Below the pieces are notes generated by a model. The model saw only the letters and a program-made list of their open reading frames with translations. It did no database searches and was not told the DNA's origin. This document shows positions 1 to 64,000 of a stretch of 64,000 bases of DNA, one piece after another. Origin of the DNA: Xiphophorus maculatus. Lineage: Eukaryota > Chordata > Actinopteri > Cyprinodontiformes > Poeciliidae. The stretch lies in NCBI RefSeq assembly GCF_002775205.1, contig NC_036456.1, positions 8,955,463-9,019,462 of the forward strand, given 5' to 3'. How positions within the stretch are numbered: position 1 is the first letter of the stretch; the number at the start of each line of letters is the position of its first letter. Position numbers and translations under genes: made by a program.

Positions 1-1761
1 TACATGATATCGTTACCCACAGTTGCTCTTGTTCTGATTTCAGAATAAACTTCATCTGCTGCTGCAGGACTTCGCTTTCCTGTGAATGAAGAGGCCATTA
101 TTAATTCTTATATACTCAACCAAAGAGACTGCGTGTCAAACACAAGACATGTTAGCAAAAAGAAGGATAAATGCAGACTATATCTTTACCTTTCTGCTTT
201 TTCTGATAGTTCATGTTAGCATAAATTGGAGTTGAGTCTGAAACAGAAAACATCAGAGTAAAGATACAGTGATGTCTGATTTATCAGTTTCTGGTGTTGT
301 CTAGAGTTAGTATGTAGTTAGTCAGGACAGCTGATAATCTGACCTGAAATCAGCTGCAGCGTAAAGACATGAGGACATATTTCACTACCAAGAACTCACA
401 GTTTTCCCTGAAGTTTCTCAGTTCAATCTGGGAGTATGCAGGAGCTCTGGGTTTGTCTGCTACTGAAACATATCATGTTTTTAGATTAGTTAGTGATTCT
501 CTCAAATTAAATAGCACAGAAATGACATGTTGAGCCTTACCATTTCCTGCTAATGTGGAAATATTCACTGAGTCATAGAGATGAACTGACAGAAAAGAAA
601 ACAGAGTCAGAAGCTTTTAAAAATTGAAATAGGTGAAATAATTGCAATTCTAGAAAATAAAAATGGACTTTTTCTTTTCATCTTGTTTTTTCAGTCACTT
701 GTGTGGATCTCATTTAAATTAAAGTTTTATTTTTATTACATGGCATAGAGGAGATGTTCTAACTTCTAAATATTACACATATACTGAATGTAGTAGAAAA
801 CTGCTAGTAATTTATGATAGAAAGAAAAAGAAAGACTAATTTAACAAAGCACAATAAAAATGAGAAAGAAAAATGCCTTTGCATTATTTAACTTAAGCCT
901 TTATTTTATGCTATAGCATCACAGTACATCTACAATAAAGATTTTTTTTTTAAATGAACAATCAGATCAAGTATGAACAGAAAAATGTCTCACCGTTGTT
1001 CCGTCTGCAGGACAAGAACAAGAGCAGGAGGAGAACCAGAAGGATTTTAACAACTGGTTCGATGATCAACAGCACAAGAAATAAAGAGCTGGCAGGACTG
1101 GACCCAGTTACTGAAAACAAGAGACATCAACAAGGAAGAAATATTTTTGATCTGCAGATTGTGTGACATTTTCTGCTTGAAGAAAAAGTGACTTTATGCT
1201 AAATACTAAAAATCTGCTAGAACATGCTAAAAAAAACAGGATGCTAAAAACATCCTCAGTGTTCACCTTGCTCTTCTACAACATTTCAAGTTTCAATGAA
1301 TAAATGATTCAAATATTTTAATCCTCCTCACCTCTAACAGACATCCAGCTCCTTGGTGACTCTGTTCCTGAATGTTGACATTTGTAGAAACCTTCATCTG
1401 ACTTTGACACTGCAGAGATCTTCAGCTCCTCTCTGCCATCATTATTGATGAGTTTATTATTATGATAGAAAAACACATTGGAGAGAAATTTTAGCTTTTT
1501 ATATCTGCAGCTCAGAGTAACAGGATCTCCCTCAGTCACAGGATGAACAGGGCTCACCAGGATAATAACATCATGATAATCATCTGTAAAACAATCAGAG
1601 AAAATTCAGTTCAGGAACATTTCTTTAACCTGTGTCAATAATTTAAATTTAAAGTAAAGTGTAATGTTATGTTTTTGCAGACAGCAAGGTCTGTGTGATC
1701 AGATAAAATAAGGTGAACCTAATGGTTCCCACAGTATCCTAATGTATCCTAATGACCATAA

Positions 1762-1830
<69 letters not shown>

Positions 1831-3084
1831 GTTGTTCCTGGGGCTACAACAGATCCCAGGAACAACATCAGACATCTCAGTCCAGAAATGTGCAGTCCTT
1901 GGCACAGCCAAGATACTGCGCAGAACCCTCAAGCTCCCAGGCCTCTGGTAGAGGACCTCTGAGCTCGTCCTTATTCACCGCGGGTGAATAAGGACGGGTG
2001 GGTGAGAAGGGAATTTTTAAATTTTATATATCACTTATCAGACACACACACGTATATACAGTATATGTGTCCGTAGTTCTCTAGATACAAGCCCTGAACA
2101 AGAATGTGTGTGTGTTGAACTCTGTGCGGTGCGGAGCAGCTAGGAGCTGCAGGGGAGCCGTAACTGACGGGGAAACGCGGATCGACGTAACACCGCCGCA
2201 ACACACAAACGTCCCCATTGACTCTCACAGCGTTGTAGTTCCATACGACAGGATTTGTTGCTGCGCGTTTGCGCAGTGTGAAGAAAAGAGGTGATCAGCT
2301 GCACATGCAGGCTGCAAAGTGAGATACATGTTTTCGGTTTTTTGGTGGTCAGCAACAAGAGACGGTGACCAGCGATCACCGATCATACACTTTGTCACAG
2401 AAATCGGTCGATTGTCATTGGTGCCGATCGATCGGCACACCTCTAGTATTTAGTCATTGCTTTATTTTTTACTAGAAAAGGTCGTCCATCTTTTCCTGAA
2501 TTCTGATAAAATAGTTGATCTTTGTGGTCTTCTTCCACTTTATCTCATCATATCCTCTAGTCTTTGTTAACCTCAGCTTGAAAGGTAAACAGATCTGTGC
2601 TTTTTCAGGAAATGACTTAATTTGGATAAAGCCTCAAAAAAAAAAAAAAAAAAAAAACACAGTTGAAGGAAATTTTTGAAAACAGTTTAGACAATAGAGA
2701 AAAAAAACAACATAAGCATAAAAGCAAATGTTTCCTGGAATTATGTCTTTAGGCCAAAAAGGGACACAGTCTTTAAAATGACATAATCTGATTATTCTAA
2801 CTAGTTAGATAACACAGCTTAACTAACTGTGTTAGTTACTAACACATAGTTCATAACATAACAAAAATATGTTTCACCTATACCAATATGAAAAAATGAT
2901 CCAGTCAGGAAAAAATTACAAGCATCAATGGCTGCAGATCAGTGTTATGACATCATTATGGGTTAACACAGCAAAATGGCCGCTAGCAACAATTTCTGAT
3001 TCCTTTTGTGGGTCTCTATCAGCTACGCCCTAAACAGAGCCTAGTGTGTCACTTCCTTTGACCTTAGCTCTGCGCGTCTGTGCA

Positions 3085-3168
<84 letters not shown>

Positions 3169-5969
3169 GTGCGTATGTGTATATGAGCATGCAGGCAGCT
3201 AAAAGAGATAGAGGAAAACAAACAAGTTTCATAAAGTAGACAGTGTTTGTGTGGATGGAGGGCGGCCACACACAGTTTATCAGTCTCAGTCTGTGGACTT
3301 TCCTGCTCTCTGTATTAAAACTGACGGCTTACTTAGATGGACTAAATCGGCCACATATTCCTATTAAAACAAGTTCTATTTAAAGATCAAGCAAACCTAA
3401 ATTTCCAGATATTATATCTGAAATCCTCATTATCTGAATCTATATTAGATGCATGAAATCATATGAATTTAATTGGAATATTCTAGATGGATATTTTAGA
3501 AAATCTATATTATATGTCTTTTAATTGTGCTTCATCAATAAAGTTTTCAATTTTGTCACTTATAACATCTTTATCTAAATATCTAGACTATACTGCCAGA
3601 GAGTCCTATCTGCTCCTGGTAGAGCAGCAGAAAGCAGCGATTCTGTTCAGTTTGCTGCAGACCAACTCAAAACAAATCACAACGTGTTAAAGAAAACTAG
3701 TCATCTCTGTTTCTACACTGACACATGTAGTCTTCACTGCTGGAATCAGAAACTCAGACAGTCCAGTCTTTACTGTCTGTCTTGTGTATTATTGACCCAG
3801 ATCTCCTCCATTCACACGTCCACTCAGTGGTTTCTCCTCCCTGGACCTCACATGTCAGAGTGATCGACTCACCACTGAACATCTGAGGCCAGTTTGGTTA
3901 CAACAAGTTACAACAACCTTGTTGGAAACTGTTTATCAAATGTGAGCAGAAACATAAAATCAGAGAAAGAGAAAAAAAAGAATTTGGTTTTGGACACTTT
4001 TCAAGAAGGAACTCACAGGTTGTTTCAATGGTAACGTCATGGCTTGGAAGGCTGTTGAAGGCAGGATTTTCTCTCACTCCTGCACACCTGTAGATTCCTC
4101 CTTGTGTCACAGTGATAACGCTGTTGTCCTCTTTATTTGTTGTGATTTCAGCTTCAGGAGTGTCTGAGGTCCGTCTGAACCATCTGTACTTCCATCCAGC
4201 AGAGGGCTCCATTGAGCAGCTCAGTGTCACACTGCCCCCTACTGGTATGGATGTTGGACCTGCTGTCAGTGTAGCTCTGGGTTTCTCCGCTGTTATGAAA
4301 ATCAACAAATCAAAAAATAGTCAATTTTATTTTAAAAAAATGTCTTCTAACATTTTACAACATATCTCTGTCAAGTTAATTGTATATGTACAAAGCAAAT
4401 AGGTGGCGAAATGTATTGATTTAACTCCCCTTATGAAAATTAATACAAAGAAATATATTCTTCAGACCCCACGAAATAATACAATAAAACAAAAACAGCA
4501 ACTGCATTTTTTATCTGAGCTCTCACAGTAAACATTTGTAAATTTTTACAGATTTCTTCTCCTTGTAAATAAATCCATTGTTACATGTAAACTAACAAAA
4601 CAATAATTGATGGTCATTTATGCTTCTGTTTATGTACACTGTGTTTGCTGTGATTGTTTTGTAATATCTGTATTTTAATTCTGAAAGAAAAAAAAATGCT
4701 TGGATACATTTTTCTTCTTTTTTTATGCACCGCTTCACTGCCACCACCAGGTGGCGGAAAATCCAACATTGTCAATTGATTTTATCTCTCCAGCTAGAGA
4801 AAAAAATTGGAAGTGTGGTCTGCACATGTTTTCATTTTGTAATTCTAAAAAATTTTATAACCACTAATAATATGTAAAAATCCCTTTAACTTTACCTAAA
4901 ACAATCAAAGAGACAGTTTCGCTCTTTTTACAGACTCCTCTCCTGCGAGCAAAGCACTGGAATTCAGTTATCTTCACATCTTCTAATGTGTAGCTTTTCT
5001 GTGAGTCGTAGGGAAACTTTTCTTGACTCCTCCTGGTAACTTGGTATTTCCAGTTAGTCTCTTTTCCTCCGTTCACGTAACATCTGAAGGTAATAGACTC
5101 TCCCAAATAAAACGTGGACCAGTTGGGCTCAGTTGTCAGCACAACATCTACAACACAAACATTTAACAGGTGTAAATGTTAACTTTTACACCTGTTACAC
5201 AACTTTTAAAGCTGTGAGATCTTAGGGGAGGCTGAGTGTGACATGAAAAAATGCGAACAACAAAGATACTGACTTACCTTGAGCTTGTCCACCCCAACAG
5301 AGTATATTCAGGACTAAAAAGAAATTAAAATGTTGTGAACATTAAAGAGAGAAACAAGTTGTCTATTATGGAGAAGATCTCTCTTTTTTGTTCATCAGCA
5401 TGACATCAGATGGTTAAGCTATTTTGTTTTCTGCCTGATGAGATCATGTTGCACTTCTGCATTTTCCTGAGAAACTTCACATCTTGATTATGAGTCAGAA
5501 AACGTCTTAAAATATCCTGCACAGCTCCTGGAAATTCACTCTCACCTCTACTTAAAAATATATTTATTCCAAGTAATAAATTGCACCCTTCGCTACATGT
5601 CACATTTTTTATTACTTTTGTTTGTTTGTTGATTAAATATTTGCAGCCATGTTGACAATGCTACATCTAAAGATCTATGAAACATCCCTGAGTTTGACTG
5701 ATAGTTTTCCAAATCACTTTGTCTGTTCTTAACATTTTGTTAAATTGCAGTTTGTTGTGAAATTACAGCACATTAAGAAATAAACACTTCACGCTAAAAA
5801 GACAACTAGAATAGCAGCATAAGGGAAATTGTTGATGTTAATAATGGAGGAGAAAATTTCTGTGGACTGAAATCCAACATCCAGTTTCTCCCACTGATTT
5901 TTCCTATCAAAACAAAAAAGTGATCTACTTACACAACAAGTCCAGTGCGTAGAGCATCATCTTCCCCAT
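1..5969 (-). CDS. Gene A: FcR-like Ig-superfamily receptor with ITIM-type tail (3' end off window)
   Basis: Hand-built model; exons (minus strand, 5' to 3'): 5933-5969, 5278-5313, 4896-5147, 4017-4289, 1332-1583, 994-1110, 541-585, 400-462, 190-237, 1-79 (partial). All have GT/AG borders and phase 1 and join into one open frame. The first two exons encode a signal peptide starting MGKMMLYALDLL. Three Ig domains follow. The third (1332-1583) is the FcR-type membrane-proximal kind, with VTEGDPVTLSC and SDEGFYKCQ. Next come a membrane helix and a tail with LYDSVNI, AYSQIEL, IYANM and VYSEI, the last three resembling ITIMs. A further Ig exon at about 3700-3943 is broken and must be skipped. The helix carries Glu and Lys where paralogues have Gly. 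This is probably an inhibitory leukocyte receptor of the teleost FCRL/LITR group; the ligand is unknown. The stop codon lies beyond base 1. Confidence 0.8.
1764..1828. repeat. (AT)n microsatellite
   Basis: Uninterrupted AT dinucleotides over about 65 bases in the intron between gene A's last Ig exon and the exons upstream of it. Confidence 0.95.
1831..1951 (+). mobile_element. Likely 3' end of a non-LTR retrotransposon ORF
   Basis: The plus strand reads VQKCAVLGTAKILRRTLKL and then PGLW before a TAG at 1949-1951. This resembles the C-terminal end of fish LINE polyproteins as I remember them. It abuts the AT microsatellite on one side and a perfect inverted repeat (1966-1996) on the other. 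No RT motifs are present, so this is only a 3' fragment. Family not assigned. Confidence 0.45.
1966..1996. repeat. Perfect 14-bp inverted repeat with 3-base loop
   Basis: Arms 1966-1979 (CGTCCTTATTCACC) and 1983-1996 around GCG. It could be part of the 3' end of the adjacent retrotransposon fragment. Confidence 0.9.
2050..2450. other. CpG-richer segment, probable interspersed repeat
   Basis: This stretch has more CpG than its A+T-rich surroundings. It ends in a palindromic GATCGATC-centred sequence (about 2420-2440) followed by ACACCTCTAGTA, reminiscent of a transposon terminus. I could not find the other end or a coding signal. Confidence 0.3.
3088..3180. repeat. (TG)n microsatellite
   Basis: About 90 bases of TG repeats with a few GC/TA interruptions at the right end, in an intron of gene A. 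Confidence 0.95.
3700..3943 (-). pseudogene. Broken Ig-domain exon inside gene A
   Basis: Matches the 'TRQPN...GESITLTCEVQGG' Ig exon found in genes B, C, D, F and G. Relative to them there are two extra bases just after the conserved GTT-GTA-ACT codons near 3900, which shift the frame. At the other end homology stops around base 3705, so the last part of the domain and its donor site are missing. The acceptor (AAACAG) is still present. Skipping this exon keeps gene A in frame because all exons are phase 1. Confidence 0.75.
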
Positions 5970-7946
5970 GTTGAAATTCAGACCAAACAATGTTATTCTC
6001 CTTTATCCTTAGTTTTCAGAAGAAGCAAGTTGTAACGTCTGTAGAGACAAAGAACAGAGGGAGTCAGGATATATGTTTCATAACAATATGAAATTTTGTC
6101 TGATTTGATTTTAAACTCCCACCTCAAGCCACAGCTGCTTCCTGTCCAGTGATGTGAAGGCGTGGTTAAAGAAAGATGGAGCACTTGGTTTCAGTTCCCA
6201 AGTTTTATGTATTAGATATTAACAATCATTAATAAATATAAATTGAGGTAATAACAATTTAAACTAACAACAGACAGCAGGCCACACAGTCATTTCTTTA
6301 AGAAGAGGTAGAAGATGAGACTAAAACAAAGCAGATCTCATGTTTTATCAGGATGTTGACAGCAGTCAGTCAGACAGACAGAAAACTGATTTTCAGAGGA
6401 ACTTAGTATTGAATTAATCACAGCTTGTCTGGTAAACAAGCTACTGATGAATAACTGTGTCTGGTTTTTCCCAAACATGGTGCTGTGTACTACGATAAAA
6501 CATTTGTACTATAAGCTCATCTAACCAAAGGACTCTATACCAGTAGCTACACAGTTCACCTTGACTCAAGCTAAGTTGTGCCATCAGAGAGAAGCTACTT
6601 TTTGACTGACAGCCAATATAGAATGTAATAATTCATGAATATTGTGTGACAGGGAGGTCTAAGGATTGAAATGCATGTAGTTATTTTGCAGGACAAAAAC
6701 TGGGATTAAATGAGTTAATCCCAGAACATGTGGAGAAAAACAAAAGATGATCCATTGACTGTCCTTCTTACGTTTTAATAGAGAAACCTTGACATCTGCT
6801 GGAGGAGCAGAGATATTACACCAATTAGGTAGGAACCCCACAAAGATGCATATCTATTCAAAAACAGTAGAAACATCTGTTTAAGAACATCTGTTTCTCT
6901 GTGGCGCCAGTGTATAAATTATTCTCATCTTCTGTGTCAGGATATGTTTTTGTATCTCATCTATTCAATAGTAAATACCTGAAACACCCAAGTTGAAATT
7001 ATCTGACATTTATTATTTGTGAATTTTTTGCTTTGTTTTTGTACCACAGTGTGGGAAAGTTAATGATGTTTGAAATAAACGTACAAAAGAAAATAAAATC
7101 TAACTGTATATGGGTAATAAATGAAATCTAGATTATTTTGCATTTCAATATCAAGTTTATTGTAAAAAGAGCTTTGATTACATGTAAAAAAAATGATATC
7201 CTAACTTCTGACTGCACACTCAGCTGCAAAGTAGAAGTTGAGAAGCAACTTCTACTTTGAGAAGCAATGAATGTAACTGTAATCGTTGTCATATTTAGTT
7301 TTTAGTGGGCAGACGACTCACTTTAATTTGACAACCACATAGTATATTTGATACATAACAGGTTATTTTCAATGAATATGTGTTTAAAAAGCTACAATAA
7401 GTAAAATACAAAGACAAATCAACAGTATTAGTTGTATCAAAAAGGTAAAAGTGTTATTGTAAAAAAAAAACAGATGAGAATTTTATACTTACAAGTTAAC
7501 AATTGAAAAGTGTAAGAGAATAATTAATTTAGTAAAGACTATTTTGTTCAGCTCAGAAATGAATTTAATATGCAAGGTACCATCACTCATGTAAAATGGA
7601 ACCTGATTATATAAAAGTTAGTTTAGGAAGCTAAAGCAAAAGAAGAAATAAAACTGATGCAGAATATAAAACAGCAAAGGACCAAATTCAAAATATTAGC
7701 AACACCCTGGATCTCCAGATCAATTATATTAAAAATATGTACATTACTGCCTGTCTGGATTTTACAAAGCATTTCTGTTCACACTACTGAGTGTGTCTGA
7801 TTTTTCTTTTACCTACTTCAGTTTCAGACAATATTTCTGTGTTCAGCTAGTACAGGGTTTATGAAGACTTGTAACCAGAACACATAAGAATGTTATGAGC
7901 GTAATCCATATCATAAATCCTATAATAAATCAAAACATCCTGCAGC
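5970..7946. other. Intergenic region between gene A and gene B
   Basis: A+T-rich and without convincing coding sequence on either strand. It must include gene A's promoter (near 5970-6200) and gene B's 3' UTR. The only clear structure is a hairpin at 7228-7258. Confidence 0.6.
7228..7258. repeat. Perfect 13-bp hairpin
   Basis: Arms AAAGTAGAAGTTG (7228-7240) and its complement (7246-7258) around a 5-base loop, about 690 bases downstream of gene B's stop. Confidence 0.9.
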
Positions 7947-10900
7947 CTACATGGCAGAGTCGATGTGCAGAGCTGCTCCTGACCTGATGCCAGAATAAAC
8001 CGTTTTATCTGTGGCTGCAGGACTTCCTGTAAACGAGACGATGATGATGCACATTAGTTATGATAATAAACAACAACAACAACAACATGTCTTTACCTTT
8101 TTTCTTTCTATTGGCTCTAGCCTGGTGGTTGATCTCAGCATATGTTGGAGTGACTTCTACAACAGGAAACATTGAAATCATCAATCAGACAAACTAAAAA
8201 TCTTCAACTCTGTGTCTGATCTATTGTTTTCTACTGGTGATGATATGCAGATGCTAATCATGGCATAGCATGATTTCAAATCCATGTTGACCTGAGGACA
8301 TTTTTCAGAACCAAGCCTGACAGCTCCCTGTTCTTACTGTCAAAGAAACAGCGCCATCCTCTGGTTCTGAAGGCCTTTATGGTGAGATTATCTCATGATA
8401 AACAAAATAAAAATCAAAAACCTAAAACCAGTGTCTGCTATTTGGTTGCATTGTACATTGTTTGTGTTTGGAAATAACTATTTAACTCAAAGTATTTCAG
8501 TTCATTCTGAGTTTATCTGCAACTGAAACACATCTGGATTATTTATCAGTCGCTGATCCTCGTTAAATAACACAGTTGTTGCACTTTTAGCTGAATATAA
8601 AGTGAGAATCTAAAACAAAGAAACCAATTATAAAACCCCTATTTACACAAGCTAGAAGAAATAAATGCAATTTACCAGACAATTAATTTATTTTACTATT
8701 GTTTTTTATCATTTATTTGCTTATTTTTTATCGCCAAATATGTTTCAATTAATGTAAAAATGAAACAAGATTCAATAGCGACATATAGGTATAAGATCAA
8801 AGAAATAATGTAAAAGAAATAAAAGTCTAAGAAAAATGGGAACACAATATAAGCAATAATTTTTATTAACTAAAAACTTGTGGAGTTTCTAACCCTGAAG
8901 AGGAGAGCTGTATTCATGACCACCAGCCTGGTTGACTCCATCATTTCTGCTGCTCTCTGATTCCTTACATCTACAACATGAACAAGAAAAAATAGTCAGT
9001 GAATTTAATACATAAATCAGCAAAAACAATTTGCTATTAATTCAAATAAATTAAAATGTGAGGAACTGACCTGGAGCAGAATAAACCTGTGGAAAAGAGA
9101 TTTGCAGCTAAATTAACTGGAAAATCATTCTTCTTTCTTTGTGTTATAAAATCAAAGAAAATTTGTCTACTTGGTTAATTTAGCAAAACAAAAAAAAAAA
9201 AAAAAGGTCTCACCCTTGGATCGTCTGCAGAAACACAACAAGACGAGGAGAATAATGAGAATAAATCCAACAACTGGTCCAGAGATCAGCAGCACAAGAT
9301 GTGAAGAACTGGACACAGTTACTGGAAATAAGAAACATTAAGTGGAAACAGATTTTATTCATCTGAAAAAATGTTATTTCCATCTTTAAACACATAAATT
9401 CTGAAACATTTTATCTGTTCGTGAACAAATTACCTTGTTATTCCTTCATTTTTTCCGACTTACTTGATTCATTCGTTGTTTGGTCAGACAGAGTTTGAAA
9501 ACTTGTTGTCATTTATGAGAAAAGGCAGAACTTCTGTCTGTATGCATGTACAGTATATATACATACATATATTTATATATATGTACAGAGATCATGATAT
9601 CATAAGAAACTAATATGAGCTTGAGTGAATATTGATGTTATTAAAAATAAATCCTGCTGCATTCAGTCTATGGTTACAAACAGGAGAAGTTAGGATGTTG
9701 AACCAAATTTCTATGAAGAAGAAATTGTTGATCTTTCCTCACAGCTCAGACCAGGAAGCAGCAAAACTTATATCACAACAAAGATCTACATGATCTAAGC
9801 TAACCAAAAAGTAACTATAACGTGACTCTGACTAAAATCGTTCAACACTCAGTAATAAACTTTTTATTAAGTCCTAGAAGTTGTGTGTTTTATTAAACAA
9901 AATCTTCTGGGACGAGGTGCACATAGCTGTTATCTTTATCATTTACCATTTACAATTTGTTTGTACAATTAAATCACCTGTTATGGTTTCACTCCACTGT
10001 GTTGAAGAATACCAGTCATCTCTGCTTCTACACTGACACATGTAGTTTCCACTGCTGGACTCAGAGACAATGAAAGTCCAGTCTTTACTTTGTGTCTTGT
10101 GTATTATTGACCCAGATCTCCTCCATTCACACGTCCACTCAGTGGTTTCTCCTCCCTGGACCTCACATGTCAGAGTGATCGACTCACCACTGAAGATATG
10201 AGAACCGTTTGGTTGTCGAGTCACAAAAACCTTGTTGGAAACTGTTTACATCAGATATGGACAGAAAAATTAAATCACATGAGAAATTTTAATTGTATAG
10301 TTATAGTTTATAACAGTCTTAAAGAAAACACTTACACATTATTTCAATGTTGTTCTCAAGGCTTGAATGACTGTAGAATGAGGGATTTCCTCTCTTTCCA
10401 TCACACTTATAGATTCCTCCTTGTGTCACAGTGATTTCTCTGTTTTCTTCATTATTTCTGCTGAATTCAACAAAAGAAGTGTCTGAGGTCCGTCTGAACC
10501 ATCTGTACTTCCATCCAGCAGAGGGCTCCACTGAGCAGCTCAGTGTCACACTGCCCCCTTCTGGTATGGTTGGTGAACTTGCTGTCAGTTTGGCTCCAGG
10601 TTTAGCTCCTGTTAACATGAGTTAAAATTGGTTAATTTTTCTATAATAAAAAAACATACATGACTTGTAGCAGAACAAGCTACAGACTCGTTAACTGAAA
10701 TAAATGAGTAGATCGGGAAATTACTGAAAATATGTCAACAATGTAGAACTTCATTAATATGAATTATTCTGGTAGTTATTCATCGTTTCAGCCATAGAGA
10801 TTAACAACCAGCCTCTGATTATTGTGAGACTTTACAAACGTAAACCTGATATAGAAACTTTTCTCTAATAGAAAGTTTGAATCAGTGTGTGCGTTTGTAT

Positions 10901-13900
10901 GTGTGTTTGGGAGTTAAGCATTAATACTGACAACTCAGCTATGGACTAAATCAGCCACATTTTCATTTACAAGTGTCAACTTACTTGATACAGACAGTGT
11001 GATGGTTTCACTCCACTGTGTTGAAGAATACCAGTCATCTCTGATTCTACACTGACATATGTAGTTTCCACTGCTGGACTCAGAGACAATGAAAGTCCAG
11101 TCTTTACTGTCTGTCTTGTGTATTATTGACCCAGATTTCTTCCATTCACACGTCCACTCAGTGGTTTCTCCTCCCTGGATCTCACATGTCAGAGTGATCG
11201 ACTCACCACTGAACATCTGAGAACCGTTTGGTTGTTGAGTCACAAAAACCTTGTTGGAAACTGTTTACATCAGATATGGGCAGAAAAATTAAATCACATG
11301 AGAATTTTTTATTTCATAGTTTTAGTTTCTAAAAGTCTTAAAGAAAAAACTTACACATTATTTCAATGATGTTCTCAAGGCTTGAATAACTGTAGAATGA
11401 GGGATTTCCTCTCTTTCCATCACACTTATAGATTCCTCCTTGTGTCACAGTGATTTCTCTGTTTTCTTCATTATTTATTCTGAATTCAACAAAAGAAGAA
11501 TCTGAGGTCCGTCTGAACCATCTGTACTTCCATCCAGCAGAGGGCACCACTGAGCAGCTCAGTGTCACACTGCCCCCTACTGGTATGGTTGTTGAACCTG
11601 CTGTCAGTTTGGCTCCAGGTTTAGCTGCAGTTAACATGAATTAAAATTGGTTAATTTTTCTATAATAAAAAAACATACATGACTTGTAGCAGAACAAGCT
11701 ACAAACTCGTTAACTGAAATAAATGAGTAGATCAGGAAATTACTGAAAATATGTCAACAATGTAGAACTTTATTAATATGAATTATTCTGGTAGTTATTC
11801 ATCGTTTCAGACATTCAGATTAACAACCAGACTCTGATTATTGTGAGACTTCACAAACGTAAACCTGATATAAAAACTTTTTCTAATAGAAAGGTTCAAT
11901 CAGTGTGTGTGTGTTTGTATGTGTGTGTGGGAGTTAAGCATTAATACTGACAACTCAACTATGGACAAAATCAGCCACATTTTCATTTACAAATGTCAAC
12001 TTACTTGATACAGACAGTCTGATGGTTTCACTCCACTGTGTTGAAGAATACCAGTCATCTCTGCTTCTACACTGACACATGTAGTTTCCACTGCTGGACT
12101 CAGAGACAATGAAAGTCCAGTCTTTACTTTGTGTCCAGTGTATTATTGACCCAGATCTCCTCCATTCACACGTCCACTCAGTGGTTTCTCCTCCCTGGAC
12201 CTCACATGTCAGAGTGATCGACTCACCACTGAAGATATGAGAACCGTTTGGTTGTCGAGTCACAAAAACCTTGTTGGAAACTGTTTACATCAGATATGGG
12301 CAGAAAAATTAAATCACATGAGAAATATTAATTTCATAGTTTTAGTTTCTAACAGTCTTTAAAAAAAACTTACACATTTTTTGAATGATCTTCTCATGGC
12401 TTGAATGACTGTAGAATGAGGGATTTCCTCTCTTTCCATCACACTTATAGATTCCTCCTTGTGTCACAGTGATTTCTCTGTTTTCTTCATTATTTCTGCT
12501 GAATTCAACAAAAGAAGTGTCTGAGGTCCGCCTGAACCATCTGTACTTCCATCCAGCAGAGGGCTCCACTGAGCAGCTCAGAGTCACACTGCCCCCTACT
12601 GGTATGGTTGTTGAACCTGCTGTCAATGTGGCTCTGGGTCTGTCTGATGTTATAAAAACAAATATTTGATTTTATATAAAATACTGCAATTAAAAGCTTA
12701 TTGTAAAGAGTGATGCTTCTCTCAGATAAGTAAATATGTGAAAAAGCTGTAAATGCATTTTATTGTCATATTTGCTTATTATAGATACTTTTTAGAAATT
12801 AATAAAGAAAAATAATTTGTTTGAAATTGTTTCATTAAATAACATGAAAGAGGTCATTCTCATTTCTGAAAAGATAATGTGGTTAACTCAACAAATAAGC
12901 AAATCTATATATTCACATTAAGGTAAATAATATTTCCTTTGATTTGCTGCTCTTTTTCTTACTTGTGACTCACTTAAATTTTAAAAAGTTAAACCCAGTA
13001 ATTATGTTTGTTTCATATTTCAGACACTAATATATCAACAAAAAAATCTGCTTGAAATAATAAAATAAAATACATTTAGCAAATACATGTTTTTTTAGGG
13101 CTGATATAAAACTTTGTAATTCTTTAAAATATTCAGTTCTTACCTGAGACAGTAACAGTGACAGTTTTACTGCACTTTGAGTCACATGAACCCGTCCAGT
13201 TACCACAGCAATGAAATTCACCACTATAACCAGTAAACAGAGGACCAACTCTGAAATGTTTATCTGACTGATAGAGATAAATTTCTTGATTATTCCTTAT
13301 TAACCGGTATTGCCAGTCAGTGTCTCTTCCTTCATTCATGTCACAGATAAATGTAACAAACTCTCCAGCATAAAAAGTCGACCAGTTGGGTTCAACAGTC
13401 AGCACAGGATCTATAACAGAACCAACATTCAGCAAGTTTGTCTTTTGATTTATAACAAAAACACATCAAGCTAAAAATTAAAAGATAAACACAGAATAAT
13501 ATCTGATATAAAATATAAACTGAATTCTGTTCCTGAGAGGATAAATGATTAAAATACAGATTAAAAGTTGAAGTTACCGAGAGTTTGTCCACAGCAGAGC
13601 AGTGTGTTCAGCACTGGAATAAAGGTTGAAAGTTCATCAGCATGAATAATGAATTAATTAAATCAAAAATATTTGCCAAATCCTCACATTCAGCTATGAC
13701 TCTGTTTACCTGTTAAATAAATGCAACTATTATAAATATATTGAGTTTTTATTTGTTCTGATAGAATTAAGATCAAATGTTTTAGTTTATTGTTGATTTT
13801 CTGATGAGTTAAAACTTCATTTTATAAACTTCACATCCTGACTGAAGACAGAACATCTGCAGACGTTCTGCACGGCTACGGAAACTTCACACTCATCTCT

Positions 13901-14312
13901 ACTGGTAAAAAAGTGATAAAAGTTTTTAATGAATAATTTAAGTCTCTTGTATCAGATCATGTTTCATTTTTCTTCTGTGTTATATAATATGTTCATTGCT
14001 CCCACATTAGTTGTATGGGATATAAAGTTCTGTGCTAAAGTCTGATTTTACAATAAACAGCTTTTCAAAATGTTTGCACAGAAATGTTTGTGTTAGTAAT
14101 TTGTCACTGAAATAACCTGTTTGAAGTTGCAGCAAACACATCAAGAACAAATGGTTATACTAAGTAAAGCTACACAAATACAATGGAAGATAAAGTAGAT
14201 ATTACAGCAGACAAGATGTCAAAGACGATGTTCTTCTAATCTGCATCATTCATACAGATAAAGTGATCTACTTACAGAGTGAGACCAGAACCCTGGGTGA
14301 GGTGTTCCCCAT
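7947..14312 (-). CDS. Gene B: seven-Ig-domain FCRL/LITR-like receptor
   Basis: Exons: 14276-14312, 13578-13613 (signal peptide, starts MGNTSPRVLVSL), Ig1 13144-13410, Ig2 12374-12643, Ig3 12005-12280, Ig4 11355-11624, Ig5 10985-11260, Ig6 10336-10608, Ig7 9978-10241, helix 9214-9321, tail 9071-9086, 8894-8970, 8097-8156, 7947-8026. Summed length is 2310 nt, an open frame of 769 residues ending in TAG. Ig2/4/6 are one domain type (SAGWKYRWFRRTSD, GGIYKCDG) and Ig3/5/7 another (GESITLTCE, EWTCEW, DDWYSSTQWSE). The helix follows a GPVVG motif. Tail tyrosines lie in HEYSSPL, PTYAEI and VYSGI. The Ig7 donor (GTGATT) is weak and its 3' end differs from Ig3 and Ig5. Two tail exons present in gene C survive only as decayed remnants. 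A type I membrane receptor is inferred; the inhibitory role rests on TYAEI. Confidence 0.82.
8335..8522 (-). pseudogene. Two decayed tail exons of gene B
   Basis: At 8485-8522 a relative of gene C's VADKPRD...YSLIEL exon keeps the acceptor and the first residues (VADK). An internal deletion removes the tyrosine codon, shifts the frame into a stop, and the donor GTAAGT reads TTAAAT. At about 8335-8375 a relative of gene C's EGAVYYRL exon retains the GGCGCTGTTT core but lacks the tyrosine. Both are read from homology with gene C and lie in the right order between the intact tail exons 8894-8970 and 8097-8156. Confidence 0.6.
9978..12643 (-). repeat. Three-fold tandem repeat of an Ig exon pair (period ~1.02 kb)
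   Basis: Pairs 12643-12005, 11624-10985 and 10608-9978 each hold one 'SAGWKYRW' Ig exon and one 'TRQPN' Ig exon. Starts are spaced 1019 and 1016 bases apart. Intron sequence between and inside the pairs is also nearly identical, for example the stretch following each pair near 11640-11950 and 10620-10930. The unit of duplication was therefore genomic, introns included. Gene G has two such pairs. Confidence 0.9.
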
Positions 14313-15754
14313 CCTGACCTCAACCTGGAACCATGTGTTGCTCTGCTTTGGTCCAATAATCTTCCTTTCATAACATGCTGCCTCTGCAACGTCTCTAGAG
14401 AAATGGAGCCGTCTGAAACAGGATCAACGTTTTATCTGAGAATGACGGGACAACGTTTATTTTAAACACTGACATCACTGCACTGAGTTTCTGCTGTGAT
14501 GTTTCCGCTCCAATGATGACAAGTTGTGGTAAAAGAAGCACAGGACTTTTTTTTCTTTTTTTTTTGCAAAAGAGTTAATAAAAAATAAAATCAATAGATA
14601 AGCTTCTTCTGCTTTTTTAAAACCATAAAATGAAATTCACTTTAAATAAACTGTAAACAGCATTATTGTAACACATGAATAGTTTAAGTGTTTAATTCAC
14701 TACTTGGTTTGTGTTGCGTGCGAACTCTCTGGCAAACAAACCATAAAATCCCCTTTTCATCTAAACACAAGTGATGGTGAGAATGATCTCACCTATCACA
14801 GATATATAAGGTCTTAGGTGTGAATAAACAGACATGAGATCAGACAGTGTGAAATAGTTTGGAGTTTAACCTGTTGGACCCTAAGGGGGTATAAATAAAT
14901 TTCTGCCTGACAAAAACACACAAAAGTAAATCACTTATAGCCTCAGAGCTATTAGATTTAAATAGATTTAAGAAGAAACTCTAAAAATGTACGGAGAGTG
15001 AAAAAAAGTTTCTGTGTTTCATTTAGCAGCGTCTGTTTGTGATACAAGAAGAAGGATGGAAAATCTTATTTTCAGCAGAATAATCCTCTAACAATGATAT
15101 CAGTCAAACCTACACCACACACTGACCTTTAACCTGATCCTAACTTTAGCCTCATCTACAATATGTCATATATTAATTTCTTAGCTCAGCATAAAGAAGC
15201 CGTTAGCAGCTCTGCTAACCCAGCATGGGTTTTGGCTGTGAGGTCGTGGAAAAGCATTTGGTTTTCTGATGTTACTTAATTTTCAGTTTTCTTTACTAAA
15301 TATTTCACTTTAGTCCAGATCTTCCACCAAGAGACGAGGAAACATTACAGAGTGTCCTGCAGAAACTCTATAAATACAATTGCAAATGTGCTGAGCTTCA
15401 TCTTCAGTGACATCCTGCTCAAGAAATGTTGACCAAAGAAGCAGAAGTTCTCTTTAATAGTATGACGACTCAGCACTGCCCTCTTGTGGCAGGCTTTTGA
15501 ATACAGACTGCAGGCCATTGTTTCAGAGTTTAGGTCTGGCACTTCCTTCCTGGTGTTTTAATCTAAATTGTCCATTCAACTGAATCTAAAAATTGTCCCA
15601 TTTATTCTAGTTTCAGAAGAAATAATATGTGTTTCAAGACTCTCTGAATTGTTGTTTGTGCTAAGCTAACATGGTTGTTGCAGCTTCAGGCAGCAGCTGT
15701 GTTTTCAGTGAGGATGAGGATGTTGAGCTTGATGATGGATGTGTGAGATGTTCT

Positions 15755-16620
15755 GCTGCCGTTTCCTCCACAGCCAATCAGACTGGATGGAGCAGGTTCA
15801 TGTGAAGCAGCAGAATCCTGCAGACACACAAGTTTTCTTCCTGGATGGATCACCGGACATTCAGCCCTTTACTGGAACTCTGACAGAAATGACTACTTAA
15901 TAGCACCATCTGCTGGCCACTATCTGTAAGCACAAGTCACTGACAGAAGAAGGTGGGATTTTTCCCCCCACCAAGATTCACAGATTAAATAAATAATGTT
16001 CACTGTTGTTATCAGGAAATGAAGTAAAACACACTTTTCTTTTCTGTTTTTTATTGTTAATATATTACTTTCAATAACTGGAAAATGCATTTTAATTGAT
16101 TTTGTATCAGGTATTGTATCTCCAACTGCTACTCCACTGTTTTAATTTTTCAACTCTCTAAAAATAACAATATTGTAAAAAATGAATTGATGTTTCTTTT
16201 ATTTTCCTCCTGATACTTAAAACCTAGAAAGAGCAAAAAACAAAAACTGCTTTCATTAAAGCACTTAGCTTTTCTTTTTTTTTTAAATTAGTCTTCGGTC
16301 ATCTATTATTTCTTAAAGCAGCCTGCAGGTTTGTCACTCTATACTCTATACAGAACAAATCCTGAACAAATAATAATAAATTAACACACTGTGATAATTG
16401 GAGCTGTTTGTCATTGTTGCCGTTTCCTCCACAGCCCAAACACACTGGATGGATCAGGTTCATGTGAAGCAGCAGAATCATGAAGACACACAAGTTTTCT
16501 TCCTGCGTCACATTATTGAACTGGCGGCCAGTTTCTGGACCGATAACTTGGAAAACTATGACTTAATGTCTCCATCTGCTGGCCACTAGCTGTAAACACA
16601 AGTCAGGGACAGAACACAGC
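15755..16620. repeat. Diverged direct repeat, ~200 bp, two copies
   Basis: 15755-15960 and 16415-16620 share long stretches: a GCCGTTTCCTCCACAGCC start, GGTTCATGTGAAGCAGCAGA, CACACAAGTTTTCTTCCTG and CATCTGCTGGCCACTA. They are separated by about 450 bases of unrelated A+T-rich sequence. Not coding in a shared frame. Either an old tandem duplication or two copies of an unrecognised repeat. Confidence 0.7.
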
Positions 16621-16997
16621 GTCTATTTTTGGTAATGAATCATTTAAATAAATAATGTTTATTGTAGAACAGGGTATTTATGTAAGTGTTTAATTATAAT
16701 TACTTTTGACAATACTAAAAATTTCAAAATATCCACAACAGCCCTGTGTAGCACTATAAAATATAGTAGTAATATAAAATGTGATTTATTAAAATATTAC
16801 ATTTGATTTACAATTACTGTCAAATTGTTCATTTCCTCATTTGTTTGTGTGAGACAATAAAGAAAATGATCAAACACTACCTACTATTTAATGAATACCT
16901 GAATAACGTCTCTGTGTTGTAGAGACTATGTCATTTATTCATGTTTATACATTTATACATCTAGATATTTATGCACATTTCTATAAAAACATACACC

Positions 16998-17041
16998 AAT
17001 TTACAAACTGCGTCACAGTCTTGTGACACAGTTTGTAAATT
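16998..17041. repeat. Long imperfect hairpin downstream of gene C
   Basis: Arms AATTTACAAACTG (16998-17010) and its complement (17029-17041), continued inward by TCACA/TGTGA. The homologous sequence near 38930 has only the left half. Confidence 0.8.
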
Positions 17042-17621
17042 ACACAGTTGAGTATTAAATTGCATCTCATGGAACATGAAAAATATGTCATTTGTTAATA
17101 CTGAACTTTAATCATAAAAATACTCATGTTCCACTACTCACATTTGCTTAAAATTTCAGAAAACCACTTTGAGAAGCAAACAGAAAGACACCAAATTTAC
17201 AAATTTACCTAATTCATACAGTTAGACGAAAGTTCATCCAAATATTAAAAAAAAAAAAAAAAAAATGTTTGAATTTTAAGGATAAACATATTTTTACATA
17301 TCCCCCGTGTTTACCATTGTACTGTTGAGAAATTAAAAAGAATTTGAGTAATTTTAATTAACTCAAAACAGGAAAAGTTTTGTTTGATTTCATGAATCAT
17401 GTATTTTTATACAGAGTGTGTAACTAATATACTCACTCTGTATATTAAAGCAAAGTAAAGCAGAATTACCAGTATAATAAATAACTGGGAATGTTGAGAG
17501 GGATTATTTTAACACATACAAAGCAACAGTTAAAATCAGTTTTATGAAAGGTTAATATTTGGCTTGTCACAATAGATCCTACAAAAATGACATGAGTTAG
17601 AAGCTGTAGACTGAACTACAC

Positions 17622-20600
17622 CTAGATGGTGTTATTGTTCTCTGGTCCTGAGTTGATTTCTGAATAAACAGCCTCTTCTTTTGCTCCAGGGCGCCCCCTA
17701 CCTGTGAAAGGACAACGACTGTAAGACTTCAATGTACTTTTTCATACACAAATTACTTTTTTTTTTTACTCGATTTAAACTTTACATTCCTACAATAATT
17801 TTTCCTGTAAATTCTTAATTCTAAATACAAGTAGGTAATAAGCACAAATTCACTTTCGGTTTATTTTATTTTTGAATATTGTATCACATGTCTAAATATT
17901 TATATTTTTACTTGCATCAAGACGGTTTACAGTGTGTAAAAACATTTAAGCATTTCTATTTTGTCACAAAAAGAAGCTTTGTTTTTGTCAAACATTGGTC
18001 GATAGCGATGGAAAGTAAAATATTAAGTTGGAGTTGACTGTACCTTTCATTCCTGATTCCAGACGATAGTAAACAGCGCCCTCTACTGGTTCATTTGGGA
18101 TACCTGTTCAAATAAACAAGTCACAATTTCTAAAAAAACAAACAAAAAACAAAGTGATCTAAACTAGGCTGATATTTTTCTTCTTTAAGTTGTTTTTGTG
18201 ACTTACTCTCTTTCCCAAAGTTTTTCAGTTCAATGAGAGAGTAGGTTGCATCTCTGGGTTTGTCTGCCACTGAAACATTTCAGGATTTTTCAGATCAGTT
18301 GCCTGCATTTGAACATGCAGCAGTTATATCTGGTGGAAAAGATTCACTTTACCATTTCCACTGGAGTCTGAGAAGTTGACCGACTCGTAGATATGATCGT
18401 CACCTACAGTGCAGGAAAAAAAGTGAATAGAATATTGCATTAACTCACACGCAGCCATTTGTTGATTTCACTGAGCAAATTCTAAAGCTTTCCTTACTGA
18501 ATATGTAAACGCAATCTTATCGATACAAATGATAACATAGCTAAAAATGTCTAGAGTATTAAGGACAAAAATTGTTTAATTTCTGACCATGCAGAGGAGA
18601 GCTGCTCTCATTGGTGTCATTCTTGTTGAATCCATTATTTACTCCGCAGCTGATTTTTAACAGCTTCCACCTAAAACAGTGTAAATGGTGTAAATCTTTT
18701 CACAAAAATGTATCAATTTTAGATATTTGAGGTGAAGTGATGCGCTTTACTGACCAGCGGCAGCGTAAATCTGTGAACAACAAATATATTCTCTTAATAC
18801 TTCATCGTTCAAATATTGTTATTATACCTTCACAATGACCAATCTCACCTTTGGACCGCCTGTAGTACCACAGTAACACCAGAAGAAGAACCAGGAGGAT
18901 TCCACCGACAGGTCCGATGATCATAAGGACATCAGATGAAGAGCTGACAGGAGTGGACACTGTTACTGGAAAGAACAGTGTCATGTTCATTTTGTTGTTT
19001 TTTTTTTTACAATCTCATTTACTTCTTACTCAGTTATTAGAAAAATAGAGTTTACATGTAGAACCTAAAATGTAAACTAAAATGAAAATAAAACTCAACA
19101 AAAAATGTCTTCAGACACATTTTGTCCCCCAGCTGAGCAGAATCCCCACCTACAACCAACTGATAGATACGTATCCATAGCAACTAAATCTGGACGTCCT
19201 CCATGTTCCTTTGAACACACACTATGCAGTTTAAATATAATCATAGAAAGGTTTACAGAAATATATTGAATACCATTATCAATGTTAGGTCTCATTAACA
19301 TAATGTTGTTTCTATCGCCTAAATGTTCATTTAAAGGGAAAAAAAGTATTTTCTTTAGAAAGAAAGAAAGAAAACATTTTTCCTATTTGCAAATTGTTTC
19401 TTTTTGTGGGTAGTCATTTTTTTATTAGGTTTTCATCTCATGTGCAGTCTTTTGACAAAATGTTTTTGTTTATTATGCATTGACTCTTAGATTTACACTA
19501 CATCAACAACATACTCACCTAATGGAAAACAATGAAAAAACATCTTAAAAGCATTTTCATATATTAGCTTTTTCACTGCAAACTTCTTGACATGCTACTT
19601 CAAAGTCATATATTAGTGAAAATATTTAGAACTTTTAGCCATTTATATCATTTCCACATATATCTTTTCTATTGAGAATAAAATGTGCAGCTACAGTTAA
19701 AATCAAACAGGAGGGGCCAGCGTGACAGTGCATTTTCAATCAGTGCCACATTTGTTTGCGATGAGGATAAGATTGTTTTCCCATGATTAGACACCAGCAG
19801 AGAGAGAGAAAAAAAACACAAATACCTTATCACTTGAATGGAATATAATCAGAATATTTAAACTGTGTTTTGAATTTGCAGAGCACATTTCAGCAACAAG
19901 GCAGTTCAAAGGGTTTTGAACTGACTTTTCCGGACGACGCTCAGCTAGTCTTTGGGCTCCGACCAAAACCAGCTGCCTGGTTTTATTACATGTTGGGCTG
20001 GTCATGACGAAAAAAAAATATGACTCACCTGACACAGACACTGGGATCTTTTCACTCCACTTTGTCACAGAATGCCAGTCGTCTCTGCGTCTACACTGAC
20101 ACATGTACTCTTCACTACTGGACTCATTAACATTGACAGTCAGATGTTTATCATTTCCCATTTTTACAGTTTTCCCATCTCTCCTCCATTCACACGTCCA
20201 ATCAGTGGTTTCTCCTCCCTGGACCTCACATGTCAGAGTGATCGACTCACCACTGAACATCTGAGGCCAGTTTGGTTGTCGAGTCACAACAACCTTGTTG
20301 GAAACTGTTTCCATCAGATATGGACAGTTGAAAACAAACCAAAACATAAAAATAAATTAAAAACACCTCATGAGTTTAAGCTAAAAAGTAAAGAATAATC
20401 AACTGCATTTAAAATAAATAATTGAACTTACAGCTTATTGTGATGCTGACTTCGTCACTTACAAGACTTTGATAGTTTTCATTTCCTCTCATTCCCAGAC
20501 ATCGGTATATTCCTGCTTGTGCTACATTAATATCTCTGTTTTCTTCATCAGTGAGTTGAACTTCAGGTGTGTTTTTGGTCCTTATGTACCATTTGTATTT

Positions 20601-21519
20601 CCATCCAGCAGAGGGCAGAGAGCAGCTCAGTGTCACACTGCCCCCTACTGGTATGGTTGTAGGACCTGCAGTCAGTGTGGGTTTGGGTTGAGCTGATGTT
20701 AATGAAATGAAATAAAAACGTCAGTTAATATGTTTAGTTATTGTTCAGTCAGACTGAGAACAAATATTCAAATGTCTCATCATAATATATGACAAAAATC
20801 TATAATTGAGTTTCTCTAATGGGAATCACGTGTTATCTTGAAATAGTTATCTTAATTTAAAAACCCAAATAAAAAAAAGAAAGAAAAAGAAGAGAAAACA
20901 AAAGATGACAAACAATTTATGCTATTCTGTGATTAGCTCACCTAATGAAAAATAACTAGGAACAAAAAAAAAGCTAAAGTGATTTTCTGCATATAGATTT
21001 AACTTACAGAGGAGTAAACATGTGTATTAGCTACACAACTCTCAACAATGTACAAATCTGGTTGAATAAGATCATTTGGACTCACCAGTAACAGTTAAAG
21101 AGACAGTATCACTGCACTTGGTATCACCAGAGCTCTTCCTGAGTCCACAACACTGGTATTCATCACTGTGATCGATTTGGATAGGTAGTAATGTGAAGCT
21201 TTTGTACGGGTTGGAGCGAAGAAATTGTTCTCCATTTTTTTTTATCTCATATTCCCAGTCGGTGTCTTTGCCTTCATTCATGTCACAAATGAACGTCACG
21301 CTCTCTCCAGGATGAAAAGTCGACCAGTTGGGATCAATAGTCAGAATTGCGCCTAAAACGCAGCACAACACATTTAGCACATTTATCATGCAGTTTATAC
21401 AGACGTGGTTCATCCTGAGATTATAAATAAATATGAAGAATAAAAGAGAAAATACCTTCAGCATGTCTGCAGCAGAGAAGTGCATTCATCACTAAAATAA
21501 AACCTAAAACTTTTGTCAT
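17622..21519 (-). CDS. Gene C: three-Ig-domain receptor with long ITIM-type tail
   Basis: Exons: 21456-21519 (signal peptide MTKVLGFILVMNALLCC), Ig1 21086-21352, Ig2 20432-20692, Ig3 20029-20304, helix 18849-18965, tail 18755-18770 (16 nt), 18588-18670, 18353-18403, 18207-18269, 18044-18103, 17622-17701. Total 1338 nt, open for 445 residues, stop TAG. Ig1 carries extra cysteines (YQCCG...KC). The helix follows IIGPVGG and ends WYYRRSKG. Tail tyrosines sit in HIYESVNF, ATYSLIEL, VYYRL and VYSEI, the last a textbook ITIM core. This is the most complete tail in the cluster and a useful reference for the others. Expected to act at the leukocyte surface, signalling through SH2-domain phosphatases; this is family inference. 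Gene D is the closest full-length relative. Confidence 0.85.
19880..19915. mobile_element. Short L2-like 3'-end fragment in gene C intron
   Basis: AGCACATTTCAGCAACAAGG and the bases after it closely match the 3' end of the L2-like element at 39286 onwards (AGCACATTTCAGCAGCAAGG). Gene D's matching intron lacks it. Confidence 0.5.
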
Positions 21520-23011
21520 TATTAATGTTAAAAGTTCACAAACAAGCACAGAGTGTTGCTTCGTAACGTCCAGCTCTGACACTAACACGTTCTTTTCATA
21601 TCACTGAAATTTCCGATCAGTAGCGCTAGTTTCCTGTTCTGTGAGCTCATGGTCACTTTTTTTATCTTCATCTGAGAAACATCATAGCTAAAGAATAAGT
21701 ACTACCACAAATATTTTGACACTTCCCACACAATGTTTTGACACTTAGTTTAACTTCCTTAAACTAAGGTGACTCATGAAAAGACACCCCAGTTAAACGG
21801 TTTTAGGTAACCATTTGTTTAAAGGTCATGTTCAGTTTAGCTTAAATTAAAAGATTCATTTGCTCAAAAACTAGACGAAGATATGATGTGCAAAACAAAC
21901 AAAAAATTCTCAAAAACCTAATGTAAATAGGAGAGAATGAAGATAACAGATTTTGCAAATTATTACATTAGTGAACGTTCTAATATATAGAATTTTTCTC
22001 ATTAAATAAAAGATTAGTTTAAAATTTAGTAAAAAAAAACTACAAAAGAAGAGCAGTCAATGCACATACTGTCAAAAGTGAACATTTTGTTCATTTTTTT
22101 CTATTTTATCTGCGCCATTCAAACACAGGAAGTGACATCGCTGCACAACAAGCCTGATTTCCTGGCCTGATAATGACATTCTGTGTGTCGGAGGAATATT
22201 CTTTACGTTTTATTTTGGCACAAGTTGCACTGAATTGATCAAAACAACCTAAAAAATTGTTTTTTATTTTGGAATTTAAAACCTCCGACTTCAGTCTTTT
22301 GTCTTTCACCATGGAGAACTGACACTTCCTGTCCACCTAACAGAAGCCATTTTGGGTTAAACTGCTTAATAAGGCTTTAAGCTTTAGTATAGGGCCTTTA
22401 ATCAATTGTTTGACATGTTATTTTAATAAGTACACAATAAAATCACAATTTGTTTCACATGTTAACAACCTCATTGTTCATCTTGTTAAATCTTTCTGCA
22501 GATTGTGGAATCAATTTTAATACCAGTAAACTGACCAAGCAATGAAAGTCCACATGTAGGTTCATTTTCCACCAGTTTGAAAATAACTTATTCCATTCTT
22601 TCTGCTTTTAACTTGTAATGGACTGAATACTCATGTAGATATCATCTTGGACTGGAAACTTAAATACTATTTTCTGTTGACACTGAACAAAACTTTAAAA
22701 CAGTCCAATCAACATCATTAATGTTTTACACACCATGCATTCATGAACTTTCACTCATTTTATTGAAAACAGGCACCGATATCCAAACTCTGTGACAATT
22801 TCGTATTTATTGCAAACATAGCATAACTGTAAAAGCTACAAATCCAGCTACGTAGGAAAGAACGGAGTTTGTAATTTTCATCTTTAATTTTATTTCACAA
22901 GAATCTTACAACATTTCAATTTATGAATGTGCGACCTATCCTATTTATGACATGAGCGAAAATGTAAAATTAGAGCGCATCTGATTCTTGAAGAGATATA
23001 GCATAATTAAA
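21520..23011. other. Intergenic region upstream of gene C
   Basis: Gene C's promoter flank. Almost identical to 28131-29624 upstream of gene D, including a small open frame (22106-22336 and 28720-28950) that is probably not a gene because its diverged relatives at 31180-31640 and 34080-34290 do not keep it. Confidence 0.6.
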
Positions 23012-23304
23012 TTATCTTTGGCATCTTAAAGCTGCAGAAATACAATAATCATCACAACATATAATGAAAACAGGGCAGCAGAATTGTCCAGTGTTGTTTC
23101 TGATCGTAAAATAATGTGGAGTATCTGTTGCTGCTGGACTCCAATCTCCTGCTGAGAGAGAGAGAGAGCATATATTTATAAAATTATCATGTGCTTTAAT
23201 TTGTCCAAAAGAAACATCTTGGATAATAAAGTTTTTGCGTGAATGACGAGGATGTTATTTACCTTTTTGTTGTTCGGGTTACTAGTTCTCACCTTCACTG
23301 GGGT
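23012..23304 (-). CDS. Possible alternative 3' exons of gene D (DPSEG mini-exon and terminal exon)
   Basis: A 12-nt exon at 23293-23304 (acceptor TTTTAG, donor GTGAGA) encodes PSEG. It is followed by a terminal exon at 23012-23148 (acceptor CAGCAG, stop TAA) beginning GDWSPAATDTPHYF. The latter resembles gene B's last exon (SPAATDKTVYSGI), so it is a receptor tail exon. Both are phase 1 and could be joined after gene D exon 24975-25025 in place of 24686-24756. The same two exons occur downstream of gene E's Ig exon. Whether they are used in gene D cannot be told from DNA. Confidence 0.5.
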
Positions 23305-23339
23305 CTAAAACAGAAACCGGATATCAGAACAGTTTATTA

Positions 23340-24537
23340 TTAAAAGGGGCAGTATTATTTTCCAGGCACACATTGTCATTGTATAACACAATCAAGCAAA
23401 TATTTTACTTTTAGTTGTTATGAAAACGCATTTACATTTCAAATAAGACTTAAAAGAATTTTGACTTTGTAACTTAAAACCCTGGAATTGGGGCTGTGTC
23501 TCTTTAAGAAGCTCCTGCTTTTTCTGAAACCCCGCCTCCAGGAAACTCCGCCTCCTCATAACAACATCGCTTCTCTGTTAACCCTTTAACAACATTTTTA
23601 TTAGTGTTGAACTGAGAAGTAGCTCATATAATGAGCTCAGGAGGTACCTATTCCAAAACACCCAGTGTTTGCCAATTGCTGCAGGCTAGTTTGAAGGAGC
23701 TGAGTGGAGGAGTTGTGGGGGAAGGGCTGCTCTGTGAGGAGGAAGCTCAGAAGTTTGGAAGCTGCAGCTCAGAGGAGGAGCTTCGTCTTGAAGGCGGAGC
23801 TAAGTCCACCAGGCATTTTGCACAGCTGAATGGTTGCCATGGGAGATTAAAAGATTTCTCAAACATGCATGAAAGAATCAAGGCAACACTCCAAGTACCG
23901 TATTTTCGGGACTGTAGAGCGCACCTCACTATAAGCCGCACAAACAAAGTTTAAAAAAAAAAAAAAAACGTGAAACGTACATATACTGTATATAAGCCAC
24001 ACTGGGTTATAAGCCACTGGTATCTCAGCCGCTTTCGGTTTTCCACACTACTGCAGCGGAGGCCTGCGTCCTTAATAAATCTGCTATTAAGGACGCAGCC
24101 CTTAATAGCTCCAACGCCGAACCATGGATTCATTCATGCCAAGCTCAGTGCAGCGGCTATTGATCTGATCGATAGCCTTCAACTTAAAACCGGCATCATA
24201 TGAACTTTTTCGTGTTGTTTTCATGATGATTGGGTTTGAGTTTGAAAACATTTCTGTGTCGTGCCTGCTGCTAGCATGTGCTTGTTCTAAATGAAAATCA
24301 GTACTTTCTTCTTTGTTTTCCAATTTTGACTTCCAATGATTCACTTCGTGCTAAAGAGCCCCCTGGTGGTTGAAGAAAAATACACAGAAAAGCCTCACCA
24401 GGCTGTAAGCCGGATGGTTCAAGAATGTGGGGAAAAAAGTAACGGCTTATAGTCCGAAAAATACGATATGTATTTTAACGACAAAATACCATTTTAACAG
24501 CTTAAAAAGTCGACTTTACATAAAACTGCCCCTATAA
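23340..24537. mobile_element. Probable non-autonomous DNA element with nested pogo-like insertion
   Basis: The left end reads AAAAGGGGCAGTATTAT (near 23345) and the right end ATAAAACTGCCCCT (about 24520-24535), an imperfect inverted pair. The interior has GC-rich blocks such as CCCCGCCTCC. The pogo-like element 23898-24466 lies inside. Only the first ~55 bases of the same element remain next to gene E (29948-30003 and 46930-46990). Family not assigned. Confidence 0.5.
23898..24466 (-). mobile_element. pogo-like (Tc1/mariner) MITE with partial DNA-binding domain
   Basis: 569 bp with terminal inverted repeats CCGTATTTTCGGGACT and AGTCCGAAAAATACGA, flanked by TA on both sides (23896-23897 and 24467-24468), the target site of this superfamily. 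On the minus strand, 24102-24344 encodes SSYDAGFKLKAIDQ and ELGMNESMVRRW. This resembles the N-terminal helix-turn-helix region (KRKSYDAAFKLKAV...VRRW type) of pogo-like transposases. No DDE catalytic part, so non-autonomous. Confidence 0.7.
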
Positions 24538-24685
24538 AATCTGAATTGTGATCAATGTCCATCAGAAGGTGCTTGAGAATAACTAGAAAAGTCAAAAGTG
24601 GCAAGACAGTTAACCCTCCCAAAAAATAAATAAATAAATGCATTTATAGATAAAAGAATAATAACAATGATAATATCACTGACCT

Positions 24686-27600
24686 TCATGCTGAGCTTTT
24701 ATGTCCTGGTCTCACATTAACGTAAACAGAACCTTCCTCTGGATTATGACACCTCTCTGTTAAAATGGCAACATGCATGAAAATTTAAATTTAAATTCAC
24801 AATCTACTGAATGTTTACTAATAACTCATCTTTGTGAAGAGTTAAAGTTCAGAGTGTTTCACAGCATTGTGAAATTCATGTGTTTCTGAAATATTTCCGC
24901 ATGTTGAATGAGCCGGCTTTAATCTCCTTAAATAACTTGAATGTTGCAGGTCGGCTTTAAAACATGAACGTTACCATTTCCAGTGGCTCCACTTGGATGT
25001 ACCGTCTCATACAGAGAGGTGGTGCCTGCAGTAAACAAAAACATTTCAAGATTAAAGTTTGGATCTGAAAGCAATTATATTAATCATATTACTTTTATGT
25101 CTTACTCTTTCCATTGAATATAATCGTTTGTAATTTTGAACCATTTGCCCTGAACAAACTCATGCTAATGACATAACTGTATTTTATTATGTAGAGCAGC
25201 AGAGCCATGACTTTGGTGCATTAATTATGACAAAACGTTCAGCACAAAAAGTTCAATTATTAGAAATAATTAGCTCCATTTGGACTTTGAGCCTTTAAAT
25301 ATGTCTGTATATTTGCTTTTATAAAGATGAATCAACAAAAACATGAAAACAAATTATTATAAATAATAATGACATTTATTTAGTGACCAACCATGTAGCA
25401 GAGAGCTGTAAAGGTGACCTTCAGTCTGATCCACTCCATGATTGGTGGCAGAGCTCTGGCTGCTGAACAATTTAAAAATATTTAAGCGAATTAAAGGTGA
25501 AAGAATCAGAAGTTCATGTTTAAAATGAAAAGACAGATATTACAAACTGACCTGATGCAGCATAAAACTGTGGAAGATTGAAAAATGAATTGGCATCATT
25601 AACACCAGAATTAAACAGATGAAATGTATTTAAAAATTACAGATTTATGACACATTTTCTTATTTAATAAAGTATTTTTGGTGATGAAATAATCTGATCC
25701 GGTGTGAGAAGAAAATGTTCTCACCATTGGACCGTCTGTAGTGCCACAACAAGAGCAGGAGGACGATGAGAACGATTCCACTAAACGGTCCAACAATTAA
25801 GAGCAAAGGAAATGAAGAGCTGACTGGACTGGACACCATTACTGGAAAACATAAGTAATGTATTGTTAGTTATTATTATACCCTAAGACATGATTTCCTA
25901 CTAAAGAATTTAAATGTGACATCAAGGTTGGACTCAGACATTCTCAGTCTCTGTATTGATTTTTCTCAAGCAGTTCAATGTTTTTACTGTCTAAACTGAA
26001 TTAAATGGTTTAGATCTGCAGTTAAAAAAAGTCATGAAGCTTTGCTGTAGGAACGCTCACCTGTAAACATCTGTTAGACATGACGATAATGACATCAATA
26101 ACTGTTTCGATTGCTAAAAATCTTTAAATGAGAAATGAAGCTATAACAGTCACTGTAAACAAGAAACACTAACAATGAATTAAATGTCTTTAGTGCTTTT
26201 GTAGCATTTATGCATCTTTTTAATAAAAACATTTGGATTGAAGTTTAAATGTGGAAAATGGACTATATTTTTGGTCACTAACATGTATGCTGACATACTA
26301 TGATTTCTAATAGTAAATTATAGGGAAGATGGATAAAAACAGGTTTTGTTATCCATATATTCCTTTGATTCCAGGCAAGAGACAAGCAGGAAGTTTTAAC
26401 CAACACTATTAACTCATTTCTTAGCTAGAATATTTATCAAACTCTGCAAACTGTATTTTTAATGATTACAAAAATAAATATTCAATGATCTACTATAACT
26501 TATTAGTACATTCAAGGAGATGCTTATCTGAGTTGGGCTGGCCCCAAAAATATGACTCACCTGACACAGACACTGGGATCTTTTCACTCCACTTTGTCAC
26601 AGAAAACCAGTCGTCTCTGCGTCTACACTGACACATGTACTCTTCACTACTGGACTCATTAACACTGACAGTCAGGTGTTTATCATTTCCCACTTTTACA
26701 GTTTTCCCATCTCTCCTCCATTCACACGTCCACTCAGTGGTTTCTCCTCCCTGGACCTCACATGTCAGAGTGATCGACTCACCACTGAACATCTGAGGCC
26801 GGTTTGGTTGTCGAGTCACAACAACCTCATTGGAAACTGTTTCCATCAGATATGGACAGTTGAAAACAAACCAAAACATGAAAATAAATTAAAAACACCT
26901 CATGAGTTTAAGCTAAAGAGTAAAGAATAATCAACTGCATTTAAAATAAATAATTGAACTTACAGCTTATTGTGATGCTGACTTCGTCACTTACAAGACT
27001 TTGATAGTTTTCATTTGGTCTCATTCCCAGACATCGGTATATTCCTGCTTGTGCTACATTAATATCTCTGTTTTCTTCATCAGTGAGTTGAACTTCAGGT
27101 GTGTTTTTGGTCCTTATGTACCATTTGTATTTCCATCCAGCAGAGGGCAGAGAGCAGCTCAGTGTCACACTGCCCCCTACTGGTATGGTTGTAGGACCTG
27201 CAGTCTGTGTGGGTTTGGGTTGAGCTGATGTTAATGAAATGAAATAAAAACGTCAGTTAACACGTTTAGTTATTCTTCAGTCAGATTGAGATCAAATATT
27301 CAAATGTCTCATCATAATATATGACAAAAATCTATAACTGAGTTTCTCTAATGGGAATCACGTGTTATCTTGAAATAGTTATCTTAATTTAAAGACAGAA
27401 ATAAAAACAGAGAAAAAACAAAAAAAACAATTTATGCTATTCTGTGATTAGCTCACCTAATGAAAAATAACATTATTGATAAAATAGTAAGTTTAATTGC
27501 ATTTCATAGAATTTTGTTTTCTGTGGATGGGTGGGTTGAAACTGCTGAGGTTAAAATATAATTTTTCGAGGAACAACAAAAAAGCTTAAATGATTTTCTG

Positions 27601-28130
27601 CATATAGATTTAACTTACAGAGGAGTAAACATGTGTATTAGCTACACAACTCTCAATAATGTACAAATCTGGTTGAATAAGATCATTTGGACTCACCAGT
27701 AACAGTTAAAGAGACAGTATCACTGCACTTGGTATCACCAGAGCTCTTCCTGTGTCCACAGCACTGGTATTCATCACTGTGATCGATTTGGATAGGTAGT
27801 AATGTGAAGCTTTTTCGCGGGTTGGAGTGAAGAAATTGTTCTCCATTTTTTTTTATCTCATATTCCCAGTCGGTGTCTTTGCCTTCATTCATGTCACAAA
27901 TGAACGTCACTCTCTCTCCAGGATGAAAAGTCGACCAGTTGGGATCAATAGTCAGAATTGTGCCTAAAACGCAGCACAACACATTTAGCACATTTATCAT
28001 GCAGTTTATACAGACGTGGTTCATCCTGAGATTATAAATAAATATGAAGAATAAAAGAGAAAATACCTTCAGCATGTCCGCAGCAGAGAAGCGCATTCAT
28101 CACTAAAATAAAACCTAAAACTTTTGTCAT
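24686..28130 (-). CDS. Gene D: three-Ig-domain receptor with short tyrosine-rich tail
   Basis: Exons: 28067-28130 (signal peptide), Ig1 27697-27963, Ig2 26964-27224, Ig3 26561-26836, helix 25725-25841, tail 25552-25567 (16 nt), 25392-25459, 24975-25025, 24686-24756. The sum is 1191 nt, open for 396 residues, ending TGA. The ectodomain is almost the same as gene C's, but the tail is of another type: HLYSSLL, SLYETV and SVYVNV. The helix follows LLIVGPFSG and ends WHYRRSNG. The 25392 exon has an unusual donor (GTTGGT). Two further exons downstream (23293-23304 and 23012-23148) are phase-compatible and could supply an alternative terminus. Likely an inhibitory or dual-function receptor; ligand unknown. 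Confidence 0.83.
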
Positions 28131-29624
28131 TATAAATGTTAAAAGTTCACAAACAAGCACAGAGTGTCGCTTCGTAACGTCCAGCTCTGACACTAACACG
28201 TTCTTTTCATATCACTGAAATGTCCGATCAGCAGGGCTAGTTTCCTGTTCTGTGAGGTCATGGTCACTTTTTTTATCTTCATCTGAAAAACATCATAGCT
28301 AAAGAATAAGTACTACCACAAATATCTTGACACTTCCCACACAGTGTTTTGACACTTAGTTTAACTTCCTTAAACTAAGGTGACTCATGAAAAGACACCC
28401 CAGTTAAACGGTTTTAGGTAACCATTTGTTTAAAGGTCATGTTCAGTTTAGCTTAAATTAAAAGATTTATTTGCTCAAAAACTAGAGGAAGATATGATGT
28501 GCAGAACAAACAAAAAATTCTCAAAAACCTAATGTATATAGGAGAGAATGAAGATAACAGATTTTGCAAATTATTACATTAGTGAACTTTCTAATATATA
28601 GAATTTTTCTCATTAAATAAAAGATTAGTTTAAAATTAAGTAAAAAAAAAAAACTACAAAAGAAGAGCAGTCCATGCACATACTGTCAAAAGTGAACATT
28701 TTGTTCATTTTTTTCTATTTTATCTGCGCCATTCAAACACAGGAAGTGACATCGCTGCACAACAAGCCTGATTTCCTGGCCTGATAATGACATTCTGTGT
28801 GTCGGAGGAATATTCTTTACGTTTTATTTTGGCACAAGTTGCACTGAATTGATCAAAACAACTTAAAAAATTGTTTTTTATTTTGGAATTTAAAACCTCC
28901 GACTTCAGTCTTTTGTCTTTCACCATGGAGAACTGACACTTCCTGTCCACCTAACAGAAGCCATTTTGGGTAAAACTGCTTAATAAGGCTTTACGCTTTA
29001 GTGCAGAGCTTTTAATCAATTGTTTGACGTGTTATTTTAATAAGTACACAATAAAATCACAATTTGTTTCACATGTCAACAACCTCATTGTTCATCTTGT
29101 TAAATCTTTCTGCTGATTGTGGAATCAATTTTAATACCAGTAAACTGACCAAGCAATGAAAGTCCACATGTAGGATCATTTTCCACCCGTTTGAAAAAAC
29201 GTATTCCATTCTTTCTGCTTTTAACTTGTAATGGACTGAATACTCATGTAGATATCATCTTGGACTGCAAACTTAAATACTATTTTTTGTTAACACTGAA
29301 CAAAACTTTAAAACAGTCCAATCAACATCATTAATGTTTTACACACCATGCATTCATGAACTTTCACTCATTTCATTGAAAACAGGCACCGATATCCAAA
29401 CTCTGTGACAATTTCGTATTTATTGCAAACATAGCATAACTGTAAAAGCTACAAATCCAGCTGCGTAGGTAAAAACGGAGTTTGTAATTTTCATCTTTAA
29501 TTTTATTACACAAGAATCTTACAACATTTCAATTTATGAATGTGCGACCTATCCTATTTATGACATGAGCGAAAATGTAAAATTAGAGCGCATCTGATTC
29601 TTGAAGAGATATAGCATAATTAAA

Positions 29625-30689
29625 TCATCTTTGACATCTTAAAGCTGCAGAAATACAATAATCATCACAACATATAATGAAAACATGGCAGCAGAATTGT
29701 CCAGTGTTGTTTCTGACCGTAAAATAATGTGGAGTATCTGTTGCTGCTGGACTCCAATCTCCTGCTGAGAGAGAGAGAGGATATATTCATAAAATTATCA
29801 TGTGCTTTAATTTGTCCAAAAGAAACATCTTGGATAATAAAGTTTTTGCATGAATGACGAGGATGTTATTTACCTTTTTGTTGTTCGGGTTACTAGTTCT
29901 CACCTTCACTGGGGTCTACAATGGAAACCAGAAATCAGAACAGTTTTTATTAAAAGGGGCAGTATTATTTTCCATGCACACATTGTCATTGTATAACACA
30001 ATATGTTAACATAAAAACGTCAATTATTCAGTCAACACGAGTAGTTATTCATCAGTCTGGCAGACTGCAAATATACAAAGGTGTCATCATCAAGTATCTT
30101 ATTAATAGTTATCTTAATTTAATTACCCAAACTCTTTGTGCACAAGGATTTCATTTAAAGTAGAATAAACATATAAAGTGACTTTTTAACTCCCTAAAGC
30201 AGTCAAGTTGAAAATCCATTTGGACTCACCAGTAACAGTTAAAGAGACAGTATCACTGCACTTGGTATCACCAGAGCTCTTCCTGAGTCCACAACACTGG
30301 TATTCACCACTGTGATCGATTTGGATAGGTAGAAATGTGAAGCTTTTGTACGGGTTGGAGCGAAGAAATTGTTCTCCATTTTTTTTTATCTCATATTCCC
30401 AGTCGGTGTCTTTGCCTTCATTGATGTCACAAATGAACGTCACTCTGTCTCCAGAATGAAAAGTCGACCAGTTGGGATCAATAGTCAGCACAGCATCTAA
30501 AATACAGCAAAACACATTTGGCACATTTATATGCTTATAATAGATTTTCATACATCAAATCAAAGAGGCATGCATATGTACCTCTTTTTGTGTGAATAAA
30601 TAAAAGAACAATAAAATCAAGATACCTTCAGTATGTGCAGAGCAGAGGAGAGTATTCAGCAGTAAAATAAAGGCTAAAACCTTTGTCAT
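29625..30689 (-). CDS. Gene E: single-Ig-domain gene without a membrane exon
   Basis: Exons: 30626-30689 (signal peptide MTKVLAFILLLNTLLCS), Ig 30230-30496, mini-exon 29904-29915 (12 nt, PSEG), terminal exon 29625-29761. The sum is 480 nt, an open frame of 159 residues with stop TGA; all splice sites are GT/AG and phase 1. The Ig domain is the gene C/D Ig1 type with the extra CC and KC cysteines. No exon for Ig2, Ig3 or a helix lies between 29916 and 30229, so the predicted product is secreted or a relic. The terminal exon encodes SPAATDTPHYFTV, then a cysteine-rich end. It looks like a gene C/D-type unit that lost its middle by deletion. Expression is unproven. Confidence 0.6.
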
Positions 30690-31115
30690 TATCAACAAAA
30701 ACAAAGTTCAGATAAATGAAAACAGTGCGTTTCACGCTAACATTCAGCACTGAAGCTTGACAGGCACATCCTCTTCATTATAAGTATATCTTATCTGTTT
30801 TCCATCAGAATGACATCAGAGGTTTCAGCTGATTTCTCTTCATCTGAGAAAAAAACATCATTCCTAAAATATAAGTACTAACACTTCTCACACAGGTAAA
30901 AAAAAAATGAGAGACTCACAAAATTAAGAAAAACGAACGATGTACCAGTACTTTAAATATCCATTTTCTCTGTATCAAGTGAGATTTCTCACAGTGTGTT
31001 TATCGGTATGTTCAAGTTCTATAATCCCACAATGGAGGCTGAGAATGGACATATTTTCTCAGAGACTAAAGCAATAGAAATTAATAAAATGTGCTCAAAT
31101 ATTTTAAATAGGAGT

Positions 31116-31154
31116 TGTGTGTGTGTGTGTCGGGGGGGGGGGGGGGGGGGGGGG
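31116..31154. repeat. (TG)n followed by a long G-run
   Basis: TG repeats followed by C and about 22 G. Related tracts occur at 34004-34054, 48100-48142 and 50976-51026, each with different lengths, in the same duplicated flank. Confidence 0.9.
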
Positions 31155-31213
31155 CAGCATCACCAAACTGGCCCATTTGCATCATTCAAACACAGGAAGT
31201 TAAGCCTGACATA

Positions 31214-31466
31214 TGGAATGGACTGAACTTATATAGCGCTTTTCCAGTCATTTTTGACCACTCAAAGCGCTTTACACTAGAGTCACATTCACGCAGTCGC
31301 ACTCACAAACACACACACATTTATACACCGATACGCAGATCGGTAGGCAATTTGGGGTTAAGTGCCTTGCCCAGAGGTACATCGACGTGTGGCAGGAGGA
31401 AGCTGAAATCGAACCTACAACCTTCCGATCGCAAGACGACTACTCTACCAAAGAGCCACAGTCGCC
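31214..31466. mobile_element. ~253-bp teleost interspersed repeat with 4-bp target duplication
   Basis: Begins TGGAATGGACTGAACTTATA, includes AAAGCGCTTTACACT, and ends with GAGCCACAGTCGCC. This is a sequence type common in fish genomes as I recall it. CATA is present on both sides (31210-31213, 31467-31470). The matching flank near gene F (about 34120-34130) shows the empty site GCCTGACATAGGCAGAG with a single CATA. A second copy at 48203-48455 is in the duplicated block. Confidence 0.75.
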
Positions 31467-31832
31467 CATAGGCAGAGAATAACGTCTCAAACCACATAAT
31501 GACCTTATTTTTTCCGGAGAAATATTTTTTATTTTTTATCTTGACGCAAGTTGCGGCAAATATGCTTAAAAAAAAAAAAAAGAGAGAAAAAAGTGTGTTT
31601 TAACGTGGAAAAATAGCACTTCTGTTCACATAACACAAAAACACTTTTCTTATTTATTTTTATATTTCAGGGCAGAGCCTATCATCAGATGTTTTAGTTG
31701 TTTTATTTATTAAAAACAAGTGAAATAAAAGTCATATGATTTGTAGTTAAGCACTCCAAAATGATTAAAGCTTCCTGCAGATTGTATTACATGTTGGGCT
31801 GGTCCTGATGAAAAAAAAAAATCATGACTCAC

Positions 31833-33415
31833 CTGACACAGACGCTGGGATCTTTTCACTCCACTTTGTCTCAGAATACCAGTCGTCTCTGCGTCTACAC
31901 TGACACCTGTACTCTTCACTACTGGACTCATTAACACTGACAGTCAGGTGTTTATTATTTCCCACTTTTACAGGTTTCCCATCTCTCCTCCATTCGTACG
32001 TCCACTCAATGGTTTCTCCTCCCTGGACCTCACATGTCAGAGTGATCGACTCACCACTGAACATCTGAGGCCAGTTTGGTTGTCGAGTCACAACGACCTC
32101 ATTGGAAACTGTTTCCATCAGATATGGACAGTTGCAAAACAAACCAAAACATAAAAATAAATTAAAAACACCTCATGAGTTTAAGCTAAAAAGTAAAGAA
32201 TAATAAACTGCATTTAAAATAAATAATTGAACTTACAGCTTATTGTGATGCTGACTTCGTCACTTACAAGACTTTGATAGTTTTCATTTCCTCTCATTCC
32301 CAGACATCGGTATATTCCTCCTTGTGCTACATTAATATCTCTGTTTTCTTCATCAGTGAGTTGAACTTCAGGTGTGTTTTTGGTCTTTCTGAACCATTTG
32401 TATTTCCATCCACCAGCAGAGGGCAGATAGCAGCTCAGTGTCACACTGCCCCCTACTGGTATGGTTGTAGGACCTGCAGTCAGTGTGGCTTTGGGTTGAG
32501 CTGATGTTAATAAAATGAAATAAAAACGTCAGTTAACACGTTTAGTTATTCTTCAGTCAGATTGAGATCAAATATTCAAATGTCTCATCATAATATATGA
32601 CAAAAATCTATAATTGAGTTTCTCTAATGGGAATCACATGTTATCTTGAAATAGTTATCTTAATTTAAAGACAGAAATAAAAACAGAGAAAAAACAAAAC
32701 AAAACAAAAAAAATAATTTATGCTATTCTGTGATTAGCTCACCTAATGAAAAATAACATTATTTATAAAATAGTAAGTTTAATTGCATTTCATAGAATTT
32801 TGTTTTCTGTGGATGGGCGGGTTGAAACTGCTGAGGTTAAAATATAATTTTTCGAGGAACAAAAAAAAGCTAAAATGATTTTCTGCATATAGATTTAACT
32901 TACAGAGGAGTAAACATGTGTATTAGCTACACAACTCTCAACAATGTACAAATCTGGTTGAATAAGATCATTTGGACTCACCAGTAACAGTTAAAGAGAC
33001 AGTATCACTGCACTTGGTATCACCGGAGATCTTCCTGAGTCCACAACACTGGTATTCATCACTGTGATCGATTTGGATAGGTTGTAATGTGAAGCTTTTG
33101 TGCGGGTTGGAGCGAAGAAATTGTTCTCCATTTTTTTTAATCTCATATTCCCAGTCGGTGTCTTTGCCTTCATTCATGTCACAAATGAACGTCACGCTCT
33201 CTCCAGGATGAAAAGTCGACCAGTTGGGATCAATAGTCAGAATTGCGCCTAAAACGCAGCACAACACATTTAGCACATTTATCATGCAGTTTATACAGAC
33301 GTGCCTCATCATGAGATTATAAATAAATATGAAGAATAAAAGAGAAAATACCTTCAGCATGTCCGCAGCAGAGGAGTGCATTCATCACTAAGATAAAACC
33401 TAAAACGTTTGTCAT
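31833..33415 (-). CDS. Gene F: three-Ig-domain ectodomain lacking helix and tail exons
   Basis: Exons: 33352-33415 (signal peptide MTNVLGFILVMNALLCC), Ig1 32982-33248, Ig2 32237-32500 (one extra Gly: PSAGGWKYKW), Ig3 31833-32108, all open with correct splice sites. Downstream of Ig3, where C and D have helix and tail exons, the sequence is instead the upstream flank of gene E. No stop follows in a usable terminal exon of its own. The Ig3 donor (GTGAGT) is intact and phase 1, so it could splice into gene E's Ig exon at 30230-30496. Otherwise it is a truncated duplicate. Confidence 0.6.
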
Positions 33416-33675
33416 TATTAATGTTAAAAGTTCACAAACAAGCACAGAGTGTCGCTTCGTAACGTCCAGCTCTGACACTAACACGTTCTTTTCATATCAC
33501 TGAAATGTCCGATCAGCAGCGCTAGTTTCCTGTTCTGTGAGGTCATGGTCATTTTTTTTATCTTCATCTGAGAAACATCATAGCTAAAGAATAAGTACTA
33601 CCACAAATATTTTGACACTTCCCACACAATGTTTTGACACTTAGTTTAACTTCCTTAAACCAAAGCATAATTAAA

Positions 33676-33830
33676 TCATCTTTGGCATCTTAAAGCTGCA
33701 GAAATACAATAATCATCACAACATATAATGAAAACATGGCAGCAGAATTGTCCAGTGTTGTTTCTGATCATAAAATAATGTGGAGTATCTGTTGCTGCTG
33801 GACTCCAATCTCCGGCTGAGAGAGAGAGAG
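33676..33830 (-). pseudogene. Orphan terminal tail exon upstream of gene F
   Basis: Copy of the GDWSPAATDTPHYF terminal exon seen at 29625-29761 and 23012-23148. Here the acceptor AG is changed (CCG in place of CAG next to GAGATTGG), and it lies directly against gene F's upstream flank because the intervening sequence present near genes C and D has been deleted. No upstream exon can use it obviously. Confidence 0.6.
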
Positions 33831-34022
33831 AAAGAGAGAGCATCCATTTTCTCTGTATCAAGTGAGATTTCTCACAGTGTGTTTATCGGTATGTTCAAGT
33901 TCTATAATCCCACAATGGAGGCTGAGAATCGACATATTTTCTCAGAGACTAGATTAAAGCAATAGAAATTAATAAAACGTGCTCAAATATTTTAAATAGG
34001 AGTTGTGTGTGTGTGCGTGTGT

Positions 34023-34053
<31 letters not shown>

Positions 34054-34439
34054 GCAGCAGCACCAAATTGGCCCTTTGTATCATTCAAACACAGGAAGTT
34101 AAGCATTTAACCATAAAGCCTGACATAGGCAGAGAATAACGTCTCAAACCACATAATGACCTTATTTTTTCCGGAGAAATATTTTTTATTTTTTATCTTG
34201 AAGCAAGTTGCGGCAAATATGCTTAAAAAAAAAAAGAGAGAAAAAGTGTGTTTTAAAGTGGAAAAATAGCACTTCTGTTCACATAACACAAACACACTTT
34301 TCTTATTTATTTTTATATTTCAGGGCAGAGTCTATCATCAGATGTTTTAGTTGTTTTATTTATTAAAAACAAGTGAAATAAAAGTCATATGATTTGTAGT
34401 TAAGCACTCCAAAAATGATTAAAGCTTCCTGCAGATTGT

Positions 34440-35678
34440 AGAATAACTTTTCCTACCATGATGTACAATTGTTCTCCAACTTGAAGCAGGGTTGGTGGAG
34501 GAGTGATGATTTATGTTTGTTCTGGAGGTTAGTTAGCTTATAAAATCTAAAATGTTTTACATATTTGTTAAAACTGTCACGATGTCCTGACAGTAGAATA
34601 TGAGACAGATATTCTGTGAAAAATATAAAAATAAATCAAGATAATCTGCCTCCTACCAGTGGTCCTACTGCCATATTCGTCTCTACAATAAATAAATTCA
34701 AACATAATTAAATTGAAAAAATTTTTATTAAACATCAACTGTCTCAACCTCACCAGAGCTCTGTCTTTCACTTAAATCAACAGACGTCCTTGATATCAAA
34801 ACAATCGTTACGGTTTCTTATAAACATTAAATCGCATGTTTTGGCTTTCTTTTTTTTCTGCGTTTTGAGCTCATCGAGTTTCGTAACATTTCCCACTTCT
34901 TCATTTTTACATTTCCCACTTCTTCATTTTAGCTTGACCAAAGAACATTTCAACATTTCCTATCAACTTAACTAGAATTTCTCGCCCAATCGACTCCAAT
35001 CAGCAGGAAATGAAGAACAAATGCGATCAGATATTTCAAGTTTTGGTTGTAAAGTATATTTACACCTTACGATCACTTATGAATGAACTTTTCACTCCTT
35101 AGGAGTTGAGTAAAAAAATGTGTTCATGTTACACTGAACTACTGACAAAAGATAAAACAGAAATCTGAAAGGTAAATAAACATGTCAGTGGTTTTGAATT
35201 CATTTGAAAGAAAAGTCTGACTCATGAATCCAGAGATACTCGACTTGGTGCCCCAATTCAAGTAAAATAACTTTAACTTTTACTAATAATTCCATTAATT
35301 GAAGATAAACACTATCTTACCACTGAATACTTCTTGTGAAAATGTATGTGTGCTTTTCAGTCTCATTGGTGTATTTATATATGTTGTTTGTCACTGTGGT
35401 TTCTTCTCTTTTTTTCTCTCTTTCTGCAGAAACAGTTTCCTAATGTGATACATTCTCTCTTCCTTTCTTTCTTTCTTTTTATCTCCCTACTTTCCTTTAA
35501 ACGTTTTGCCAGTCCTCTCTTCGTTTCTTTTTTCACTTTTTTACCCTTTCGTGTCTCTGTGTCCACTGCATTTGAAATAAAACGCAATGCAATTTCTAAC
35601 CGAAGAAGAACAACAGTGGAGGAGAGTTTGGCCACTGTACCTTAGGTTTTTATAAATTCTGATGCCTATTTCAACTCA
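34440..35678. other. Intergenic region between gene F and the Rex3 element
   Basis: No gene seen. Contains a pyrimidine-rich tract (about 35400-35480). Apparent reading frames here on either strand are low-complexity and are not supported. Repeated unchanged at about 51408-52646. Confidence 0.6.
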
Positions 35679-35679
35679 T

Positions 35680-37140
35680 GTCCATCCATCCATCCATTTT
35701 ATTCTGCTTATCCGAGGTCGGGTCACGGGGGTAGCAGCTTCAAAAGGGAGGCCCAGACTTCCCTCTCCCCGGCCACTTGTTCCTCCGAGGGAATCCCGAG
35801 GCGTTCCCAGGCCAGCCGAGAGACATAGTCCCTCCAGCGTGTCCTGGGTCTTCCCCAGGGCCTCCTCCCGGTGGGTCATACCCAGAACGCCTCACCAGGG
35901 AGGCGTCCAGGAGGCATCCTGACCAGATGCCAGAGCCACCTCAACTGGCTCCTCTCGACGTGAAGGAGCAGTGGCTCTACTCTGAGTTTCTCCCGAATGA
36001 CTGAGCTTCTCACTCTATCCCTAAGGGAGAGCCCAGACACCCTACGGAGAAAACCCATTTTGGCCGTTTGTATCCGCAATCTCGTTCTTTCGGTCATGAC
36101 CCAAAGCTCATGGCCATAGATGAGGGTGGGAACGTAGATCGACTGGCAAATCGAGAGCTTCGCTTTTTGACTCAGCTCTCTCTTCCCCACGATGGACCGG
36201 TACAGCGCCCACTTGACGACAGAAGCTGCGCCAATCCGCCTGTCAACCTCCTTCTCCCTTCTTCCCTCATTCATGAAGAAGATCCCAAGATCTCCTCCAC
36301 TTGGGGCAGGCTCAAGACCATGGCCTCGGATTTGGAGGCACTGATCCCCATCCCGGCCGCTTCACACTCGGCTGCAAACTGCTCCAGCGAGAGCTGCAGA
36401 TCATGACCTGATGAAGCCAATAGGACCACATCATCCGCAAAAAGCAGAGATCCTAAAACCACCAGAATGGATCCCCTCAACACCTTGGCTGCGCCTAGAA
36501 ATCCTGTCCATGAAAGTGATGAACAGAATCGGTGACAAAGGGCTGCCCTGGCAGAGTCCAACTCTCACTGGAAACGAGCCCGACTTACTGCCGGCAATGC
36601 AGACCAGACTCTGACACCAGTCATACAGGGACCTGACAGCCTGTATCAAAGGGCCCGGTACCCCATACTCCCGGAGAACCCCCCACAGGCCTCCCCGAGG
36701 GACACGGTCGAATGCCTTCTCCAAGTCCACAAAACACATGTAGACCGGTTAGGCGAAATCCCATGCACCCTCCAGGACCCTGCCAAGGGGGTAGAGCTGG
36801 TCCAGTGTTCCACACTTGTGACCCCTCCATAATTAGAGCACACCCTCCGGTCCCCCTTTTTGAACAGGGGGACCACCACCCCAGTCTGCCAATCCAGGGG
36901 AGCTGCCCCTGATGTCCATGCAATATTGCAGAGTCGCGTCAGCCAACACAACCCTACAACATCCAGAGCTTTAAGGAACTCCGGGGGGATCTCATCCACC
37001 TCCAGGGCCTTGCCACCGAGGAGCTTTTTAACCACCTCATGACCTCATCCCCAGAGATTGGAGAGCCCAACCCAAAGTCCCCTGGCTCAGTTTCCTCATT
37101 GGAAAGCATGTTGGTGGGATTGAGGAGGTCTTCAAAGTAT
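35680..37140 (-). mobile_element. Rex3-family (RTE clade) non-LTR retrotransposon, 5'-truncated
   Basis: The minus strand carries reverse-transcriptase pieces in broken frames: FVDLEKAFDRVPRG (about 36690-36735), LLFADDVVLLASS with the catalytic FADD box (about 36410-36450), and ELWVMTERTRLRIQ in the C-terminal part (about 36080-36120). The lower-coordinate end is a TCCATCCATCC tract, i.e. GGAT repeats at the element's 3' end, as in Rex3. Two stretches, near 36531 and near 36870, agree with the standard Rex3 PCR primer sites as I remember them. Not coding-competent. It sits where gene G's last tail exon should be. Second copy: 52647-54104. Confidence 0.8.
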
Positions 37141-38267
37141 AGGGTTAGGGTTTAACATCACCATCCCCACTATAAACAGTGTGGTGCTGTACTGCTTCCC
37201 CCTCCTGAGATGCCGGATGGTGGACCAGAAACTGTTTGTGTAGAAATATACATATTTCTATACCACTACATGTAATTAAAATAAGTCTAATAGCATGAGG
37301 ACAAGTTACAGTAAAAACAAAGCAAGACAGCTAGAACTAACTGTACCTGTTTTCATGTCGGAGCCAACAGCGCCCTCTTGTGGATCATGTGGATCTTCTG
37401 TTGAGATGGTTAAAAAAACACAAACCTGAAGGTTAAACCCCGTTCTGACTGAGTTATGTTCTGCTGCTGTAAATCAAATGTCTTACTCATCGTCCCAACA
37501 TTTTTCCCTTCAATCTGGGAGTACACAGTGTTTATGGATTTATCTGTAAAGAAAATAATCAAGGATTATACAGTTACACAACATTAGGCCTTCTAGGTGA
37601 CCAATTGGCAGCATTCTTAACTACTTTACTTTGACAATAATGGTCCACTGATCTTATTGACATCACAAGATTTCGAAGTTACAAAGTTGGGCCTACGGGT
37701 AATGGGATTCATTAAAAATGTATTTAAACAATTCCAACAGTACAATGAGGACTTCTTTTTCAGAAAACACACAACAATCTGAGAATGTAAAATGTTATGA
37801 CTCTTAATTCATCGCAGAGTAAAACCGGAAGGCATGCAGCCAGTAGCTTTACAAGCCCATATTTGTAACCCCTCTCTGACTTTTAGGTTTAGTCCCAACA
37901 TGGTTGGAGCAATAATATTTTGGAGTGGGTAATTCAGAGTCCTGATGTAATAACTGTGGAGATTCTCTGGAGGGAGCTAAAGATTAGGATTAAGGTGACG
38001 ACAAGGTGCCATTACAATTTAAATACTCTGAGTTCATCACCATTGATAAATCTTTAAAATAGGAGTGGAAACACACAAAACCTGGTCAGCAAACCATGAG
38101 AAGGGTTTTATTATCAGTACCTGCAGATCCTTTTTTCACAATAGTGTAAACAGTGACCACTTCTGGACCAACACAAAGTCCTGTTGAGTCGAAAAAAAAC
38201 CCCCAAAAAACCCCACCAAAACAAAGATCAAACCAGCTGTATGTAACCAGTATGTAACTTTTTATTA

Positions 38268-38314
<47 letters not shown>
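38268..38314. repeat. (AT)n microsatellite
   Basis: Uninterrupted AT repeat in the gene G tail region; also at about 55236-55279 in the second copy. Confidence 0.95.
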
Positions 38315-38319
<5 letters not shown>

Positions 38320-38470
38320 GTTTTTATCTACTTAAATAAAAACACACACACACACTCCTACTTATGTCGTGACAATTTAATGTAAGATAGATGAAGTGGA
38401 AAAAAAACAAAAAAAAACAAGCTCCTCTGCCTTTTCCCAGTGCTAACACCAAGAATACATCACTGAGTCA

Positions 38471-38672
38471 GAAACAACCAATCAGAGCTAGGAGGAGGGT
38501 CTTAGTGTTGTCAATCGCTCTCTTGCTACCACCAATGCTAATGCTACTTTCACAGCCACAGATGAAGGTGGATGGCCTTTTTTCCAAACAGTATGTTTTT
38601 CCACCATCGGCACATTGAGCAGTATTGATTGACAGCACTAAGACCCTCCTCCTAGCTCTGATTGGTTGTTTT
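38471..38672. mobile_element. Foldback (MITE-like) element
   Basis: 46-bp arms at 38471-38516 and 38627-38672 are reverse complements with two mismatches; both contain CCAATCAGAGCTAGGAGGAG or its complement. The 110-base loop has no coding signal. Second copy 55436-55637. The family is not assigned. Confidence 0.75.
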
Positions 38673-39285
38673 TGACTGGGAGCGGTGCATTTTTAGAATA
38701 AAATGGGATTTATTAAAATATTACATTTAATTTACAATTAATGTTAAATTGTTCATTTTCTCATTTGTTTGTGCTGCAGTAAAACAATTAAGACCATTAG
38801 GAAACACTACTATTTAATGAATATCTGAATTACATCACTGTGTTGTAGAAACTATGTCATTTATTCATGTTTATACATTTGTACATGTATATACTTATGC
38901 ACATTTCTATAAAAACCGGCTTCAATATACAAACTGCGTCACAGTCTTGTATTTATTATGAACAGCACAGTTGTAAAAGCTATGCTGCTTAAAACCTTTG
39001 AAAAGTCTGCTTTAGAAATGTAAAATAAACCCACCGGACAATAAAGACTTGAAATGAAAGATGATAATATTTAGCCTAAGCCAGAGTCCAAGACAGAAAC
39101 TGGAGCCACATTAGAAGATAAAATGATCAGTAACAATCTAATCAATCAGGTGTTTATCTGACCTTCATGCTGAGCTGTAATTATCTGGTCTCACATTAAT
39201 GTAAACAGAACCTTCTTCTGGATCAGGAGGTCTAAAGTAGATGTAAAAAAATGTCAAAGAAAAGTTTGTATCTGAATGCAATTAT

Positions 39286-40545
39286 CAATCAATCAATCAA
39301 TCAAATTTTATTTGTATAGCACATTTCAGCAGCAAGGCATTTCAAAGTGCTTTACATCATATCAAACACAGAATCACAATGCAATATAGAATCAATCATT
39401 AAGTCAAGTTCCATCAATAAATTTGTAATTGATTACATTTCAAATACAATTCTAAACAGGTGGGTTTTCAGTTGAGATTTAAAGGAAGTCGGTGTTTCAG
39501 CTGTTTTACAGTTTTCTGGAAGTTTGTTCCAGACTTGTGGTGCATAGATGCTGAAAGCTGCTTCTCCTCGTTTGGTTCTGGTTCTGGGGATGCAGAGCAG
39601 AACCAGAACCAGAAGACCTGAGAGGTCTGGAAGGTTGATACAATAAAAGCAGATCTTTAATGTATTGTGTTGCTGAGCCGTTCAGTGATTTATAAACTAA
39701 CAACAGTATTTTAAAGTCTATTCTTTGAGCTATAGGGAGCCAGTGGAGGGACTTTAAAACTTTAAAAGAGACATTGGAAATATTCACCCCCTTACTGATA
39801 ACCAGGTCCAGTGTGTGTTGCTTGTTTGACATGTTGCGTTAGACCAAAAGTCTGTAAAATATTAGAAAGTTTTTTTGCCCCTCTGTCTTGGGGGTTGTCA
39901 ACATGAATGTTGAAATCACCGACAATTATTAAACAATCATAATCAATACATATGAGAGATAAAAGCTCATTCAAGTTAGTAAAGAAATTTTCCATGTATG
40001 TTGGAGTTTTGTATGAAGTTAGTGTCAAAGTTAGTTTGTGGCCTTTAACCTCAATTCCAAGATACTCAAAACAGGCGAAGTGACCCAAGGAAAGTTTACT
40101 ACAATTTATGGTATTCTTAAATACTGAAGCCACGCCTCCTCCTTTTTTATGTTTTCTATTCTCACTGAAGAAACTGTAGTTTGGAGGCGGTGATTCAATT
40201 AGTACGATCGGTTCATTATTGTCATTCAACCATGTTTCTGTCAGAAACATAACATTGATATTAAGCTCAGTGATGAAATCATTAATGAATAGAGCTTTAG
40301 CACAGAGAGATCTGGCATTTAAAAGAGCTAGTTTAAGTGACTTGGAGGCCAAAAGTTCTTCAGTCTGAGGTTTGATTTAGGTCCGCTGAATTTTTGTTTC
40401 TGTTTTTTGTAAATTTTCTTCTAGTGATCCGGACAGGTAATGTCCTCTTTCACAGTTAAGTAAATTAATAAGATCTATTTTGTAGATGCTCGGATACTAT
40501 GTTTATCATTTCATTCCTGATGGGGATAATTGTGAGCTTGTTACA
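39286..40545 (-). mobile_element. L2-like LINE derivative: endonuclease joined to C-terminus, RT deleted
   Basis: Minus-strand frame 39792-40352 has apurinic-endonuclease-like features: LNARSL, FLTETWL and GDFNIHVDN. The next frame (39506-39832) begins with the endonuclease end (HTLDLVISKG). It then passes straight to SLHWLPIAQRIDFKILLLVY, a sequence normally at the far C-terminus of L2-type ORF2. The entire reverse transcriptase is missing. The 3' end has CAAT repeats and TTTTATTTGTATAGCACATT, typical for L2 tails. Inserted in a gene G tail intron. Second copy 56252-57510. Confidence 0.7.
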
Positions 40546-42149
40546 ACTTTGAATTGTTTTTATGAACCAAACTCATGGTTATAATATAATTATATGTTGT
40601 CATACTGAGCAGCAGAACCATAATATCTGTAGATTAATTCTGACATAAAAATTAAGCTCAGCAAACAAAATATTCAGGTGTTTCACTTTGTTGTTTTGTG
40701 TTTGTCAGAAGGAATGACTCTTAAAGTAGACACTTTGATATTTTTATACATTTAATAAAACTGTTTTATTATGAAGAAAAAAGTTACAACAAAGTGATGT
40801 TATGTCCAAATTAATACTGATGTTTATTCTGTGACTAACCATGCAGCAGAAAGCTGTAATCACTTTCAGTCTGGTTCACTCCATGATTAGTGGTCGGCCT
40901 CTGGCTGCTGCTTTCAGACTGAAATGACCTAAAAATATTAAAGTGGATAAAATTTAACTATGAAACAAAGATCAAGAGTTTATGACTATGATGAAAGAAC
41001 AGATATTTCATTCTGACCTGATGCAGCTCAAATCTGGAGAAGATAAAAAAAGCCATTTAGATCATCGACAACAGAATTAAATTGATGAACCGAATTTCAA
41101 AAGTCATATTTTAATACACGTGATTCAATAACACATTATTTCAGGTTAGAAGCAATAAAATGAGAAGAAAATGTTCTGACCTTTGGACCGTCTGCAGCGC
41201 CACAACAAGAGCAGGAGGACAATGAGAACGATTCCACTAACTGGTCCAACGATCAACATCACAGGAAATGAAGAGATGACAGGACTGGATACAGTTACTG
41301 GAAAAACAATAAATCATAAAACATTTATTTTAGTCCTCATTTTATTCAACAGCAACAGAAACATTTTATTAGTGTGTTATTAAATTACAAACTGCAGCTT
41401 TAACTTGATATTGTTAAATTGTGATTCTATGTAATGAAGTAATAAAAACATCTGTTCAGCTCAGAGGACAGATCTATCCCACCTGGTGGGTTTAACAGGG
41501 TGCAGGTCATTTTTCTGACTTTTATTTGTACAATGCACAATATTGTAACGACTATTTTATTGTGTTTATATGTCTATAATTATAAGACATTCCTCTAGTT
41601 ATTATCTTTCATTAGAGCCTCAGTGATGACTGTATGTTGAATCACTGAGGAGTTTCAGTCATTTGAAGTTTATATATCAGACGTTGTCCAGTTGTTGTCC
41701 AGATGTGCCATTTCTCTAATGAAATTTCACATTAAGTATCTGGAGAACATAGAAAAACACTCACACACATGAACATGTCCATTTTTTTTTTTTGCACGAT
41801 TTTGATCAATTTTTAAATCCACAAACAGAATACTTAATTCTACATTTTCATTTTATTGTCCAGTCCAAACATTCAACACTCAATGTTACATAGAAATAGA
41901 CATGAAAAGTTTTGGCAAAGCAAAAAGTTTCTAATTTGTTTGTGTCACAAACTTAATATCTGCATATTAATTACAGTTGAAGGATTTTTGACTGCAAAAA
42001 TAAAAATATATAAACATCTTATTTGACATTTTGACATCGTAAGAGACCAAGCTTTTGCATTTACTCCAAATGGTTCAAGAACAGCAGCTGCTTTAATTTG
42101 GTTAAACCTTTTTCAGGCGTTTTTGATCATTTAGATGTGGCTGTTACAA

Positions 42150-42500
42150 ACTGTGGTTATTGAGTGGTGAGGACGACGCGGTGGACCCAGGTTGTAGAGC
42201 AAATGATGATGGTTTTAATGAAGAAATCACAAAATACAAAGTCCAGGCAGCACAGGTGAGCAATAAGGCAAAGAGCTCAAACACTGGTAGCAACTGGAAT
42301 ACAAACTGGACTCGAACGAGGGAAAGGTAGACGACACATGACTTTAGACTTTAGACTAGGACCCGACAGGGAAACACAGATGGGATTAAATACACAGGGA
42401 AGGTAATCAGGGAACAATAGAGACAGCTGGGAGCAATAATGGCCAGAGAGACAGGAACTAAATTAACACACAGAGAATAAAACCACATCCTCACAGTGGC
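42150..42500. mobile_element. Candidate interspersed repeat in gene G intron
   Basis: This stretch has a more even base composition than its surroundings. It begins near GTGGTGAGGACGACGCGG and ends near CACATCCTCACAGTGGCC, resembling fish repeats of the 'GTGGACCCAGG...GGGATTAAATACACAGGG' type as I recall them. No coding sequence. Copy at about 59115-59462. Confidence 0.4.
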
Positions 42501-45500
42501 CAGTTAGAAAATGTTTTACTCTAATTTTGCTGAAAAAAGTTATCTACTGTTATTTTGAGGTAGTAGTGATGTAACTGTATCAGAGATCATAATATCATAA
42601 GAAACTAATATGAGTGAATATTGATGTTATTAAAGGAATCCTGCTGCATTTAGTTTTGCTGATCTATCCTCACAGTTCAGACCAGGTCAAACAAACTTGT
42701 ATCACAACAATGAGCTGCTTAATCTAAACAAAAAGACATTTAAAGAGAAATCTGACTAAAATAGTTCAACACTCAACTTGTTAACTCCTAGAACTTTTCT
42801 GTTTTATTCTTTAGATAAATAAACAACTTTGGGAACAATGTGCACATAGCAACACAAACTATAACAGTTGTGGTTTTATTATTGTAACTTGTTAAAGGAA
42901 GTGAACAATAAAAATCAGCTCCTTGTTTTCTGCAGTTAAAAATTCATAACTCAAATTAGGCCTAGTCAGTTTTATTCTGGTCTGTCCAGGGAAGAAACTT
43001 CATTTAATCCAACATATCAGGAAAACATTTTTTCTACAATCTGTTCAGAAAAAAACAACAATTAAATCACCTGTTATGGTTTCACTCCACTGTGTTGAAG
43101 AATACCAGTCATCTCTGATTCTACACTGACACATGTAGTTTCCACTGCTGGACTCAGAGACATTGAAAGTCCAGTCTTACTGTCTGTCCACTGTATTATT
43201 GACCCAGATCTCCTCCATTCACACGTCCACTCAGTGGTTTCTCCTCCCTGGACCTCACATGTCAGAGTGATCGACTCACCACTGAAGATATGAGAACCGT
43301 TTGGTTGTCGAGTCACAAAAACCTTGTTGGAAACTGTTTACATCAGATATGGGCAGAAAAATTAAATCACATGAGAAATTTTAATTTCATAGTTTTAGTT
43401 TCAAACAGTCTTATAGAAAAAACTTACACATTATTTCAATGATGTTCTCAAGGCTTGAATGACTGTAGAATGAGGGATTTTCCTCTCTTTCCATCACACT
43501 TATAGATTCCTCCTTGTGTCACAGTTGATTTCTCTGTTTCTTCATTATTTCTGCTGAATTCAACAAAAGAAGAATCTGAGGTCCGCCTGAACCATTTGTA
43601 CTTCCATCCAGCAGAGGGCTCCACTGAGCAGCTCAGTGTCACACTGCCCCCTACTGGTATGGTTGATGAACCTGCTGTCAGTTTGGCTCCAGGTTTATCT
43701 CCCTGTTAACATGAATTAAAATTGGTTAATTTTCAATAATTTAAAAAAACATACAAGTCTTGTAGCAGAACAAGCTACAGACTCGTTAACTGAAATAAAT
43801 GAGTAGATCGGAAAATTACTGAAAATATGTCAACAATGTAGAACTTCATTAATATGAATTATTCTGGTAGTTATTCATCGTGTTCAGCCATACAGATTAA
43901 CAACCAGCCTCTGATTATTGTGAGACTTCACAAAAGAAACCTGATATAGAAACTTTTTCTAATAGAAAGGTTCAATCTGTGTGTGTGTGTTTGTAATGTG
44001 AGTGTGGGAGTTAAGCATTAATTCTGACAACTCAACTATGGACTAAATCAGCCACATTTTCATTTACAAGTGTCAACTACTTGATACAGACAGTCTGATG
44101 GTTTTCACTCCTCTGTGTTGAAGAATACCAGTCATCTCTGCTTCTACACTGAACATGTGTAGTTTCCACTGCTGGACTCAGAGACAATGAAAGTCCAGTC
44201 TTTACTGTCTGTCTTGTGTATTATTGACCCAGATCTCCTCCATTCACACGTCCACTCAGTGGTTCCTCCTCCCTGGACCTCACATGTCAGAGTGATCGAC
44301 TCACCACTGAACATCTGAGGCCAGTTTGGTTGTCGAGTCACAAAAACCTTGTTGGAAACTGTTTACATCAGATAAGAAGAGAAAACTCAAATCACATGAG
44401 AAATATTAATTCATACTTTTAGTTTCTAAAAGTCTTTAAAAATCTTACACCTTATTTCAATGATGTTCTCAGGCTTGAATGACTGTAGAATGAGGGATTT
44501 CCTCTCTTTCCATCACACTTATAGATTCCTCCTTGTGTCACAGTGATTTCTCTGTTTTCTTCATTATTTGTGTTGAATTCAACAAAAGAAGTGACTGAGG
44601 TCCGTCTGAACCATCTGTACTTCCATCCAGCAGAGGGCTCCACTGAGCAGCTCAGTATCACACTGCCCCCTACTGGTATGGTTGTTGAACCTGCTGTCAA
44701 TGTGGCCATGGGTCTGTCTGATGTTATAAAAACAAATATTTGATTTTATATAAAATACTGCAATTAAAAGCTTATTAAAGAGTGATGCTTCTCTCAGAAA
44801 AGTAAATATGTGAAAAATCTGTAAATGCATTTTATTGTCATCTTTGCTTATTATAGATACTTTTTAGAAAGTAAAATAGAAAAAGAATTAGTTTGAAATT
44901 GTTTAATTAAATAACATGAAAGAGTTCATTCTCTTTTCTGAAAAGATAATGTGGTTAACTCTACAATTAAGCAAATCTATATTCACATTAAGGTAAATAA
45001 TATTTTCTTTGTTTTGTTGCTCTTTTTGAAATTTGTGTCTCACTTGACTTTATAAAAATCAAACCCAGTAATTATGTATGTGTCATATTTCAGACACTAT
45101 TTTATCAACAAAAAAATCTGCTTGAAATAATGAAATAAAATACAGATAGCAAATGCATGTTTTTTTTTAGGGCTGATATAAAACTTTGTAATTCTTTAAA
45201 ATATTCAGGTCTTACCTGAGACAGTAACAGTGACAGTTTTACTGCACTTATTGTCAGATGAACCCTTCCAGCATACACAGCACTGAAATTCATGTCTATA
45301 ACTAGTAGATATACGTTGAAAACTGAAACGTTTATCTGACTGATAGGGAACAAATTCTTGACCATTCCTTTAAAGCCGGTATTTCCAGTCAGTGTCTCTT
45401 CCTACATTCATGTCACAGATAAATGTAACAATCTCTCCATCATAAAAATTCAACCAGTTGGGTTCAACAGTCAGCACAGGATCTATAACAGAACCAACAT

Positions 45501-45991
45501 TCAGCAAGTTTCTTTTGATTTATAACAAAACACATCAAGATAAAAATTAAAAGATAAACACAGAATAATATCTGATATAAAAGATAAACTGGATTCTGTT
45601 CCTGAGAGGATAAATTATTAAAAACAGATTAAAGGCTGAAATTACCAAGAGTTTGTCCACAGCAGAGCAGTGTGTTCAGCACTGAAATAAAGGTTGAAAG
45701 TTCATCAGCATAAATAATAAATTAATTAAATTAAATCAAAAATATTTGCCAAACCCTCACACTCAGCTATGACTCTGTTTACCTGTTAAATAAATGCAAC
45801 TATGATAAATATATTGAGTATTTATTTGTTCTGATAAGAATAAGATCAAATGTTTTAGTTTATTGTTGTTTTTCTGATGAGTTAAAACTTCATTTATAAA
45901 CTTCACATCCTGACTGAAGACAGAACATCTGCAGACGTTCTGCACGGCTACGGAAACTTCACACTCATCTCTACTGGTAAAAACGGATAAA

Positions 45992-46490
45992 NNNNNNNNN
46001 NNNNNNNNNNNNNNNNNNNNNNNNNNNNNNNNNNNNNNNNNNNNNNNNNNNNNNNNNNNNNNNNNNNNNNNNNNNNNNNNNNNNNNNNNNNNNNNNNNNN
46101 NNNNNNNNNNNNNNNNNNNNNNNNNNNNNNNNNNNNNNNNNNNNNNNNNNNNNNNNNNNNNNNNNNNNNNNNNNNNNNNNNNNNNNNNNNNNNNNNNNNN
46201 NNNNNNNNNNNNNNNNNNNNNNNNNNNNNNNNNNNNNNNNNNNNNNNNNNNNNNNNNNNNNNNNNNNNNNNNNNNNNNNNNNNNNNNNNNNNNNNNNNNN
46301 NNNNNNNNNNNNNNNNNNNNNNNNNNNNNNNNNNNNNNNNNNNNNNNNNNNNNNNNNNNNNNNNNNNNNNNNNNNNNNNNNNNNNNNNNNNNNNNNNNNN
46401 NNNNNNNNNNNNNNNNNNNNNNNNNNNNNNNNNNNNNNNNNNNNNNNNNNNNNNNNNNNNNNNNNNNNNNNNNNNNNNNNNNNNNNNNNN
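45992..46490. other. Assembly gap (499 N)
   Basis: Unbroken run of N. It begins just upstream of gene G signal exon 2, hiding the copy-1 first exon. It ends where the sequence restarts with a second copy of 29501 onwards. Confidence 1.
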
Positions 46491-46614
46491 TTTATTTACA
46501 CAAGAATCTTACAACATTTCAATTTATGAATGTGCGACCTATCCTATTTATGACATGAGCGAAAATGTAAAATTAGAGCGCATCTGATTCTTGAAGAGAT
46601 ATAGCATAATTAAA

Positions 46615-47679
46615 TCATCTTTGACATCTTAAAGCTGCAGAAATACAATAATCATCACAACATATAATGAAAACATGGCAGCAGAATTGTCCAGTGTTGT
46701 TTCTGACCGTAAAATAATGTGGAGTATCTGTTGCTGCTGGACTCCAATCTCCTGCTGAGGAGAGAGAGGATATATTCATAAAATTATCATGTGCTTTAAT
46801 TTGTCCAAAAGAAACATCTTGGATAATAAAGTTTTTGCATGAATGACGAGGATGTTATTTACCTTTTTGTTGTTCGGGTTACTAGTTCTCACCTTCACTG
46901 GGGTCTACAATGGAAACCAGAAATCAGAACAGTTTTTATTAAAAGGGGCAGTATATTTTTTCCATGCACACATTGTCATTGTATAACACAATATGTTAAC
47001 ATAAAAACGTCAATTATTCAGTCAACACGAGTAGTTATTCATCAGTCTGGCAGACTGCAAATATACAAAGGTGTCATCATCAAGTATCTTATTAATAGTT
47101 ATCTTAATTTAATTACCCAAACTCTTTGTGCACAAGGATTTCATTTAAAGTAGAATAAACATATAAAGTGACTTTTTAACTCCCTAAAGCAGTCAAGTTG
47201 AAAATCCATTTGGACTCACCAGTAACAGTTAAAGAGACAGTATCACTGCACTTGGTATCACCAGAGCTCTTCCTGAGTCCACAACACTGGTATTCACCAC
47301 TGTGATCGATTTGGATAGGTAGAAATGTGAAGCTTTTGTACGGGTTGGAGCGAAGAAATTGTTCTCCATTTTTTTTTATCTCATATTCCCAGTCGGTGTC
47401 TTTGCCTTCATTGATGTCACAAATGAACGTCACTCTGTCTCCAGAATGAAAAGTCGACCAGTTGGGATCAATAGTCAGCACAGCATCTAAAATACAGCAA
47501 AACACATTTGGCACATTTATATGCTTATAATAGATTTTCATACATCAAATCAAAGAGGCATGCATATGTACCTCTTTTTGTGTGAATAAATAAAAGAACA
47601 ATAAAATCAAGATACCTTCAGTATGTGCAGAGCAGAGGAGAGTATTCAGCAGTAAAATAAAGGCTAAAACCTTTGTCAT
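46615..47679 (-). CDS. Gene E' (copy 2 of gene E)
   Basis: Exons 47616-47679, 47220-47486, 46893-46904, 46615-46751. The lengths (64, 267, 12, 137) equal those of gene E and the reading frame stays open. The Ig exon is the same protein as in gene E. The only visible difference near the terminal exon is a rearranged AG run in the acceptor tract. It may be the same locus as gene E assembled twice. Confidence 0.5.
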
Positions 47680-48818
47680 TATCAACAAAAACAAAGTTCA
47701 GATAAATGAAAACAGTGCGTTTCACGCTAACATTCAGCACTGAAGCTTGACAGGCACATCCTCTTCATTATAAGTATATCTTATCTGTTTTCCATCAGAA
47801 TGACATCAGAGGTTTCAGCTGATTTCTCTTCATCTGAGAAAAAAACATCATTCCTAAAATATAAGTACTAACACTTCTCACACAGGTAAAAAAAAATGAG
47901 AGACTCACAAAATTAAGAAAAACGAACGATGTACCAGTACTTTAAATATCCATTTTCTCTGTATCAAGTGAGATTTCTCACAGTGGTTTATCGGTATGTT
48001 CAAGTTCTATAATCCCACAATGGCTGAGAATGGACATATTTTCTCAGAGACTAAAGCAATAGAAATTAATAAAATGTGCTCAAATATTTTAAATAGGAGT
48101 TGTGTGTGTGTGTGGGCGGGGGGGGGGGGGGGGGGGGGGGGGCCAGCATCACCAAACTGGCCCATTTGCATCATTCAAACACAGGAAGTTAAGCCTGACA
48201 TATGGAATGGACTGAACTTATATAGCGCTTTTCCAGTCATTTTTGACCACTCAAAGCGCTTTACACTAGAGTCACATTCACGCAGTCGCACTCACAAACA
48301 CACACACATTTATACACCGATACGCAGATCGGTAGGCAATTTGGGGTTAAGTGCCTTGCCCAGAGGTACATCGACGTGTGGCAGGAGGAAGCTGAAATCG
48401 AACCTACAACCTTCCGATCGCAAGACGACTACTCTACCAAAGAGCCACAGTCGCCCATAGGCAGAGAATAACGTCTCAAACCACATAATGACCTTATTTT
48501 TTCCGGAGAAATATTTTTTATTTTTTATCTTGACGCAAGTTGCGGCAAATATGCTTAAAAAAAAAAAAAGAGAGAAAAAAGTGTGTTTTAACGTGGAAAA
48601 ATAGCACTTCTGTTCACATAACACAAAAACACTTTTCTTATTTATTTTATATTTCAGGGCAGAGCCTATCATCAGATGTTTTAGTTGTTTTATTTATTAA
48701 AAACAAGTGAAATAAAAGTCATATGATTTGTAGTTAAGCACTCCAAAATGATTAAAGCTTCCTGCAGATTGTATTACATGTTGGGCTGGTCCTGATGAAA
48801 AAAAAAATCATGACTCAC

Positions 48819-50387
48819 CTGACACAGACGCTGGGATCTTTTCACTCCACTTTGTCTCAGAAACCAGTCGTCTCTGCGTCTACACTGACACTGTACTCTT
48901 CACTACTGGACTCATTAACACTGACAGTCAGGTGTTTATTATTTCCCACTTTTACAGGTTTCCCATCTCTCCTCCATTCGTACGTCCACTCAATGGTTTC
49001 TCCTCCCTGGACCTCACATGTCAGAGTGATCGACTCACCACTGAACATCTGAGGCCAGTTTGGTTGTCGAGTCACAACGACCTCATTGGAAACTGTTTCC
49101 ATCAGATATGGACAGTTGCAAAACAAACCAAAACATAAAAATAAATTAAAAACACCTCATGAGTTTAAGCTAAAAAGTAAAGAATAATAAACCATTTAAA
49201 ATAAATAATTGAACTTACAGCTTATTGTGATGTGACTTCGTCACTTACAAGACTTTGATAGTTTTCATTTCCTCTCATTCCCAGACATCGGTATATTCCT
49301 CCTTGTGCTACATTAATATCTCTGTTTTCTTCATCAGTGAGTTGAACTTCAGGTGTGTTTTTGGTCTTTCTGAACCATTTGTATTTCCATCCACCAGCAG
49401 AGGGCAGATAGCAGCTCAGTGTCACACTGCCCCCTACTGGTATGGTTGTAGGACCTGCAGTCAGTGTGGCTTTGGGTTGAGCTGATGTTAATAAAATGAA
49501 ATAAAAACGTCAGTTAACACGTTTAGTTATTCTTCAGTCAGATTGAGATCAAATATTCAAATGTCTCATCATAATATATGACAAAAATCTATAATTGAGT
49601 TTCTCTAATGGGAATCACATGTTATCTTGAAATAGTTATCTTAATTTAAAGACAGAAATAAAAACAGAGAAAAACAAAACAAAACAAAAAAAAAATTTAT
49701 GCTATTCTGTGATTAGCTCACCTAATGAAAAATAACATTATTTATAAAATAGTAAGTTTAATTGCATTTCATAGAATTTTGTTTTCTGTGGATGGGCGGG
49801 TTGAAACTGCTGAGGTTAAAATATAATTTTTCGAGGAACAAAAAAAGCTAAAATGATTTTCTGCATATAGATTTAACTTACAGAGGAGTAAACATGTGTA
49901 TTAGCTACACAACTCTCAACAATGTACAAATCTGGTTGAATAAGATCATTTGGACTCACCAGTAACAGTTAAAGAGACAGTATCACTGCACTTGGTATCA
50001 CCGGAGCTCTTCCTGAGTCCACAACACTGGTATTCATCACTGTGATCGATTTGGATAGGTTGTAATGTGAAGCTTTTGTGCGGGTTGGAGCGAAGAAATT
50101 GTTCTCCATTTTTTTTAATCTCATATTCCCAGTCGGTGTCTTTGCCTTCATTCATGTCACAAATGAACGTCACTCTCTCCAGATGAAAAGTCGACCAGTT
50201 GGGATCAATAGTCAGAATTGCGCCTAAACGCAGCACAACACATTTAGCACATTATCATGCAGTTTATACAGACGTGCCTCATCATGAGATTATAAATAAA
50301 TATGAAGAATAAAAGAGAAAATACCTTCAGCATGTCCGCAGCAGAGGAGTGCATTCATCACTAGATAAAACCTAAACGGTTTGTCAT
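48819..50387 (-). pseudogene. Gene F' (copy 2 of gene F), frameshifted
   Basis: Exons 50325-50387, 49960-50223, 49219-49481, 48819-49092. Lengths are 63, 264, 263 and 274 against 64, 267, 264 and 276 in gene F. The losses are one- to three-base deletions (for example near 48862, 48890, 49232, 50178), breaking the frame in the signal, Ig2 and Ig3 exons. The density of deletions in otherwise identical sequence looks more like uncorrected long-read error than decay. Confidence 0.5.
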
Positions 50388-50994
50388 TATTAATGTTAAA
50401 AGTTCACAAACAAGCACAGAGTGTCGCTTCGTAACGTCCAGCTCTGACACTAACACGTTCTTTTCATATCCACTGAAATGTCCGATCAAGCAGCGCTAGT
50501 TTCCTGTTCTGTGAGGTCATGGTCATTTTTTTATCTTCATCTGAGAAACATCATAGCTAAAGAATAAGTACTACCACAATATTTTGACACTTCCCACACA
50601 ATGTTTTGACACTTAGTTTAACTTCCTTAAACCAAAGCATAATTAAATCATCTTTGGCATCTTAAAGCTGCAGAAATACAATAATCATCACAACATATAA
50701 TGAAAACATGGCAGCAGAATTGTCCAGTGTTGTTTTCTGATCATAAATAATGTGGAGTATCTGTTGCTGCTGGACTCCAATCTCCGGCTGAGAGAGAGAG
50801 AGAAAGAGAGAGCATCCATTTTCTCTGTATCAAGTGAGATTTCTCACAGTGTGTTTATCGGTATGTTCAAGTTCTATAATCCCACAATGGAGGCTGAGAA
50901 TCGACATATTTTCTCAGAGACTAGATTAAAGCAATAGAAATTAATAAAACGTGCTCAAATATTTTAAATAGGAGTTGTGTGTGTGTGCGTGTGT

Positions 50995-51025
<31 letters not shown>

Positions 51026-52646
51026 CAGCAGCACCAAATTGGCCCTTTGTATCATTCAAACACAGGAAGTTAAGCATTTAACCATAAAGCCTGACATAGG
51101 CAGAGAATAACGTCTCAAACCACATAATGACCTTATTTTTTCCGGAGAAATATTTTTTATTTTTTATCTTGAAGCAAGTTGCGGCAAATATGCTTAAAAA
51201 AAAAAGAGAGAAAAAGTGTGTTTTAAAGTGGAAAAATAGCACTTCTGTTCACATAACACAAACACACTTTTCTTATTTATTTTTATATTTCAGGGCAGAG
51301 TCTATCATCAGATGTTTTAGTTGTTTTATTTATTAAAAACAAGTGAAATAAAAGTCATATGATTTGTAGTTAAGCACTCCAAAAATGATTAAAGCTTCCT
51401 GCAGATTGTAGAATAACTTTTCCTACCATGATGTACAATTGTTCTCCAACTTGAAGCAGGGTTGGTGGAGGAGTGATGATTTATGTTTGTTCTGGAGGTT
51501 AGTTAGCTTATAAAATCTAAAATGTTTTACATATTTGTTAAAACTGTCACGATGTCCTGACAGTAGAATATGAGACAGATATTCTGTGAAAAATATAAAA
51601 ATAAATCAAGATAATCTGCCTCCTACCAGTGGTCCTACTGCCATATTCGTCTCTACAATAAATAAATTCAAACATAATTAAATTGAAAAAATTTTTATTA
51701 AACATCAACTGTCTCAACCTCACCAGAGCTCTGTCTTTCACTTAAATCAACAGACGTCCTTGATATCAAAACAATCGTTACGGTTTCTTATAAACATTAA
51801 ATCGCATGTTTTGGCTTTCTTTTTTTCTGCGTTTTGAGCTCATCGAGTTCGTAACATTTCCCACTTCTTCATTTTTACATTTCCCACTTCTTCATTTTAG
51901 CTTGACCAAAGAACATTTCAACATTTCCTATCAACTTAACTAGAATTTCTCGCCCAATCGACTCCAATCAGCAGGAAATGAAGAACAAATGCGATCAGAT
52001 ATTTCAAGTTTTGGTTGTAAAGTATATTTACACCTTACGATCACTTATGAATGAACTTTTCACTCCTTAGGAGTTGAGTAAAAAAATGTGTTCATGTTAC
52101 ACTGAACTACTGACAAAAGATAAAACAGAAATCTGAAAGGTAAATAAACATGTCAGTGGTTTTGAATTCATTTGAAAGAAAAGTCTGACTCATGAATCCA
52201 GAGATACTCGACTTGGTGCCCCAATTCAAGTAAAATAACTTTAACTTTTACTAATAATTCCATTAATTGAAGATAAACACTATCTTACCACTGAATACTT
52301 CTTGTGAAAATGTATGTGTGCTTTTCAGTCTCATTGGTGTATTTATATATGTTGTTTGTCACTGTGGTTTCTTCTCTTTTTTTCTCTCTTTCTGCAGAAA
52401 CAGTTTCCTAATGTGATACATTCTCTCTTCCTTTCTTTCTTTCTTTTTATCTCCCTACTTTCCTTTAAACGTTTTGCCAGTCCTCTCTTCGTTTCTTTTT
52501 TCACTTTTTTACCCTTTCGTGTCTCTGTGTCCACTGCATTTGAAATAAAACGCAATGCAATTTCTAACCGAAGAAGAACAACAGTGGAGGAGAGTTTGGC
52601 CACTGTACCTTAGGTTTTATAAATTCTGATGCCTATTTCAACTCAT

Positions 52647-54104
52647 GTCCATCCATCCATCCATTTTATTCTGCTTATCCGAGGTCGGGTCACGGGGGTA
52701 GCAGCTTCAAAAGGGAGGCCCAGACTTCCCTCTCCCCGGCCACTTGTTCCTCCGAGGGAATCCCGAGGCGTTCCCAGGCCAGCCGAGAGACATAGTCCCT
52801 CCAGCGTGTCCTGGGTCTTCCCCAGGGCCTCCTCCCGGTGGGTCATACCCAGAACGCCTCACCAGGGAGGCGTCCAGGAGGCATCCTGACCAGATGCCAG
52901 AGCCACCTCAACTGGCTCCTCTCGACGTGAAGGAGCAGTGGCTCTACTCTGAGTTTCTCCCGAATGACTGAGCTTCTCACTCTATCCCTAAGGGAGAGCC
53001 CAGACACCCTACGGAGAAAACCCATTTTGGCCGTTTGTATCCGCAATCTCGTTCTTTCGGTCATGACCCAAAGCTCATGGCCATAGATGAGGGTGGGAAC
53101 GTAGATCGACTGGCAAATCGAGAGCTTCGCTTTTTGACTCAGCTCTCTCTTCCCACGATGGACCGGTACAGCGCCCACTTGACGACAGAAGCTGCGCCAA
53201 TCCGCCTGTCAACCTCCTTCTCCCTTCTTCCCTCATTCATGAAGAAGATCCCAAGATCTCCTCCACTTGGGGCAGGCTCAAGACCATGGCCTCGGATTGG
53301 AGGCACTGATCCCCATCCCGGCCGCTTCACACTCGGCTGCAAACTGCTCCAGCGAGAGCTGCAGATCATGACCTGATGAAGCCAATAGGACCACATCATC
53401 CGCAAAAAGCAGAGATCCTAAAACCACCAGAATGGATCCCCTCAACACCTTGGCTGCGCCTAGAAATCCTGTCCATGAAAGTGATGAACAGAATCGGTGA
53501 CAAAGGGCTGCCCTGGCAGAGTCCAACTCTCACTGGAAACGAGCCCGACTTACTGCCGGCAATGCAGACCAGACTCTGACACCAGTCATACAGGGACCTG
53601 ACAGCCTGTATCAAAGGGCCCGGTACCCCATACTCCCGGAGAACCCCCCACAGGCCTCCCCGAGGGACACGGTCGAATGCCTTCTCCAAGTCCACAAAAC
53701 ACATGTAGACCGGTTAGGCGAAATCCCATGCACCCTCCAGGACCCTGCCAAGGGGGTAGAGCTGGTCCAGTGTTCCACACTTGTGACCCCTCCATAATTA
53801 GAGCACACCCTCCGGTCCCCCTTTTTGAACAGGGGGACCACCACCCCAGTCTGCCAATCCAGGGGAGCTGCCCCTGATGTCCATGCAATATTGCAGAGTC
53901 GCGTCAGCCAACACAACCCTACAACATCCAGAGCTTTAAGGAACTCCGGGGGGATCTCATCCACCTCCAGGGCCTTGCCACCGAGGAGCTTTTTAACACC
54001 TCATGACCTCATCCCCAGAGATTGGAGAGCCCAACCCAAAGTCCCCTGGCTCAGTTTCCTCATTGGAAAGCATGTTGGTGGGATTGAGGAGGTCTTCAAA
54101 GTAT
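52647..54104 (-). mobile_element. Rex3 element, copy in duplicated block
   Basis: Same ends and content as 35680-37140, with a few single-base differences (for example near 53150, 53300, 53998) that shift reading frames. Confidence 0.8.
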
Positions 54105-54308
54105 AGGGTTAGGGTTTAACATCACCATCCCCACTATAAACAGTGTGGTGCTGTACTGCTTCCCCTCCTGAGATGCCGGATGGTGGACCAGAAACTGTTT
54201 GTGTAGAAATATACATATTTCTATACCACTACATGTAATTAAAATAAGTCTAATAGCATGAGGACAAGTTACAGTAAAAACAAGCAAGACAGCTAGAACT
54301 AACTGTAC

Positions 54309-55231
54309 CTGTTTTCATGTCGGAGCCAACAGCGCCCTCTTGTGGATCATGTGGATCTTCTGTTGAGATGGTTAAAAAAACACAAACCTGAAGGTTAAAC
54401 CCCGTTCTGACTGAGTTATGTTCTGCTGCTGTAAATCAAATGTCTTACTCATCGTCCCAACATTTTTCCCTTCAATCTGGGAGTACACAGTGTTTATGGA
54501 TTTATCTGTAAAGAAAATAATCAAGGATTATACAGTTACACAACATTAGGCCTTCTAGGTGACCAATTGGCAGCATTCTTAACTACTTTACTTTGACAAT
54601 AATGGTCCACTGATCTTATTGACATCACAAGATTTCGAAGTTACAAAGTTGGGCCTACGGGTAATGGGATTCATTAAAAATGTATTTAAACAATTCCAAC
54701 AGTACAATGAGGACTTCTTTTTCAGAAAACACACAACAATCTGAGAATGTAAAATGTTATGACTCTTAATTCATCGCAGAGTAAAAACCGGAAGGCATGC
54801 AGCCAGTAGCTTTACAAGCCCATATTTGTAACCCCTCTCTGACTTTTAGGTTTAGTCCCAACATGGTTGGAGCAATAATATTTTGGAGTGGGTAATTCAG
54901 AGTCCTGATGTAATAACTGTGGAGATTCTCTGGAGGGAGCTAAAGATTAGGATTAAGGTGACGACAAGGTGCCATTACAATTTAAATACTCTGAGTTCAT
55001 CACCATTGATAAATCTTTAAAATAGGAGTGGAAACACACAAAACCTGGTCAGCAAACCATGAGAAGGGTTTTATTATCAGTACCTGCAGATCCTTTTTTC
55101 ACAATAGTGTAAACAGTGACCACTTCTGGACCAACACAAAGTCCTGTTGAGTCGAAAAAAAAACCCCCAAAAAACCCCACCAAAACAAAGATCAAACCAG
55201 CTGTATGTAACCAGTATGTAACTTTTTATTA

Positions 55232-55283
<52 letters not shown>

Positions 55284-58200
55284 GTTTTTATCTACTTAAA
55301 TAAAAACACACACACACACTCCTACTTATGTCGTGACAATTTAATGTAAGATAGATGAAGTGGAAAAAAAACAAAAAAAAAACAAGCTCCTCTGCCTTTT
55401 CCCAGTGCTAACACCAAGAATACATCACTGAGTCAGAAACAACCAATCAGAGCTAGGAGGAGGGTCTTAGTGTTGTCAATCGCTCTCTTGCTACCACCAA
55501 TGCTAATGCTACTTTCACAGCCACAGATGAAGGTGGATGGCCTTTTTTCCAAACAGTATGTTTTTCCACCATCGGCACATTGAGCAGTATTGATTGACAG
55601 CACTAAGACCCTCCTCCTAGCTCTGATTGGTTGTTTTTGACTGGGAGCGGTGCATTTTTAGAATAAAATGGGATTTATTAAAATATTACATTTAATTTAC
55701 AATTAATGTTAAATTGTTCATTTTCTCATTTGTTTGTGCTGCAGTAAAACAATTAAGACCATTAGGAAACACTACTATTTAATGAATATCTGAATTACAT
55801 CACTGTGTTGTAGAAACTATGTCATTTATTCATGTTTATACATTTGTACATGTATATACTTATGCACATTTCTATAAAAACCGGCTTCAATATACAAACT
55901 GCGTCAACAGTCTTGTATTTATTATGAACAGCACAGTTGTAAAAGCTATGCTGCTTAAAACCTTTGAAAAGTCTGCTTTAGAAATGTAAAATAAACCCAC
56001 CGGACAATAAAGACTTGAAATGAAAGATGATAATATTTAGCCTAAGCCAGAGTCCAAGACAGAAACTGGAGCCACATTAGAAGATAAAATGATCAGTAAC
56101 AATCTAATCAATCAGGTGTTTATCTGACCTTCATGCTGAGCTGTAATTATCTGGTCTCACATTAATGTAAACAGAACCTTCTTCTGGATCAGGAGGTCTA
56201 AAGTAGATGTAAAAAAATGTCAAAGAAAAGTTTGTATCTGAATGCAATTATCAATCAATCAATCAATCAAATTTTATTTGTATAGCACATTTCAGCAGCA
56301 AGGCATTTCAAAGTGCTTTACATCATATCAAACACAGAATCACAATGCAATATAGAATCAATCATTAAGTCAAGTTCCATCAATAAATTTGTAATTGATT
56401 ACATTTCAAATACAATTCTAAACAGGTGGGTTTTCAGTTGAGATTTAAAGGAAGTCGGTGTTTCAGCTGTTTTACAGTTTTCTGGAAGTTTGTTCCAGAC
56501 TTGTGGTGCATAGATGCTGAAAGCTGCTTCTCCTCGTTTGGTTCTGGTTCTGGGATGCAGAGCAGAACCAGAACCAGAAGACCTGAGAGGTCTGGAAGGT
56601 TGATACAATAAAAGCAGATCTTTAATGTATTGTGTTGCTGAGCCGTCAGTGATTTATAAACTAACAACAGTATTTTAAAGTCTATTCTTTGAGCTATAGG
56701 GAGCCAGTGGAGGGACTTTAAAACTTTAAAAGAGACATTGGAAATATTCACCCCCTTACTGATAACCAGGTCCAGTGTGTGTTGCTTGTTTGACATGTTG
56801 CGTTAGACCAAAAGTCTGTAAAATATTAGAAAGTTTTTTTGCCCCTCTGTCTTGGGGGTTGTCAACATGAATGTTGAAATCACCGACAATTATTAAACAA
56901 TCATAATCAATACATATGAGAGATAAAAGCTCATTCAAGTTAGTAAAGAAATTTTCCATGTATGTTGGAGTTTTGTATGAAGTTAGTGTCAAAGTTAGTT
57001 TGTGGCCTTTAACCTCAATTCCAAGATACTCAAAACAGGCGAAGTGACCCAAGGAAAGTTTACTACAATTTATGGTATTCTTAAATACTGAAGCCACGCC
57101 TCCTCCTTTTTTATGTTTTCTATTCTCACTGAAGAAACTGTAGTTTGGAGGCGGTGATTCAATTAGTACGATCGGTTCATTATTGTCATTCAACCATGTT
57201 TCTGTCAGAACATAACATTGATATTAAGCTCAGTGATGAAATCATTAATGAATAGAGCTTTAGCACAGAGAGATCTGGCATTTAAAAGAGCTAGTTTAAG
57301 TGACTTGGAGGCCAAAAGTTCTTCAGTCTGAGGTTTGATTTAGGTCCGCTGAATTTTTGTTTCTGTTTTTTGTAAATTTTCTTCTAGTGATCCGGACAGG
57401 TAATGTCCTCTTTCACAGTTAAGTAAATTAATAAGATCTATTTTGTAGATGCTCGGATTACTATGTTTATCATTTCATTCCTGATGGGGATAATTGTGAG
57501 CTTGTTACAACTTTGAATTGTTTTTATGAACCAAACTCATGGTTATAATATAATTATATGTTGTCATACTGAGCAGCAGAACCATAATATCTGTAGATTA
57601 ATTCTGACATAAAAATTAAGCTCAGCAAACAAATATTCAGGTGTTTCACTTTGTTGTTTGTGTTTGTCAGAAGGAATGACTCTTAAAGTAGACACTTTGA
57701 TATTTTTATACATTTAATAAAACTGTTTTATTATGAAGAAAAAAGTTACAACAAAGTGATGTTATGTCCAAATTAATACTGATGTTTATTCTGTGACTAA
57801 CCATGCAGCAGAAAGCTGTAATCACTTTCAGGTCTGGTTCACTCCATGATTAGTGGTCGGCCTCTGGCTGCTGCTTTCAGACTGAAATGACCTAAAAATA
57901 TTAAAGTGGATAAATTTAACTATGAAACAAAGATCAAGAGTTTATGACTATGATGAAAGAACAGATATTTCATTCTGACCTGATTGCAGCTCAATCTGGA
58001 GAAGATAAAAAAAGCCATTTAGATCATCGACAACAGAATTAAATTGATGAACACCGAATTTCAAAAGTCATATTTTAATACACGTGATTCAATAACACAT
58101 TATTCAGGTTAGAAGCACTAAAATGAGAAGAAAATGTTCTGACCTTTGGACCGTCTGCAGCGCCACAACAAGAGCAGGAGGACAATGAGAACGATTCCAC

Positions 58201-61200
58201 TAACTGGTCCAACGATCAACATCACAGGAAATGAAGAGATGACAGGACTGGATACAGTTACTGGAAAAAATAAATCATAAAACATTTATTTTAGTCCTCA
58301 TTTTATTCAACAGCAACAGAAACATTTTATTAGTGTGTTTATTAAAATTACAAACTGCAGCTTTAACTTGATATTGTTAAATTGTGATTCTATGTATGAA
58401 GTAAAAAAAACATCTGTTCAGCTCAGAGGACAGATCTATCCACCTGGTGGGTTTAACAGGGTGCAGGTCATTTTTCTGACTTTTATTTGTACAATGCACA
58501 ATATTGTAACGACTATTTTATTGTGTTTATATGTCTATAATTATAAGACATTCCTCTAGTTATTATCTTTCATTAGAGCCTCAGTGATGACTGTATGTTG
58601 AATCACTGAGGAGTTTCAGTCATTTGAAGTTTATATATCAGACGTTGTCCAGTTGTTGTCCAGATGTGCCATTTCTCTAATGAAATTTCACATTAAGTAT
58701 CTGGAGAACATAGAAAAACACTCACACACATGAACATGTCCATTTTTTTTTTTGCACGATTTTGATCAATTTTTAAATCCACAAACAGAATACTTAATTC
58801 TACATTTTCATTTTATTGTCCAGTCCAAACATTCAACACTCAATGTTACATAGAAATAGACATGAAAAGTTTTGGCAAAGCAAAAAGTTTCTAATTTGTT
58901 TGTGTCACAAACTTAATATCTGCATATTAATTACAGTTGAAGGATTTTTGACTGCAAAAATAAAAATATATAAACATCTTATTTGACATTTTGACATCGT
59001 AAGAGACCAAGCTTTTGCATTTACTCCAAATGGTTCAAGAACAGCAGCTGCTTTAATTTGGTTAAACCTTTTCAGGCGTTTTTGATCATTTAGATGTGGC
59101 TGTTACAAACTGTGGTTATTGAGTGGTGAGGACGACGCGGTGGACCCAGGTTGTAGAGCAAATGATGATGGTTTTAATGAAGAAATCACAAAATACAAAG
59201 TCCAGGCAGCACAGGTGAGCAATAAGGCAAAGAGCTCAAACACTGGTAGCAACTGGAATACAAACTGGACTCGAACGAGGGAAAGGTAGACGACACATGA
59301 CTTTAGACTTTAGACTAGGACCCGACAGGGAAACACAGATGGGATTAAATACACAGGGAAGGTAATCAGGGAACAATAGAGACAGCTGGGAGCAATAATG
59401 GCCAGAGAGACAGGAACTAAATTAACACACAGAGAATAAAACCACATCCTCACAGTGGCCAGTTAGAAAATGTTTTACTCTAATTTTGCTGAAAAAAAGT
59501 TATCTACTGTTATTTTGAGGTAGTAGTGATGTAACTGTATCAGAGATCATAATATCATAAGAAACTAATATGAGTGAATATTGATGTTATTAAAGGAATC
59601 CTGCTGCATTTAGTTTTGCTGATCTATCCTCACAGTTCAGACCAGGTCAAACAAACTTGTATCACAACAATGAGCTGCTTAATCTAAACAAAAAGACATT
59701 TAAAGAGAAATCTGACTAAAATAGTTCAACACTCAACTTGTTAACTCACTACTAGAAGTTTTCTGTTTTATTCTTTAGATAAAAACAACTTTGGGAACAA
59801 TGTGCACATAGCAACACAATTAACAGTTGTGGTTTTATTATTGTAACTTGTTAAAGGAAGTGAACAATAAAAATCAGCTCCTTGTTTTCTGCAGTTAAAA
59901 ATTCATAACTCAAATTAGGCCTAGTCAGTTTTATTCTGGTCTGTCCAGGGAAGAAACTTCATTTAATCCAACATATCAGGAAAACATTTTTTCTACAATC
60001 TGTTCAGAAAAAAACAACAATTAAATCACCTGTTATGGTTTCACTCCACTGTGTTGAAGAATACCAGTCATCTCTGCTTCTACACTGACACATGTAGTTT
60101 CCACTGCTGGACTCAGAGACATTGAAAGTCCAGTCTTTACTGTCTGTCCACTGTATTATTGACCCAGATCTCCTCCATTCACACGTCCACTCAGTGGTTT
60201 CTCCTCCCTGGACCTCACATGTCAGAGTGATCGACTCACCACTGAAGACATGAGAACCGTTTGGTTGTCGAGTCACAAAAACCTTGTTGGAAACTGTTTA
60301 CATCAGATATGGGCAGAAAAATTAAATCACATGAGAAATTTTAATTTCATAGTTTTAGTTTCAAACAGTCTTATAGAAAAAACTTACACATTATTTCAAT
60401 GATGTTCTCAAGGCTTGAATGACTGTAGAATGAGGGATTTCCTCTCTTTCCATCACACTTATAGATTCCTCCTTGTGTCACAGTGATTTCTCTGTTTTCT
60501 TCATTATTTCTGCTGAATTCAACAAAAGAAGAATCTGAGGTCCGCCTGAACCATTTGTACTTCCATCCAGCAGAGGGCTCCACTGAGCAGCTCAGTGTCA
60601 CACTGCCCCCTACTGGTATGGTTGATGAACCTGCTGTCAGTTTGGCTCCAGGTTTATCTCCTGTTAACATGAATTAAAATTGGTTAATTTTCAATAATTT
60701 AAAAAAACATACAAGTCTTGTAGCAGAACAAGCTACAGACTCGTTAACTGAAATAAATGAGTAGATCGGAAAATTACTGAAAATATGTCAACAATGTAGA
60801 ACTTCATTAATATGAATTATTCTGGTAGTTATTCATCGTTTCAGCCATACAGATTAACAACCAGCCTCTGATTATTGTGAGACTTCACAAAAGAAACCTG
60901 ATATAGAAACTTTTTCTAATAGAAAGGTTCAATCTGTGTGTGTGTGTTTGTATGTGAGTGTGGGAGTTAAGCATTAATTCTGACAACTCAACTATGGACT
61001 AAATCAGCCACATTTTCATTTACAAGTGTCAACTTACTTGATACAGACAGTCTGATGGTTTCACTCCTCTGTGTTGAAGAATACCAGTCATCTCTGCTTC
61101 TACACTGACACATGTAGTTTCCACTGCTGGACTCAGAGACAATGAAAGTCCAGTCTTTACTGTCTGTCTTGTGTATTATTGACCCAGATCTCCTCCATTC

Positions 61201-63347
61201 ACACGTCCACTCAGTGGTTCCTCCTCCCTGGACCTCACATGTCAGAGTGATCGACTCACCACTGAACATCTGAGGCCAGTTTTGGTTGTCGAGTCACAAA
61301 ACCTTGTTGGAAACTGTTTACATCAGATAAGAAGAGAAAACTCAAATCACATGAGAAATATTAATTTCATACTTTTAGTTTCTAAAAGTCTTTAAAAATC
61401 TTACACATTATTTCAATGATGTTCTCATGGCTTGAATGACTGTAGAATGAGGGATTTCCTCTCTTTCCATCACACTTATAGATTCCTCCTTGTGTCACAG
61501 GATTTCTCTGTTTCTTCATTATTTGTGTTGAATTCAACAAAAGAAGTGACTGAGGTCCGTCTGAACCATCTGTACTTCCATCCAGCAGAGGGCTCCACTG
61601 AGCAGCTCAGTATCACACTGCCCCCTACTGGTATGGTTGTTGAACCTGCTGTCAATGTGGCCATGGGTCTGTCTGATGTTATAAAAACAAATATTTGATT
61701 TTATATAAAATACTGCAATTAAAAGCTATTGTAAAGAGTGATGCTTCTCTCAGAAAAGTAAATATGTGAAAAATCTGTAAATGCATTTTATTGTCATCTT
61801 TGCTTATTATAGATACTTTTTAGAAAGTAAAATAGAAAAGAATTAGTTTGAAATTGTTTAATTAAATAACATGAAAGAGTTCATTCTCTTTTCTGAAAAG
61901 ATAATGTGGTTAACTCTACAATTAAGCAAATCTATATATTCACATTAAGGTAAATAATATTTTCTTTGTTTTGTTGCTCTTTTTGAAATTTGTGTCTCAC
62001 TTGACTTTATAAAAATCAAACCCAGTAATTATGTATGTGTCATATTTCAGACACTATTTTATCAACAAAAAAATCTGCTTGAAATAATGAAATAAAATAC
62101 AGATAGCAATGCATGTTTTTTTTTAGGGCTGATATAAAACTTTGTAATTCTTTAAAATATTCAGGTCTTACCTGAGACAGTAACAGTGACAGTTTTACTG
62201 CACTTATTGTCAGATGAACCCTTCCAGCATACACAGCACTGAAATTCATGTCTATAACTAGTAGATATACGTTGAAAACTGAAACGTTTATCTGACTGAT
62301 AGGGAAAACAATTCTTGACCATTCCTTTAAAGCCGGTATTTCCAGTCAGTGTCTCTTCCTACATTCATGTCACAGATAAATGTAACAATCTCTCCAACAT
62401 AAAAATTCAACCAGTTGGGTTCAACAGTCAGAACAGGATCTATAACAGAACCAACATTCAGCAAGTTTGTCTTTGATTTATAACAAAAACACATCAAGAT
62501 AAAAATTAAAAGATAAACACAGAATAATATCTGATATAAAAGATAAACTGGATTCTGTTCCTGAGAGGATAAATGATTAAAAAACAGATTAAAGGCTGAA
62601 ATTACCAAGAGTTTGTCCACAGCAGAGCAGTGTGTTCAGCACTGAAATAAAGGTTGAAAGTTCATCAGCATAAATAATAAATTAATTAAATTAAATCAAA
62701 AATATTTGCCAAAACCCTCACACTCAGCTATGACTCTGTTTAACCTGTTAAATAAATGCAACTATGATAAATATATTGAGTATTTATTTGTTCTGATAAG
62801 AATAAGATCAAATGTTTTAGTTTATTGTTGTTTTTTCTGATGAGTTAAAACTTCATTTTATAAACTTCACATCCTGACTGAAGACAGAACATCTGCAGAC
62901 GTTCTGCACGGCTACGGAAACTTCACACTCATCTCTACTGGTAAAAACGTGATAAAAGTTTTTAATGAATAATTTAAGTCTCTTGTATCAGATCATGTTT
63001 CATTTTTCATCTTTGTTATATAATATTTTCATTTCTCCCACATTAGTTGTATGGGATATAAAGTTCTGTGCTAAAGTCTGATTTTACAATAAACAGCTTT
63101 TCAAAATGTTTGCACAGAAATGTTTGTGTTAGTAATTTGTCACTGAAATAACCTGTTTGAAGTTGCAGCAAACACATCAAGAACAAATGGTTATACTAAG
63201 TAAAGCTACACCAATACAATGGAAGATAAAGTAGATATTACAGCAGACAAGATGTCAAAGACGATGTTCTTCTAATCTGCATCATTCATACAGATAAGTG
63301 ATCTACTTACAGAGTGAGACCAGAACCCTGGGTGAGGTGTTCCCCAT
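54309..63347 (-). pseudogene. Gene G' (copy 2 of gene G) including the first exon
   Basis: Exons: 63311-63347 (MGNTSPRVLVSL, same as gene B), 62606-62641, Ig1 62172-62439, Ig2 61405-61672, Ig3 61038-61313, Ig4 60388-60660, Ig5 60030-60293, helix 58144-58260, 57980-57995, 57802-57891, 56131-56197, 55084-55143, 54449-54505, 54309-54359. Ig4 and Ig5 (273 and 264 nt) are intact here but shifted in copy 1. Ig2 is shifted here by other indels than in copy 1. In Ig3 two opposite one-base indels near 61281 and 61300 garble the first residues. The TAA in Ig1 (62327-62329) is shared with copy 1, so it may be real. The best consensus of G needs both copies read together. Confidence 0.6.
56252..57510 (-). 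mobile_element. L2-like LINE derivative, copy in duplicated block
   Basis: Same structure as 39286-40545, with single-base differences (near 56553, 56646, 57209, 57459) that break the reading frames differently. Confidence 0.7.
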
Positions 63348-64000
63348 CCTGACCTCAACCTGGAACCATGTGTTGCTCTGCTTTGGTCCAATAATCTTCC
63401 TTTCATAACATGCTGCCTCTGCAACGTCTCTAGAGAAATGGAGCCGTCTGAAACAGGATCAACGTTTATCTGAGAATGACGGGACAACGTTTATTTTAAA
63501 CACTGACATCACTGCACTGAGTTTCTGCTGTGATGTTTCCGCTCCAATGATGACAAGTTGTGGTAAAAGAAGCACAGGACTTTTTTTTTCTTTTTTTTTG
63601 CAAAAAGAGTTAATAAAAAATAAAATCAATAGATAAGCTTCTTCTGCTTTTTTAAAACCATAAAATGAAATTCACTTTAAATAAACTGTAAACAGCATTA
63701 TTGTAACACATGAATAGTTTTAAGTGTTTAATTCACTACTTGGTTTGTGTTGCGTGCGAACTCTCTGGCAAACAAACCATAAATCCCCTTTTCATCTAAA
63801 AACAAGTGATGGTGAGAATGATCTCACCTATCACAGATATATAAGGTCTTAGGTGTGAATAAACAGACATGAGATCAGACAGTGTGAAATAGTTTGGAGT
63901 TTAACCTGTTGGACCCTAAGGGGGTATAATAAATTTCTGCCTGACAAAAACACACAAAGTAAATCACTTATAGCCTCAGAGCTATTAGATTTAAATAGAT
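63348..64000. other. Upstream flank of gene G', homologous to upstream of gene B
   Basis: Closely follows 14313-14960, with scattered one-base differences. It holds the presumed promoter of gene G; no coding sequence seen. Confidence 0.7.

Follow-up and report, generated by a model that had tools for sequence, protein, structure and literature searches.

The window (the 64-kb stretch analyzed here, C14:8955463-9019462, in an assembly of 704 Mb and 101 contigs) carries genes of an immunoglobulin (Ig) receptor family; the host is probably a teleost. Out of 10 peptides scanned, 7 matched Pfam Ig families; the others were an endonuclease domain, a reverse transcriptase, and one peptide with no match, and the first two presumably come from LINE-like elements. 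A single exon searched against PDB had FCRL5 (Fc receptor-like protein 5) as its best match (8.9e-13), and the family is called Fc-receptor-like here on its Ig domains and, through that one exon, its nearest solved relative. A search of the whole window against Rfam gave 0 matches at the gathering threshold. The genes belong to a repeat unit. In one complete example, U2, the minus strand carries two transmembrane exons, five first-domain Ig exons, and a single signal-exon segment; some of these are masked by sequence noise in the neighboring unit, U1. The signal-exon segment is identical over 150 bp at 14271, 63306, 95371, and 127447; in the left-hand copy of the block described below (copy 1), it would fall past the end at the gap. 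Positions are those of the window, and continued coordinates carry the same numbering on into the 100 kb to its right (as for 95371 and 127447). The features are as follows, phase being the position within a unit.

10998..13794, older gene-G segment of the unit, diverged (~93%), just outside the near-identical array
13795..29501, Lb, first unit from phase ~16.37k to 32.07k, clean; the left array edge lies near 13.8-14.0 kb
14271..14420, minus strand, signal-exon/promoter segment of a G-type gene, 150 bp
29502..45991, La or copy 1, phase 0-16.49k, continuous with Lb and stopping at the gap
32982..33248, minus strand, gene F Ig exon of copy 1, 267 bp (264 bp in copy 2, at 49960-50223)
33029, substitution site in copy 1 (50007 in copy 2), A as in U2 and C66 against C as in U3
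42787..45991, noisy tail of copy 1, with the U3 state at 8 shared sites, U3 standing alone at 6 more
45992..46490, run of 499 N, scaffold join within the array, probably of placeholder length
46491..47844, 1,354-bp prefix that recurs unchanged at one end of C66, carrying four variants not seen in La, U2, or U3
46491..62956, copy 2, the first 16.5 kb of U1, phase 0-16.49k, noisy
46491..64000, portion of U1 within the window, continuing to 78529 and followed by U2 and part of U3
63306..63455, minus strand, signal-exon segment in U1, the same 150 bp
46491..78529 (continued; ends at C14:9033991), U1, no N before U2
78530..110596 (continued), U2, no N
110597 to ~127690 (continued), U3, the partial last unit, no N

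Lb, La, U1, U2, and U3 form a head-to-tail array with a constant period of 32.07 kb, one unit to the left of the N run and about 2.5 ungapped units to its right, where the contiguity of U1, U2, and U3 and the number of units rest on the assembly itself. U1 and U2 are 32,039 and 32,067 bp long. The array runs from 13.8 kb in the window to about 63.7 kb past the window end, and its two edges, at 13.8-14.0 kb and at about 127.6-127.7 kb (continued), both lie at the 5′ segment of a G-type gene. In continued coordinates, 10998-45991 (35 kb) matches 60031-95020 and 92095-127096, and 46491-95969 matches 78530-128046. Sequence runs unbroken through the unit junction (phase 0), at about 100% identity, in three places on C14 (in the window and, right of the gap, at 9033492 and 9065557). 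A jump in identity at 62.8 kb, at first taken as gene conversion, was rejected as such because it marks the array edge.

Two separate contigs carry the same sequence. C66 (32,055 bp) aligns end to end with one array unit and is exactly one period long. C77 (19,782 bp) covers phase 5428-25219, has 0 substitutions relative to U2 and C66 over 19.8 kb, and may be redundant. Probes from the window also recurred: a probe of 592 bp, taken where copy 1 ends, was found in at least 6 places at ≥98% (the two copies themselves, two further places on C14, C66, and C77), a 901-bp probe (41500-42400) in at least 6 reported places at 100% (four on C14, C66, and C77), a 1,101-bp probe (34500-35600) in at least 4 full C14 places at 100%, with C66 at 98% and a partial match at the end of C77, and a probe from 24000-24900 in at least 3 places on C14 and one on C66.

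A first-pass annotation, made from the window alone, had singled out a near-identical 16.5-kb block on both sides of an N gap, and this was confirmed: copy 1 (29502-45991) matches copy 2 (46491-62956) from end to end in one BLASTN alignment (99.21% identity, 18 mismatches, 98 gap openings, 112 gap bases). The inner ends of both blocks fall exactly on the gap, as had been noted; the N run of 45992-46490 abuts both, and it is the sole one in the window and in the 164 kb made up of the window and the 100 kb to its right. The duplicate blocks thus stand at contig ends against an assembly gap. Hi-C scaffolding in another assembly used 500 N as a placeholder (PMC10320752); that the same convention holds for the present assembly is a guess, and 499 falls one short of 500. 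The length of the run is probably not physical, and the number of array units is then not given by the assembly.

Copy 1 and copy 2 occupy the same phase of the array (0-16.49k); U2, U3, and C66 each contain the full block at 99%, and C77 contains part of it. Taken literally, the scaffold layout would represent a real tandem duplication with a period of 16.99 kb. The other array junctions, however, are 32 kb apart, and beyond phase 16.49k, U1, U2, and C66 all continue to 32k and do not return to phase 0. The assembled 17-kb spacing of the copies is therefore out of step with the array, and a true 16.99-kb period is very improbable. The real recent tandem duplication that had been held in reserve as an alternative is favored here, with the amendment that its unit is 32 kb and not the 16.5-kb block; the inner block ends are still best taken as poorly polished contig ends whose assembled spacing is not real.

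Differences between the two copies are mostly single-base indels, as first described. Aligned with MAFFT, they are separated by 92 gap runs, 81 of which are of 1 bp, and by 31 substitutions, 11 of which are separated from the nearest gap by more than 8 columns. Homopolymers hold an excess of gap runs (11 fall in tracts of ≥8, against 0.9 expected). Clean paralogous pairs have the opposite balance over long stretches: 63 mismatches and 5 gap openings between 20958-23392 and 27569-30002, 81 and 3 between 9979-11615 and 10998-12634, and 59 and 5 over 4.66 kb between two sequences lying to the left of the window (C14:8875463 and C14:8938396); a short pair in the window (31467-31786 and 34124-34440) has 4 mismatches and 3 gap openings. 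Since long clean duplicates are dominated by mismatches, sequencing noise best accounts for the excess of indels that separates copy 1 from copy 2. Errors had also been read from the lengths of coding exons, and 11 of the 16 lengths given were recovered (gene G, 269 and 275 bp in copy 1 and 268, 276, and 273 bp in copy 2; gene F, 267, 264, and 276 bp in copy 1 and 264, 263, and 274 bp in copy 2), while 278, 263, the last 264 of gene G, 63, and 64 were not.

An onset of noise near 42.8 kb with clean sequence to the left likewise stood: the gap-run rate rises there from 4.4 to 10.0 per kb (P = 0.0005; 59 runs before and 32 after 42.8 kb, 91 of the 92 being counted), and Lb is clean. A few errors of copy 1 begin already at 41.4 kb, so that copy 1 is clean to roughly 41.4-42.8 kb and noisy beyond, and copy 2 is noisy throughout. 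To the right of the gap, the noise extends past the window to 78.4 kb (continued; the last private U1 indel) and is sparser after about 74 kb. Across the array, noise affects the tail of La, U1 (patchily throughout), and both ends of C66, and sequence is clean in Lb, in U2, in the central part of C66, and in most of U3. A change point estimated from indel direction alone peaked at 45.35 kb and gave no independent support for 42.8 kb. An origin of the clean sequence in reads anchored in the unique flanks was only partly consistent with the data, as clean sequence extends some 29 kb into the array from its left side and some 49 kb from its right side.

A raised error rate, near-identical blocks, and a gap between them recall false duplication. 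In the Vertebrate Genomes Project (VGP), homotype duplications are described as arising where contigs overlap at their boundaries and the overlap ends up as a tandem duplicate separated by a gap, and heterotype duplications as two haplotypes placed side by side (PMC8081667); the marks described for false duplications include gaps between the copies and low depth (PMC9516828). In the homotype case, the DNA of one haplotype would have been read twice and left unmerged. The published contig-boundary overlaps with an intervening gap (PMC8081667) have this form, the last 3.2 kb are noisy independently in both copies, and the copies differ by very few substitutions. Against it stand the states of those substitutions in other copies of the unit.

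La, Lb, U1, U3, C66, and C77 were each aligned pairwise to U2, which replaced a first multiple alignment that had placed the ends of C77 wrongly. La and U1 differ 124 times over 16.49 kb, and 102 of these differences, mostly indel noise, are confined to one copy. Before phase 13,275, U1 alone differs at 50 indels and 9 substitutions and La alone at 6 indels, with both states seen elsewhere for 9 indels and 2 substitutions (1 event was without class). After phase 13,275, the counts are 14 indels and 3 substitutions for U1 alone and 19 and 1 for La alone, and both states occur elsewhere for 2 indels and 8 substitutions. An earlier reading of the differences as reciprocal errors, in which 102 clusters were polarized with paralogues in the window (body, 24 favoring copy 1, 4 copy 2, and 37 undecided; tail, 11 favoring copy 1, 17 copy 2, and 9 mixed or undecided), was dropped when third copies showed that some of them are shared variants.

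At nine substitution sites between La and U1, both states occur in other units. One is the site at 33029; the other eight (42787, 42794, 43118, 43289, 44156, 44157, 45440, and 45616) lie in the last 3.2 kb of copy 1, and at all eight, La agrees with U3, while U1, U2, C66, and C77 share the other state. Local multiple alignments were viewed for eight of the nine sites, the exception being 43289. The nine come from 15 shared substitutions in all, three of which lie beyond the end of copy 1; at phase 466, one state is confined to U1 and C66 and falls within the prefix that these two share, so this site was set aside, and those at phases 2686 and 2785 were dropped as marking U2 apart and not copy 1 from copy 2. 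Because the states recur in other copies, random error is hardly their source, and to judge from these variants, copy 1 and copy 2 are probably not identical DNA read twice. The claim that both copies are one stretch extended twice is thus not borne out, and the homotype case, which would require a chimeric tail of copy 1 from another unit and a separate cause for 33029, is improbable. As the clean 13.3 kb of copy 1 holds one such site, the argument for that part is slender and depends on the noisy tail, where the U3-like states might reflect reads misassigned during extension or polishing.

Nor are the two copies special partners. BLASTN identity of copy 1 is 99.21% to U1, 99.23% to C66, 99.49% to U2, and 99.56% to U3, with 18, 15, 28, and 30 mismatches, respectively; U2 and U3 carry private tracts. 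By mismatches, U1 is among the nearest to copy 1, level with C66, and is not a unique partner. Copy 1 is also distinct from U3: below phase 17,000, 27 substitutions are private to U3, and six of these fall within the stretch of the tail. La, U1, U2, U3, and C66 are all separable by variants of their own; C77 is not. Private substitutions of U2 cluster in 2 kb from 80530, and some of them resemble, by eye, the neighboring gene at 26.9 kb, as gene conversion would leave.

In the heterotype case, copy 1 and copy 2 would be alleles of one unit, carried by left and right contigs from different haplotypes, in an array of about three units. The dovetail geometry at the gap suits this, as does the length: with the overlap removed, about 97 kb remain, close to the combined length of the edge segment and three 32.07-kb units. 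A difference of nine sites in 16.5 kb is a plausible allelic level, all nine could be allelic (the variants are present, and alleles and units look alike in these data), and heterotype duplication of flanking contigs has been described (PMC8081667). The copy 1 tail, however, has the states of U3, a right-hand unit, which fits shuffling among units, and C66, distinct from La, U1, U2, and U3, would be left over. We consider this explanation unlikely, although a credible one.

The right-hand sequence (U1) and C66 start at the identical base and share the prefix of 46491-47844; two places of prefix variants (29770 and 29965-29967), compared with one paralogue each, resemble errors of copy 2. The common start and prefix, together with the one-period length of C66, look like an unsolved loop in the assembly graph.

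The explanation that we hold to be probable is a real, young tandem array of receptor-gene cassettes containing an incompletely bridged scaffold join. The contig assembler would have been unable to thread the array, the left contig stopping within one unit at phase 16.49k and the right contig starting at phase 0 of another; leftover units would have become C66 and C77. Contig ends within a 32-kb tandem array would produce the dovetail in any case. Scaffolding would then have linked the two contigs by a placeholder gap, and poor polishing of contig ends inside the array may have left the indel noise. Given the 32-kb period seen in the rest of the array, we infer that a regular array would be missing at least 15.6 kb (phase 16.49k-32.07k) at the N run, and perhaps one or more entire units as well. 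The position of both array edges at the G-type 5′ segment is the reason for proposing unequal crossing-over between near-identical 5′ ends of G-type genes, and the sequence pattern suggests this as the origin of the array. More tentatively, with a chance that we would put somewhat short of even, the 32-kb cassettes may be very young and still homogenizing, with units that exchange tracts, are more numerous than those assembled, and probably vary in number among individuals, so that the assembly would understate the duplication.

Deleting one copy as a false duplication could accordingly be the wrong correction, as the locus is more likely short of sequence. Gene counts of the receptor family, and frameshifted "pseudogenes" in copy 2, are not trustworthy here. 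A real and variable array would offer a ready case of copy number variation in immune receptors. More generally, the dovetail at a gap and indel noise cannot by themselves separate a false duplication from contig ends in a large array; variants held in common with third copies help to tell the two apart.

Like the false duplications of the VGP (PMC8081667 and PMC9516828), this locus has near-identical blocks around a gap and more errors; unlike those described there, its block is a phase of a 32-kb array, and its two sides carry variants that recur in further copies. The goosegrass EPSPS cassette (PMC10421919) is likewise a multikilobase duplicated cassette with an ambiguous repeat array in a long-read assembly, and its model was hand assembled, with the repeat array adjoining it; locus and cause are unrelated to ours, and junctions were checked there with reads. 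As for the NLR genes of zebrafish (PMC11192531), an expanded immune-gene family with copy number variation, there are many near-identical immune copies whose number is poorly captured by one reference, although the family here is that of Fc-receptor-like Ig genes, seen in one assembly.

LINE-like open frames were found in both copies of the duplicated block, on either side of the N run:

window 35879-36361 and 39795-40376, LINE-like frames in copy 1
window 52846-53208 and 56759-57223, their counterparts in copy 2

These frames were 161 and 194 codons long in copy 1 versus 121 and 155 in copy 2, where they were shortened by single-base deletions. A first-domain Ig exon was also present in each copy, with no subsequent domains close to it in a strict exon scan, and it reappeared further right (continued coordinates, i.e., window numbering carried on past 64000):

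window 30230-30496 and 47220-47486, first-domain Ig exon
continued coordinates 79259 and 111326, same exon

It is possibly a gene fragment recurring in every array unit of the window's contig, C14.

A second duplicate pair lay left of the window on C14, spaced ~63 kb apart:

C14:8875463-8880118, L025
C14:8938396-8943055, L026

The pair aligned over 4.66 kb (98.5%; 59 mismatches, 5 gap openings). Probe matches at 8.87-8.95 Mb were also paired at similar spacing, suggesting that this duplication extends beyond 4.66 kb.

Two further features concerned the array:

continued coordinates 80530-82529 (outside the window), substitution cluster in U2, the second unit right of the gap
window 10998-13794 (immediately outside the array), diverged version of the gene-G segment (93%)

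The cluster comprised 30 substitutions within a 2-kb bin, part of which resembled the adjacent gene at 26.9 kb, and may be a gene-conversion tract. The diverged segment of gene G, an Ig receptor gene type, may have been one of the two recombining sequences when the array first arose, probably by unequal crossing-over.
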